The position numbers were made by a program, and so were the translations under genes. Under the pieces are notes generated by a model. That model was not told where the DNA came from, ran no database searches, and was given only the letters and a program-made list of their open reading frames with translations. Of a stretch of 64,000 nucleotides of DNA, positions 1 to 64,000 are shown in pieces. How positions within the stretch are numbered: position 1 is the first letter of the stretch; each line of letters starts with the position of its first letter. The DNA is from Closterium sp. NIES-65 (Eukaryota; Streptophyta; Zygnematophyceae; Desmidiales; Closteriaceae): the NCBI GenBank assembly GCA_948144175.1, contig CANXME010000236.1:1-64000 (forward strand), given 5' to 3'.

Positions 1-64
1 GCCTCTCAGTTTCCCGCTCCGTGTGCTCGTTCATCTGTCCTCCCCGCCTCTCCCCCCTTCTGTT

Positions 65-2120
65 GCCATCAGAGGAGGAGGAGTCGGTGCTGCAGGTCAC
101 AGCCCCCCAGGGCCAAATCATGCGCTGCGCGTCTCCCTGTTGGATAAGTGCTGCTTTTGTTTCCCTCCCTGCCCATGCTCCTTCCACTTCACCATCAGAG
201 GAGGAGGAGTCGGTGCTGCAGAGCACGGGTCCCTAGGGCCGAATCATTTGTTTGTGTCCCTGACCCTCCCTCCTACCTGACGCTCTTCTCCCCTCCACTC
301 ACTCTGTTTTTTTCACCATCAGAGGAGGACGAGTCAGTGCTGCAGATCACGGGTCCCCAGGGCCGAATCATGCGCTGTGTGTGGGGCCCTCTCAACCAGA
401 CGCTCATAGGCACGGGGGAGGACTGCATCATCCGCATGTGGGACGCAGAGGTGAGCGGATGTGCTGTGTTCATGGGTGTAATGCTGGATGGTAGTGATAG
501 GTAGGGTGCTGATGGTGGGTGAATGTGAGTGGTAGGTCCCCACTCAACAAAACACTCATCGGCACGGGGGGGAGGAGGACTGCATCATCCGCATGTGGGA
601 CGCCGAGGTGAGGCGGATGGGTGGTGTTGATGAAGGGGGTAATAGGTGATAACGTTGGTGTTCATGGGAGGTGTGCTGTGCTGCTAGCGAGCCTGCGACT
701 AGCATGTGTGTGTGGGACCCACTCCACCAGACCCGCTCAGGTGCACGGGGGAGGACTGCATTATTTGCATGTAGGACGCTGAGGTGAGCGGACGGGTGGT
801 GGGTTCCCTGGTGGGGTGGGGGCTTTACTCATGCACACCCGCCGTGTGAGTCGACTCAACACTTGAAACGTCTATCAAGACTTTTCACGATGCTGCCGCC
901 CATCCATGCCCACATGCTCGCGTTCCCCAGTGCCCCTCTATGCCCATCGCTTGCTTCCCGTGCCGACCTTACTACCTTCCCTCTTCCCCATTTATCCCAC
1001 TCTCTTCCTCTCTTCCTCTCTTCCTCTCTTCCTCAACGCACTCGGATGGGCAAGCTGTTACGGGAGACGGAGCCTGAAGTGACGCACAGCAAGACCTGCC
1101 TTCCATGCATGTGAATTCCCACCCACCCCTCTCTTCCCTCTTTCCTCTCCCTCCGCCCCTTGCTCTTCCAACACACTCAGACGGGCAAGCTGCTGCGAGA
1201 GACGGAGCCGGAAGTGGCGCACAGCAAGACAGTGACGTCACTGTCCAAGTCAGCAGACGGGTCGCACTTCATCACAGGGTCGTTGGATAAGTGTGCCAAG
1301 GTGAGACTCCATGCATGTGCTAGAAAGAGTTAGTGTTTGTGCCACTGTAATCTGTCAGCAGACGGGTCGCACTTCATCACAGGGTCGTTGGATAATACGT
1401 GTGCCAAGGTGAGCTGGAAGAACGGAAAAGAAGGGAGAAGGGAGAAAGTACACAGTAGTCCCTGTGACAAGTTTTCTCCTTCAGGTTTAAGCAGGAGAAC
1501 TTGCCAGCAGATGAATCGCTTCCACCTGTGACATCTTTTTCTCTCTCTCTCTCTTCTCTCTTTTCCCCCCCTGCTAACGTGTGTTTTCGTTCTTTGTGAC
1601 TTTCCTCTTCCCAATGCAGCTGTGGGACACACGCACACTGCGTCTGCTCAAGACGTACCAGACAGAGCGACCCATCAATGCCGCTGACATCTCCCTCTCT
1701 TCGACCATGTCAGTTCCTCTCCTAGTTCGATAATTTTTGTCTCACTCCGGCTGACGGTGTTAGTATCACCTTTCTATAACCACTTGAGCCTCACCTCTGG
1801 CTGCTCAAGACGTACCAGACAGAGCGACCCATCAACGCCGCTGACATCTCCCCTCTCTTCGACCATGTCAGTTCCTCCTCCCCTCTCCTCGTCCACTCTC
1901 ACTACCTCACCAATCAGTTCCCCTCCCTGCCTTCACAACGACCATCACCTTTCTTCCTCCCTTTATCTCTCTGACATTCTCTGGGAGGAGGTCACCATGC
2001 TGCATGTGTCACCAACAGGTGATCACCATATTGCTACCTCCTGTGGTTTGCCTATCTCCTATCGTTCCCTGCATGTGTGTTGGGAGGAGGACAGGATGCT
2101 GCATCTGTCACCACCACTTG
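65..2120 (+). repeat. Partial exon copies in eIF3i introns
   Basis: Start-of-exon copies of the 323-450 exon lie upstream at about 65-112 and 204-239. End-of-exon copies lie downstream at about 541-607 and 716-783, each followed by GTGAG. The 1181 exon has a start copy at 1042-1101 and an end copy at 1357-1410. The 1620 exon has an end copy at 1798-1866. The 2175 exon has start copies at about 1983-2025 and 2078-2120. Copies differ from the exon by substitutions and small indels, so they are not simple read duplication. Confidence 0.8.
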
Positions 2121-2755
2121 ATAGTCATGATTGCTTTCTCCTGTGGTTTGCTTATTCCCGACGTTTGCCTGCAGGTGGTGCTGGGAGGAGGACAGGATGC
2201 TGCATCTGTCACCACCACTTCGTCCCGAGCAGGCAAATTTGAAGCCGTCTTTTACCACAAGGTTTGTGATCCCTGCTCTGTTTTCTCTGTTCCTCTCTGT
2301 CCCTCATGAGCCTCTTCTGTGGACGAATTTGTGCTACTTCAGTGCCACTTGTGCTTTCCTCCCTTACTCGTAGTCGATTCTGTTTTGTTATTACCGTATG
2401 AAGAAGGTCGCTCAGTGCCTTGTGCTCAGTGCCCATGCATTTGCTGTTTCCCTTGTGAACGATCATTCTGGCAGGTATTGGAAGAAGAGATTGGCCGGGT
2501 GAAGGGCCATTTCGGCCCGTTGAACGCTCTTGCGTTTGGCCCTGATGGACGAAGGTATGCAGCTTTGAATTATTGTCACTTCGTCTCAGGTTCTCGGCTT
2601 CATTCATTGTCACTTTTCTGTTTTGTTGGAGTGTCTTCAGTGGTCAGGGAGCTCATTGTTTGTTGGTGTTTGTATGCAGCTTTGCAAGCGGTGGAGAGGA
2701 TGGTTATGTCCGACTTCACCACTTCGACAATGACTACTTCCATATTCGAGTCTAG
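323..2755 (+). CDS. Eukaryotic translation initiation factor 3 subunit I (eIF3i/TIF34), 3' part
   Basis: WD40-repeat subunit of the eIF3 complex, which acts on the 40S ribosome in the cytosol. Exons with GT/AG ends: 323-450, 1181-1300, 1620-about 1710, 2175-2261, 2475-2554 and 2680-2755 (TAG stop). Diagnostic stretches are [58 protein letters not shown] and the terminal [18 protein letters not shown], which follow plant eIF3i from the middle WD repeats to the C terminus. The N-terminal half lies outside the window. The 1620 exon lacks one C near 1708 that its downstream partial copy (1798-1866) retains, so the frame breaks there as assembled. Introns are full of partial exon copies. Family identity is very secure; the status of the 1620 exon is not. 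Confidence 0.93.
847..858. repeat. Short palindrome with TCGA core
   Basis: TGAGTCGACTCA, a short member of the palindrome family seen at many places in this window. It lies in an eIF3i intron between end copies of the previous exon and a start copy of the next exon. Confidence 0.6.
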
Positions 2756-3424
2756 ATTAGTTCATGTTTTGAATTCAAGTAGGATATCAGTGCATGTTTC
2801 TGTTTTTGTTGCTAGCTGCAATGTACGGTACCAGCATTTTGTGCTTGCTTAGCATTGACAAAGTTTTATTTCTCGTGCCTAGCATATATAATTATACAGG
2901 TCTCAATTGCGCATGTAACTGCTAAGCAAGCAAAGCCTTCGTCAACGCATCAGCAGTCCACGTGTCAGTCGCTCGGACGATGTACCACCTGCGACCTCCA
3001 GAAGCAGGAATCCCCCACCCCAGCCAATCAGGTGATATCATCGGCGTTCTCCCTATGAAGCCCTATCCTCCTTACAGCCACGCATTCTCCCAGCCAGAAA
3101 CTTGATTATGGCTCAGATTTCCATCTTAGGACTTACCCCTTCTCACAGATGCTCTTCTTTTCTGGTTTATTTTCATTCAATATAGGGCCAGTCGTAGAAG
3201 ACTGACAGCTCCTGTTGACCAGCTACTTTTCTTTCCTGTCTTGCGGAAACTAGTATCCTTAGCAGATTAGTAGAACCAAGGAGAGGAAGTAGCTGTTTTC
3301 CTCGCGCTCTCCCACGCCGCAGACATTAGCACACCAGAAGTTTGACTTGTGAAGGTATATCTATAAGGTTGCTGATCGTTTCAACCGTTTCAGGCTCAAG
3401 CTTGGCTAGTGAAAGACGTCAGCA
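2756..3424. other. Intergenic region between eIF3i and eIF3j
   Basis: About 670 bases holding the 3' untranslated region of eIF3i and the 5' region of eIF3j. I see no open frame, RNA gene or recognisable promoter element that I can defend. Confidence 0.5.
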
Positions 3425-6225
3425 ATGTCAGACGATTGGGGTAAGTTCGCGGATTGGCTGATTCGGTTTTTTGCGTGAGCGCCATCGCAGCCATATTGAG
3501 ACTCATTAGTTAGCTTAGGTGATTTGGACTCGTGTTGTTGTGTAAGCGTCAGGTAGTTTTTTTAGCCTTAAAAGTGATGCTCGCAATCTAGGATCATTTC
3601 AAAACGGATGGCGCTTCAAGAGCAGTCTCACCTGTTCGTCGGCGTATCTGCGAGCCTCGTGCTAGTGTTTGGCATGAGCATCATCGATGGTGTGGCGAAT
3701 TGATTATTCATCGTCCAATATGCATGGTCTGTTGCATCGAGAAATATCCATTGTCGACTATTCCTGGTCGTTCTTCCTTTCTCGTCCTCCGACTTAATGG
3801 AGGAGTGAGTTTAATGAGTCTTTAAAGGCTACGATATCTGGCTACCTGGCACATGAACGTTGGACGGCTGCTATAACACGTCAGCAAGACTGCTGACGTG
3901 TCAAAGTCCTGGCTGTTGAACAGCTGAGACATAGTGACATGGCACGTATACTTTGTTACCCTCACAGCTCTGGATTTTTCCTCTTCTGCATCCTCGAGGT
4001 GAACGGAATGCACGATCTAAGCCAGAATATGAATGTTCAGCTCGACTTGTGGTCGTTCAAGGTCGTAATTGGAATGTCTGCATGATCCTTATCAATTGGT
4101 TCGTGATTAGTCCCTATTGGTTCGACACCTCTCTTCGTAGCATTTCCTTCCGTCGACTTTGGTCCTTAGAACTGTATGGTTGTGATCCTGGTGGGTATTC
4201 ATTGCTTGTAGCTTTGATAATGGTTGCTGGAGTACCGTGCTGATTCTTATTGTGCGTCGCTCGCAAACTTGTTTCCTGTCCGTAGCGTACTCGCCATCCC
4301 GTTTCTAAAACCATAAAAACCAGTGAATGATTTCGGGTTTAAAATTTCGTCCTTCAATTATCCCTCGTCCCCCTTATCTCTTCTCACCTTCCCGTTCATC
4401 GCGTCCTCCTCTCCCCCTTCCCCACCCACCCCACCTTCGCCCCTCAACCGTTTCCTTTCCCCTCCCTCCTCCCCTTCCTCCCCCCCCCCCCCCCCCCCCC
4501 CCCCCCCGTCTTTCACTTCCGCGCAGATGCTGACGACTTTGAGCCGCCGCCAGTCGTGGTGGCGAAAGAGCCGGTGAAGTCATCGTGGGAGGACGAGGAA
4601 GAGGAGGAAGAAGCACCGGCCCCCACCACCACCGCCTCAGTCAGTCCCCCTCGCCCTCGACTTTTCCGCGTCTTGATTTTTCGCATTTTAGCCTTTTTTT
4701 TTGCCGTTTTGTTGAGGAGTTGCTGAGAGAGGTTGGCGTTTACAAGGTGTACATTGGCGCTTGCTGTTGTGCCGTTTCAGTAGCAGCTTCCACCGTGTGT
4801 CTCGGATTATGTGCTGGTGCTGGTGCTGGTATGCCGGTGTTGGAGTGCTGGTGTTGCAGTGCTGGTGTTTGATCGCTGGTGTGCTGTTGTGCTGGCGTGC
4901 TGGTGTGTTGGTGCGGTGGTGTGTTATTGCTCTGCTGGTTGCTGGTGTGCTGCGGGTTTGTTGGTGTGCTGGTGATGATGCTGTTGGATGGCTGGTGGCG
5001 TGCAGGCGAAGCCCAAGGGCGAGAAGAAGAAGAAGAAAGCGGAGGACAAGGGCAAGGGCAAGGAGAAGGAGGAGGAGGAGGAGGTGGATGATGGAGTGCT
5101 CGCAGACCCTGTAGCGGAGAAGCTAAGACAGCAACGGTGAGAAGGAGAGTGGGGACGAGTGTGTGTCTGCTGTTGGGCGTGTGCCGGAGGGGGGAGGGTG
5201 GGGGGGTTAGAAGCGGAGGTGGTGGATGATGGAGTGCTCGCAGACCCTGTAGCGGAGAAGCTAAGACAACAACGGTGAGAGAAGCGGTTGAGAGAGGAGC
5301 AGGGAAGGGGGGAGTAGGAGAGTGGTGTTTGTTGGTTGTGTGTTTGGAAGGGAAGGGCAGAAGGGGAGGGAGGGTGGCGGGGCGGGAGAGGGGGGGAAGA
5401 AGGGGAGGGGGACGGGGAAGAGGAGGTGGATGATGGAGTGCTTGCAGATGGCCAAGAAGTGAAGACAGCAGCGGTGAGAAGGACAGAGTGAGTGTATTTG
5501 TGTGTCTGGTTGGGAGTGGGGGGAAGAGGAAAGTGGGGGGATGAGCGAGAGAGGAGGAGGAGGTGGATGATAGAGTGCTTGTGGACCCTCAGGTCGAGAA
5601 ATTCAGACTGCAATGGTGAGGGTGAGCTTAGAGTACGCCTCTCTTTAGCTCTGTTGCAATTGTGATACTTCATGACCCCCCTTCCCATGTCCCTTCGTCC
5701 TGTCCCTCCACACCCGCCCCACCACCCCCCTCCCCCCACCCTCCTCCCCCACATGTTCCCCACTCCCGCTTCGGTCACTTCAACACCACCCTTTCCCCTC
5801 TTTCCCCCCTTCCTTCCCACATCCTACCTCCCCTCTCCTCCCTCCCCTCTTCCCGCTTCCCTCCCCTCTCCCCCCTCCCCCCTTCTCCCTGTCCGCGCAT
5901 ATTCACACAGGCTCGTGGAGGAGAGCGACTTTAAGGCAACAAAGGAGCTGTTTGGTGGGAAGAAAAGGAGGCGGAGCGGTCACTGGACGACTTTCTACCT
6001 AAAAGCGAGGCAGACTTTAACGAGTTTGCAGACCTGATTGCCGCCAGAATCACTCCCCACTCGGTAAGCGGCGGAAATTTGGTATCGTGGAGGAAAACAT
6101 CGTTGGAATTCGTGATACGAATGGTGCCACGGGTGCCACCATTCTTCTCCACTTTCACCACGTCCCACTATCCTCTCTCTCTCTCTCGTCTCTCTCTCTC
6201 ATCTCATCTCTCTCTCTCTCTCTCG

Positions 6226-6256
<31 letters not shown>

Positions 6257-7540
6257 TTCTCGTCAGTCATCTGCTAGAAGACCTCTCAAATGCCACTCAC
6301 TGTTCTATAGCGTTATCACCTCGACCTCCCCCGAAATTCCACTGGTGGGCAAGGACACCAATCAGATGAGAGAAGTCGCGCGCTGCTCATGCCTTCGTGT
6401 GCCTGCTCTTGCTCCCTCCCTCACCCTCCCTCCTCCCTCCCGTCAAGTGCAGAAAAGCTTTCACTATGTGTCGCTGATCAAGAACATCCGGAGAAAGGTG
6501 GAAGCTCCTTTGGTTGGGAAGGAGTCCAAGGAAAATCAGCGCTGCTGCTGCGGTGATCGCGAATGAGAAGCTTAGGCAGAGAAGGAGGCAGAGAAGGGGA
6601 AGAAGAGGGGCGGTGAGTGGGGGAGAGAAGAGGGAGGAGTGATGGAGAGGTTGGTGGTGGGGGCGCACTATGATGGCTGGTAGAAGGTTTGGGATGGGGA
6701 GCGGAATGGGGGATTAGCGGGCTGGTCGAGAGATGAGTGGAGGGTCCGTTGTGGGGAAGGACGCCAAGGAGATCAGCGCTGCTGCTGCTGTGATCGCGAA
6801 TGAGAAGCCTAAGGCGGAGAAGGAAGCAGAGAAGGGCAAGAAGAAGGGCGGTGAGTGCAGGGAGTGATGGGAGGGGAGAGAGGGAGAGAAAGGAGGGGAG
6901 CTGAGTGAGGTGGGAGAAAAGAGAGGTAAGTGAAGGGAAAGAGGGGAGATGGGTGAGAGAAGGGCAGAGGACGCTGATTTGGGTGCAGCAGTGGAGTTAG
7001 ATGGAGAAAAAGGGTTGGTGTGGAAGCACATTGTGCGTGATGGAATGCACATTGTGCGTGAAATGGGAATGCACATTGTGCGTGAATGGAATGCACATTG
7101 TGCGTGAATGGAATGACACATTGTGCGTGAATGGAATGCACAGTTGTGCGTGGAATGGAAAGCACATTGTGCGTGAATGAATGCACATTGTGCGTGAATG
7201 GAATGCACAGTGTGCCGTGAAATGCACTCAGGATGGGCTTGGATGGAATGGATGTGGTTTGACATGCAGCACTGAATGCACATTTTTGACGTGCTGCAAC
7301 GGATGTTTTGCTCATTCTTTCTGAATCATGAGTCATGACCCATGTTCCTTTCTATCCCTGACCATGTCCTGAACATGGTGTGTGTACACCCTGTTGCATG
7401 CGTGTCTCCCGTGTACTGTCTGTGCGGCGTGGCTCGTCAGTTTTGCAGCCAAGAAGCAGCAGTTGACAGTGGATAGGCCAGAAGATGACGACTATAAGGG
7501 CTCTTATGCCGGTCCTGATGATGATTATGACTTTATGTGA
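3425..7540 (+). CDS. Eukaryotic translation initiation factor 3 subunit J (eIF3j/HCR1)
   Basis: Loosely bound eIF3 subunit that contacts the 40S decoding centre. Exons: 3425-3440 (MSDDW), 4527-4639 (DADDFEPPPVVV and an acidic run), 5006-5136 (Lys/Glu-rich, ending LADPVAEKLRQQR), 5911-6063 (LVEESDFKATKELFGG, then DDFLPKSEADFNEFADLIAARI), 6453-6612 or the copy ending at 6850 (KSFHYVSLIKNIRR, then AAAAVIANEK), and 7449-7540 (VDRPEDDD to DDDYDFM, TGA). Order and motifs follow plant eIF3j; total size is about 220 residues, normal for the family. Phases agree across exons 1-4 except for one missing base near 5962 inside exon 4. Exon 5 exists twice: a full copy with three small indels (6453-6612) and a later copy (about 6757-6850) without an acceptor but with clean frame. 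Confidence 0.9.
4480..4507. repeat. Poly-C tract in eIF3j intron 1
   Basis: An uninterrupted run of about 28 C just before the exon 2 acceptor, within a pyrimidine-rich stretch (about 4380-4520). Confidence 0.9.
5219..6850 (+). repeat. Partial exon copies in eIF3j introns
   Basis: Three downstream copies of the end of exon 3 lie at about 5219-5274, 5421-5475 and 5560-5616. Each ends in a GTGAG donor and resembles the exon less with distance. The 6757-6850 segment repeats the second half of exon 5 with its GTGAGT donor, and a short fragment sits near 6335-6370. Confidence 0.75.
6172..6251. repeat. (CT)n microsatellite
   Basis: Roughly 80 bases of CT dinucleotides with occasional interruptions, in an eIF3j intron. 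Confidence 0.9.
7024..7215. repeat. 22-base minisatellite in the last eIF3j intron
   Basis: About nine head-to-tail copies of a unit close to GCACATTGTGCGTGAATGGA plus two bases, with small indels. Frames through it are open but low-complexity and are not treated as genes. Confidence 0.9.
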
Positions 7541-8040
7541 AACTGTAAGCAAACCCTCTTTACCCATCGCATATGGACATAGTACTACAAGGTGCTGTAG
7601 CAAGTTACCGTAACTTAGCCACGAATTAGGGCCGTGGTGGTTGGGGTCCTGTGCAACACGTGGTCTAAATCCTAAAGCCCAAGAGAGGCCTGGTTTATTC
7701 TGAGAGGCGCTGGTGCGCATGTTGGAGGCGCATTTCCCGGTAAGAGAGGCACAATCCACATGAGAAATGCCTGGTTACCTTTGAGATGAGAGGCACTGTC
7801 TGTATGTGAGAGGCCTGGTTCCCATGAGGGGGTTGTTTGCCCATGAGAGCGGCCTAGGTCCCTAGAGGAGGCATGGTCCACATGAGAGGGGGGGGGGGGG
7901 CTTTCAATCATGTGACGCTAAATGGGTGAAGCATTCTAGGCGCCTCCAGAGCTGTTTATACCAGTGTAATTGTCTTCTTTTAGCTTAATTGTCCATATAA
8001 AGCAACACTGGGGGTTGACGGAAGGGGAGTGAAACTGAGG
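7541..8040. other. Region downstream of eIF3j with degenerate repeats
   Basis: 3' flank of eIF3j up to the gypsy LTR. From about 7684 to 7895 there is a loose repeat built on TGAGAGGCCTGGTT, ending in a run of G near 7890. No gene seen. Confidence 0.5.
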
Positions 8041-8389
8041 TGTTACGAGTGCAATTGAGTGAACGAACGAGAATTGCACTATCGAAGCAAAAGTACAATG
8101 AGCGAAGGCATGAGCGAAGGTTTATATAGCGAAACATAGTGGTAACGGTAATGGACTGTGGTTGTCGCGCGACGAGCCTGGGGCTGAGGTTGGGGAAAGT
8201 GTCGAAGCGTAGGCCCGGAGCACGGGTTACCACCGAGCCGTGAGGTCGGGATGCGATGTGCGAAGAGGGCGGGATAAATGAATGATGCGATGGTCGTTGA
8301 AGTGGTAACGGTGCTGACTGAGGTGCTCAGTGACGTACGCGTTGAGCAGGGACACGGCGAAGTAAGGAAAAAGGGGAATTTTCCTTACA
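8041..8389 (-). repeat. 3' LTR of the minus-strand gypsy element
   Basis: 349 bases, near-identical apart from small indels to 13327-13675. The adjacent purine-rich tract at about 8390-8415 (minus strand GGGGAGGGGGGTAGGTAG) is the likely polypurine tract. Confidence 0.9.
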
Positions 8390-8399
8390 CTACCTACCC

Positions 8400-11300
8400 C
8401 CCTCCCCAAGGGAGCCCCTCTTACGAGAGCGCATGGACGTCGCGGAAATTTCGGCTTCGCAGATACTCGGAGGAAGACAGGGTGGTTCTCAATTTATCCA
8501 GGGGGACCAGTTGTCTTCTGTGGGGCGTTCGGGTCCTTCCCAGCGAAGTAGGAACTCTATCCTTCGGGCTCCCCGAGGGTCGCGGACTCGGTGGCTGAGG
8601 ATTTTTTCAGGGTGATGAGTGGTTCGGATTTGGGGGACGTGTCATGCTGGCTGGAGCGTTTCGTGGCAGTTGGCTCGGGATGGGATGTAAGGGCGAAGTA
8701 GGCTGACGTGGAATGACGGGCTGACGTACCAGTCAGCAGGGAGGAGGAGGTGGGCGGTGACGGGTGTGATCATGTGGCTGATGCGAAATGGCCCACAATA
8801 TCGGGGGCGAAGGTTTGGAGTGATGGGCAGGCGAAGGTTCTGAGTGTCGAGTAAAAGCGAGGTCGTCGGGCTGATAAGTAACGGGTCTGCGATGTCGATC
8901 GCGTTGCGTTTAGCGATGATGTTTGATTTTTTGATTGCTTCTGCTGCCGCTGGGTCCTGTCTGCTTGCAGAATCTCGCGAACTGTTGTGCGCGTGGGACG
9001 GGGTTGCGGGATTCGGTGTCATGGGTACTGTTTGGTTCTTGTCCGTAATTTTAAAATAAAACGGCGACTGTTGCGTCGTGGCTGATGGTGCGTTATTGTA
9101 TGCGAACATCGATGATTGGCAGCTGCTGTTCCCACGTATTCGGGTCGTCGCACGTGCTCGTATCAGCTGCTCCTGGTACTAGTTTGTCCCGTTCCGTCTG
9201 TCCGTCGGTTTCGGGTGATAGGATGAACTGAACTGTAAGCGCGTGCCGAACTGCTGCCACAGGTTCCTCCAGAAGTTGCTGTAAAATTTCGTGTCCTTGT
9301 CGCTGATAGATCGACGCGGTATCCCGTGCAGTCGTACGACGGTGGAGATGAATAGTCGGAGCGGTTTCTTCGGCTGTGATGGATTTCCTGCATGCTGCGA
9401 AATGACCATTTTCGTTAGTCGATCGACGACGACGCAGATCGCGTCATTCCCACTCGTCCAGTCGGTAACCCCGTGACGAAGTCCTCGTCACCTGCTGCCA
9501 GCACGCTCTGGAGGCGGGATGGGTTTGTAATTGCCCCCGCTGGTCGCTTCCGTGCTTGACTTCATGAGCTGGCAAGTGGGACACGATGCCACGTGTCGTT
9601 GCAGCATCGGTCAACATTTCTGGCCAGTAGTAGTACCGCTGCAGCTGCTGCGTGTTTTTCTACCCCGGAAATGTCCCGAGGTAACTCCGTCGTGTGCTTC
9701 CTGTAACAGTAGTTCCCGCAGTAGCGTGTATCCGGTACCCAGATGCGTCGTGTTCCAGTTTTACGTAATAGACCTCCTTTTGCCGCTGCGAATTGCTGTG
9801 AGTTGCCTCCGGTAAAGAACGAGTCTGTTTAGATATCCGTGGGTAATAGGCCGTAAGCAGTGGGCTGGTCTGGCGAGTAGTATCGCGTGGGATCTGGGCA
9901 GTGGGGGCGGGTCAGTGCGTCGGCGATATTCGATGCTCCTTTTTGTATGTGACCGTATAGTGAAAATTCGACTCGAGGAAAATCGAGCCATCGAATTACT
10001 GTCGTGGGTTGAGGTGGGGCTGTGCGCGGAGGTAATGTAGAGATCGGTGGTCTGTCCGTACTGTCACGGTCTGCGCCAGTCAATAGTCAGCGCCAAACTT
10101 TGAATGCATGCACGATCGCGAGCATTTCGCGGTCGTGTATCGGGTAATTTCGCTCAGGCGGATGTAGTTTGCGTGATTCGTAGGCGATGGGTTGGAGGCC
10201 GTTTGCCGAAGTCCTGTAACAGTACAGCTCCGATGGCGATTGTCACTTGCGTCGGTAACCACTTCGAAGAGGGCGGTGGGGATCAGCGATACGTAGAACG
10301 GGTGGTGAACAGAGGACGTTTTTTTAGGGCAAGAAGGCAGCATGCTATTTCTCCCCCCACGTAAAAAGCGACCCCCTTACGCAGTAAATCAGTTAGTGGG
10401 GGGCTGTTAAACGTGGCCATGTCAGGGCACGAACCGTCGAACGTAATTACAACCCTAAAAAACTCTGCAGTTCCGTGATGTTTGTCGGGGGGGCGCCACG
10501 CTTTTTACCGTATCCAGCTTCTTTGGGTCGATCTCAAACCCCAGCCTCGGAAATGACGTGACCTAAAAACTCTAGCCTATCCCCAAAAAACTCGCACTTG
10601 GAGCCCTTGGTGAGCAGCCGATGTTCCTCTAAAACCTTAAAAACTGCTATCAAGATCTGCTAAGTGTTGCTTGCTTATCCCGACTGTAAACGAGGATATC
10701 GTCGAGGTAAACGATCACGCATTTATCTAAAAGTGGTCTAAACGCCTCGTTCATGTCATCTGAAAAGTCGCAGGCGCGTTCGTCAACCCGAAAGGCATTA
10801 CTGTATACTCGAAAGACCCGTACCTAGTCCTAAATGGCTGTTTTTGCGCAGTCCGATGGTTCGAGCCCGAATCTGATGGTAACCTCCCCGTAAATCTATT
10901 TTCGAAAGACACGTGCTGTTCGCAGTTGGTCCAATCAGTTCGTCGGCGCGGGGGATGGGGTATCGCGATTTGACTGTTACTTCGGTTAAGCGCTCGGTAG
11001 TCGATGCACATGCGAAAAAACTCCGTCTTTTTTTCGGTGTGAACAGTATGGGTGCGGCGAACGTGACGAGCTTGGTCGAATAAACTGCTTCTCTAACAGG
11101 TAATCTAACTGCTTCCTTAACTCGTCGAGCTCCGGCTGTGTCAGTCGAAATTGGCCGCTGTACTGTTGGCTGTGCCCCCGGTTCTAGCTCGGATCCTGTG
11201 GTCGTGCGCTCGCTGAGGTGGCAGCCCCTGTGGTAAATCATCCGGAAATATCCCCGGGAACCGTTTCAGTAGTGTCTGTAATTCGGTCGGTACGCTGCTA

Positions 11301-11830
11301 GCAGTTTCTTTAAATCATTCTGCTGCTCGTCTTTTTCTACACTTGCGATATCCACTGCGTACACGTCGGCTTCCAGCAGCGACAGCCCGTTTCAATCGTG
11401 ATGGCGTTGACCTGGACTGTCGAAGATTCAGGTGGCCGCCAGCGAGGTAGGACGACCCAGTTACCGTTACTGTCGCACTGTGCAGCTCCCCGTTGTCCAG
11501 TCGATCCGTGGGTTGTACCGTCGCAGCCAATCACGTTCCAGTAAAATGTCGTGCCCATCCAGCGTCGTTGCGAGCATTTCCTGTGTAAACCCGAAAGTTT
11601 CCCTCCGCAGCGGACTTTTACTCGCTCCAACTTTTTCCTCGTATGGCCAATGGCGTGCCGTCGACTAAGCGTGCATCTATCTCAGGTAAACATCGGTTAA
11701 GTATTAACTGTAATCTCCGTGCGGTTGCAGTATTAACTAAGCTGTGACTTGCCCCTCCGTCATGAAGATTTTCACTGCTGCTACCCTGTATTTTCCCGTA
11801 GATCAGTACCAGGGCATCCGTCGCTGTACC
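8400..11830 (-). pseudogene. gypsy pol remnant (protease, RT, RNase H, integrase)
   Basis: In minus-strand order: a protease-like GGASHSLVNTATAR near 11715-11775, reverse transcriptase motifs ([23 protein letters not shown] near 10750-11010, and [12 protein letters not shown] around 10686-10722), RNase H fragments near 9960-10340, integrase fragments (SATTQQSPFY near 9040; HVSLLRPYIP near 8680), and a C-terminal piece ending RDVHAL near 8420 that corresponds to the chromodomain end of the plus-strand element. Multiple frameshifts and stops. Confidence 0.85.
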
Positions 11831-11834
11831 CTCC

Positions 11835-13208
11835 TTATTCATCCGAGCCCGATCGATGGCGTGAATCGGTAACTGTGACTCGGTGAGGGTCGGTGTGGTT
11901 GGGCGAGCAGGCAGTCTCGTCAGTAGTTGGCCCAACTTCTACTGACTGCTTGGCGTTTCCCTGCCTCCGAGACCTCCTTCCCCTGCTCATGCTCCTCGAC
12001 GCCTCTAGCTCCTCTGGACATTCGCTCTTGCGATGGCCCGGCCGGTTGCAAGCAAAGCAGCGCCCTCTAAATGGCGTGGCAGCTGCATTCGTTGCGACGG
12101 CATGTACAGTGGCGTGCTCGAATCGGTCCCCGAGGACGATGTCCGAAATAGGACCCCCGGTCTCGGTCGGCGTAGGATATCGATTTTCTCGGCGAGCGCG
12201 AGGATTTCGTTGAAATTCGATAGCCCGCGTAGCATTATCTCGTGCGATATGTCCGGCTTCAGCACCTCCGACGTAACGGTCCACCCGCTTCCGCCTCGTG
12301 CATGTAGCCGACCTGTTCGCAAGTGCAAGGAAAACCGCTGGTGTAGGTCTTGAACCGACCCGAGCTGGCGCCAAGTGCGCAGTTTCTGACGCGCCGAAAT
12401 CGAAGCCGCGATCGGCTCAAAACGCGCCCGAAGCCCTGCGCACACACGCATACCCACGTGCTGTATTGGGCATGTTTCGCAGAACGAACTCCAGGGTGAC
12501 GCTGGACCCGAGGGCCCTTCCTCGTGACGACGGTGGCTCGTAAGCGCGTGGCGACGTCACGATTGAACTCGCCACCAGTCCATGGCGGGGCCCCTGAGTA
12601 GTGAAACCGCATACCGAATCTTGGCGGCGTCCGACTCGACGTAGTTGGCGTCGAAAAACACATTCATCGTGAAGACCCATTATTGAACTGTCGGGGCCGC
12701 CCGCTTTGGCTTGGGTCGAAGCAGGGCGAAATGTGCGTTGGCGGCTTGAGTGGCATTGGGGGCCATCATGGCGTTTTCACCACTTTGTCGTCGCAAACAT
12801 CCACGTTCCGACGGGGCTTCTCGGGGCTCCGTGGGCTTAGCGTGCTTCCTGTTCCCTCCCATGCCGGGCATCGGTTGGGCTGCGCCGTCACTGGGCTGCG
12901 CCTGAGCGCTGTCCCGTGCTGTTGTGTTGCGTTGGTGTGCCGGATGAGATGACAATCGGCTCCTCCGAATGTACAAAACATTGGTTGGTGCGTGGATGTC
13001 GTCGGAACATTCACCGTTGCTGTTGACGAGCGGAGTCACGTTCCGCCGTGAGCGTCGCGATTTCAAGCGCCGAATCCTCCAATTGTCGCACGAGACGATC
13101 GAGTTGCTCCTGCGTCAACGTGGCGAGAGTGAGGTCGGCCATGGCGTGGGTGTCGGCAAGCTCAGCGAGAGCCTCGGTCGTGGCCGTAGCGTGCTTGCGA
13201 GAGAGCAC
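11835..13208 (-). pseudogene. gypsy gag remnant
   Basis: Minus-strand frames from 13208 onward resemble the gag of the plus-strand element: a coiled-coil-like start (LTQEQLDRLVRQLEDSALEI), an internal retroviral-type gag core (ARFEPIAASISARQKLRTWR near 12400) and a CCHC zinc knuckle CFACNRPGHRKSEC near 12012-12060. The frame changes several times, so no intact protein is made. Confidence 0.8.
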
Positions 13209-13302
13209 CTACGAGCGGCGGTGCTGTGGTCGCTGAGAGACGTCTACCCCCCCAAAAAATTGAGATAGTGGGAAGCGAAGGTGGTGGATGCGGTCCGAGA
13301 TG

Positions 13303-13326
13303 AGATCGTAGGCTCTGAATACCAAG
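13303..13326 (-). promoter_or_regulatory. Primer binding site, tRNA-iMet type
   Basis: Just inside the 5' LTR the minus strand reads TTGGTATTCAGAGCC. It matches the standard plant initiator-methionine primer site TGGTATCAGAGC except for one extra T. Confidence 0.75.
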
Positions 13327-13675
13327 TGTTACGAGTGCAATTGAGTGAAACGAGACGAGAATTGCACTATCGAAGCAAAAGTACAATAGAGCGAAGGCAT
13401 GAGCGAAGGTTTATATTATGCGAAACAATAGTGGTAACGGTAATGGACTGTGGTTGTCGCGCGACGAGCCTGGGGCTGAGGTTGGGAAAGTGTCGAGAGC
13501 GTAGGCCCGAGCGCGGGTTACCAGCCGAGCCGTGAGGTCGGGATGCGATGTGCTGAAGAGGGCGGGATATGATGATGCGATGGTCGTGAGTGGTAACGGT
13601 GCTGACTGAGGTGCGACAAAGTGACTTAAGCGTTGAGCAGGGACGCGAAGTAAGGAAAAGGGGAATTTCCTTACA
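13327..13675 (-). repeat. 5' LTR of the minus-strand gypsy element
   Basis: 349 bases; on the minus strand it starts TGTAAGG and ends CGTAACA, matching the LTR at 35223-35549 in ends and internal sequence. Confidence 0.9.
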
Positions 13676-13838
13676 CTAGGCAAGGCAAAGAGAAAGTGTG
13701 AATACACTTCTCTGTGCCTGCCATTACGGTATGTATAATGTGTCACAGAGAACAGGCCCAACTATCACACCACCCCCTGCTGCTCGTTAAAACCCTTCTT
13801 TGAACCCGGGGCATGTAATTTTTTACTACGATGCTGAT

Positions 13839-14190
13839 TTACTTGAGCTTGTTTGAATACCAGTACACGCCCTTGGGCCATCTGCGTCAGGAGCCACCTG
13901 CAAGAGAAGGTGTGGGGGGAGGATGGGGAGAGATGGTGGCCAGAGAGAGGAGATTCATGAGGGAAGAAGCCTAGTTGCTGATTTACTTTAGCTTGTTTGA
14001 ATACCAGTACACGCCCTTGGGCCCATCTGCGTCAGGAGCCACCTGCAAAGAGAAGGTTGGGTGGGAGGATGGGGAGAGATGGGTGGCAGAGAGAGACTAG
14101 ATTCATGAGGGAAGAAGCTTAGTTGCTGATTTACTTGAGCTTGTTTGAATACCAGTACACGCCCTTAGGCCCATCTGCATCAGGAGCCAC
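13839..14190 (-). repeat. Three tandem copies of the FAD2 last exon
   Basis: Units of roughly 145 bases each carry an acceptor AG and the whole last exon with stop: 14131-14190, 13983-14042 (both code for [19 protein letters not shown]) and 13839-13897 (one base lost, frame broken). Intervening sequence is also repeated. Confidence 0.9.
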
Positions 14191-17100
14191 CTGCAGGAGT
14201 AGGGGGGAAAGATGGGGAAGGATGGCGGAGTGAAAGGAAGGAAACGAGGGAGAAAGGTTGGAAGCATGAGGGAGCAATTGTGGGAGGCGAGGTGGTGGTT
14301 AGGGAATGGAGCAAGTGATGAAACAAGTCAGTAGGTAATGGAAGGAAAGGTCCCAAAGTGCCAATACTAACACAGACACACTGAGACGAGACACCTCCCA
14401 CCACAGCGGTGACCACGTGTGACCAAGTGTGACCACGTGTGACCAAGTGTGACCACGTGTGACACAAGTGTGACCACGTGTGACCAAGTGTGACCAAGTG
14501 TGACCACGTGTGACCAAGTGTGACCAAGTGTGACCACGTGTGACCAAGTGTGACCACGTGTGACCAAGTGTGACCACGGTGACCAGGTGTGACCACGTGT
14601 GACCAAGTGTGACCACGTGTGACCAAGTGTGACCAAGTGTGACCAAATGTGACCACGTGTGACCAAGGGTGACCACGTGTGATTCACCACCAACTGGTGG
14701 TAGTGCTTGAGCATGGGCTTGATGGCAGGTGCAGCCCCTTCACCTTAAGTCGACTTTTGAGTCGACTCAAAAGTCTCCCGCCACAAGCGTTTTCACCACC
14801 AACTGGTGGTACTCTTTGATCATGGGTTTGATGGCAGGTGTGGCCTCTTCACTTTAAGGCGCCTCACCTCAACGATAGGCGCAACTACGATTGTCTGGAG
14901 GATTGGTACTCACACAGACGCACTGCGACACCTCCCTCCAGAACGCTTTCACGATAGGCGTTGCCGTCAAACTGGCAGACCTGGTAGTACTCCTTAAGAA
15001 TTGGCCTGATGGCTCGTGTGGCCTCCTCTTGCCTCCTCTGTTTGAGGCGATTAATGAATAGGCACGACTACAATGGAATGGTCAGAAGGGTTGGTAGGTA
15101 CTCACACAGACGCACTGTGACACCTCCCGCCAGAGGGCTTTCACGATGGGAGTGCCGTCAAACTGGTAGTAATCCTTTAGGATTGGCTTGATGGCTCGGG
15201 TGGCCTCCTCCGCATGGTAGTGCGGCATGGTGGAGAATATGTGATGCGCCACGTGGGTGTCCGCGATGTGATGGTGCACTGGTGGTGGGAGGGGATGGGA
15301 GAGGGAGAGGGGGGAGAGCAGGGGGGCATACAGCAGGCAAGGGGTTGTTCAGATAGTTAGAAAGAGGCATGGTGGAGAATATGTGATGTGCCACGTGCGC
15401 GTCCGCAATGTGATGGTGCACTGGTGGCGGTGGCGTGGCGGGGGGAGGGGAAAGTGGGGAAGAGGGTGTGAGGCCGAGGGAAAATACAGCAGGGATGGTG
15501 TTGCTCAGTTAGTGAAGAAAAGGCATGGTGGAGAATATGTGATGTGCCACGTGGGTGTCCGCAATGAGATGGTGCACTGTGTGTGGTGGAGGGGAAGTGG
15601 GGTAACGGGAATGAAGGAGGAGGGAGGAGTGGGGGCGGGGAACGAGGGAGAACCAGGGTGAGATTAGTGGGCAAGGCATGAATGACTTAGACACCACACC
15701 GTACCACACCGAACTACGCCAGACCGCACGGCACCGCACTGCACTGTGGGCTCACTGACCGATGTTGAGGTAGCCGTAGTCGCGGTCGACAGTGGCGAGC
15801 GCCCCTCGCAGCCACTCCCACTCGGTCGAGTCGAAGTGTGGCAGGGCGGGGTGCGTGTGCTGCAGCAGCGTGATGAGCACCAGGAACATGTTCACTATGA
15901 GGAGAGGGCAAACATACACCTGCAACGGAGAGAGGGCGAAGGAATTAAGGTGAAGGAAAAGGGCGGGGGCGGGGAAGGGGCACAGTTGTACGGCATCGTA
16001 GGGCGGGGTGCGTGTGCTGCAGCAGCGTGATGAGCACCAGGAACATGTTCACTATCAGGAGAGGACAAACATAGACCTGAAGAGGGCCGAGGGGGGAGGA
16101 ATCTGGGGTGTGGGAAAGGATTGCGAGTCTGGAAGAGGGCAGCGTTAGTAAGGGTGGTTGTGTGTGCTGCAGCAGCGTGGTGAGTGCGAGAAACATGTTC
16201 GCTAGGAAGAGCGGACACACATGCACCTGGCGAGGGGCGATACTGCGGACACACATGCACCTGGCGAGGGGCGATACTGCGGACACACACAGCCATGCTG
16301 CATCCGTGTCTTGATCACCCACCCATGCAGGACCATAGGCACCCATGCAAGGCCTTAGGCACCCATGCAAGGCCATAGGCACCCATGCAAGGGCCTTAGG
16401 CACCCTTGCAAGGCCATAGGCACCCATGCAAGGCCTTAGGCACCCTTGCAAGGCCATAGGCACCCATGCAAGGCCTTAGGCACCCTGGCAAGGCCATAGG
16501 CAACCATGCAAGGCCTTAGGCACCCATGCAAGGCCATAGGCAGAACCGAGGGATTAAGGCACCCGAGCACTCTCTGTAGATTCCCTCCCTGATACGCGAT
16601 TGCCATGCTGAAACCATTCTACAGCTGAGCCAAAGCCGTACGTACCTTAAGCACCCATGCGAGGCCATAGGCCGAGCCGAGGGAGTACAGGCACCCGAGG
16701 CACTCCCAACAGCCCCAGATCGCTCACAACCACCCAGAACCGCTCCCGATCGCAGAAAATCCCGAGTAGGGGCTGAAGTGGTTGGCATGCACGCCCTTGT
16801 ACTCGTGGCCCGACACGTTGAAGGCGAGATAGAGCGGCCAGCCAAGGGTGAGCGTGATGAAGATGGAGAGCACGCGCCCAAAAGGGTGCTGCAGGTACTC
16901 TGACACTGGCCCCAGCTGCTCCCTTCTCGCCGGCACAAACACCTGGCGTGGGCGTGAAGGTTAGATAACAGAAAAGTGTTGGAACAGGCACGCTCACACA
17001 CTCGCGCCCAAAGGGGTGCTGCAGGTACTCTGACACTGGCCCCAGCTGCTCCCTTCTCGCTGGCACAAACACCTGGCGTGGGCATGAAGGTTAGATAACA

Positions 17101-19860
17101 GAAAAGTGTTGGAACAGGCACGCTCACACACTCGCGCCCTAAGGGGTGCTGCAGGTACTCTGACACTGGCCCCAACTGCTCCCTTCTCGCCGGCACAAAC
17201 ACCTGGCGTGGGCGTGAAGGTTAGATAACAGAAAAGTGTTGGAACAGGCACGCTCACACGCTCGCGCCCAAAGGGGTGCTGCAGGTACTTCCGACACTGG
17301 CCCCAGCTGCTCCCTTCGCGCCGGCACAAACACCTGGCGTGGGGAGGAGGCAGGAGGAAAAGGGAGGTGGGAGGATGTGGGCGGAGAGGGGCAAGAGGGA
17401 GGGGGAAAGTGGGAAGGGGCAGGGCAGGGAGATAGAGCGGCCAGCCGAGGGTGAGCGTGACGAGGATGGAGAGCACGCGCCCAAAGGGGTGCTGCAGGTA
17501 CTCCGACACTGGCCCCAGCTGCTCCCTACGTGCAGCACATACACCTGGCGTGGGGAGAGGGAATGGGGGCAAGAGGGAGTCAGCGTGATGAAGATGGAGA
17601 GCACGCGCCCAAAGGGGTGCTGCAGGTACTCTGAGACTGCCCGCTTCGCGCCGGCACAAACACCTGGCGTGGGGAGGAGGAGGGACGCAAGTGAAGGAGA
17701 ATGACGTTACAAGTCAATAGGATGGAAGGGGTGCTGGAGACCAAAGGGGTGCTGGAGACCAAAGGGGTGCTGCAGGTACTACGTGTCTGCCGCCAGCAGC
17801 TCCTTTCGTGTGGGCACGAACGCCTGGGCTGGGGAGGGAAACAGAAATCCGTCGGTTCAGTTTTGAGTCGACAAGTGCAACAGATGGGCATTTGAGACGT
17901 TTCGACAGAAGTCACCAATCAAGCTTTGAGAATGAGAGTTGTGAGTTTATCTCGAACCATCAACTCGAACCATTACGAGCTTGCAGCCTTGCAAGTGTAA
18001 TTACACCCACTTATAACCACTCTACTTGTGCGCATGCAATCCCACCCCCTTATAACCACCCTACTTATGCATGCAAGCACGTACCTCGTCATTCTCCAGG
18101 CTGCCCGTGTTGCTGTGGTGACGGCGATGGCTGTATTTCCTGCGCAACCAAAAATGAGGTGAGGGGGGAGGGGGGGAGAGGAAGGGGGAGGCGAAAGAGG
18201 AGGAGAGGGGAGGAGAAGAGGGTGGTGAGTGTTGAGTTGCTGTGGTGGCGGTGGTGGCTGTATTACCGGCGCAACAACAAGGAGGGCGGAGACAGGACGG
18301 TGGGCGCTCGAGGTGACTTTTGAGTCGACTCAAAAGGACGGTGGGCGCTCGGGACTGGATCTCCTCAGCACGGGAGAAAGCGGGTGGTGACAATCAGGTC
18401 AGCTAATGCGTGAGGAAGCTGAGAAAGGGTTTGAGTTGGTTGGATGGGAGATGTTGGTGGGGCTGGAGAAGGGCCCAGGGGTTCTGTGAACGACATAGTC
18501 GACTCAAAAAACGCCTTGGGGAAATGTGTCGGGAGGAAGCAGAAGCAAAAGGATCCATTGATGAAGTATAATTTGGAGCTATTCTTAACATGGTTGGTTT
18601 CGTTGGTCTCTGTCCGTTCAAACTTCAAGATAGGCATGCCACCTCGCCCAAGTCCTTCTGAAGTTACCAGAGATTTCGACCTGACATTTAACGTATGCCA
18701 ATCACTAAGAGAGAGCTCATCCCAATCGGAAGAAATCGTCAAAGAACACTTCCAGAGGCTCTTCTTTCTCTTAGAAAGGTTCATATCCCAGCCGGAAGGA
18801 TTTCAAGGCTCACCAGGAGAAGTAAGGCACGAGCAGCCAGGAGTGCACCACCATGCCGACCGTGTCATTCACAAACGCGTAGTCCGAAAACGCGCCATGG
18901 CCGCACTCGTGCGCGATCACCCACAGGCCCGTGCACACGCACCCCTGCAGCCACGTGTACAGCCCCCACAGGATCACCGACACCGCCGGCCGAACGTACG
19001 GCTGGAGATGCGCCGGGAGGCGCGATTCAACGGCCGGATCTACGAGTTGGTGGATGTCGTCGAAGCGCGTGGTGGCGTAGAGGAATAAGGCGGCGAAGGC
19101 GAGATCGATAAGGAGGTAGGCGGAGGAGCGCAGGAGGGAGCGCTGGAAACAGTGGGGGGGGATGGCTCGGCGCAGATCTCCCAGGGTGAAGGGGGGCTTT
19201 GCCTGCCAGAGAGAAGGGGAGAAAGAAAGCCGTTGGAACTTAGTTTGAGACGGATGAGGAGGTAGGCGGAGGAGCGCAGGAGGGAGCGCTGGAAACAGTG
19301 GGGGGGGGATGGCTCGGCGCAGGTCACCCAGGGGTGAAGGGGGGCTTTGCCTGGAGGCGGAAGGGGAGAAGGGAGACAAATGGAAATGAGTGTGAGATAG
19401 ATATGGGGTTTTGGCGAGGAAGGGAATGGAGCTGGAACGACGGCTGATCAGCTGTGGTGAATGGGCCTGATTTCACAGGAGGTTAAGATGGCATTAGGAT
19501 CAATCAAACACCTTAAAGTCTTCAACAGTTGACTGTTCTGAATGATTAGTCCACGAATCGGTTTGTTCTGACAAAGTCAAACGGCATCGAACCGAATGGG
19601 ACTTATTTCCATGGTTATCTGTAACGTTCTCCAGGAATCTGACTGACGAAACGGGACAGATACCGGAACTAGACTCACAGAAGGAGCTCGAGCGATATTC
19701 TTGTTGAATTTTAAGATGTCTCAACAAATTTCAGAACTACACTCACCGATGGAGCTCGAGCAATCTTGTTCTTGTTTTTGTTGCTCTTCGCATCAGCAGC
19801 CGGTGCCTCGCTGACCGCTCGACGGTTCACAGCAGCGACCCCCTGACCTCCGCGACCCAT
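14131..19860 (-). CDS. FAD2-like omega-6 (delta-12) fatty acid desaturase
   Basis: ER-membrane di-iron desaturase that would convert oleoyl to linoleoyl chains. Exons on the minus strand: 19747-19860 (starts [10 protein letters not shown]), 18814-19202 ([19 protein letters not shown], histidine box 1 [11 protein letters not shown]), 18085-18139 ([19 protein letters not shown], box 2), 16646-16942 ([21 protein letters not shown]), 15760-15919 ([33 protein letters not shown]), 15106-15278 (box 3 in [23 protein letters not shown]) and 14131-14190 ([13 protein letters not shown]). The pieces total 1,248 bases, or 415 residues, against about 383 in plants; the excess is N-terminal. Exon 4 has two compensating one-base shifts, so its middle is out of frame as assembled. 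Box 1 has Gly where plant FAD2 usually has a second His, as in omega-3 enzymes; the histidines needed for an HX3H box remain. Confidence 0.88.
14409..14682. repeat. 10-base minisatellite
   Basis: About 27 copies of TGTGACCAAG or TGTGACCACG in the last FAD2 intron. The C form produces a CACGTG at each junction, a typical E-box/G-box core. Its long open frames ([19 protein letters not shown] type) are products of the repeat and are not called as genes. Confidence 0.95.
14752..14775. repeat. 24-base perfect palindrome, TCGA core, between direct copies
   Basis: Arms GACTTTTGAG and its complement around TCGA. A second, shorter palindrome AAGTCGACTT abuts at 14747-14756. The palindrome separates two copies of a FAD2 exon 6 fragment containing CACCACCAACTGGTGGTA (from about 14684 and from about 14792). 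Confidence 0.85.
15990..16215 (-). repeat. Partial copies of FAD2 exon 5 start
   Basis: Two copies of the exon start ([24 protein letters not shown] region) with acceptor, at about 15997-16080 and 16152-16215, on the gene's 5' side of the intact exon 15760-15919. Confidence 0.8.
16317..16545. repeat. 20-base minisatellite derived from the end of FAD2 exon 4
   Basis: About eleven copies of TAGGCACCCATGCAAGGCCA with T/A variants. The unit matches the complement of the exon 4 end (coding GLAWVLK, 16646-16680), so the end of the exon seems to have been amplified into the intron. Confidence 0.85.
16990..17820 (-). repeat. Array of six partial copies of FAD2 exon 4 start
   Basis: Copies of the acceptor plus [20 protein letters not shown] coding sequence begin near 17075, 17215, 17335, 17550, 17665 and 17825 (minus strand). 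The first three units are about 140 bases with the same intron tail, ending in CACGCCAG before each copy. The intact exon (16646-16942) is the one farthest downstream in the gene. Confidence 0.85.
18218..18280 (-). repeat. Partial copy of FAD2 exon 3
   Basis: A decayed copy of the exon carrying the HRRHH box lies on the gene's 5' side of the intact exon (18085-18139). Its acceptor region is altered (GGTAATACAG instead of AGGAAATACAG). Confidence 0.7.
18317..18336. repeat. 20-base perfect palindrome, TCGA core, between 17-base direct repeats
   Basis: CTTTTGAGTCGACTCAAAAG in a FAD2 intron. The 17-base sequence AGGACGGTGGGCGCTCG occurs on both sides, at 18294-18310 and 18335-18351. Confidence 0.9.
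19245..19705 (-). repeat. Partial copies of FAD2 exons 2 and 1
   Basis: About 19245-19356 repeats the start of exon 2 ([28 protein letters not shown]) with small indels. About 19676-19705 repeats the end of exon 1 including its donor. Confidence 0.75.
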
Positions 19861-21030
19861 GCTTGAATCTACTGATCGAAGCTTCGCAATCCAAGTTAGT
19901 AATGGAAAGCTTTCGCTAACACAAATTTGGGTCGCGTTGGGGCTTTTGTGATGCGTTGACGGATCAGAACCAGACGTACGGCTTTGATCGTGCCGATAAT
20001 GCTACTGTGCGGAGTAAAATCAGCTCAAACCTCCGACCGCCACGACACTAAGGAGAACCACAACAAAATACGGACCTCCGTTGGTTCTTCTCCCGACGCA
20101 TAAAGCAGTGCTTTCAGCTAAAATGGGAAGAGCAAGAATGCAGTGCTGTATTTTCCGATGACAAGGCTTATTCTGTGGCTGTTTCAGGTTTGGCAAGACG
20201 TGGGAACAAGCTCTATTGGGTGAATCCGAATCAGCCCAATCCGCGGGCAGCGTTGCTCCTGTGATTATGGGAGCCTTGGTTCGATCACGAAGCAAAGGTT
20301 CACACCTGGGATTCTTCATCAATGTTAGGGCCGGTACGGTAGAGGGGCGTCGGTCGTAATCGCGCCGCGCTGATAATCGACGACGAACCTTTTCACTGGC
20401 TGTCGTTGCCAACGAAGCAGGACCAGTGGACATAATTGCTTGTTCAGTAACGAGTACAATTTCACGAACTATAACGAGTAACACCACCAGAGAGGCTCGG
20501 TACAGCAGTAGTGTCTTGACAAAGTTGTTTTTTAGCATTCTTACTGAGGAAACTAAAGAAAGTACATCACCACATAAACTTGTTCCCTTACAAGCAACCA
20601 TGGAGAAGTCTTTTTAACAGGCCGTAGGAAACCGAACTCCAAAGGGCGTGTTAAAGCGCAAACTCCCAAAATTCGGCCACAATCCGTCGGGCCTTATCTG
20701 CGAAGGTAACCAGTTTGCGACAATTGTAAGTCAAGTGGCGACCGTCGCAAATTTCGTTAAAAATTTACGAATTTGATGGCCGTTTAAAAAGTCAACACGA
20801 AAACGACGCCGAGTCGACTCCAAAACGGCCAAGTAGTTGACACAGTGTGCGACAAACGCCTGCGACGACGCACGGTATCGCCCAGCGACAGAATTTGTGA
20901 TCGCGTCAAATGAGAAATATCCCCGTCAAAAGTGCGACCCCGTCGCACGTACTAAACTACTTCAGTAACTGCAATTTTAACAACTTTTCCGTACCAGCCT
21001 GCAATCCGGCCACCAAAGTTGTTAAATTGC
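19861..21030. other. Region upstream of FAD2, no secure gene
   Basis: Should include the FAD2 5' region. A 193-residue minus-strand open frame (20020-20601, one hydrophobic segment near its start) resembles nothing I know and has no supporting motif. A GAGTCGACTC palindrome lies at 20811-20820. The stretch 20640-21010 is rich in short GCGAC/CGTCGCA motifs with no clear structure. Confidence 0.45.
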
Positions 21031-21243
21031 CAAACCTCGCACTGCTGGCCCGGCCGTGTCGGCCTACGCTTCGGGACTAGCCCGAGCCTCGCTACTAGCA
21101 TAGCACTAGCTAGCTCGCACGCACCGCGTTACCGTTTGCATGTTTCACGTATAAATGTTCGCTCATGCCTTCGCTCACATCTTTGTACTCGTTTGACACC
21201 TTAGTGCAATTCTCGCTACTTCGATTCATTGCACCCATAACAC
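21031..21243 (+). repeat. Truncated 5' LTR of the plus-strand gypsy
   Basis: Matches the last two thirds of 35223-35549, beginning at CCAAACCTCGCACTG and ending CCATAACA. About 115 bases of the LTR start are missing and replaced by unrelated sequence. A TATAAAT box is at 21150-21156. TTGGTTTTCAG right after it is a weak tRNA-iMet-type primer site. Confidence 0.85.
21150..21156 (+). promoter_or_regulatory. TATA box in gypsy LTR
   Basis: TATAAAT, conserved in the other LTR at 35458-35464, in the position expected for the core promoter of an LTR. Confidence 0.5.
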
Positions 21244-21424
21244 TTGGTTTTCAGTGCCCCTTTCTTTCGGACCGCGCATCTCCGCACCCCAGGAAATCAA
21301 CTTTTGATTTTCACTCGAAGGGACTCACGTACCTTAGCACCTAAGAGCTGCTGTCCTCGCGTTCTCTCGTAAACGCGTGCAGCCACGACAACGCCTAGAC
21401 TAAGACGAGCCGACGCCCTTCGAC

Positions 21425-22603
21425 ATGGCTGAACACATCGACGTCACAAATCTCACGCAGGAGCACTTGAACGATCTGCTACGACAAATCCGCGAGAGCG
21501 CCAAGGAAATCGCGACGCTGACGGCAGAGCGCTCGTCCCTGCAAAACGACCTCACACGAGCACAATCCCAAGCATCTGGCACTCCGATTCAGCCCGCACC
21601 ACAAACATCACAGCACGGAAGTGTGGGGCAACCCGCGAGCGCCGCAAGTGATGGCGTCGTCCGCCATGACGGAGACGACGACCACGGCACGACACACCCC
21701 GACGCGACGAATGCGGCCAGGACTCAGCCTCAAGTCACGATTTCAGTGCCGGCCAGCGGATCAACTCTTCCGTCGCCGATGCCGCTAAAGCTGCAGCGTC
21801 CGCCATGCTTTGACCCAAGTCAGCGAGGTGGTCCTACCGTTCAGGCGTGGCTCTTCACGTTGAACGTTTTCTTCGACGCGAACTACGTCTCGGAAGATAC
21901 GGCGAAGATTCGTTACGCCGTGTCGTTGCTGCGAGGACCCGCCATGGACTGGTGGCGCGTCATCGTCACGAAGCCGGTAGACTACGCGACTCTACCGACA
22001 AGGGAAGGACAAACCAGACCATGGGCGCCGTCGTATTTCGTGGAGGTGCCCCAATATCGCACGTGGGACGCGTGGTGCGGAGGTCTGTGTGCTCGTTTCG
22101 AGCCAATCGCGGCTTCGATCGCGGCGCGACAGAAGCTCCGCACTTGGCGCCAACTCGGTTCCGTCCAAGACTACACGAGCGGATTTCTGGCGCTATGCGA
22201 GCAGGTGGGATACATGCACGAGAGCGAGCGCATCGACCGCTACATCGGCGGCCTGAAGCAGGACATCGCTCAGGAAATCCAGCTTCGCGGCGTCACCGAC
22301 TTTCAAGAAATTCTCGCTATGGCGGAGAAACTTGATTTCTTCCGCCGACCGAGACCAGGGTCCTACGGAAGTAGCCATTGGGACATCGGCCTCGTGGGAC
22401 GAACGAGGGCGCCACGATACGTGCCGTTGCCGCAAACGCCGCTGCCGCACCGGTCAAAGGGCGCGGTTTTGCGTGCAATCGGCCGGGACATCGCAAGAGC
22501 GAATGCCCGGAAAACGCAAAGGGAAAGGGGGAAGTTGAGCAGCGGAAACAGACCAAGCAGCAGGGAAACGCTGGGAGTCAGTAGCAGACGGGCCCTCTAC
22601 TGA
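21425..22603 (+). pseudogene. gypsy gag
   Basis: Starts MAEHIDVTNLTQEHLNDLLR with a heptad-like N terminus. The Retrotrans_gag core follows (about residues 120-310: PPCFDPSQRGGPTVQAWLF, LLRGPAMDWWRV, ARFEPIAASIAARQKLRTWR, RIDRYIGGLKQDI). A frameshift near 22370 moves the zinc knuckle (FACNRPGHRKSEC, about 22465-22510) into another frame. The first Cys of the CCHC motif is Gly here, whereas the minus-strand relative retains it. Confidence 0.85.
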
Positions 22604-22643
22604 CAAGTCACGCCGCTCGCCCGACCCAACCGACCCTCACCGA

Positions 22644-22976
22644 GTGATTGTGCCGGTTCACGCAATCGACCACACCCGGCCGAGTAAGGAGGGTTCTACG
22701 GTAGACACCCCCATACTGCTTAGTGGGAAAATCGGGACGGACTTAGTTAAAATCTTCGTAGACGAGGGAGCCAGCCACAGCCTCATCAACACTGCCACAG
22801 CACGAAAACTGCGACTTCCACTGGACAGATTTTTACCTGAGATCGACGCAAGACTGGTAGACGGCACGCCGCTGGCGATACGGGAACGCGGTTCGGATTC
22901 GATGTGGGGGTAACTTCACGTTTAGCCAGGAAATGCTCGCAACGACCCTCGACGGAACCGATATTTTACTCGGGCG
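22644..22976 (+). pseudogene. gypsy aspartic protease
   Basis: Contains FVDEGASHSLINTATARKL followed by LPEIDARLVDGTPL, the retropepsin-type segment; the usual D-S/T-G triad reads D-E-G. The copia insertion interrupts the element right after GTDILLGRD, the second conserved protease segment, and the coding sequence resumes at 30536. Confidence 0.75.
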
Positions 22977-22981
22977 TGATT

Positions 22982-23113
22982 TGTCAGAACATTATAGCTT
23001 ACTTGTTTGTGTAGGCTATAGTGGGGTATCCCATAGGGGGTACAAACCAATTAGGGTTTCCTATTTGTACTCACCTCGTTCGTAGTCAATTCATTCACGT
23101 TCCTTTCTTCACA
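22982..23113 (+). repeat. 5' LTR of the copia element
   Basis: 132 bases, TG...CA ends, short for a plant copia LTR. Almost identical to 30399-30530. Confidence 0.95.
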
Positions 23114-23130
23114 TGGAATCAGAGCAGGTC
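23114..23130 (+). promoter_or_regulatory. copia primer binding site
   Basis: TGGAATCAGAGCAGGTC directly after the LTR matches the tRNA-iMet site TGGTATCAGAGC at 11 of 12 positions. Confidence 0.85.
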
Positions 23131-23219
23131 CCATCCTAGGGACTGTTCTTTAGGGCCCACCGAAGCGCGCCCGAGGCGCGCGCCTTTTTTTTAGCGACCC
23201 TTCGAGTCGCCCTGTTCCT

Positions 23220-24065
23220 ACTCGCGGCCCGGCCGCCGCCCTACCTTAGCGGCCCACCCGCCGCCCTCGCTAGCGGCCCCGCCGCCCCGTCGCGGCCCCG
23301 CCACCCAGTCGCGGCCCCGCTACCCCTAAGCGCGGCCCCGCCACTCCGTAGCGGCCCCGCCACCCCCTTCGAGCGGCCCCGCCCCTTTGTCGCGGCCCCC
23401 GCCACTCCGTCGCGGCCCCGCCACCCTTTCGAGCGGCCCCGCCACTCCGTCGCGGCCCCGCCAACCAGTCGCGGCCCACCCGCCGCCCTACCTGCGCCCT
23501 CCCCGCCGCCCTACCTGCGGCCGTCCGCCACCCTACCTGCGGCCGTCCCGCCGCCCTACCTGTGGCCTACCCGCCGCCCTAACTGCGGCCGTCCGCCGCC
23601 CTATCTGCGGCCGTCCCGCCGCCCTACCTGCGGCCTACCCGCCGCCTTACCTGCGGCCTACCCGCCGCCCTACCTGCGGCCGTCCGCCGCCCTACCTGCG
23701 GCCGTCCCGCCGCCCTACCTGCGGCCTACCCGCCGCCCTACCTGCGGCCCGCGCGGCCGCCCTACCTACGCGGCCCAGTAGCAGCCGAGCCGCCCGGAGC
23801 AACCGAGCCGCCCAGCAGCAGCCGAGCCGCCCAGCAGCAGCCGAGCCGCCCAGCAGCAGCCGAGCCGCCCAGCAGCAGCCGCGCCGCCCGGAGCCGCCGA
23901 GCCGCCCAGCAGCAGCCGAGCCGCCCAGGAGCCACCGAGCCGCCCAGCAACAGCCAAGCCGCCCAGCAGCAGCCGAGCCGCCCAGGAGCCGCCGAGCCGC
24001 CCAGCAGCAGCGGAGCCGCCCAGCAGCAGCCGAGCCGCCCGGGAGCCGAGCCGCCCAGCAGCCTA
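23220..24065 (+). repeat. GC-rich tandem repeats in the copia leader
   Basis: Three successive repeat families: CGCGGCCCCGCCAC-type units (about 23270-23480), CCGCCCTACCTGCGGCCGT-type units of about 20 bases (23480-23760), and AGCCGCCCAGCAGCAGCCG-type units of 18 bases (23780-24065). Long frames over them on both strands are repeat artefacts. The first family recurs in the non-autonomous relative at 34440-34800. Confidence 0.9.
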
Positions 24066-24186
24066 GCGGCCGTGTCGTCTGGCGACCTTCCTCCCGAGCC
24101 GCCCGACCTGCCCTGCCCGGTGAGCACTGCACTGCTGTCACTGCGTACCCTTCCCCTACTGCTTGCACTGCGCCACTGTCGTCGTC

Positions 24187-25077
24187 ATGGCTACACCCAG
24201 TGTCCTCGCTTTTGACGCTGAGGGTCGAGCCATTGACTTTGAGGTCTGGCTCGACGACCTGCAGCTGTTTTTATAGTGCGACAGGGCCGACAGTCTGTCT
24301 CTCTTTGACCTCACCTCTGGCGCTGTCCCTGCCCCTGCTGCTGATGCTGACGCCACTGTTCGCTCTCAGTGGGCCACGCGCGATGCTGCTGCACGTCTTG
24401 CTGTGCGTCGCCACCTGCCTACCGCTGAGCGCGCGCACTTTAGCCAGTACAAGAGTGCTCAGACCTTGTACGACGCTGTAGTTGCGCGCTACTCCTCCCC
24501 TGCCACTGCTGCACTGAGCCGCCTCATGCTCCCCTTCCTCTTCCCTGACCTTGCCGCCTTTCCCACTGTCGCTGATCTCATCACGCACCTCCGCACTAGT
24601 GACACTCGCTACCGCGCTGCACTTCCTGCTGACTTCTGCGCCAAGAACCCCCCCCCCATGTACATCACTCTCTACTTCCTAGTCACTCGCCTCCCTGACT
24701 CCCTTCGTGTAGTCCGGGACCACTTCCTTGCGGTCTGTCCCACCACCCTCACAGTCGACAGCCTCGAGAAGGCCCTTCTTGCAGCAAAGAAGAGCATAGT
24801 TGCTGTAGGAGCCTCTCGAGGTGACCCCCGCGCCCCCATCTTTGAGGGGTGTTCTCCTTCCCCTCTCCTGCCCTCTGTCGCCTCTGCCGCTGCGGCCGAC
24901 CTCGTTGGTCTTGAGTCGGTCGGTGCGGCGTCTGCCCCTAGCGGGAGACGCCGCTCTGGCAAGGGCATGGGGGGCAAGGGAGCGGGTGGGGCCAGTGGGG
25001 GCGGTGGCGGTGGAGGTGGAGGCGGCGGAGGGAGTGGGGGTGGCGGTGGAGGTGGTAGTGGGGGGTGGGGGTGCTAG
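24187..25077 (+). pseudogene. copia gag
   Basis: Starts MATPSVLAFDAEGRAIDFEV; copia-type gag core (ATRDAAARLAVRRHL, SAQTLYDAVVARY, FPTVADLITHLRTSDTRYRA). An in-frame TAG interrupts it at 24274-24276. The C-terminal half ends in a poly-Gly tract, inside which the frame changes to that of the protease. Confidence 0.88.
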
Positions 25078-25205
25078 TGGCAGCGGTGGCGGCGGGAGTG
25101 GCGGCGGCGGTGGCGGTGGTAGCGGAGGTGGCGGAGGTGGCGGCGGTGGAGGTGGAGGCGGGGGCGGTGGAGGCGGAGGCGGGGGTGGCGGAGGTGGAGG
25201 TGGTC

Positions 25206-25957
25206 GGAGTGGGGCTTCGCAGCGGAGCGGCACTGGTGGCGGTCAGCGCCAACAGCAGCAGCAGCAGCAGCGTTCTCGCGACGTCCCCACCCCTCAGCAG
25301 CTCCGTGAGTGGTACACGCAGCGTCAGCGCGGTGGGGGTTTTGGTCCCTGCACCTACGTTCTCCGCACTGGCGACCGCACTGGAGAGCAGTGTGGGGGTG
25401 CCCACCCCGCCCAGCGCTGCTTTGGCCGCCTGACAGACGCTTGGCGTCAGCAGTTCCCGGAGGCCGCGGAGATCCCCCGCTGGGGAGAGCTGTCTAGGGC
25501 TGGTGTAGCTATCTTTGATCTTGATTTTGATGCTATCCTTGCTGCCATGTATGCTGTGACCATTAGTGAGGAGGGTGACTGTTACCGGTGTTTCCCGCAC
25601 GACCCGGGCATTGGTACTGCTGCTCCAGGTGCCGGTGAGGCTTCTGCTCTAGGTGCCAGTGCGTCTGTACTCTCAGGTACTCGTGAGACTGCTCTCTCAG
25701 GTACTAGTGCGTCTGCGCTCTCAGGTACTGCGTCGGCTTCGGCCTCCCACACCTTCACTCTTGACTCTGGAGCATCTCGCTCTTTCTTTCACGACCGCAC
25801 CACACTTACGCCGCTTAGTCGGCCGGTTGCGGTTTCCCTGGCTGACCCCTCTGGGGTCTTGTCCTGGCTCGTTTCTCCACGGTCCTCCCGTGTCCGGCGG
25901 CTCCCTCTGGCACCCTGTCTGGTCTCTACCTCCCCTCGTTCTCTACGAACTTGGTGA
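25206..25957 (+). pseudogene. copia gag C terminus and aspartic protease
   Basis: Frame +1 relative to gag. Holds PTPQQLREWYTQRQRGG, a Cys/His-containing segment (GPCTYVLRTGDRTGEQCGGAHPAQRC split by spacing typical of a divergent knuckle), and the protease motif TFTLDSGASRSFF near 25755-25795. A shift near 25855 and a TAG at 25990-25992 separate it from the integrase frame. Confidence 0.8.
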
Positions 25958-26013
25958 GTGGTGCTGACCTACAGGATGGGGGAGTCCACTAGTTCACCCC
26001 TGCTAGTCAGCGA

Positions 26014-29000
26014 GTGACGCACTGCACGGAGGCTAGCACGGGTCGTCACCTGGCTACGTTAACACGTCAGCCAGGGTCGAGCCTGTACACACTGACCACT
26101 GCTTCTCCTCCAGGTGCTGAGTCTGGTAGAGTCCCTTCGTCTGGTCAGGTGTTTGCTGCAGCGTCCAGGTCTGGTCCTGAGTCTGCCCCCTGTTCGTGTC
26201 GCCGTCTGTCTCACGAGACCCTCCTCTGGCACCACCGTCTTGGCCACCCCTCTCTGCTTCAGCTCAGAGGCATGGCCTCCCGTCTTCTTGTGTCTGGTCT
26301 CCCCCGGTCTCTACCTCCCCTTCCTCAGGGCCCTGGCCCTGCCTGTGTCCCCTGTGTCGAGGGGCGCCAGCGTGCTGCCCCTCACTCCTCCCAGTTTCCT
26401 CCGACAGAGGCTCCGTTGCAGACGCTTCACATGGACGTGTGGGGCCCTGCCCGCGTCCGTGGACTCGGTCACGAGCGCTACTTCCTGCTGGTGGTTGACG
26501 ACTACTCGCGTTACACCACATTCTTCCCCTTGCGCAGCAAGGGTGATGTCACTGAGGTGCTGATCGACTGGATCCGCGCAGCTCGTCTCCAGTTGAGGCA
26601 GAGCTTTGGCTCGGACTTTCCTGTGTTGCGTCTGCACTCGGACAGAGGCGGAGAGTTCTCCTCTGGCCTTCTGCGTGCCTACTGTCGTGTGCGAGGCATC
26701 CGCCAGACCTTCACGCTTCCGGACTCCCCGCAGCAGAATGGGATTGCAGAGCGCCGCATTGGCATGGTCATGGACGTCGCTCGTACGTCCATGATGCATG
26801 CGGCTGCCCCCCATTTTCTGTGGCCGTTTGCGGTCAGGTACGCAGCGCATCAGATCAACCTCCACCCCAGGGTCTCCAGGCCGGAGACCTCCCCAGCGCT
26901 GCTGTGGACGGGGAAGGTTGGCGATGCGTCGGCGTTCCGGGTCTGGGGATCTCGGGCGTTTGTCCGCGACTTGTCTGCGGACAAGCTGTCCCCTCGCGCT
27001 GCTCCCTGCGTCTTCCTGGGGTTCCCCCCCGACGCCCCCGGGTGGCAGTTCTACCACCCCACCTCTCGACGTGTTCTGTCCTCCCAGGACGTCACGTTCG
27101 ACGAGTCGGTACCCTACTACCGCCTCTTCCCCTACCGCACTCCGTCCCTCCCCCCGCCCCCGCTCTTATTGGTACCAGGTCCCCCCCCGGTAGACCCCCT
27201 TCCCCCTCAGGGTCCTGCCCCTTCAGGTGTGTCCCAGGTAGACGCGGTCGAGCCTGTCGAGGTCACTGGTGACTCTGGTGCGGCTGCGGGAGCTGAGCCT
27301 GGGGGTGCTGAGACTGGAGGTGCTACGTCTGTGGGTGCTGAGCATGGGGGTGCGGAGTCTGGAGGTGCTGAGCCTGGGGGTGCAGGGCCTGGGGGTGCTG
27401 AGCCTGGGGGTGCTGAGCCTGGGGGTGCTGAGCCTGGGGGTGCTGTGCCTGGAGGTGCTGAGCCTGGGGGTGCTATGCGTGAGGGTGCTGAGCCTGGGGG
27501 TACTGAGCCTGGGGGTTCTGAGCCTGGGGGTGCTGAGCCTGGGGGTGCTGAGACTGGGGGTGCTCCGCCTGGAGGTGCTTCGTCTCGCCGAGAGCCACTC
27601 TCCCCTCAGGAGCTACGTGAGTGGTTTGCCAGACACTGGAGGCGTGCTGCTGGTGCTGGAGGTTCTTCGGCTGCAGAGGGTACTGCTGCCGAGCGTCCCG
27701 GCGGTGCTCGTACTGTGGGTGCTGGAGCTGCTGGGTCTGAGGGTTCTCCTGGAGCTGGTGCTGCTGAGGGTGTTGACGCTGAGACTGCCGCTGGAGGTCC
27801 GACTGGCGGTGCTCCTGGTGGTGCTGCTGGAGGTTCTGGAGCTACTGGAGGTGCTGCTGGAGCGGGTACTCCTGGTGGGGGTACTGGTGCTGTCCCTGCT
27901 GTTTCTGGCGTCGCCACGCGGCCCCGGCCGTACTTCGTTCCGCTCCTGCACCAGGTTCTTGGTCTTCCACCTTCTCCTGGTCCTCCTCCTCCTCCCTTAG
28001 AGGGTCCACAGCCTGTCTCGTCACAGTCACAGCTACAGCCTGCCTCCCCTTTGCCTGCTCCTTCTCCCTACGCTGGTCCGACTGGAGGTCTTACTGAGCG
28101 TCGTGAGCCTGCGTCTCGTCCTGCGTCGCCTGTTCGTACTGCGCGCGCTAGTGGTCGCGGTTCGCGTCAGCGTCCTCCTCCTGTCCCTGGCACACACCGG
28201 ATGTCTCTGCGTCCGTCCACTGCTCCTCTGCGTGCCCCTTTGCCTTCTCCTCCTGCTTCCTCTCTTCCTGCTCTTGCGGACCCGGAGTCGGACTCTCTTC
28301 GTGCTGCCAGTCCTACTGTCACGCGTCTTCTTGCTACTGCTGTCACTGACCCTTCTTTCGAGTCTTCTGCTGCGTCTGCCCTTGTCAGTGAGCTCGTCAA
28401 CTTTGCTGCTCGCTGTCGCCTAGACTACGCTGCTAGTCTTGTCGCTGAGTCTGAGTCTGCCTGTCCTCCGTCCGTCGGGGGTGAGTGTGCCCTTGGCACG
28501 GACGTCCTTGAGGACAGGCAGGAGGAGTTCCAGTGTCTGGCCGCCGCTTCACCTCATCTCGCGTCTGTACTGCTAGCCCCTGAGGGAGACCCGGATGCAC
28601 TAGACATCCCGACTCCGCGCTCTTACGCGGAGGCGATAGAGGGTCCCTACTCCTCTCAGTGGCAGGCAGCTATGGATGCAGAGATGGCTTCCTGGAAGTC
28701 CACAGGCACCTACGTCGACGCTGTTCCCCCTCCTGGGGCGAACATCGTCAGTGGCATGTGGATTTTCAGGGTGAAGCGGCCGCCGGGTTCTCCGCCTGTC
28801 TTCAAGGCGCGTTACGTGGCTCGTGGCTTCAGTCAGCGGCAGGGAGTTGACTACTTTCAGACCTTCTCCCCCACCCCAAAGATGACCACTCTTCGGGTAC
28901 TGCTGCACGTTGCTGCTCACCGTGACTACGAGCTGCACTCTCTCGACTTCAGCACAGCTTTCTTGCAGGGCAGCCTGCACGAGGAGATCTGGCTGCGTCG

Positions 29001-30186
29001 CCCACCTGGCTTCACTGGGTCTTTCCCTCCTGGTACCCAGTGGAGTCTCCGGCGTCCAGTCTACGGTCTCCGCCAGGCGCCACGTGAGTGGCACGACACA
29101 CTGAGGACTACGCTTGCGGCACTTGGGTTTGCTCCTTCTACTGCCGACCCGTCGCTGTTTCTGCGCACCGACACCTCTCTGCCGCCGTTCTACATCCTCG
29201 TGTACGTCGACGACTTGGTCTTTGCCACAGCGGACACTGCTGGACTCGCCTACGTGAAGTCCGAGCTGCAGAAGAGACACACGTGCACTGACCTGGGTGA
29301 ACTGCGCAGCTACCTTGGCTTGCAGATCACCCGGGACACAGCACGCCGCACCATTACCCTGACTCAGTCACAGATGGTGCAGCAGGTCCTTCAGCGCTTC
29401 GGCTTCACGTACTCCTCGCCTCAGGCCACTCCTCTGCCTACTCGCCACTCGCTCTCAGCTCTGCCTTCGGATGAGTCCGTAGAGTCGAGTGGCCCGTATG
29501 TAGAGCTTGTTGGCTGCCTCATGTACCTGATGACCTGCACACCACCTGACCTTGCATACCCTCTCAGCATTCTCGCACGCTATGTTGCTCCTGGGAGACA
29601 CCGACCAGAGCACATGGCTGCAGCGAAGAGGGTGTTGCGCTACTTGTGCAGTACGTCGGGCATGGGGCTAGTGCTTGGAGGGCGCAGTCCAGTGGTCCTC
29701 ACTGGGCACGCGGACGCTTCTTGGGCTGACGACCAGGCTACACAGCGGTCGTCACAGGGTTACACCTTCAGCCTTGGTTCCGGCTCTGTTTCGTGGCGGG
29801 CTACCCGCTCGTCTTCTGTTCTCGGCTCCAGTTGTGAGGCTGAGATCTACGCCGGGGCTATGGCTGCACAGGAGTTACGCTGGCTCACCTACCTGCTGTC
29901 CGACCTTGGAGAGCCGCCTCGTTCTCCTCCAGTCCTGTACGTAGACAACAAGGCCATGCTGGCCTTGTGTCGAGAGCAGCGACTGGAGCACAGGACGAAG
30001 CACATTGCTCTCCGCTACTTTCTTGCTCGTGAGCTACAGCAGCGTGGACAGTTGCGACTTGCGTACGTGGCCTCTGAGGCCAACACTGCTGATGTCTTCA
30101 CCAAGGCACTTGCGCCTTGTGATCATCAGCGTTCTTGCACGCAGCTGGGTCTTGTGCCTGTCTTGCCTCACTTGCTCACTTCTTGA
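26014..30186 (+). CDS. copia integrase, reverse transcriptase and RNase H
   Basis: One long frame of 1,390 codons (the first codon shown is GTG; upstream context is part of the same frame). Order: GAG-pre-integrase (HHRLGHPSLLQLRGM, CVPCVEG), integrase core (DVWGPARVRG, LLVVDDYSRYT, LHSDRGGEF, PQQNGIAERRI), a Pro/Gly/Ala-rich linker of some 450 residues, RT (WIFRVKRPPGSPPVFKARYV, LDFSTAFLQGSLHEEI, VYVDDLVFA with the YVDD active site), and RNase H (GHADASWADD, SSCEAEIYAG, VDNKAMLALC, HIALRYFLAREL, ANTADVFTKAL). This part is intact, so the element decayed only recently. Confidence 0.95.
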   Translation: MTHCTEASTGRHLATLTRQPGSSLYTLTTASPPGAESGRVPSSGQVFAAASRSGPESAPCSCRRLSHETLLWHHRLGHPSLLQLRGMASRLLVSGLPRSLPPLPQGPGPACVPCVEGRQRAAPHSSQFPPTEAPLQTLHMDVWGPARVRGLGHERYFLLVVDDYSRYTTFFPLRSKGDVTEVLIDWIRAARLQLRQSFGSDFPVLRLHSDRGGEFSSGLLRAYCRVRGIRQTFTLPDSPQQNGIAERRIGMVMDVARTSMMHAAAPHFLWPFAVRYAAHQINLHPRVSRPETSPALLWTGKVGDASAFRVWGSRAFVRDLSADKLSPRAAPCVFLGFPPDAPGWQFYHPTSRRVLSSQDVTFDESVPYYRLFPYRTPSLPPPPLLLVPGPPPVDPLPPQGPAPSGVSQVDAVEPVEVTGDSGAAAGAEPGGAETGGATSVGAEHGGAESGGAEPGGAGPGGAEPGGAEPGGAEPGGAVPGGAEPGGAMREGAEPGGTEPGGSEPGGAEPGGAETGGAPPGGASSRREPLSPQELREWFARHWRRAAGAGGSSAAEGTAAERPGGARTVGAGAAGSEGSPGAGAAEGVDAETAAGGPTGGAPGGAAGGSGATGGAAGAGTPGGGTGAVPAVSGVATRPRPYFVPLLHQVLGLPPSPGPPPPPLEGPQPVSSQSQLQPASPLPAPSPYAGPTGGLTERREPASRPASPVRTARASGRGSRQRPPPVPGTHRMSLRPSTAPLRAPLPSPPASSLPALADPESDSLRAASPTVTRLLATAVTDPSFESSAASALVSELVNFAARCRLDYAASLVAESESACPPSVGGECALGTDVLEDRQEEFQCLAAASPHLASVLLAPEGDPDALDIPTPRSYAEAIEGPYSSQWQAAMDAEMASWKSTGTYVDAVPPPGANIVSGMWIFRVKRPPGSPPVFKARYVARGFSQRQGVDYFQTFSPTPKMTTLRVLLHVAAHRDYELHSLDFSTAFLQGSLHEEIWLRRPPGFTGSFPPGTQWSLRRPVYGLRQAPREWHDTLRTTLAALGFAPSTADPSLFLRTDTSLPPFYILVYVDDLVFATADTAGLAYVKSELQKRHTCTDLGELRSYLGLQITRDTARRTITLTQSQMVQQVLQRFGFTYSSPQATPLPTRHSLSALPSDESVESSGPYVELVGCLMYLMTCTPPDLAYPLSILARYVAPGRHRPEHMAAAKRVLRYLCSTSGMGLVLGGRSPVVLTGHADASWADDQATQRSSQGYTFSLGSGSVSWRATRSSSVLGSSCEAEIYAGAMAAQELRWLTYLLSDLGEPPRSPPVLYVDNKAMLALCREQRLEHRTKHIALRYFLARELQQRGQLRLAYVASEANTADVFTKALAPCDHQRSCTQLGLVPVLPHLLTS
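27285..27590 (+). repeat. GGAEPG-coding tandem repeat in the copia pol linker
   Basis: 15-base units close to GGTGCTGAGCCTGGG coding GGAEPG repeats between integrase and RT. An LREW motif (SPQELREWFARHWRR) follows directly and echoes the gag motif at about 25290. Confidence 0.9.
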
Positions 30187-30398
30187 CCTTGCTTGTACCT
30201 TCACCTATATATACTCTTGCTCTTACTTGCTTGACTCTTGTATATCTTTATATATGATCTTGCATGTGAACTGGCCTTGTGGCCCTTGAACTTGTGCTCG
30301 GAATGTGTGGTGACTTTGTGATCCACCCTGAGCTTTGCTTTGCTTTGCTTGACTGGTCTTGTGACCCCTTGTTCTCCCCCACTTTGCCTATGGGGGTG
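30187..30398 (+). other. copia 3' untranslated region and polypurine tract
   Basis: Noncoding. TATGGGGGTG just before the 3' LTR is the likely polypurine tract. The segment with TGGATCACAA-type sequence recurs in reverse in the small element at 33740-33845. Confidence 0.75.
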
Positions 30399-30530
30399 TG
30401 TCAGAACATTATAGCTTACTTGTTTGTGTAGGCTATAGTGGGGTATCCCATAGGGGGTACAACCCAATTAGGGTTTCCTATTTGTACTCACCTCGTTCGT
30501 AGTCAATTCATTCACGTTCCTTTCTTCACA
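30399..30530 (+). repeat. 3' LTR of the copia element
   Basis: 132 bases; followed by the TGATT target duplication at 30531-30535. Confidence 0.95.
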
Positions 30531-30535
30531 TGATT

Positions 30536-32341
30536 GGCTGCGACGACACAATCCGAGAATCAAGTGGACGACGGGTGACTGCACCGTGCGAGTGAACGGT
30601 AACAACATCGCCTTACCTCGCTGGGGCTCACCTGAGTCTTCGTCGGTGCGTGTCAACGCGATCACGATGAAACGCGCCGTAGCGGCAGGAGCTGACGTGT
30701 ACGCGGTCAACATTCGCGAAGCCGAGGCAGCAGATAAAGGAGGGGATTTACTGAAACTGCTGGCCGACGTACCGAGTCATCTGGCAGCACTGTTGAAGCA
30801 GTACAGCGACACTTTCCCGGACGATTTACCGACGGGACTGCCACCTCAGCGACCGCATGACCACAGGATAGAGTTAGAACCGGGGGCGCAGCCAACAGTA
30901 CAGTGACAGTTCCGACTGACCCAGCCCGAACTGGACGAACTGAGGAAGCAGCTCGATTACTTCCTCGAGAAGGAATTCATTCGCCCTAGTTCGTCGCCCT
31001 TCGCAGCACCGATACTGTTCGCACCGAAAAAAGACGGGGGATTTCGCATGTGCATAGATTACAGAGCACTGAACAGGGCTACCATCAGATCCCGTTACCC
31101 CATCCCGCGAGCTAGTGAACGGATCGACCAACTGCGCACAGCCCGGGTTTTCTCGAAAATCGACCTTCGAGGGGGTTACCACCAGATTCGCGTCAATCCG
31201 CCCGACTGCCCTAAGACCGCATTTCGAACACGCTACGGATCCTTTGAATACACCATCATGCCCTTCGGATTGACCAACGCCCCCGCCACTTTTCAAATGA
31301 CCATGAACGAAGCTTTCCGCCCGCTCTTAGATAAGTGTGTCATAGTATACCTGGACGACATACTGATTTACAGCCCTGACAGAGCACAGCACTTACAGGA
31401 CATCGAAGCCGTTTTTAAAATATTGAGTGAGAGCCGCCTACTGACCAAAGCGTCTAAGTGTGAGTTTTACAGGACCGCCTGGAATTTTTGGGACACGTTA
31501 TTTCAGCTGTAGGAGTGGAAATAGACCCGAAGAAAATTGCGACGATTCAAGCATGGCACGCGCCGACCAACTTAACCGAGTTGTAGAGTTTTTTGGGGTT
31601 TGTCAACTACGTGCGCCGCTTTGTCCCCGACATGGTGAAGCTGATTGCCCCGCTAACAGACCTGCTGAGGAAGGGGGTTGAGTACACGTGGGGGGAGAAA
31701 GAGCAAGCTGCCTTCTCGGCCCTCAAAAACATTTTGTGCTCACCGCCCGCGCTTCACATCGCAGATCCACACCGTCCGTTCGAGCGCGCACTGACGCAAG
31801 TGACATCGCTGTGGGAGCAGTACTGTTGCAGGACTTCGGGAACGGCCTCCAGCCAATCGCGTACGAGTCCCGCAAGCTGCACCCGCCCGAACGCAACTAC
31901 CCGATACACGACCGCGAAATGTTGGCGATCGTGCACGCGTTCAAGGTTTGGCGGTCTTACCTGACTGGCACCGACGTGACAGTACGGACAGACCACCGAT
32001 CACTACAGTACCTACGCGCCCAACCAAATCTCAATCCGCGACAGATTCGCTGGTTGGACTACCTCGAGTCCAACTTCCACTGCACGGTTACGTACAAGAA
32101 AGGCGCCTCCAACATCGCCAACGCACTCACTCGCCCTACCGCCCAACTCCATGCCATCCTACTCGCCCAAACCAACCCGCTTTTAACAGGCCTATTCACC
32201 CACGGATACCGCACCGACCCGTTTTTCATGACCGGAAATTCACAGCAACTGGCAGAAGCTAAAGGAGTTTATTACGTAAAAACAGGCACCAACCGCATCT
32301 GGGTACCCGCGTACTCACTACTGAGGGAGCTGCTAATGTAG
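30536..32341 (+). pseudogene. gypsy pol: end of protease, reverse transcriptase, RNase H
   Basis: Resumes the gypsy coding sequence after the copia insertion. RT motifs: [76 protein letters not shown] and [12 protein letters not shown]. RNase H region: ERNYPIHDREMLAIVHAFK, VRTDHRSLQYL, IRWLDYLESN. Breaks: TGA at 30904-30906, a shift near 31490, TAG at 31584-31586, a shift near 31790, and TAG at 32339-32341. Confidence 0.9.
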
Positions 32342-33640
32342 GAGGCACACGACGGAATTACCTCGGGACATTTTGGTGTAGAAAAAACGCGACGGCAACT
32401 ACAGCAGTATTACTATTGGCCGGAGCTGTTGAGCGACGTGCAGCAGCATGTGGGCTCATGCCCCACGTGTCAAGTGATGAAGAGCTCGAGGAAGCGGAAG
32501 GCGGGTCAATTGCAGCCGATACCACCGCCCGAGCGCGCCTGGCAGCAGGTTACCATAGACTTCGTCACAGGGTTACCTTCGAACCCTGGGGGTAACGACG
32601 CGGTGATGGTCATCGTTGACAGGTTGACGAAGATGGCACACTTCGCTGCGTGCAAAAAGTCGATCTCAGCCGAGGAGACCGCTCGTCTGTTCATCGCAGC
32701 CGTTGTTCGCCTACACGGGATACCAGCAGCGATTATCAGCGACAGGGACACGAAGTTCACCAGCAACTTCTGGAAGAACCTCTGGGAGCAGTTCGGAACC
32801 AGGCTACGGTTCAGTTCGTCGTACCACCCCGAGACCGACGGTCGAATGGAGCGGACGAATCAGACGATGGAGCAGTTGATTCGTGCCACGTGCGACGACC
32901 CCACGACTTGGGAGCAGCAGCTGCCGCTGATCGAGTTCGCGTACAACAATGCCACGTCAGCGACGACGCAGCAGTCCCCCTTCTACCTGAACTACGGGCA
33001 AAATCCTACAGTGCCCATGACGCCGAGTCCGGACAACCCAACACCACGCGCACAACAATTCGCCGAAATTCTGCAAGCTGCCCGCACCAGAGCCGCAGAA
33101 GCAATTAAAAAAGCAGACGTCATCGCTAAGCGCAAAGCTGACCGCCACCGCCGCCCAGTCACATACCAGTCAGGGGATTACGTATTGCTCGACACGCAAA
33201 ATCTGCGACTGCCCGACGTGCCAAAACTTCGACCGCACTACTATGGCCCATTCCAAATCAGCCACATGATTACGCCAATAATCGCGCACCTACTGTTACC
33301 AACCGACTGGTACATCAGCCCTTCGTTCCACGTCAGCTTGCTTCGCCCATTCATCCCAACCACAAGCCAACTGCCTCGCCACCGCCCGCCATCCATGACT
33401 CGCCCTGCATCAGAGCCGATCATTGAACCTGAAAAAATCCTGAGTCATCGGATTCGCCACCCCACGGGAATCAGGAGGATTGAATTCCTCGTTCGCTGGA
33501 AGGACCGCACGCCAACTGAAGATAGCTGGGTGCCCCTGGCCAACATTGAAAACCACCCTGCCCTGCAAGTGTACCTGAGGAGCCGGGGATTCCGCGATAT
33601 ACACGCACTTGTCAAAATTAGAAGGAAGAAAGAGGATTGA
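32342..33640 (+). CDS. gypsy integrase with C-terminal chromodomain
   Basis: Zinc-binding HHCC start (GHFGVEKTRRQL, CPTCQVMKSS), catalytic core (VTIDFVTGLP, VDRLTKMAHF, SDRDTKFTSNFW, SSYHPETDGRMERTNQ, IEFAYNNATSATTQQSPF), then a chromodomain at the end (EKILSHRI, IEFLVRWKDRTPTEDSWVPL). The open frame ends in VKIRRKKED, which comes from the LTR of the element inserted at 33610. Before that insertion the frame would have continued HAL-Ala-stop, read from 33605-33609 joined to 35169. Confidence 0.9.
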   Translation, partial: EAHDGITSGHFGVEKTRRQLQQYYYWPELLSDVQQHVGSCPTCQVMKSSRKRKAGQLQPIPPPERAWQQVTIDFVTGLPSNPGGNDAVMVIVDRLTKMAHFAACKKSISAEETARLFIAAVVRLHGIPAAIISDRDTKFTSNFWKNLWEQFGTRLRFSSSYHPETDGRMERTNQTMEQLIRATCDDPTTWEQQLPLIEFAYNNATSATTQQSPFYLNYGQNPTVPMTPSPDNPTPRAQQFAEILQAARTRAAEAIKKADVIAKRKADRHRRPVTYQSGDYVLLDTQNLRLPDVPKLRPHYYGPFQISHMITPIIAHLLLPTDWYISPSFHVSLLRPFIPTTSQLPRHRPPSMTRPASEPIIEPEKILSHRIRHPTGIRRIEFLVRWKDRTPTEDSWVPLANIENHPALQVYLRSRGFRDIHALVKIRRKKED

Positions 33641-33739
33641 ACTAGCAAGAATGAGGATACAAATAGCAAACCCTAGAAGGGTTGTACTCGCTGTAGAGCA
33701 CCCCACTACAGGCTAGAACAATGAGATAATATTCTGACA
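33610..33739 (-). repeat. 3' LTR of the non-autonomous element
   Basis: 130 bases; nearly the same as 35034-35163. Ends are TGTCAAAATTAG and AATATTCTGACA. Confidence 0.93.
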
Positions 33740-34383
33740 CACCCCCATAGCCAAAGTGGGGTGTAATCAGCAGAGCAGGCAAAGCAAAACAAGCTCAGGG
33801 TGGATCACAATGTCACCACACATTCTGAGCACAAGTTCAAGAAGAAATAGTTTAGAGTTTACAATTATAAGCAAAGCTAGTGGTAGTCACAACGGGCAAG
33901 TGAGGAGGAGGAGGGAGAGTGAGGGGAGAGGAGACAGGAGGCGACGGCTGAAGCTGCAGACACACGGGCAACAGGAGGCAGACTGGCACAGCGGCTACCG
34001 GACAGCGCCTGGACTACAGGAGTAACAGGCCCCGCGGCTCAAATAGCGGCGGACGGGCAACGGACCCACGGGCGGCTGGCACAGCTGGCTACGACTGGGC
34101 TACCGGGACAGCGCCCCGGACTACAGGTGCTGCTGACGACAAACTGGCAACCTCCGCTCATCCTCCCGCACACAGTCCCACCCCCCTGATACACACCCAC
34201 TGCTACACCACTAGCTCTACTCCCACACACCCCCCTTAAACCCTAAACCCAGTCTCCCACACAACCACCCCCCTCAGCGACAGCTGCAGCAGTGGGAGAC
34301 GAAGGAGGAGGAGAAAGGGAGGAAGGCACACCGACCACCCCCATACCCGCCACCCCACAGCTCGCCCCTCAGAAATGGGAGGG

Positions 34384-34975
34384 AGGGGGGGGGGGGGGGG
34401 GGTGTGGAGGAAAGGGCCCACCACGGACCTGATTGGAGGGCGGAGCCGCGACAAGGGGCGGGGCCGCAACGAGTGGCGGGGCCGCGACGGTCAGGGCGGG
34501 GCCGCGACGTAGGGCGGGACCGCGACAGGTAGGGCGGGGCCGCGAAGGTAGGGCGGGGCCGCAACGGTCGGGGCGGGGCCGCGACGTAGGGCGGGGCCGC
34601 TTCGAGGGGCGGGGCCGCGACACAGGGCGGGGCCGCGACGTAGGGCGGGGCCGCGACGAGGGGCGGGGCCGCGACGAGGGGCGGGGCCGCGACGGTCGGG
34701 CAGGGCCGCTTCGAGGGGCGGGGCCGCGACACAGGGCGGGGCCGCGACGTAGGGCGGGGCCGCGACGGTCGGGCAGGGCCGCGACGTAGGGCGGGGCCGT
34801 GACGTAGAGCAGACGCCCGCCGCGCGCCCCGGGGCGCACAGCGGGCAAAGAACCGCCGCGCGCCCCGGGGCGCACGGCGGGCAGAAAACCGCCGCGCGCC
34901 TCGGGGCGCACGGCGGGAAGGAAAAACCGCAGCGCGCCTAGGGGCGCACGGCGGGAAGGAAAGGTAGCAGCGGAA
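34384..34975 (-). repeat. Leader repeats of the non-autonomous element
   Basis: About twenty 17-19 base units of GACGTAGGGCGGGGCCGC type (34440-34805), then four units of about 38 bases starting CGCCGCGCGCCCCGGGG (34812-34970). A run of about 19 G lies at 34384-34402. Frames rich in RPRP or RAPRGARR are repeat artefacts. Confidence 0.9.
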
Positions 34976-35033
34976 GCGAGGTGGAAACCCACCCACAGGA
35001 TCGATCCAAAGGGATCGACCTGCTCTGATAGCA

Positions 35034-35163
35034 TGTCAAAATTAGAAGTAAGAAAGAGGATTGAACTAGCAAGAATGAGGATACAAATAGCAAACCCTAG
35101 AAGGGTTGTACTCGCTGTAGAGCACCCCACTACAGGCTAGAACAATGAGATAATATTCTGACA
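35034..35163 (-). repeat. 5' LTR of the non-autonomous element
   Basis: 130 bases. The primer site lies just inside, at about 35013-35033 on the minus strand. Confidence 0.93.
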
Positions 35164-35192
35164 GCACTCGCGTAGCGGAGGGGGCTTTTTGA

Positions 35193-35219
35193 GGGGGGGG
35201 GGGGGGGGGGGGGGGGGGG
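35193..35219. repeat. Poly-G polypurine tract of the gypsy element
   Basis: 27 consecutive G just before the 3' LTR (35223). The minus-strand relative has a shorter GGGGAGGGGGG tract in the same place, so the polypurine tract has expanded. Confidence 0.85.
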
Positions 35220-35222
35220 TAG

Positions 35223-35549
35223 TGTAAGGAATTTTCTCGGCATTCCTTACAGAGCCCGACTACATCGCGTACAGCAACAACCGTTGTTCGCCCGTTACTG
35301 CTAACGGAACTTCGCCAACTTCGCGCGCACTGTTTTGCCAAACCTCGCACTGCTGGCCCGGCCGTGTCGGCCTACGCTTCGGGACTAGCCCGAGCCTCGC
35401 TGCCAGCATAGCACTAGCTAGCTCGCACGCACCGCGTTACAGTTTGCATGTTTCGCGTATAAATGTTCGCTCATGCCTTCGCTCACATCTTTGTACTCGT
35501 TTGACACCTTGTGCAATTCTCGCTACTTCGATTCATTGCACCCGTAACA
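35223..35549 (+). repeat. 3' LTR of the plus-strand gypsy
   Basis: 327 bases, TGTAAGG...CGTAACA, related to both the truncated 5' LTR (21031-21243) and the LTRs of the minus-strand element. TATAAAT at 35458-35464. Confidence 0.93.
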
Positions 35550-36087
35550 CTGTTAAAGAGTCGACTATGATTCGGCCACCTCGTCGCTGTTCGCGAAAAA
35601 TATGATGACCATTAAGTCGTCTAAAATTCGGCCACACCCTATTTTCGGAATTGTGTGGCGATTTAAAACCCGCGTGTCAAGAAAGCCAAAAGTGGTTCAT
35701 CCTTCCTAAGGCTGGTTGGGTGTTACCCGGTTTCCAGCGGAGGCAACTTTTCAAACACCAAACCTGGTCGCGAACATTCAACAAATGAGAACACTGTAGC
35801 AGCGACAAGAGTCCAGTTCAATCTCATCGCACGGTACTATCGCCCAACACCAACCTCCGTATACATGAGGCACACAGGCAAGAGAAACTTGTCCCAAAAA
35901 CGCCAGTGATTAGTCTCGAGATTAGGACCCACTATTAGACGCGCGCAACCCGCCTACTAGCCAACTTACCTACTTTCGGGCGCTCACAAATCTCGAAATA
36001 CAAAAGGTAGGGATATGCGAAAGTCGCGGAAACCAACATTGCCGGAAATATAGGCTTGCGTGGTGACATTAGCATACCGATGGCCAC

Positions 36088-36315
36088 GATTTGACCTGCA
36101 GAGCAATGCGACGTCGCATTTCGGTTACGATTTGCATAGCAGGACAATGCGGCGGCCCCATTTTGGTCACGATGTGCCCTGCAAAGCAATCCGCGTCGCA
36201 TTTAGGGTACGATCAGACTTGCAGGGCAACGCGACGGCGCCCTTAGGACACGATTTGCCCTGCAGGGCAACGCGACGGCGCCCTTAGGTCACAGTTTGCC
36301 CTGCCTCGCAACGCG
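36088..36315. repeat. 41-base tandem repeat
   Basis: About six units of GATTTGCCCTGCAGGGCAAC followed by GCGACGGCGCCCTTAGGTCAC. Each contains the inverted motif TTGCCCTGCAGGGCAA in the best-conserved copies. Confidence 0.85.
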
Positions 36316-36390
36316 ACCTACGGGCAGGCGGAGGTGCATGGGCAGGGAGGACCGCGTGGGCAGGGAAAAGCACCTGGCTCACGTCCGCCT

Positions 36391-36545
36391 CTCTCACCCT
36401 CCGCCTGTCACACCCTTCGCCTCTCACACCCTCAGCCTCTCACACCCTCCGCCTCTCACACCCTCCGCCTCTCACACCCTCCGCCTCTCACACCCTGCGC
36501 ATCTCACCCCCTCCGCGTCTCACCACCTCGGCATCTCACCCCCTC
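36391..36545. repeat. 15-base CTCACACCCTCCGCC tandem repeat
   Basis: About ten copies, with a looser continuation of CTCACTCACC-type motifs to about 36660. Confidence 0.85.
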
Positions 36546-37789
36546 CGCACGCGTCCTCTCACTCACGTGCCCTCTCATTCACCTCTGCCACTCACTCACC
36601 GCTGCCTCTCACTCACCTCTGTTTCCCACACACCTCCACCACCCACTTACCACTGCCTCACACTCCCCTCCGTCCCCTCATAACCCCCCCCATCCTACTC
36701 AGCAACTTGTTCTCACTCCTTCTGCTCGTACTTTATCACTCCTCCCCTGTGTACCCTTCATCTCTCCCCACATGGCAGTTTGTGGTTGCAGCATTGGCAA
36801 AAGTACAATCATGGGGAGATGCATTGGCAGGGGGCGTAGCTTGGGCATGGGGAGATGCATCGGCAGGGGGGGTAGCGGGGGCTTGGGGAGATACACTCAT
36901 TACTGCCACCCACTCACATCTGCCTCTCACTCCCCCACGCCAACCACTGCCCTACCCCGCCCACATCCTTCCGCCACTCACTCACTATCCGCCTCTTCTT
37001 TGACTTGACATTACTCACCCACCTCTTCTTCTCCCCCCTATGGCAGCTTGTGTGTGCAGCATTTCAAATTGGTAAGTTGGTGATTGTATTGCATGAATAT
37101 CACCTAATGTGATATTCTAGTTAAGGGTCAAGTGTGAGATAATTCTGCCCGCATTAATTTGTGATTTGTTTTTAATTGATATAACAGTTTTTATCAACCA
37201 AAGACAAATTGGGGCGCCGTCACCATGTGTTGAGTTGAGATTAAGCATTGCTATGAAAGTAATTAACAATGTCAGCAATACTTACAGAAGTTTGTAATAA
37301 ATATAGTTTCCTAAGCCCAACTACCATCATTACACTACTGCAACATTTCCGCTCTTGGCTTGGGGTACCGTCCGATGTGCGATACTCTGTCGCAACTCTG
37401 GGTTTGTGCGATACTCAGATAGGCTCAGGTAACACCCACGAACTCGACTCCTCTCGCTGACTCTCGCATTCAATATCGGCAACCTCTCGGTTCGCGGGCC
37501 AATCCAGGCACTAACCCCAATCAACCTTCCTAACCTTGAAAATTGTGGCCTGCGGGTACGCCCTAACATTTCAACATCGCTTCGAAAATCAAATTTCACC
37601 ATCCAACAACAGCACGACTTTCACATGGCACACAGGATTCCTGCTTGCACGAACTAGTGCTACAATTGAGGTGATTTTTTCTTGCCGTTGGCTGAGAAAA
37701 CTCGCGCGCTTTTGCGGACGGCTTGGTTTCCCGCGTGACCTCTGCGCGTAATAGGTTTGCGAACGTGACTTCTCTGCGCGGGTGGCGTC

Positions 37790-40700
37790 ATGGCTGAGCC
37801 GGAACGGGTCCGCCTTCCCGCGCGGTCCACCCGCGGAAAACGGTGAGCCGTCATGGGGAAGAGGTAGGAACGTGGGTTGCTTACTGCTGTAACGAGGGAG
37901 CACCCAGCTCGTTGTTGGGTCGCAGGGAGTTTTTGAGAATTCTCAAAAACTCCCTGCAACGTGAGTTGCTTACTGCTGTAACTAGGTAGCAGCCAGCTCG
38001 TTGTTGGGCTAAGAGAACTACGAGGCGCAGATGAGAAATCCTTGTCCTGACTCCGTCATCCCTCTCTCAAGTGGCGCCTTTTCCTTTTCCTTTCCCTTCC
38101 CTCTTCCCCCTTTCCTTCATTCCTCCACTCCTGTCCCCTTTCCTCACAATCATATTTGCGGTTTCCCCTATCCCCCAACTGCTTGCGCCAATCAGAGTGT
38201 CGGAGCTGGTGGGGGAGGATCTAGACGCGGATGAGGAGTTTTGGAATCAGAAGGCTTTCCAGGAGGTGAGCTGGCATGCTGACGTGGATCTGTTGACTCA
38301 AAAGACCGCTGGTGGTGGGAGGAGGGAGGGGGGGGGAGGGGGGTTGAAGGATCTAGACGCGGGTGAGGAGTTTTTGAATCAAAAGGCCTTTCAAGAGGTA
38401 AGTGGGACTGCTCACGTCGATTTTGAAGTTTCAGTCATTAGTTGGGTAAATGGCCTGCTGACGTGGATTTCAGCTACCAATGATGAGATTTGTGAGTGAG
38501 TCTGCTGACCTGGATTTTAACCACTTGTTATGAGTTCGGTAGGTACGGTGGATGGGTACATGGACGTGCTCTCTGACGTGGTCTGTAAATCTACATGACA
38601 ATCCTGTTTTACATGTATGTATCCACAGGAAGCAGAGGATGCAGAGAATGCGATGGAGAGTGAGGTGGAGGATGACGTTTTTCGAATGTGTGAAGTACAT
38701 GTACTCGTTTTACATGAGTGTATGTGATGTTGACATACCACAGGAAGCAGAGGATGCAGAGTATGAAATGGAGAGCGAGGAGGAGGACGGTTAAATGTGT
38801 GGAAAACCACTTATCTGTTTTACCGTACATATATGATTTGATTGTGATAATGATAACACAGGAGGCAGAGGATGCAGAGTATGCGATGGAGGGCGAGGTG
38901 GAGGAGGACGTTTTTCGAATGTGTGAAATACATGTACTTGTTTTACATGTGTATATGTGTACATGTGCATGTGTATATGTGATGTTGACATACCACAGGA
39001 AGCAGAGGATGTGGAGTATGCAACGGAGGGCGAGGTGGATGAGGACGTTTTCGACAGCGACTTTGATGACGACGTGAGCATGATGGGTGTGATGACGTGA
39101 GCATGATGGGTGTGATGTGACGTGAGCGACTTGTTATAGGAAAACCTCCTTCTCACACATGCCTCTTTGTCGCACAATTTACATGGTTTCTCACCACCTT
39201 GATAATCACACCATGTTTCGCACTCCTCTGTTTTTTTCTTTCTCTCTGATCTTGCATATGTGTATGCGCGTGACAGGAGCCAGAAAACGAGGAGGAGGAG
39301 CCTGGAGCAGAGGTGAAAGAAAGGTCTGCCTCTCCCGTTATCCTCTCTCCTGCCGCATCCCCTCCCTCGTCTCTCTTCCCATGTTCCTTCCTTTCCATGC
39401 CTCTTTCCCTTTCCCTTTCCGCACATTTTCCCCCATATCATCCATCTCCGAGACACCAGTACCCAAGCCCTTACCTCAAACCTTGATTTCTTTCACTCTC
39501 GTTCATCATGTTTCTTCATCAGTTGTTCTCTCTTCACCTGCCCCACCAGCCCCACCTGCCCCACCTGCCCCACCTGCCCCACCAGGCCTACCAGGCGCCG
39601 TCTCCTGCCTCCTGGCACAAAGAAAAAGCTCAAGAAGCCAAAAAAATCAAACTCCATGGTCAATAGCAACTCTCACCTCTCCCTTCTCTCCTAACCTGTC
39701 TCTCGTCGTCTGCCCCACCAGGTCTACCAAGCGCCGTCTCCTGCCTCCTGGCACCAAGAAAGAAACCAAGGAAGGAGTCTGCAAAGAGGGCGAAGAAGGG
39801 CCTCCTTCATTTCCCCTCATCCTCTCCTTGCCTGCCCCACCTGCCCCACCTGCCCCACTCACCTGCCCCGCCTGCCCCACCTGCCCCACCTTCCCCACTC
39901 ACCTGCCCCACCTGCCCCACTCACCTGCCCCACCTGCCCCACTCACCTGCCCCACCAGGCCTACCAAGCGCCGTCTCCTGCCTCCCGGCACCAAGAAACT
40001 TTCCAAAAAGCCTAAGAAACCTGCTAAGGCAGCAAAGAAGGGCGTTGGTGGAAGGACGCTTGTTGCAGAGAAGGGGAAAGCGAGCGGAAGGGTTGACGGG
40101 GAGGCGACAGGTGATGGGGCGGAGGCGGAGAAGGGGAAGAGTAAAGCTGGGAGGAGGAGTGGCGTGGGAAAGAGTAGGCAGAGACGTGAGTTGGCTCTTC
40201 TGGGAGTGGGGCGAGTGAAATGGGAAGGGGCGGAGGGAGGTGAGGGAGAGGAGAGAGAGGAGCGAGAGGAAGGAGAGGAGGGAGAGGAGGGAGAGGAGCT
40301 TATTGGTGATGCGACAGTAGATCTGACAGACGAAAATTGCGGGGGAGGGGGAGGAGGGAGAGAGGGAGGGCGGGAGGGAGGGAGGAGGGATGGAGAGGAG
40401 GAAGTCAAGGAGGACAGCGGTGGTGGTGAGGGACATGGAGAGGCAGGCTTTGAGGGCAGCGAGGGAGGGGGTACCCAAGGCGGTGAGAAAGAGGAAGGAG
40501 GGCGAGCGGCGGTGGACACAAGAAGAGATGCTTCTAGAGGCTGCACAGACAGGTACGGTGCGGTTCAGGGGCGGTGCGGTGCGGTTCAGGGGGGTGGGCA
40601 GTGGTTACAGCCTTGGGCATATTACTTGAGCGCAGGTAAGGCTGTAGGGGCTCTGAGGGCTGCGAGGGAGGGGGCGAGCGGTGGTGGACGCAGGAGGAAA

Positions 40701-42404
40701 TGCTTCTGGAGGCGGCACAGGCAGGTGGGTTGCAGTTGAGAGCTTTTTCCATGGCTGAGAGGTGCGCGTGCGAGGCGGTGAGGAAGGTTAAGGAAGGCCT
40801 GCGGCGGTGGACACAGGAGGAGATGCTTCTCGAGGCTGCACAGACAGGAAGGTGGGGTGGGGTGGGGTGCGGTTCAGGGGGTGGGTGCAGGTGGATTCGG
40901 GGTTCAGGGCTTTTGATATGAGCTTGAGATGGGCCACAGAGGTACTAGCAAAGGAAGGTGCAGTTAAGTCGGTGAGGCTAATTGCATGCATGGCTGTCCG
41001 TGCTTGCTCACTCTCCTTGTGCCCTATCACGCCCATTGCAGAGGTTCTGAACCGGGAAGCGTTGGGAGTGATGCTGGGGGAGGGAGGAGGAGGTGAAGAG
41101 GAAGGCTGTGGTGGAGAAGGGGGGATGCATGGGGCCTCCTCTTATCCAGATTCGTCCCATTCCCCTTCTCCCGCATCATTGTTCCACTGACAACCCGTAT
41201 TTTGAGGCGCCTCAAAAGTCGTCCCATTCCCTTCTCCCGCATCATTGTTCCACTGACAACCCATCACAGAGATTCTGGTGTGTTTTGAGTCGACTCAAAA
41301 CACACCTTCTCCCGCATCATTGTTCCACTGACAACCCATCACAGAGATTCTAAACCGAGAGGCCCTGGCAGTGATGCTGGCGAGGGAGGAGGAGGTGAAG
41401 CGGAAGGCCGTTGTGGAAAAGGCAATCTTTGGTGGGCCGCAGATCCGATTCCACTCCAAGGACGGTGAGATCAAATCAAATCTTATTCCAGAAAGGCATT
41501 CTGTTGTTGAATAGCAGATTGATTCCACCCGAAGGGCAGTGCAAGCAACCACTCTCCCCCCCCCCCCTCCCCCTTCCCCACCCACCTCCCGCTTTCCCTT
41601 CCCCACACACCCTCCTCTTCCCCCCCCTTCTTCCGCCCCCCCTGGACCCAACCGAATTCCCTTGACAGGGAAGAACACCCTTGAGTTTACCAAAGTGGCG
41701 GCTGTTCTTGAGGTGCCTCAAAACTCCCCCTCCTTCTCCCTCCCTCCCACCCTTTCCTCTTCTACCGGACCTTATTAATTCAACTTCACAGGGAAGAACA
41801 CCCTGGAGTTCACCAAAGTGGCGGCTGTTCCTCCAGAGATCAACGCAAAGGCGCCTTCCTGTACGTCCCCACTAGCAACCCCCCCCCCCAACGGCTTTTG
41901 GAGTGACTTTTTTGAGTCACCTCAGAAGTCACCTTTTGAGTCGAATCAAAAGTCCCCTCCAGAGATAAAACGCAAGAGCGCCTTTCTGTACGTCCCCACT
42001 AGCAACTCTTTCTCAGCGGCTCCTGTTCCTTCTGTGCCTTTACCTTATGAGCAATTTTTTTGGCCCTAAAGGCACATTCACATATGCTCACTCTTACACC
42101 TCTCCAAAATCAGCCATATAATGGCTTTTAGTCGCAATCAATTGTTTCTTTGAAGTTGAAATGGTCTCTTTATCCACCATGTTTATGTTGCCTTTGAGCG
42201 TTCCCTCACACCAATGAGCTTCGTTCCCATCCCACTACCCTCCCACTGTTCTTTTGCGAACCCTCCGCAATCTTTTGGCCTTCATTTCTGTTCCCTCCTT
42301 CCTCTTCCTGCAGACCCTGCCAAGCCCACTTGTGTGATCACAGGTCTACCAGCAAAGTACGTTTCCACTACTCTTCTCTACACCACCTCCTACTGCTGCT
42401 GCTG

Positions 42405-42464
<60 letters not shown>

Positions 42465-43675
42465 GTGGGTGTTTCAACATCACTTGAACAGCATTTTTCT
42501 CCAATAGCGATTATTTCCACAATCAATTCAGCTACCAGCAAACCGGTTAGCCAAATGTTCTGACTTGAATTTCCAGGTACCGAACACTATGGACGTTTTG
42601 TTATAGAATTGTCAAATGTCAGTAACTTGCGTGGAATTTCCTCTTCTCTTCCCACTATGCAGGTACCGAGACCCACTCACAGGCCAGCCGTACGCCACTA
42701 TTAAGGCCTTCAAGGCCATTCGCCAAATGTCAGTGAATCTTTTGCGGTTCCAACTTCTTTTCTTCTTTTATGCACATAGCCAGTCCATGCATGCGGTTTG
42801 CCAGTGCATGCGCCTTGCCAGTCCCTGCCAGAGCCCACTGGGATGGCTATGTGCATAGCCAGTGCATGCGCCTTGCCACTCCATGCATGCGCCTTGCCAC
42901 TCCATGCATACGCCTTGCCAGTCCCCGCATGCGCCTTGCCAGTCCCTGCATGCGCCTTGCCAGTCCCTGCCAGAGCCCACGGAACTGTGATGTAAAGACG
43001 AAAACGTCTCACCATTTCTCCGAGGTGACTTTTTAGTTGACTGGAAAATCGCCTTGCCAGTCCCCGCCAGGGTGCACTGGGCTGTGCTGCAAGGAACACA
43101 ACTTCACTCTGTCCCTCCGTTCCCCTATTCCTCCTTACCTTGCTCTGTTGTTTTCCCATGCTGCTGCCATGCCATCCCCAACGCTCGTCCCTCCCTTTCT
43201 CCTTTTCTATTCCTCTTTTCCTCCCGCCCTCCGTTCATCTCCCTCCCTTGCTCTGTCGACCCTCAGATGGCAGGAGGAGCAAGCAGCAAAGAAGATACTT
43301 CCAGCCAGGAGCCACCGGCCGCTGCTGCTGCCATTTCTAACGCTCAAAATTTCTCCATTCCTCTGTTCCTCCTTTCCACACTTCCTGGCTCTGTTGGCCC
43401 TCAGATGGCAGGAGGAGCAAGCCGCAAAGAAGAGGCTGAGGAAAGCGGCAAAGGCGGAGGCGAGAAAGGGGGCAGAGGCAGGCATGGGAGGGAAGGCAAT
43501 ATCCCAGGAGGGACATGGGTCACAACAGGCTGGAAATGATTATGATAGACGATTAGGAAACCAACTCTTAGCCAGTAGCAAGGGACGGACTGTGTTGAAT
43601 AGTGCTCGTGTTTTGCGTGCTGCTGTTGTTCATGCTTCTAGGATCCCAGGGACAAAGCATAGAACAAGCTTGTAG
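37790..43675 (+). CDS. VPS72/YL1/SWC2, H2A.Z-binding subunit of the SWR1 chromatin remodeller
   Basis: Nuclear protein that delivers H2A.Z to the SWR1 complex. Exons: 37790-37842 (MAEPERVRLPARSTRGKR), 38196-38265 (VSELVGEDLDADEEFWNQ), 38999-39073 (acidic, ending DVFDSDFDDD), 39277-39323 (EPENEEEEPG), 39959-40552 (PTKRRLLPPGTKK, basic and acidic runs, then WTQEEMLLEAAQT), 41345-41464 (EILNREALAVMLAREEEVKRKA, GGPQIRFHSKDG), 41792-41860 (GKNTLEFTKVAAVPPEINAKAP), 42314-42356 and 42663-42728 (CVITGLPAKYRDPLTGQPYAT, the YL1 C-terminal domain) and 43405-43675 (Lys/Ala-rich tail, TAG). The set follows YL1 from the N-terminal H2A.Z-binding acidic segment to the YL1_C domain, about 470 residues. All junctions are in phase except one shift inside the G-rich part of exon 5 (about 40330-40420). 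Confidence 0.9.
37922..37957. repeat. 36-base perfect palindrome, AATT core, between 50-base direct repeats
   Basis: Arms GCAGGGAGTTTTTGAG and complement around AATT. Flanked by two 50-base copies (37871-37920 and 37960-38009; both contain GTTGCTTACTGCTGTAAC or close) that differ at about five sites. In VPS72 intron 1. Confidence 0.92.
41200..41217. repeat. 18-base perfect palindrome, GCGC core
   Basis: TTTTGAGGCGCCTCAAAA. Sits between two copies of a segment containing TCTCCCGCATCATTGTTCCA (41153-41199 and 41218-41276). Confidence 0.9.
41277..41306. repeat. 30-base perfect palindrome, TCGA core
   Basis: Arms GGTGTGTTTTGAG and complement around TCGA. Separates the second and third copies of the same host segment (41218-41276 and 41307-41355); the third runs into the intact exon 6. 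Confidence 0.9.
41907..41952. repeat. Degenerate palindromes between copies of VPS72 exon 7 end
   Basis: An imperfect inverted segment at 41907-41932 and TTTTGAGTCGAATCAAAA (one mismatch) at 41934-41951, lying between the intact exon 7 end (to 41860 plus intron) and its downstream copy (41951-42005). Confidence 0.75.
42407..42468. repeat. (GT)n microsatellite
   Basis: About 60 bases of GT dinucleotide directly after a short CTG run, in a VPS72 intron. Confidence 0.95.
42783..43075. repeat. GCCAGTCCATGCATGCGCCTT minisatellite in the last VPS72 intron
   Basis: About ten variable units of 17-24 bases built on GCGCCTTGCCAGTCCCTGCA. A degenerate palindrome at about 43026-43047 (GACTTTTTAGTTGACTGGAAAATC) interrupts the last units. 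Confidence 0.8.
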
Positions 43676-43876
43676 ATACTACGGCAAGTGAGCAATAATG
43701 CATTAATTTACGCAGCTGTTGTGATGGGTGGAGGAGGCACATGATGCAAGGTGATATTGTAGCATGGCAACGGCCGTGTGGAAGTTTTTGTTTATTTCTT
43801 GTACATGTTGAGCTGAGTGCAGTGCAGAGCGGAAGAGAATATATTTATTCCACACACAAGCACACACACACATCTA

Positions 43877-43900
43877 CCGTCATCGCCCGGATATAAGACA
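43877..43900 (+). repeat. Left terminal inverted repeat
   Basis: Begins CCGTCATCGCCCGGATATAA; perfect complement of 47374-47397. Confidence 0.92.
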
Positions 43901-44383
43901 TATATGTCTTATCTCGTACACGGGCAAAAATGCTTGAGTTATCTTGTAAACGGGATGGTTTAGGGTGTCTTATAAGTCTTATAAATGGAAAAAAAAATAA
44001 GTTGACTGTAACACTTGCAAAGTGTGTAGAAACAACCCAAAGACCAATTTCATTTAAACAGGCCGACCTCGGTGGTGATGCATGCAGCGCCCACACTTTC
44101 CACGTGAGGGAGCTGCCACCGCTGGCAACATTCCTCTGTGCTGGCAGCATCATGATGCCAGCGTCGTTTTGCTGCCAGGAGCGCATGGATGCTTCCAGAA
44201 CGCTGCTGGCAGCACGTTGGCAGCGTGAGGGCTGTCCTCTACGAGGAGATGCCTCGTAGAGGAGCGGCTCGGCACCTGTGGATGGGGCACTCTGGCTGGG
44301 GGGGGTAGTCGGGCTCTCACTTCATTTCGTGCTCAAGGAGGTTGAATACTCGTCTCAACCTTGCTCTCGGCAGGCTCTCTAAC

Positions 44384-47110
44384 CATGCGCAGCAAAGTAC
44401 CAGTAGGCAAGTCCTCACCTCGTCCTCACGTGCAGGTTAATAACTACGGGCGAATTAACTCGCCCGGCGATGACATCCGTGTAGCCATGGCGAAGAACGC
44501 GAGCAAGGCGGCAAGTCCTACCGCCGCCTCCGGTGCGAGCTGTGACGGGGACGAAGCGAACGGCGACGACGCCGAGGAGGATTGGCCGGAGAACGGCCAC
44601 GACGACAGCGCTTCAGGCGACGATGTAGGTCCTGCTGACATCGAGGAGGACGACTGGTGGAATCGGCCGGTCGGGAGCGACGACGAGGTGGAAGAGTGGC
44701 ATGTTGGTGATTCCGACAACGACGGAGGTAAAGATGCGCATGGTAACAACGCGGAGGCAGCGGCGGATGCACAGGAAGCGACGGTGGATGCGAATGAGGA
44801 GGCTGACGACGAGGCGGGGGCGGAACTTGAGACATTTGCGCCTGCGGATGCGACCGCAGTTGCGGATGCGGAAGGCGAGGAAGGCGGCGACGACAACCCA
44901 TGGAGCTTTGGGACCGACGACGACGTCCCGCTACTGAAGCGGAGGCTGCGCCATCGCCTATAGTCCAAGTCAAAGCGGGCCCGCGTGGTGCTCTCTGACG
45001 ACGACGGTCCGGGGGAGGAGCGTCGCCCGATACTCACCGCTGCGGAGAAGGGGAAAGCCAAGGTCGCGGAAGCCCCTGCTAAGGCCCCTGCTAAAGCCCC
45101 TGCTCGTCGCCGCACAAGCAACAAGAAGCTGACATCCGACGGAGACCCGGGATCCAGCAAGGGTGCGGCTAAGAAGAAGGCGAAGAAGGCGCCGAATCCT
45201 GACGACATCGTCGTGAACGAGCCGCTGGGCAGCGACGATGAGTACGCGGCGGCGGCAGGCCCGATTCCCACATTCCCTGAGAAGGTAACGCCGAGGGACC
45301 CCACCCTCCATAATCCCAACACCCGCCCACCTTCCCCTCGCAGCAAAGACACTACGAAGAAGCGCCGCAGTTGGACCGTGCGTGAGAAGCTTAAGTGGGC
45401 GCGCCGCTATCAGGAGCTCGGCTCCTTGAAGAAGACGAGCGTGGAGTCAACCGCGTCCATCGCCTGCATCAGACGCTGGTGTGCGGAGGCTGGAAGCGGG
45501 CGTCTACAAGGGCGCGGCCAACTGCCGCAAGCGGATGCACGGGGGGGGGCGCCACTCACACTACCCCGACATGGAGGCAGCGTTGTACCGCTACATCTGC
45601 CTTCAGCGCGCTAACGGGGTGGCCATCTCGGTGAAGGTCACCCAGAAGTGGAGCCGCGAGTGGATGAAGAAGCATTACCCCGGCAAGAACTGGAACGCGA
45701 GCTCTCACTGGAGCCACCGTTTCCGTGACCGCTGGAACCTGGTGATGCGGGTGAAGACCAAGGTCGGCCAACGTCTGTCGGCAGGTGCGTGTTGAAGGAT
45801 TTCGTCTGGCGCTCTATTGAATGCATGTACCTCACCCAGTGTCTAACCATCCCGTGCTTTCGTTGCGCTTGTCCCGTCTGCAGAGTGCGCGAAGGACTGC
45901 GAGTCCTTCTGGAAGTTTGTGCGCATCAACAGGGCGCGGCACAAAATCGACCTGGCCCGCATCATCAACGCGGACCAGACTCCACTATTCGTGGAGATGC
46001 CAGCCGAACGGACGATCGAGCACCGTGGCGCGCGCTCGGTCCCAATCCGCACTGCAGGCTACCAGAAGACGCGCTTGACGGTGATGCTCGCGTGCACTGC
46101 ATCCGGGGAGAAGCTGCGACCGTGGGTGTGGTTCAAGATGAAGAACGTCCCCAACTGTGAGATTCCGGAAGGTAAGCGAGCGTGAATTCAACCGTGCGAC
46201 TGCCTGATGAGCGTGCCCCACTGTGCTGATGCCCGTCTGTCCCTTGTGTGCCTGGCAGGAATCGTGGTCCAAGCACAGGACAACGGGTGGATGGACGAGA
46301 CCGCTGTGCAGACCTGGCTGTCCAAGGAGGTGCTGCCCCATCTGAACCCCCAGCGCGGCCAGAACGCAAGGCAGGCGATGCTGGTGTTGGACTCCTACCG
46401 CGGTCACATCACCCAGACCATGCTTCAGTCGTACCGCACGCACAGCATCACCCCTGCAGTCATCCCAGCGGGTTGTACGAGCCAGATTCAACCCCTGGAC
46501 GTCTCCATCAACCGGTGCTTCAAGGCTGCTGTGCGAGCGCGCTACGCCATATCCGAAGACGAAGAAGGGTGAGTTGGTCCTTCATTTACGGTTTTATTCA
46601 TGTTCTGTTTCGTGTCCTTGTCTTAAACATGCTCCTTCATATCCGTGTCTCTTACATCTCGCTGCCCCGTCCTCTATCCCACCCGCAGGGAACCTGCGGA
46701 GGCCTCCGCACCCCGTGGTGCTGCAGTGGATCGCGGAGGCTTGGGATCAAGTCCCCAAGCAGATCATCATCGACGCGTTCCGCCACTGTGGGATCTCGAG
46801 CAAGCTAGACGGAACAGAGAACCACCTGGTGATGTCTCACCTGCGCGCCAGGAGCACCACCGATGTCTCCGCGGACATGTCTCTCGGGGGGACCACAGGC
46901 GACAACACGCGCCTGCTCGGTCGGGCTCCAGAGGAGGAGGAGGAGGAGGCGATGCAGGCGGAGGGCGTGCGGGAGGTGGCGTGGCAACCGGCCTGGAGGT
47001 GCTGTACCAGGAGACCCCCAACTACCGCGGAGCGGCGGCCAAGGCTGACCGCATGGTCGAGCCTAGGGAGACGGCTAGGCATGCCTAGCGAGTGCCAGAC
47101 CTGGGTGTAG
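44384..47110 (+). pseudogene. pogo/Tigger-like DDE transposase
   Basis: N terminus of about 190 residues is very acidic (DDAEEDWPENGHDD, DIEEDDWWNRP). An in-frame TAG (44961-44963) separates it from a basic Lys/Ala-rich part. A helix-turn-helix follows (KKRRSWTVREKLKWARRY near 45350; CENP-B-like WMKKHYPGKNWNASSHWSHR near 45660). The DDE_1 core has INADQTPLF (about 45965), MLVLDSYRGHIT (about 46380) and IQPLDVSINRCFK (about 46490), a DDD-type catalytic triad. Introns appear at 45785-45883, 46172-46258 and about 46569-46688. At least two frameshifts (near 45450 and at the last intron) plus the stop suggest it is no longer functional. Confidence 0.87.
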
Positions 47111-47373
47111 AGCCTGATGTTAGTGCAGGTGAGGAGGCGGTGACTGAGGGGGGTTAGGTAGAAGTAGAGATTCATACTGTATGCATGTACCCCCTTAAAG
47201 TAGGAAAGCTAGCTAAGAAGACACCCCCTGTTTATAAGAAAACCCCTAAACCCTGGTTCTGATTATAAGACATATGTCTTAACTCGTACACACAAATAGG
47301 TGTCGTATAAAAAGGCTAGCTTGTTTATAAGAGACACCCGTATAGTAGACAACCCCTGTCTACTATTCAACAC

Positions 47374-47397
47374 TGTCTTATATCCGGGCGATGACGG
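47374..47397 (-). repeat. Right terminal inverted repeat
   Basis: Ends TTATATCCGGGCGATGACGG, followed by TA. Confidence 0.92.
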
Positions 47398-47399
47398 TA

Positions 47400-47751
47400 C
47401 ATTACACAAACTAAGCACACGACAAAAAAAAAAAGGAAGTCAACACAATAACTCACACATCTACAATAATCAAAGAAGCACACAAAGAATGGCCCAAAAA
47501 AGGGCAGCATCGTCATGTATCCCTCCCTGACACCAGGCTAGTAGTGCACGCAGGCTAATGTAAGGCTGCAATGCAATGCATGACAGTGCGCAGCAGAGAG
47601 ATGACACAACACCCTTCCATTGCGCTGCAAGCCTGCAACACTCAAGATCATACCCTTTCATTGCCTTCCAGCCCTTCAGATGAAGCAGCAGCAGCAGCAG
47701 CAGCAGCAGCCAAGGCTTATATATGTTTCCTCATTGCAGCAGCACAAGCCC
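47400..47751. other. Region between the transposon and the AP2 gene
   Basis: Likely 3' region of the minus-strand AP2 gene. A short CAG run lies near 47685-47712. No gene seen. Confidence 0.45.
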
Positions 47752-50195
47752 TCACACCTTCTCCTGCAGCAGCAGCTCCAGGCTCACTGTACTGGATCGC
47801 TCAAGTCGCGATGATGGAGAAGTAGGAGGGAAGGGAGGAATGAGAGGGGGAGAATGGGGAGGAGCGGTTTGTTGACAATTCTCCATGATACCACTGGCAC
47901 CCTCCTCTGGCTGTGAAAGGTTCTTCCCTGCCCTTGCTAGCTCCTGCTGCGGCTGCGATAATTGGTGCTCGGGCCGTGATAAGCCATGGTCTCGCCTCGA
48001 TAAGTCGTTGTTCAGATCAAAGAGGTCCAGCAGGGCGTGGTGAACAGCTGACGCCGACTGCTTATCGCAGAGAGAAAGGCCGCGCGAGAGGGCATTCGGG
48101 TGACTGTATGGGGCGGCGGTGTTTCCCTGAAAGAGAGGGGTGATGGCTCCGTAAATGTGCTTCACTTCTGCTGAGTCTAGTGAGTCCACCCTCTGCTGCT
48201 GCCCTTTGCTGTTGCCTGTATGGGTACACCCGTTTGTCGCAAATCCGTTTGTAGCACATCCGTTTGTAGCACGCCCGTCTGCAGCATGGGAATCAGCATG
48301 GTGCTTCCCATTGCCCTCACAGTCATTCACAGCTTGGCTCTGTGACTCAGCCACAGCAGAAGCCGCAGCATCGGAAGCAGAAACATCAGCCTGCACTGCA
48401 GTAGTCGGGGATCCTAGCGGAGATCCTTGTAAAGGAGATGCTACTAACGGAGATGAACCTAAAGGGGAAGCTGCAGATCTGCCGTTGCTGTTGTTATGCC
48501 CCATCCACCAGTCCTTGCCCTCCCCATGTGCCAACGCCACAGCAGCAGGTGCATCAGGGGACGCAGACTGAGGGGGGGATGAAGCAGGAGCGGTAGGAGC
48601 AGCAGGAGTGGCAGGAGCAGAAAGAACAGCAGGGGGAACAGGAGTAGCAGGAGCAGGAGAAAAAGGATGAGGGGCAGAAATGGGATCGGTGGGAGCAGAA
48701 ACAACAGCTGTGGAAGCTGGTGCAGTCATAGCAGCTGCCGTTGCTGCTGGTGCTGCTGCTGCTACAGCTGCTCCTGCTGCTGCTGCTGGTACTGCTGGTG
48801 CTACTGCTGCTGATGCCACAAGAACCTGTGAGGGACATGACAGCCCACGCAGAGCACCTACTGCCATCCCTCCAACTTCTCCTGCCATACCACCAGGTGC
48901 TATCAGCCCTGCAGGTGCTGTGAGGCTGGAAACAGGTGGTGTGAACGTTGAAAGTCCAGCAGAAGCGAAGCCACCACGGCCTGTGAACCCTGAGAGGTCA
49001 ACTCCAGCCATTCCTTCACTCCCCTTTCTGTCCATTCCCATTCCACCTGACAACATCCCATCCCCTCCTGTTCCAGTGAACAGCATAGTTTGATGCGTGT
49101 TCTGCTGCTGCTGCTGCCACTGATGCTGCTGTTGCTGCTGTAAGCTCAGCTGCCGCTGCAAGTTGAGGTGTCGCTGCAAGCCCACCTGTGGCTGCATGCT
49201 CAGGTGACGTGGCAGGTACGGATTGGCTGGCAGCTGCAGAGGAGGAGCAACGCCAGCCAACCAGGACGAGCAGCTGACATCAGCAGCTGCCAGGAAACTT
49301 CCGCTTCCACTGCTGCTGATGCCGTGAAAAGCATTGGAAGCGGCAGGTACTGGCGTGTTGGTGGCAGCAGTAAGGTTACTGGGAGACAGAAGGACACTAC
49401 CTGACAAAAGAGACCGGTGGGACAGCAAAGGCGCGGTGCTACCAGATACGAGAGCACTGCTTGCTCTGTTGAAATCACCTGACCAGTCACCTGACAAGAC
49501 ACCTGACCAGGGGAGGTGGTGGAACTGCGGAATCTGGGGATACTGCCTGAGAAAGGAGTCATCTAGGGAAGCAGAGACACCCAAAGGGGGAAGGTGGGGA
49601 GCAGAAGAGCGGAGTGATGTAGCAGCAGCAGCAGCAGCAGCAGCAACTGTAGCAGCTGTAGCTGTAGTGTTGCTGCAGGGAGAAATGAGACCATTAGTGG
49701 TTGTGGTGGTGCCAGGGCTTGTGTTTTGAGAAGATACCTTTTCAGCATCAATATCCATGGCGGAAGGCTGGGGCTGCAAGGCTGGCAGGACTCTGCCACT
49801 GCTGGTGCGAGGGAAAGCAGCTGGAGCTGAATGGTTGGTCTGTCTTGGCTTCTTGCGCCCATCCATCCACTCTCTCTGCTCCCTCTCCTGCGCCTGTTCT
49901 GTCAGCTGATTGTTCTGCTGCCTGCTGTTGTGCCAGCCGTTGTGCGTCTCTGGTGGGAGCATCAGCAGCAGCTCAGCCTGCTGTTGCTGCTGCTGCTGCT
50001 CCCGCTGCAGCTGCTGCTGTAAATGCTCAGACTGAATGCTCTGTCGCCTCTGCAGCAGCCCAGCCTGCTGCTGCTGCTGCTCCCGCTGCTGCTGTTGGTG
50101 CTGTTGGTACTGCTGCTGCTGCTCCTGATGCTGCTGCTTTATCTGTTGCTCCTGCTGCTGCAGCTGAAACTGCTGGTGCTGCATCAGCAACAGCC

Positions 50196-50233
<38 letters not shown>

Positions 50234-53200
50234 AGCGTCTGCTGTCGCGTCTGCCACTGTGCCTCCTCCTGCTGCGGAACAAACAGCAAGCCAGAGCGAA
50301 TGCTAGGCTCGGAATGCACCCTCCTGTGCTGCTCCACCCCGCTGCTCCTCGGCTCAATGCCACTGCTTGCGTGTTGCGGCGCGTCGAAGATCCTCGGCTC
50401 AAAGGCGCTCGTAGTGTGTTGCGGTGCGTCGAAAACCCTCGGCTCAAAAGCGCTGGTAGTGTGGTGCAGAACGGTGGAGTGAGCTTGCATCGCCCTCTGC
50501 TGCTGCAGGCGCTGCGCCATGAGGTTGAACTCGCGAATGTCATCTGCATACTGTGCAACCAGGGAGAAAAAAACACAAGGAGAAATGGAGGAGAGCTCAG
50601 GTTTTTAACAAGGCGGCTCAGAAGCATGTGCTGCTGTGCCATGAGGTTGAACTCGCGAATGTCATCCCCGCACTGTGCAACAAGGGAATAAATGAGTAGC
50701 GGGCTTGTTAAGAAGTCCATTCTCAAGACGCGAGCCCAACGCACATGCTCGAACACAAGCCTAAGGCACATGCGGAAGACACACTTACCATGGCCAGATC
50801 AAAGTTGGTAACTGCCTGCTGGCCCCTCTGCCTGTAAACCAGCCATCGCAGCGACACGGAGGGAGAAAGAGGGGGGGGCGTAGGGACGGAGTGAGGAGGA
50901 CATAATAGTCGGATCGGATTCCCAAAAGCCGCTTGCATTGAGATGTGTTTTGAGGCACCTCAATGGGAGCGCAGAGACGGAGTGAGGAGGACATAATGGT
51001 CGGATTCCCAAAAGCCGCTTGCATTGAGGTGTGTTTTGAGGCGCCTCAAAACACACCTCAATGGGAGCGCAGAGACGGAGTGAGGAGGGCATAATAGTTG
51101 GATTCCCAAAAGCCACTTCATAGCGACTTCATAGACTCGTACATGGTTGGCAGTGATTGGAAAACGCTCACCTCACAGCAGCCCTGTCATACGCCATAGC
51201 AGCTTGCTCCTGCGTGTCAAACAACCCCAGGTAGTCATATCGCTTGCCCTCCCTCAAACCTCCAGCAAACCTCTATGGCTGAGACCGAGTCCAAGAGTAC
51301 GTGGTTGATTGGCACAAGGGTTTCTCACCTCCCAGCAGCCCTGTCGTACGCCACGGCAGCCTGCTCCTGCGTGTCAAACAACCCCAGGTAGTCATACCGC
51401 TTGCCCTCCCCTCAGGTAGGGTTCTTTTACAACATAAGCCACAGTGACTGAGAACCACTCACCTCACAGCAGCCCTGTCATACGCCATAGCGGCCTGCTC
51501 TTGTGTGTCAAAAAGCCCCAGGTAGTCGTATCGCTTGCCCTCCACATGCCCTATCCTCGCCTCCCACCGACCCTGGGAACGAGGGAGACGGGATGGGAGA
51601 GAAACGGGGAAAAGGGGTGACCAAACAGCCCCAGGTAGTCATATCGCTTGCCCTCCACGTGGCCAATCCTCGCCTCCCACCGACCCTGCAAATGGGGGAG
51701 AGACGGGTTGGGAGAGACAAGCGGAAAACTAGGTGATCAAATAAACCCAGGTAGTCAAACTTGCCCTGCACATGGCCTATCCTCGACCTCGCCTTTTTTT
51801 CTGCCCCATTTTTTTTAGTCGACTGAAGAATTATTCCACCTCGCCTACCTTCAGCACAACCCTACACCCTCACTTTACCTTCTGGTGTTTGGTCACCCCT
51901 CGGTACTTGGACGTCCCTCGAGCAAAGCCCTTGCTGTGCCGCCGCAGCAGCAGAATCAGCTCCTCTTTGGGAACGGCCTCTGGTGGGGTTCGGTAAGAGG
52001 GGTGATGGGATAGGGGAAGGATGGACGAAGAGGAAGATGAGTCAATCCCTGTAAGCACGCAAAGCACACAAAGGACCACAGTTTTTATTTCTTTCAACTG
52101 TCTGTTCCACCGCCTCTGGTGTGGCATGGCACGAAATGAGGGACAGGGAGGTGGACGAACAGGAAAATAACCTCTGGGAACGACATGACAGGCGGTATGT
52201 TTTTCTGTGTATCTTTTAGAGTCGACTCAAAATTCATCTCCTTTTGAGACAGGTCAAATGACGATCCAAAAAGACAGCTCACCTATCTCCTTGGTATACT
52301 CCTCAGGCGGTCGGTTCGTCTGTGCGTCTTTCTGAGTCGACTCAGAAACTTGAAACAACTCAAACGGTGACCCGGGAAGAAGGCTCACCTATTTCCTTGG
52401 TGTACTTGGTATACTCCTCAGGCGGGAAGTTTGTATGTGCATCCTCATGATTCGACTTAAAAGTAATCTCAGTTTGAGGCAACTCAAACAACGATTCAAA
52501 ATGAAGCCTCACCTATTTCCTTGGTGTACTTGGTATACTTCTCCGGCGGTAGGTTCAGCTGGCATGCTTTTGAGTAGACTCAGAAGTCATCTCCTAATGA
52601 GACAGGTCAAACGACGACCCAGAAAGACGGCTCACCTATCTCCTTGGTGTATTTGGTATACTCCTCAGGCGGTAGGTTCGTCTGTGCGTCCTCGCCCCTG
52701 CGCACATGACACCAGTGCGGCATGAGTAAGCAAGAGTGATTGCAGCCTTTGCCAGCATGTGCCAGCTTGACGAATTCACATGTATGGAAAACATCAGCTC
52801 AGCAGCATGTGTCACCATCACACCGCATCATTGCCTCCACATGATTGTATCTGGAGTGTCTGTGTCCTCACCTCATCTTGAGTGCAGCTATGTCATACAT
52901 CAGTGCTGCCTGCTTCTCAGAACCGAATCTCATGTTACACACACACAGAAACACGCACACACGTGTGATTGATATCGTACATGCGTCACTCCTCACCTCA
53001 TCTTGAGTGCTGCTATGTCATACATCAGCGCTGCCTGTTTTTCAGAATCAAATCCTCCCAGATACACCTGCCGCCCCTCCTCCCTGCGCCCATCCATTCC
53101 CACATGACCAAGATACACAGAACGAGACACACGGAGAGGCACGTGAAGCAACACAAAACGGGACACAGAAGTGGGCACGTGGAGAAGGCACACAACAGAG

Positions 53201-56200
53201 GAACACATGGAAGAAAGCAGCTGGAAGAAGAGAGCACCCCACCATAGCCATTCTATCTGCAGCTCTTACCACTACCTAGTTAATCTTCCGTAAAGCATAG
53301 GCGCACATGCCAATGCCATAGCAACCTGACAAATGAGCAACCTGCCCCATATATGAGCCTCCCACCGCCCTGTGCGGCAGTGGTGCGTCACCCCTCTGAA
53401 CTTGGACGTGCTGTTGGTATGGCTCTGCACCACTACCGCCCCACATACACCGCATCTCATACTACTAATGAAACTGCCAGCTATCTCTCACAGCGCAGCT
53501 CACTCACCAGATGTGAGGAGCCTCCCAGCGCCCAGTGCGGCAGTGGTGTGTCACCCCTCTGAACTTGGACGTGCTGTTGGCCGGCCGCTCCCTCTGCAGT
53601 ACTGCTGCTCCTCATACCTCTACACCAGATGAGGTGAGAAGAACTGCACTCACCAGATGTGCGCCTCCCAGCGCCCAGTGCGGCAGTGGTGTGTCACCCC
53701 TCTGAACTTGGACATGCTGTTGGCTCTTCACTACTGCTGTCTCTGATACACATGCTGCAAGCATCCCCATGCACGGCTCCTAGTACCCCTCACTGCTTGC
53801 TATTCCCTCACAGCAATTCTCACCAGATGTGGGCCTCCCAGCGCCCGGTGCGGCAGTGGTGAGGCACCCCTCTGAACGTGCTCTTGTCTCTGCATCACTG
53901 CTGTCCCAAACACACACAGCTATGGCTACTACTACCCCTCACACTGCCTGCTATCCCTCCAGCACAGCTTCACTCACCAGACGTGAGCCTCCCACCGCCC
54001 GGTGCGGCAGTAGTGTGTCACCCCTCGGAACTTGGACGTGCTGTTGGCCGGCCGCTTCCTCTGTTGCCCCACATGCACATGCTGTAGGCACCCACATACA
54101 CCTCAGAGAAGAGCTTCACTCACCAGATGTGCGCCTCCCATCGCCCCGTGCGGCAGTGATGCGTCACCCCTCGGAACTTGGACGTGCTGTTGGCCGGCCG
54201 CTTCCTCTGCACCACCCGCCTCGCCTTGCCCTTGCCTGCCTCTGCATTGCTTGGCACGGAGGAGGCCGCGGCGAGAGACAGAAGCACAGAGAAGCCAGAA
54301 GGGAGGCTGAGTTGGCTTGAGATGCCTAGAATCTTGTCACAGGGTGACTCCTGTTGGCTTGTCGCTTCCTCTGCACCACCCGCTTCGCCGCGCCCTTGCC
54401 TGCCTCTGCATAAATTTGAACAAATGGGCGAAGCAAAGCAAGCACGAGGACAGAGAGGTAAAGTAACGAGCAAGCACCAAGCGCTGCTGACGGACCCGGT
54501 TGCAGCAACTGCTGCTTCTGAGACACGGCACGCATTATCCATGATCATGATTGGTGCTCGCCGCTTTTGAGAGCCCCAGCATGATTTTTTTGTCAACTCA
54601 GGCGACGGTTGCAGCAGCTGGTGCGTCTGAGACCGTACAAGCATTATTCATGCGAGGATTGGTGCTTACCGCGTTTGAGAGCGCCAGCATCATTGGGAGG
54701 GACGGCTCCCTCGCTACTGGTCACTCTGAAGGCCGTTGGGGGAGAGCAGGAGGCAAGGAAGGGAAGGAAAGTGAGGGGAGAAAACGGTGTCAGATTAAAG
54801 GATCCACAGGCGAAAAACTGGCAGAAATTATATCTCTAGTGGCTTGCACAAAGCCTACTGCGAGTCGAACCCCCTAGTCATAACCCCCTCCTCGTCTCAA
54901 GGCCCCTTTTTTTACATCTGGCTGTCCTGCCTCGCAATCGAAGATGATTCGCCATGCACACACAAGCTCGCTTGGCTTTTGAGTCGACTCACGATTCATC
55001 TCCTCCCGAGCCCCCCCCTCTCCCTTCTGGACCCCCTTCTACTTACATCTGGCTGTCCTGCCTCGCGATTGAAGATGACTCGCCATCCACACACGAGCTC
55101 GCCTGGGGCTTCTCAATCTCCGCCTCGATCCGACCAATCAGATCGTCCCACTCCAGCTCCTGAGGCGTCTCAGCCGTTGGATGCGCCAGCAGCATGCCGT
55201 GGATCACAGGCGCCATACCGCCAGCCGACCCCTCTTGGCCTGTGTTACATAAGGATGGAGATTCGAGAGGGCATGAGAGTGCTGTCAACAATCCAAAGCA
55301 GCATGCTTAAAGACAATTCAGACGAAAACGCCTCAAACTGGGTGTAAGAGGGTGTGAGAGAGCTGCCCATCCGCAGCATGCTGCAAGGTACGAATGGATT
55401 CCTCTACTACACACTCACCCTGATCTGGGCCAGCACCCTCTGATCGTCTGCCTCCCCACCACCACGTGAACTCGTAGCATGTTACAAGGTGAAAAGCCGT
55501 TCCTCTCACACACACTCACCCTGCTCGATGTAGCCGTTGAGGGGTTCGGGTCGCACGGACTGCAGAATATGGAGTGGCGGCTGAGCCAACACCCTCTGAT
55601 CGTCTGCCTCCCCACCACCACCAAGTGAAGTCGCACCATCTCTTCCTGTCTCTCCTCCCCCGCCTCCACTCCCTCCGCCTCCTCCACCCACCATGTCGGC
55701 TCTGTCCATGCCATATCCACCACCACCATTCTTCTTTGCTGCTGCTGCTGCTGCTCCGCCTTCCACCTGCTGCAGCTCCGCAGGCTCGTCACAGCTGCAG
55801 CTGCTCTCTCGCCCATGCATATTCCCGTCAATCTCTCCACCCACCATCAAGCCTTGCCGCGTCACCAACCCTTGGCCCGCAACAGAACCACCCTGATTCG
55901 GCTCAAGACAGCCAGGCAGCAGGGCCACTGCAGGTGGAATGAGCAGGCGGATAGCGCCCGTCTGCAATCCATTTACAGTCGCTCCTCCATAGGCTCCTTC
56001 CAGCACAGCAGAGTCAGCATGACCGTTAGTGTTGTCAGCATGGCCGTTGGTGTTGCCAGAATGGCCGTTAGTGCCAGCATGACAGTTAGTAGTGTCGTCA
56101 GCACAGCCGTTGATGTTGCCAGCATGGACGTTAGTGTTGCCAGCACAGCCGTTAATGTTCCCAGCATGGCCGTTAGCGTTGGTAGTAGTAGTAGTGTCTC

Positions 56201-56462
56201 CCACGATAGAGTTGTTTTCCTCAAAGATACTCTCAACTCTCTGGTGGTGGTGGTTGTGGTTGTGTGGACTGTGGTGGTTGTGACTGTGTCCATTGTGGTG
56301 GCTGTGATCCATCCCGTGAGCTGGCAAATCATCCGCCATCCCAGGGAGGGTAGAGCTAAGCGCATGCCCACTTCCAAGCATGTAACCACCACCATTACCA
56401 CCATCACCACCAGCAGCAACACTATGGCCCTTACCCTTCCCGACCTCCCCTGCCTCCATCAA
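47752..56462 (-). CDS. AP2-subfamily (double AP2 domain) transcription factor
   Basis: Nuclear DNA-binding factor. Ten minus-strand exons, all in phase (4,512 bases, 1,503 residues): 55520-56462, 55047-55239, 54670-54725, 54124-54241, 52997-53083, 52636-52697, 51879-51979, 51463-51572, 50789-50831 and 47752-50550. The N terminus is His/Asn/Gly-rich with NGHAGN-type repeats. A basic ARRVVQRKR precedes AP2 domain 1 ([40 protein letters not shown]). The linker has [10 protein letters not shown] and [17 protein letters not shown]. Domain 2 is [46 protein letters not shown], then [10 protein letters not shown]. Domain 1 lacks the ten-residue insert of the ANT/BBM group, so it looks euAP2-like. The last exon (933 codons) is poly-Gln and Ala/Pro/Ser-rich, plausibly an activation region. 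Exon choice among partial copies was set by phase. Confidence 0.92.
50945..50965. repeat. Imperfect palindrome, first unit
   Basis: TTTTGAGGCACCTCAA within the tandem unit whose second copy carries the perfect palindrome at 51022-51063. Confidence 0.75.
51022..51063. repeat. 42-base perfect palindrome, GCGC core
   Basis: The longest in the window: 21-base arms, the inner part TTTTGAGGC and its complement, the outer part CATTGAGGTGTG. It lies within a tandem repeat of about 100 bases (CGGATTCCCAAAAGCCGCTT ... GGGAGCGCAGAGACGGAGTG; units around 50911-51011 and 51000-51115). Confidence 0.92.
52219..52228. repeat. Short palindrome GAGTCGACTC
   Basis: Part of TTTTAGAGTCGACTCAAAA, one base off a full member. 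Next to the farthest copy of the YTKEI exon. Confidence 0.7.
52329..52348. repeat. 20-base perfect palindrome, TCGA core
   Basis: TTTCTGAGTCGACTCAGAAA between two copies of the AP2 YTKEI exon end. A degenerate version, CTTTTGAGTAGACTCAGAAG, sits at 52567-52586 between the nearest copy and the intact exon. Confidence 0.88.
54980..54991. repeat. Palindrome TGAGTCGACTCA between exon copies
   Basis: Preceded by TTTT on the left only. Lies between the end of AP2 exon 2 (55047-55105) and its partial copy at about 54910-54976. Confidence 0.8.
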
Positions 56463-58546
56463 ACGCTGGAACAGTTACCCTGCTATCACCAGCCGCCAGA
56501 TGCGCTTTCTCCGAGGAGATGGAGTGAATACCACTATCACTCACTCCGCGAGCGTTTCTGGGAAGCGGAAAACTTAGGACACTCCCAGATTAGGCAACGA
56601 GGGAGGGACGGATGCCCGAGATACGTTGCACGAGGGACGGCTGTGACAGAACGAGGATAGCTGGGGCTGGCAAGCGGGACTGAGGGATTTAGCACCAGAT
56701 TGAACTGAACGCAGCGAGGAAATGTGAGTTCCGAGGCCCGAGACTGGCACCTAAAAGGCTGGAAAAAATGCGCACAGTCAGTTGGCGCATCACGTGCAGC
56801 ACAGACGCGGGCAGTTGCCCGAGAGGGACGCACGGGCGCTAGCTCGAGGGAACTCGAGGGATCTTGGGAAACTGAATGCTTGAACGGAGAAGGGAACCTT
56901 GCGGAACCGATGAATGTTTGAACGAGGAAGGAATCCTGTCTGGATCCTTTCACCTCGGATTGGCTCTCGAACATAGATGAATGACGGTACGAGGCAGCGG
57001 AGATGCAGCAGAAGCAGCTCGAGGTTGATAGAAAGAGTCCAACCGAGACAAGAGGCAATATGCAAAACGCAAGAGGCAATAGGCAGGAGGGAGGCAATGG
57101 TGCATATTGATCCATTGATTGATTCGAACTCGGCCGGACCGCGTCGACGGTCTCCAACCAAAGCAGATCCACGGTCACGATTGAGAAGCGTCACCGCGAT
57201 TGAGAAGCATCGAGACCGACCCAGGCGCTCGATACATCCCGACGCGCGTCAGGAACCTTCTCGTGTCCTTCCGGAGAGTAAAAAACCAGCGATGCAAGGG
57301 CGATGCAGCCAAGCCGCCCTTCTATGCACTCTTTCGGGAGAATATCCGGAGGCCAGGTGCGTGAAGCGTGTTTTGAGGCGCCTCAAAACACACCTCACTG
57401 CACGGAGAATATCCGGAGGCCAGGTGCGTGAAGTGAGCGGAGAGCGCGAAACGTGGCTGCATGCAGGCGCACGCACATGAGCCCCCGCGCCTTGTTGTAC
57501 TCGAGAAACTCGTAACGGGAAACTTGGAATTGAGAAGCTCGTAAACGGGAAACTTCCAGTCGAGATTGGGATCTCCGTCCATTGCCGCTTCCCGCACGAG
57601 GAAACTTCGTCCAATAAGAAAACCTCGACCGATTACAGCCCGTACGGTCAGGGAGAAGGCTTCCTGACAACCGGCTAATTGGACGGCTGACGTCAAGTCT
57701 GACCGAAGGATGACAGTGCCAGCCGGATCTGACGGGTGCGGTTGGTGTGGTAGGTGTGGTAGCTGTGGTCGGTGTGGCCTCGACTGCTCAACTGTAACTC
57801 TCGCTGTAACTCGCATCGACCTACCGGCATGCACGCATCTAATCGAGAGCTGCGGCATTCCCGTGCCTGATAGCTAGATGGAAGCCTCGGAGGTGTCGAC
57901 AGGAGGACGCTCGAGCGATGGCTCATGGCGTCAGCTGGATCGCACGCTACTAATCGCAAGGTACGGGCCTCTATTGAAACTCGAAGTGAGGAAAAATCTT
58001 CTTAGCTGCCGACTCGATTAGGGAACCGCGTTGGACACTAGGTGAGCTGGAACTTTGAATTCCAGTATGGCTTGCACGGGACAAAAGTATGGTCTGTATG
58101 CGTAATGCTATCTGCAGTGCAATGCCGATTCGGTGAGCTCCATTAAAAGCTCTTGCTGCAAAGCGTAAAGCAATGGGATGGAAAATCTGTAAGTGGTCGG
58201 ACCATCATTGTGGTGACCATCATTGTTGCAGGCGGCCTTATTCTCTCCCACGACCTCGTTTTCAAATCCCGAGGCTTCCTCATCCGCGTTTGCTATCGCG
58301 GCGCGAAACGCGCCAGACCTCAGTGCAGGGCGGACTTCTCGAGGACAGATCAGAAGGACCTAGGAAAATGGTAAGTGGAGGCGCAATAAGAGTTCCCGGA
58401 ATAAGCTCAGTTGGCATTTAGGAAAACAAAAAGTGCATTTGGCTGTTGGAGATCCCGAGGATCCAGCAGAGAAGCATTCTCTTTGAGGTAGCTCCGTCAA
58501 AATTTAATAACGATGCCATAGATACACTTTTATCAAAGGCGCAATC
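56463..58546. other. Intergenic region upstream of the AP2 gene
   Basis: Divided between the AP2 5' region and the sulfotransferase 3' flank. Contains the 57368 palindrome with its 30-base direct repeats and a GGTGTGG-rich stretch near 57735-57780. Frames present are short and unconvincing; no gene called. Confidence 0.45.
57368..57391. repeat. 24-base perfect palindrome, GCGC core, between exact 30-base direct repeats
   Basis: Arms GTGTTTTGAG and complement around GCGC. The flanking 30-base repeats (57337-57366 and 57404-57433) are identical and begin GGAGAATATCCGGAGGCCAG. Confidence 0.93.
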
Positions 58547-61500
58547 TTATGTCCCACTCCCGTACAACTCCTTCAGCTCATCTGGTGGTTCGTATACGAT
58601 GCCATTCAGGGTGTTGTTCAAGTCGAGACTGTAGACATGACTGACCGTGTCAAAGGTTTTCTGAAGTGGGTGACAAGCGGGGAGGAGGGAGGGGGAGGGA
58701 TGGGGGCAGAACGGGTGAGACCTTGACATAACGGCAAGCAACAAGACAGTAAAAAATCGGCTAAAAACACACACAGTCTGCCTCTGCCTTGCAACCAAGA
58801 GCATACCTGTCACGTGGCCCCTGGGTTTCTAAACCAACAGCATACCTTATTGCCGAACGCATCGCTCAAGCGCCCCCGCGACTTGGTCTTCTGAAGCTTC
58901 TTCCCGAAGCTGAACGCATCGCCAGGCTCCCTCCCAAACCGCCTCATCAGCGTCATCACATCCTCATCCATGCTCTCAAACCTCCCCACAAAGTCATACT
59001 TGATCCGGTCCAATGCACATAGCAGCGTCTGCGGCACTATGTGCACATCTAGGTGAAACCGGTTTTCTATCTCCCACGCCTCTCCAAGATAACCCACAAA
59101 CTCATCGAACGTGATTCGAAACCCCGTCCGCAGCTGAATCACCTCCCAGATGCTCCGCAGCCGGGCAGTTCCGGGGCCCGACCGAAACGTGGCAGCATCC
59201 CATAAGGAGTGCGTGATCAGCTGCCCGAAAAACGCCTGCGCCCAGAATCCTGCCCCGAGATCATCCGGGCCGCCCCCGCGAAGCATCTTGTCTAGATACG
59301 CCGACAGAACGCGGGTGTACGGGTTCCGGAGGAACACAAAGCGGGTGAAGTCTCGTCGTGTGAGGGAGCGTATGGCTTGTGGCTCGGTGAGGGAGTACCA
59401 GACGGCAGTGACGTTGGTGAAGTGGGCGGTGTGGGCGGAGAGGAAGGACTTGGGGAAGGGGTGGTGGTGCTGCTCCCGCAGCCAGAACTTCCAGCTCGTG
59501 CACCCCGCCTTCTGCACGTAGCAGTACACCATGCCCACATCCTCTGTGGGAAGAGGGGGGGTTAAGAAAGGGAAGCAGAGGCAGCACAGCAGGTCAGGTG
59601 CACTGGAGACCCCGCAGCCAGAACTTCCAGCTCGTGCACCCCGCCTTCTGCACGTAACAGTATACCATGCCCACGTCCTCTGGTGGGGGGAGGAAAACAC
59701 GGGAATGGGAGCAAGGAGGGGTGGTGGGGCAGCAGGTTAGGTCACCTGAAGAGTGCTCCCTCAGCCGGACTGGACCCATAGTGGACCTAACAACTCATGC
59801 ACCCTGCCTTTTGCACGTAGAGAAAAAAGGAGGAAGGGAGGTTTGGCAGGGCAACGTACCATCCACGATGAGTTGCCTGCAAATGCGGTGCTCTGTCACA
59901 GGCAGTATCCTCGGCGCATCACACAGCCAACAGCGAGGAAGGGAGGTTTGACAGGGCAACAAACTTCTATCCACAATCAAGTTTGGCAGGGCCAGCCACG
60001 TACCATCCACAATGAGTTGCCTTCCAATGCGGTGCTCTGTCACAGGCAGTATCTTCGGCGCATCGCACAACCCCCTCTCCTCCTCAAACTCCCTCCCCTC
60101 GCCTCCCACCTTCCCGCCACTCCCCCTATCCCCCCCTATCCCTGGTGGCGTTTCCCCCCGGGGGAAGCTCTCTGGCGCCACTAGCACATCGCGCATGCGG
60201 GGGGAGCTGCCCCTGGCGGAGGCCTGCGCGCGCGCGCGGATGAGGTCCGCCTGGGGGGAGTGCTGCAGGTGAATGAGCCCCTGCGCGGATGAGAGGGCGA
60301 ATAGCTCCGCTGCTTCCAGCTGCGCGCATTCTACCCATGCTGCTGCTTCATCTGAGGCTGCTTCTGCTGTGGTTGATGCTGCTTCTGCTGTGGTTGATGC
60401 TGCTTCTGCTGTGGTTGATGCTACTTCGCCTGTGGTTGGTGCTGCGTCCACTCTGGTCGATACTGCTTCTGCTGTGGTTGGTACTGCTGCTTTGTCCGAT
60501 ACTGCTGCTCCTTCGTCTGACACTGCCGCTGCTGCGGCTGATACTGCTGCTGCAGCAGGTGATAGTGATGGTAGGGATGCTAATGCTCCTGGTTTTCGCT
60601 CTGGGTATGCTTGGACTTCTAGCCTACGTCTTGTCCAACTGCTGCCACTACCGCCCTCTACACTACCAGACAAAAGCAGCCGCCTTGTTCCACCAGCCGA
60701 CTCGCCAGTCCCATTCGCCCCTCCTTTCCCCATTTCCAGTCCCACTTCTCCTCCCACTCCTCCTCGCGCTCCTCCTCCCAACCCCCCTGTACCCATGGTG
60801 TAGTAATCTCTACCATCTGCCAATCCAAGCCACCACATCCACTTAGCCGTCTGCTGCCTCACAGTCATCCCGGGGGGGATAATAGGCGGCGCTACATATC
60901 CACCCCCAATGCGGTTACCGTCCTTCAAGCGGTTACCACTGGCTTTGCGGTTACCGCCTTCGCATTGCTGCGCACGGCGTCGCGTGGATTCTAGCAAATG
61001 CGGCTGGCGGTTCTCGTGGAAAGTTTCTGCCACGGCTACAGCCTGAGACGGCCAGAAGCCCACAACTGTAGCGTCGCCTTCGGGCTGCCCGAGAAAAAAC
61101 CACATGAGGCGGCGCGTGGTGCAGTTGACCGCGAATTTAGGGTCGCAGCTAGAGCAAGGGTAGGAGGAGGGGAGGGAGAGGGAGATTGGCTCTACGTACA
61201 CAGCTGTGCTCTGCTGGACACGTGTCATGTTCTCCTTGGCTATCAGCTCCTGCACGGCTGCGGACGGCTGTAGCAGGCTGTAGCAGCGCTGGAGGGAAGT
61301 GCGGAGCTGGGAGGAGCCGTTCACGTCAGCAAGGGCGGAGGCCATGGGAGGGAGGGAGGCTGAGAGGAAGAAATTGACGTGCAGGCGGCGAGAAGGGTGG
61401 GAGGAGGAAGACGACGATGAGGATGAGGATGAGGAAGAGGAAGAGACATTCTGTTGCTCTTGCTGCTGCTGCATCTGCTCCTGGGAGATTGGCTGGGGGA

Positions 61501-62693
61501 TTTTCGAGTTGAGGGTCTGTTGGAATATGCAGGGCCAGACAGCAAACGAGCAAGTGGATAACACGTGGTGAACATACACAAGCAACAAAACCACCCACAC
61601 AGTATATCACTGCAAGAAAGGAGACAAAAACATTGAACACACAAGCTTGCGCATGCCAACGCCCCTCTACAGAAACACATACCCCATAGGTGTAGAGCGG
61701 CGAGTTGAGCCAACTGGGGTGATGCAGCAGCACCAGAGTCTCATCAGACGGGTCAGCTGCACCGGAGGATGACCCGTCTGCTGCTGCGGATCCCTGCTGC
61801 TGCTGCTGCTGCCCGTCGTTTTGTGGCTGGGAGCCTTGCGGAGAGGAGAGCGCGCTGGGGCGAGGCAGAGGCCCGAGCACGTGGTTCAGCGTGGCGTGCG
61901 GCATGCCTGCGTCTGGCAGCCACAGCACGGCCAGCCGTAACGGCGCCTGCTGTGGTTGCTGTGGTTGATGCGATTCTTGTGATTCTTGTGCGGAGTTACT
62001 TGGTTCGGAGGGGGAGAGTTTGGACGATAAGAGCTGGTGCAGAGCGTAGCCCGCACACACCGCCTCCAGCCGCTCGTGAAGCAGACCCTGAAATTGGGAA
62101 GAAGACTGAAGAGTAGTTAGCTTATAATTGCAAGCAGTATGAGCGCGACAGCTTGCAACGAAATATCTGATCTTTAGGCGGGATCTGGGTATAACCTCCG
62201 ACAGATTCAGTAGAGATGATATTTCATCGAATTGTCATCCACAACATCCTTGGAAGAATCTTGGTCGCATTTCCAACAAGAATCTTGAAAGATTCGGACG
62301 AACCTTCGCCCAGACAACGACATCTGGATGAGGAATGGTGTTGCTCACACTCCAATCCTCCTGATTCACTCCATGTCCTATTCTCCCGGGCAAAACCCGT
62401 AGAGAGAAAAACGAAACCGTTGTGCTGTCTTCTGTGCCGGTCATCCAAGCTTCACGAATCATGAGAACGATGCTAACGAATGTAACTAGAAGTAACCATG
62501 TCAACGTTCTTCGCCACGACCCGTTCTTCGAGCACATGCGTGAGACAATAGACCTCACATTACAAGCAAAGCTTCTGTAGCCGCCTCGTGCATAAAACAT
62601 CCAAGATTGATTCTTGCTCATGCTAGGACTGACCGTCACGTTTTGTTTCCTCGTAGGAACGGCACTCGCCATCACGCGAACCTGATCTTGCAT
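58547..62693 (-). CDS. Type II membrane carbohydrate sulfotransferase (Sulfotransfer_2 family)
   Basis: Golgi-type enzyme expected to transfer sulfate from PAPS to a glycan. Five minus-strand exons in phase (3,120 bases, 1,039 residues): 62304-62693, 61683-62087, 60004-61516, 58846-59543 and 58547-58660. A short cytosolic N terminus precedes one membrane helix at about residues 62-82 (TLTWLLLVTFVSIVLMI). The catalytic part begins in exon 4: YCYVQKAGCTSWKFWL is the 5'-phosphosulfate loop, RFVFLRNPYTRVLSAY the 3'-phosphate site, and VGRFESMDEDVMTLMRRFG follows the family C-terminal pattern. The roughly 700 residues between helix and catalytic domain (Ser, Gln, Ala/Thr repeats, with ordered islands such as RRLMWFFLGQPEGDATVVGF) match no domain I know. 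Family is clear; acceptor sugar unknown. Confidence 0.87.
59590..59935 (-). repeat. Partial exon copies in sulfotransferase intron 3
   Basis: Start copy of exon 4 at about 59610-59684 (EDVGMVYCYVQKAGCTSWKF with acceptor) and a shorter one at 59795-59822. End copy of exon 3 at about 59855-59930 (LCDAPRILPVTEHRICRQLI, with GTACGT donor context). Start copies are nearest exon 4 and the end copy is nearest exon 3. Confidence 0.85.
60335..60560 (-). repeat. Ala/Thr-rich coding repeat in the sulfotransferase stem
   Basis: 21-base units close to GCTGCTTCTGCTGTGGTTGAT on the plus strand, coding AASTTAE-type repeats on the minus strand, inside exon 3. In frame, so tolerated by the stem region. Confidence 0.85.
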
Positions 62694-63467
62694 TAGTCTA
62701 CGCGATCTGTCTAGCGGGATAAAGAGATATCCCCATCACGTCAACCCTGCTCGTACGCAATCCGCCGTACGCATCACGAACCTGCTCGTCAGCACTGCTT
62801 ACTGAACTTCACTCTCGCACACGAGTCAAGACAAACCTACTATGAAACGCACTCAGCAATTCAAGTCAGGAAAACTCGTCCTAAACATTCCCGCACTAGA
62901 ATCTATCCAGCTATTACCAGGTACACGTATGTAATCAGGCAAAATTTAGGAGAGCCGGCTCGGGAGGGAGAATGGTCCTAAGTCTAGATTTGGGCCAAGA
63001 GAAGCAAGGCTTGGCTGGAGTTTGGAGCTCTGGTCTGGTGGCTGGTTCGGTTTACTGACAAACCTGCGATACGCGCCTGCCTGGCCAGGCAGGCGGGAAG
63101 CCCAAGGGTGACTGCCTGGCCAGCCTGACCCTGACAGGTTTCGGAACAGAACAAGCCACCAAAAGCTGGTGATTGGGCTGAAGGCCCTCTAGCTATGGCC
63201 CTAACCTTGGCCGAACTGCATCACCGTACTAGGAAAGCGCCGAACCAGCCTTTCACCGCAAAACCCCGAAATGAGCTGTGAAAGTTCGTTAGAGAACTCT
63301 AATTGCCTAGAAAGCTAGCCAACTACATAAAGAAGAATAAAGCTAGGCCACATGAATACACACAGGTGCCACATGGACTACCCCCCAATAGTCCACCTGT
63401 ATCACCTACTTCATCTATGTCGCTCCTATCTCTGTTACATCCTTTTATTCACCTCTTTCCAGTTGGC
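62694..63467. other. Region upstream of the sulfotransferase gene
   Basis: 5' flank of the minus-strand gene. A small inverted motif CTGCCTGGCCAGGCAG occurs around 63079-63095. No gene or promoter element that I can defend. Confidence 0.4.
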
Positions 63468-63998
63468 TCAAATGCCCAATTCTGGCTTGGGAACATCAGC
63501 CGAACAGGTGACTGAGTTTAACAATCCAGCCGGTGTGCCTTCCACATTATTGCCTTCCACGTCAGCACCTTCTGCATCAGCGCCTTCCACGTCAGCACCT
63601 TCTGCATCAGTGCCTTCCACGTCATCACCTTCCGCATCAGCGCCTTCCACATCAGCACCTTCCACGTCAGCACCTTCTGCATCAGCAACTTCCACATCAG
63701 CGCCCTCCACAGCACCTGCATCAGCGATCGCTTCAGCCACAGCAACCCGATCTGCCATGTCAGCTGCAGGCAGATCGGGTTGCTTTGGCACAGCTGAACT
63801 GTGCGAGCTAACATCACCATGATCTCCCCTGTTGGCCGTGCCTTGGTTCGCCATGGCTTCTTGGACCGTGCTGTTTCCGAGAGCGTTGAGATAATCCTGG
63901 GTCTTTTCATTGCTCGCATCATCCTGCTTGCTGCATTCCCCATCCCTCTCATATTTCTCCCGTTGCTCTGTACCCTTCCCTCCCTCACTCTCCCCCAC
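63468..63998 (-). CDS. Hypothetical repeat-rich protein, partial
   Basis: Minus-strand frame open to the window edge and ending at 63468; the true start is not in view. The visible part has a polar N-terminal half and then some 75 residues of EGADVEGADAEG-type five-residue repeats. The 15-base DNA repeat (GCACCTTCCACGTCA type, plus strand) also gives open frames in other phases, so coding is uncertain. Not recognised. Confidence 0.3.
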   Translation of the reverse strand: MGESEGGKGTEQREKYERDGECSKQDDASNEKTQDYLNALGNSTVQEAMANQGTANRGDHGDVSSHSSAVPKQPDLPAADMADRVAVAEAIADAGAVEGADVEVADAEGADVEGADVEGADAEGDDVEGTDAEGADVEGADAEGADVEGNNVEGTPAGLLNSVTCSADVPKPELGI

Positions 63999-64000
63999 CT

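Follow-up and report, generated by a model that had tools for sequence, protein, structure and literature searches.

A high-copy family of short palindromes between direct copies of host DNA in Closterium sp. NIES-65

Palindromes and duplicated host segments in the window

We analyzed a 64,000-nucleotide stretch of Closterium sp. NIES-65 DNA (contig CANXME010000236.1, positions 1 to 64,000; here called the window), which contains seven exact palindromes of the form TTTTGAG-NNNN-CTCAAAA (E1 to E7; no strand is assigned to the features below). All seven had been recorded as clear cases in the initial annotation and were recovered at exactly the same positions, with the centre TCGA in three, GCGC in three and AATT in one. 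At E1 (14683-14858), host copies at 14683-14749 and 14792-14858 (67 bp, 87% identical), which by eye hold desaturase-like coding sequence, enclose the palindrome GAC-TTTTGAGTCGACTCAAAA-GTC at 14752-14775. At E2 (18294-18351), two identical 17-bp host copies (18294-18310 and 18335-18351) surround an insert of the AGGTGAC-core type, the palindrome of which (18317-18336) overlaps the right host copy at its end through shared bases. E3 (37869-38008) has a 36-bp palindrome with the centre AATT (37922-37957) between 51-bp copies that are 92% identical (37869-37919 and 37958-38008). E4 (41152-41262) carries a GCGC-centred palindrome (41200-41217) between copies of 45 and 44 bp that differ by one indel (41152-41196 and 41219-41262), and E5 (41232-41351) a 30-bp TCGA-centred palindrome (41277-41306) between identical 45-bp copies (41232-41276 and 41307-41351); since E5 overlaps a host copy of E4, it represents a second event. 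E6 (50966-51118) is built of host copies at 50966-51020 and 51064-51118 around a 42-bp palindrome with the centre GCGC (51022-51063), and an internally shortened form of this palindrome, CATTGAGATGTGTTTTGAGGCACCTCAATG, lies at the preceding unit junction (50936-50965). At E7 (57337-57433), identical 30-bp copies (57337-57366 and 57404-57433) flank a GCGC-centred palindrome (57368-57391) with unequal arms, the right one continuing as ACCTCACTGCAC and the left one being shorter.

Direct host copies of 15 to 67 bp thus flanked all seven palindromes, and not just most of them as initially reported, at a distance of 0 to 6 bases on the left and 0 to 16 on the right; copies abutting in this way were found at 3.8% of 20,000 random window positions. 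The mean number of exact palindromes in 100 dinucleotide shuffles of the window was 0.00, and 15 near-members (4-base gap, 1 to 3 mismatches) were present versus about 2 expected under a first-order Markov control. All seven exact palindromes lie outside the large transposon-type reading frames of the window.

Several older events have the same organization. A 41-bp duplication with an offset of 68 (19666-19774) surrounds a degenerate palindrome at 19709-19726, a duplicated exon-type segment (41661-41830) has one at its junction (41706-41723), the adjoining duplicated segment (41830-42006) contains two in tandem (41910-41927 and 41934-41951), and a gapped duplication of about 92 bp (54884-55106) lies around one at 54977-54994. 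In a tandem exon array of an AP2-type gene (52189-52693), degenerate palindromes occur at the unit junctions at 52215, 52242, 52330, 52472 and 52568. Among the variants and short forms listed initially, those at 52219 and 52329 and their neighbours occupy unit junctions of this one array and therefore look co-duplicated rather than independent; no duplication abuts those at 847 and 20811, which may be unrelated.

An assembly or library artefact could be suspected, since the cores coincide with palindromes known as restriction sites. However, E4/E5, E6 and E7 are each present in three separate contigs (E3 in two), the contig copies of E4/E5, E6 and E7 differ in neighbouring substitutions, and decay across the family covers a continuous range. 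The assembly itself, according to the relevant passages of its description, was produced from PacBio data with linked-read correction (PMC10407611), and we regard an artefact as having hardly any probability.

Abundance and structure of the palindrome family

In the 874-Mb Closterium assembly, the exact motif TTTTGAG-NNNN-CTCAAAA occurred 30,327 times, compared to 4 times for the reversed control, a number near the approximately 3 copies expected by arithmetic for 14 fixed bases; the palindromes are therefore far above chance, as the initial annotation had supposed. The centre was TCGA in 13,080 of these copies and ACGT in 5,047. In 325 kb of sampled DNA, the spacing of the arms was fixed, with 88 copies having a gap of 4 and 2 copies in all having gaps of 0 to 3 or 5 to 15. 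The centre was self-complementary in 83 of the 88 copies, a constancy partly due to the core having been the search query. The initial claim that perfect copies always have a self-complementary centre held for the seven clear palindromes; in the larger sample 5 of 88 centres were otherwise, and ACGT (34 copies), for which some stretches had been picked, was as frequent as TCGA (31 copies). Perfect palindromes of at least 20 bp belonged to the family in 45 cases and to other sequences in 3 within 264 kb, of which 18 of the 20 fetched stretches had been picked for the core; in the window alone the numbers were 6 and 3.

Perfect symmetry extends over 18 to 52 bp, and subfamilies are set by the centre together with the arms: GGTGAC/GTCACCT accompanies TCGA, and some ACGT copies have arms reaching out to CACGTG. 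The same arms recur at unrelated loci, and changes between subfamilies are matched on both arms with symmetry remaining perfect, while the core with its fixed 4-bp spacing is common to all subfamilies seen. The earlier description of a constant TTTTGAG with arms differing between loci is thus to be modified, in that arm lengths do vary, by trimming, and the arms themselves fall into subfamilies. At the TCGA-type end, AG|GTGAC looks like a splice donor. No tRNA was found with ARAGORN. In a viral collection, neither TTTTGAGTCGACTCAAAA nor the longer GGTG...CACC form had any match; TTTTGAGGCGCCTCAAAA matched one viral contig and the GTG...CAC form one contig among prokaryote genomes, both of which we took as chance, neither having a flanking duplication by eye. 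Both collections may exclude sequences closely related to the window.

The insert measured 22 to 44 bp in 17 recent cases, most of it palindrome. Among 52 TCGA arms, the numbers retaining 0 to 7 bases of GTCACCT were 7, 12, 2, 7, 11, 1, 3 and 9, respectively, so that 9 of 52 had the full GTCACCT; exact CACGTG was seen in an arm of 6 of 25 ACGT loci, and the others were trimmed or different. The short arm may be on either side, and there is no common tail. Of 51 half-sites lacking an exact partner, 48 had a partner arm with 1 to 3 mismatches, indicating that these were decayed rather than cut, and 3 had none. These observations suggest that the ends are freely trimmed and the 18-bp core is rarely cut, which might reflect a bound dimer or a protected hairpin.

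The palindromes might alternatively derive, as remnants or footprints, from a larger transposon with inverted repeats that had inserted with the long duplication, deletion between self-complementary tetramers of its two ends having left a perfect palindrome. Because a palindromic tetramer present in two inverted ends is necessarily a direct repeat, the 83 of 88 self-complementary centres fit deletion at that position, and the outer ends AGGTGAC and CACGTG recurring within subfamilies could be element termini. However, of 17 ordered pairs of unpaired half-sites 30 to 5,000 bp apart in the 325 kb, 15 were without a duplication at their flanks (highest score, 9), and both scoring pairs (30.5 and 43.5) lay in one 24-bp tandem array in L014. 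Inserts next to identical host copies are, moreover, already minimal, and we know of no transposon class with such long and variable duplications, all of which makes an origin from a larger element improbable.

Insertion together with duplication

The association with host duplications extended to the sampled stretches, where an end-anchored test detected a flanking duplication at 34 of 40 independent palindromes versus 105 of 1,500 control sites, bearing out the suggestion that such duplications are commoner here than at random sites. With a looser rule the counts were 55 of 65 and 115 of 1,000, the remaining 10 of 65 palindromes scoring below 13 (4.5 to 11). The end-anchored test replaced an unconstrained local alignment, which had found an abutting duplication at 17 of 34 palindromes and any duplication at 31 of 34 (7.4% and 26% of 6,000 controls); larger duplications nearby had there outscored those next to the palindrome. 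Controls were filtered for simple repeats and palindrome sites were not. Before counting, we excluded sites with too little flank and array members that followed another within less than 150 bp. L030, wholly tandem according to TRF, was dropped from the counts of duplication share, decay, looser rule and duplication length; L052-L054 and L059-L065, chosen as paralogs or array, were dropped from those of looser rule, duplication length, centre, spacing and arm trimming. Since 18 of the first 20 stretches were picked for the core and the others came from the first contigs listed, the rates hold for this sample. In 24 recent cases the duplication was 13 to 83 bp long (median, 30 bp), so that a fixed-length target-site duplication fails, as had been argued initially. 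At the cut sites of 26 non-array cases, no clear motif or consensus was evident on either side.

Paralogous segments revealed the state before insertion. At six loci a second match ran across the joined flanks; the five inspected gave three clear empty sites, L019 (two neighbouring copies), L012 (two copies) and L013 compared with L009, and two ambiguous ones (L020 and L023), the sixth being L012:5107. At each of the three empty sites the host stretch is present once, and neither a palindrome nor TTTTGAG occurs. The insert and the second host copy therefore came in jointly at these loci, TTTTGAG being part of the insert and not of the target, which speaks against the initially proposed sequence-specific nicking at TTTTGAG. 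Where it could be traced, the palindrome came together with a copy of the landing-site host DNA, 13 to about 80 letters long.

It had also been proposed that the palindromes arise locally by fold-back. Template switching or fold-back at a break, followed by perfection, would account for the perfect symmetry and for both arms having changed in step between subfamilies. The three empty sites offer no TTTTGAG seed, however, and the same arms are found at unrelated loci, so that the palindrome looks imported. Furthermore, cores at duplicated sites decay at much the same rate as the host copies beside them: at 104 such sites, 109 core self-mismatches were observed versus 91 expected from flanking-copy divergence (rank correlation, -0.42; p = 7e-6), the test covering sites with no more than 3 mismatches in the arms, a limit that holds down the number observed. 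This similar decay points to a common age of palindromes and copies, and fabrication on the spot appears very improbable. The notion that the palindromes are kept perfect by repair was dropped, as mismatches at the 104 sites were about as numerous as expected from the flanking copies; for the 45 sites with exact arms, a class picked for exactness, 27 mismatches would be expected.

Some palindrome junctions later grew into tandem arrays. In the paralog C2101 the E5 unit is amplified to five palindromes in 75-bp units, C1052 has at least 22 units of 65 bp, and further arrays exist. One could thus imagine that a palindrome already in place was included when its surroundings were duplicated in tandem, the host-palindrome-host arrangement being a two-copy array. 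Minisatellite dynamics would proceed by unit copying without single-step insertion, whereas here single inserts between identical copies and three empty sites were found; from the empty sites and the identical copies around one palindrome at E5, E7 and L012:1299, we conclude that insertion plus duplication must come first. The L014 and C2101 arrays have host copies on both outer sides, one more than palindromes, and at E5 the arrays are secondary. Minisatellite dynamics as the origin is likewise very improbable.

Many small duplications in the genome are free of the palindrome, some of them being minisatellites. Of 135 local duplication events, 36 had a palindrome and 99 did not (3 with no filler, 13 with other short filler, 7 overlapping arrays and 76 with long spacers). 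Of 51 short-spacer events, 18 had a whole or half palindrome and 33 had none, with a half-core only in two events, both in L015 next to complete cores. We therefore do not claim the palindromes as the cause of most microduplications.

Relation to known elements and proposed mechanism

Tiny palindromic high-copy elements, some moved in trans, include bacterial REP/RAYT, Rickettsia palindromic elements, fungal mitochondrial double-hairpin elements and GC clusters; to our knowledge, none of these is eukaryotic-nuclear or has a long variable target duplication as a feature. MITEs share with the Closterium palindromes a non-autonomous nature, symmetry and a target duplication; they are longer and have fixed short duplications, and their termini are constant, to be compared with the partly retained GTCACCT and CACGTG ends described above. 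The fixed-length duplication of MITEs and other terminal-inverted-repeat transposons differs from the 13 to 83 bp found here, and the constant 3' end or tail, one-end truncation and preferred nick motif of LINEs and SINEs have no counterpart among our inserts, of which either arm may be short and neither boundary has a clear consensus (26 non-array cases). Dedicated transposition by a trans-acting dimer that binds the core, moves the element and cuts with a loose stagger, in a REP/RAYT-like or MITE-like manner at extreme size, would explain the core and 4-bp spacing kept across subfamilies, trimming that rarely cuts the core, and recent copies with identical flanks. Against it stand the cut sites without a clear motif and a stagger more variable than in any transposase we know of; we consider it a serious yet rather unlikely alternative.

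Patch-mediated or paired-nick small tandem duplications have reportedly been treated by Vaughn and Bennetzen in 2014 and by Schiml in 2016. As in such repair, we found a variable tandem duplication at the insertion site that is missing from the empty site; instead of an absent or random junction insert, one palindrome family fills the studied junctions. The route from overhang fill-in to small tandem duplications is, in the pertinent sections of one study, established in other organisms (PMC8355091), and the variable tandem duplications of tens of bp produced there by staggered-break fill-in resemble ours, whereas a constant insert does not figure in those sections. In the green alga Volvox carteri, palindromes of 14 to 79 nt in plastid DNA, with copies in nuclear DNA, are regarded as selfish in the corresponding part of the report (PMC2670323). 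They are likewise short, high-copy, hairpin-forming and located in noncoding DNA. However, these hairpins have 3- to 5-nt loops and other motifs (the plastid motif TCCCCTTTAGGGA and the TAAA/TTTA loops given there differ by eye from TTTTGAG-N4-CTCAAAA), and their nuclear copies appeared inert to the authors (PMC2670323). The Closterium palindromes, in contrast, are nuclear, mostly loop-free and in some cases recent, with a host duplication of 13 to 83 bp. Symmetrical stwintrons and cropped introns of Hypoxylaceae are also proliferating, largely inverted repeats with a proposed entry at breaks during repair, but those described in the sections concerned are functional introns of roughly 100 to 200 nt, seamless and without tandem site duplications (PMC8469720). 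Inserts of 22 to 44 bp look too short to be spliced introns (introners) on their own.

The explanation that we favour, with a probability of about 70%, is that very short palindromic inserts, forming a high-copy family, are captured at staggered breaks, where overhang fill-in produces the variable duplications. One event would add one insert and turn the landing stretch into two direct flanking copies, as shown at the three empty-site loci; most other sampled loci are consistent with such a joint event. Opposite-strand nicks separated by tens of bases would open the target; the two broken ends would be joined to the insert, and fill-in of the single-stranded overhangs would make the duplication. 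End trimming would reach but rarely enter the core, shielded by a bound dimer or by its hairpin form. Once in place, palindrome and host copies decay together, and some junctions expand to tandem arrays. The donor may be an excised DNA hairpin or an RNA hairpin copied at the break, or a trans-acting mobility enzyme may play that part.

Break repair is usually held to leave small tandem duplications and junction fillers as random scars; in Closterium, scars in very large number appear to share one labelled insert. With scars labelled in this way, each event can be inspected directly for its stagger, trimming and age, and one can test in an alga closely related to land plants how small duplications arise, and likewise duplicated exon fragments, which might become new introns. 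The family has the look of miniature mobile DNA of a kind not previously described. More tentatively, and with somewhat less than even probability, it may represent nuclear mobile DNA of a new class: a palindrome of tens of bp that propagates itself, is recognised through its core by a cellular or selfish protein, and enters through or makes widely staggered breaks. If a protein does recognise the core, these would in our judgement be among the smallest mobile elements known in the eukaryotic nucleus, and if the new-class reading is true, they would be one of the main sources of small tandem duplications in Closterium, duplicated exon pieces among them.

Abundance and form of the palindromes

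All seven exact TTTTGAG-N4-CTCAAAA palindromes listed in the initial annotation were found in place, at loci E1 (14683..14858) to E7 (57337..57433), and each of them (7/7) lay between direct copies of a host segment, as had been claimed for most of them. These copies measured, in order from E1 to E7, 67, 15-17, 51, 45, 45, 55, and 30 bp. The palindromes are not a product of chance, since 100 shuffles gave an expectation of 0 compared with the 7 exact copies, and core relatives with the 4-base gap and 1 to 3 mismatches numbered 15 in the window against ∼2 expected. Throughout the assembly (874,075,685 bases), TTTTGAGNNNNCTCAAAA occurred 30,327 times, compared with 4 times for its reversed control, which bears out a genome-wide excess. 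TCGA (13,080) and ACGT (5,047) were the two centres counted at this scale. Mean core density was ∼35 per Mb (30,327 in 874 Mb) but uneven, with 7 copies in the 64-kb window and 1 in seven 10-kb stretches picked without regard to the core.

Within 325 kb, which include members of arrays and stretches selected for their ACGT copies, the central tetramer was self-complementary in 83 of 88 core copies (ACGT, 34; TCGA, 31; GCGC, 14; AATT, 4); the rule that it always is thus holds for most copies, with 5 exceptions. All 88 have arms spaced by 4 bases, while every other spacing from 0 to 15 gave 2 copies in total. Perfect palindromes 20 bp or longer carried the core in 45 cases and lacked it in 3 (264 kb, a mostly core-chosen set); the corresponding numbers in the window alone were 6 and 3. 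Our overall sample was one genome, of which ∼0.3 Mb, chosen nonrandomly, was read. No description of the family was found in the literature searched, most subscription journals being outside its reach, and the paper on Closterium genome size (PMC10407611) has no instance of the string "palindrom" in its main text.

Other repeats were also observed. A ∼22-bp minisatellite at window positions 7021-7250 contains in its unit an odd palindrome, GCACATTGTGC, distinct in sequence from the TTTTGAG family. At 1228-1395, the palindrome GACAGTGACGTCACTGTC adjoins a 42-bp identical duplication (offset, 105), a layout like that of the TTTTGAG loci but with a different sequence.

Flanking duplications, empty sites, and age

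The last bases of the left flank were tested for recurrence at the beginning of the right one. The threshold score of 15 was reached at 34 of the 40 independent palindromes and at 105 of the 1,500 control positions, all of which lay outside tandem repeats, so that duplications are indeed commoner here than at random sites. Without the window loci, the fraction was 28/34; under a looser rule (score 13) and in a larger set, it was 55/65, against 115/1,000 control places. Recent duplications (identity of 95% or more; 24 cases, first array members included) spanned 13 to 83 bp (median, 30). Recent non-array inserts were 22 to 44 bp long (median, 34), the palindrome making up 82% of insert length (17 cases). 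No clear motif was found at either duplication boundary.

Predicted empty junctions, built for 50 loci and searched against the DNA examined, gave a second match across the junction at six. Five of these were inspected by sequence: three are clear empty sites, and two (in L020 and L023, stretches fetched from the same assembly) are ambiguous. At L019:1164, two adjacent copies of the segment each have a single CGGCCCAGCCCCAAGC and no palindrome; at L012:1299, two adjacent, mutually identical segment copies have the ∼60-bp host stretch singly; and for L013:971, a paralogous segment in L009 has the ∼20-bp host stretch singly. These sequences indicate that insert and duplication arose as a single event at all three loci. 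TTTTGAG was absent from all three clear empty sites, which argues against the earlier suggestion of nicking at a pre-existing target and indicates that the core was not such a target there.

Sites with 0, 1, 2, and 3 core-arm mismatches numbered 55, 39, 31, and 22 in 304 kb, compared with 3 altogether for the reversed-arm control. At 104 sites whose duplication scored at least 13 across 20 columns or more, 109 core self-mismatches (9 base pairs per core) were seen against 91 expected at the divergence of the flanking copies, the observed count being held down by the site cut-off of 3 arm mismatches. Copy identity and core self-mismatch were correlated (−0.42, p = 7e-6). Since self-mismatches approximate flanking-copy divergence and track copy identity, palindrome and duplication look to be of equal age. 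No process seems to maintain palindrome perfection.

Gene context and later copying

The window sulfotransferase is 89% identical to a Closterium sp. Yama58-4 protein over 83% of the query, and the C-terminal part of an AP2-type protein matches a protein from Closterium sp. NIES-65 at 100% identity over 45% of the query. By eye, duplicated exon pieces lie in the desaturase-like gene (approximately 14.4-19.5 kb) and the AP2-type gene (approximately 47.7-56.5 kb). The former, fatty-acid-desaturase-like (14400-19500, -), has tandem recurring pieces (a 44-residue segment and variants), many of them apparently pseudo-exons. An AP2-domain exon (26-residue segment) recurs in several copies at 51150-51800 (-), and each of four fetched Closterium proteins has one or two complete copies of that segment. 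The exon for a 20-residue AP2-type segment has several copies between 52189 and 52693. Because this segment is single in all four proteins, which are predictions, the extra exon copies seem unused in protein; EAVPKEELI follows it directly in three of the four and an extra stretch follows in P0022.

The E5 unit occurs once in the window and once in contig C1986, and contig C2101 has five palindromes in nearly identical surroundings. C2101 also has E3, while copies of E6 and E7 occur in C1986 as well as in C2101. Arrays can be longer still: one in contig C1052 has 22 listed units of 65 bp. At L014 8170-8470, decayed units of the GCGC type (TTTTGAGGCGCCTAAAAAATCACC and its variants) form a tandem array with a 24-bp period, and L030 (C400:30001-40000; 10 kb) is tandem repeat along its entire length by TRF. 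Window positions 41000-42100 have two nearly identical paralogs, at C1986:293363 and C2101:123970-125372, which fits published gene copy-number variation; the latter differs by an expanded 75-bp array. Judging from the coordinates of matching stretches, the window at about 42.1-52.5 kb carries ∼4 kb more than the corresponding part of C2101, and nothing in the window matches C2101:114400-115700. The recent paralogs may differ here by a mobile element.

Probable trimming of the insert and its possible origin

TCGA-type inserts carry the arm GTCACCT, with a full form of 32 bp (AGGTGAC...GTCACCT). The arms of some ACGT-type inserts extend to CACGTG, exactly at 6 of 25 loci by our own count and in near forms elsewhere. 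The longest perfect palindrome observed is 52 bp (L024:4603), and the full ACGT-type form would be ∼54-58 bp. Two GCGC loci, E6 and E7, share CACACCTCA-TG, and the four AATT loci are mutually different. Trimming affects either arm: among 52 TCGA arms, 0 to 7 bases of GTCACCT were kept in 7, 12, 2, 7, 11, 1, 3, and 9 arms, respectively. In strand-counts of TTTTGAGTCGAC, TC came next in 61/66 and the complete core in 50/66, and of the 51 half-sites that had one of the listed centres and lacked an exact partner, 48 had a partner arm at only 1 to 3 mismatches (7% expected by chance). These counts indicate that the core, unlike the ends, is rarely cut, and it is therefore probably protected, as a hairpin or by a protein dimer, during end trimming.

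Small tandem duplications are known to arise when staggered breaks are filled in and the ends are then joined (PMC8355091), and the insert anatomy fits this process, the filler being a constant palindrome. The filler might come from excised DNA hairpins or from hairpin RNA that enters the broken site; the latter has been suggested for symmetrical introns of fungi (PMC8469720), which, unlike the Closterium inserts, lack duplications. A trans-acting mobility protein is a third candidate source, although we consider it rather doubtful that a dedicated protein moves the insert. Since many duplications have no palindrome, the palindromic element is a contributor to local duplications, not their sole cause.
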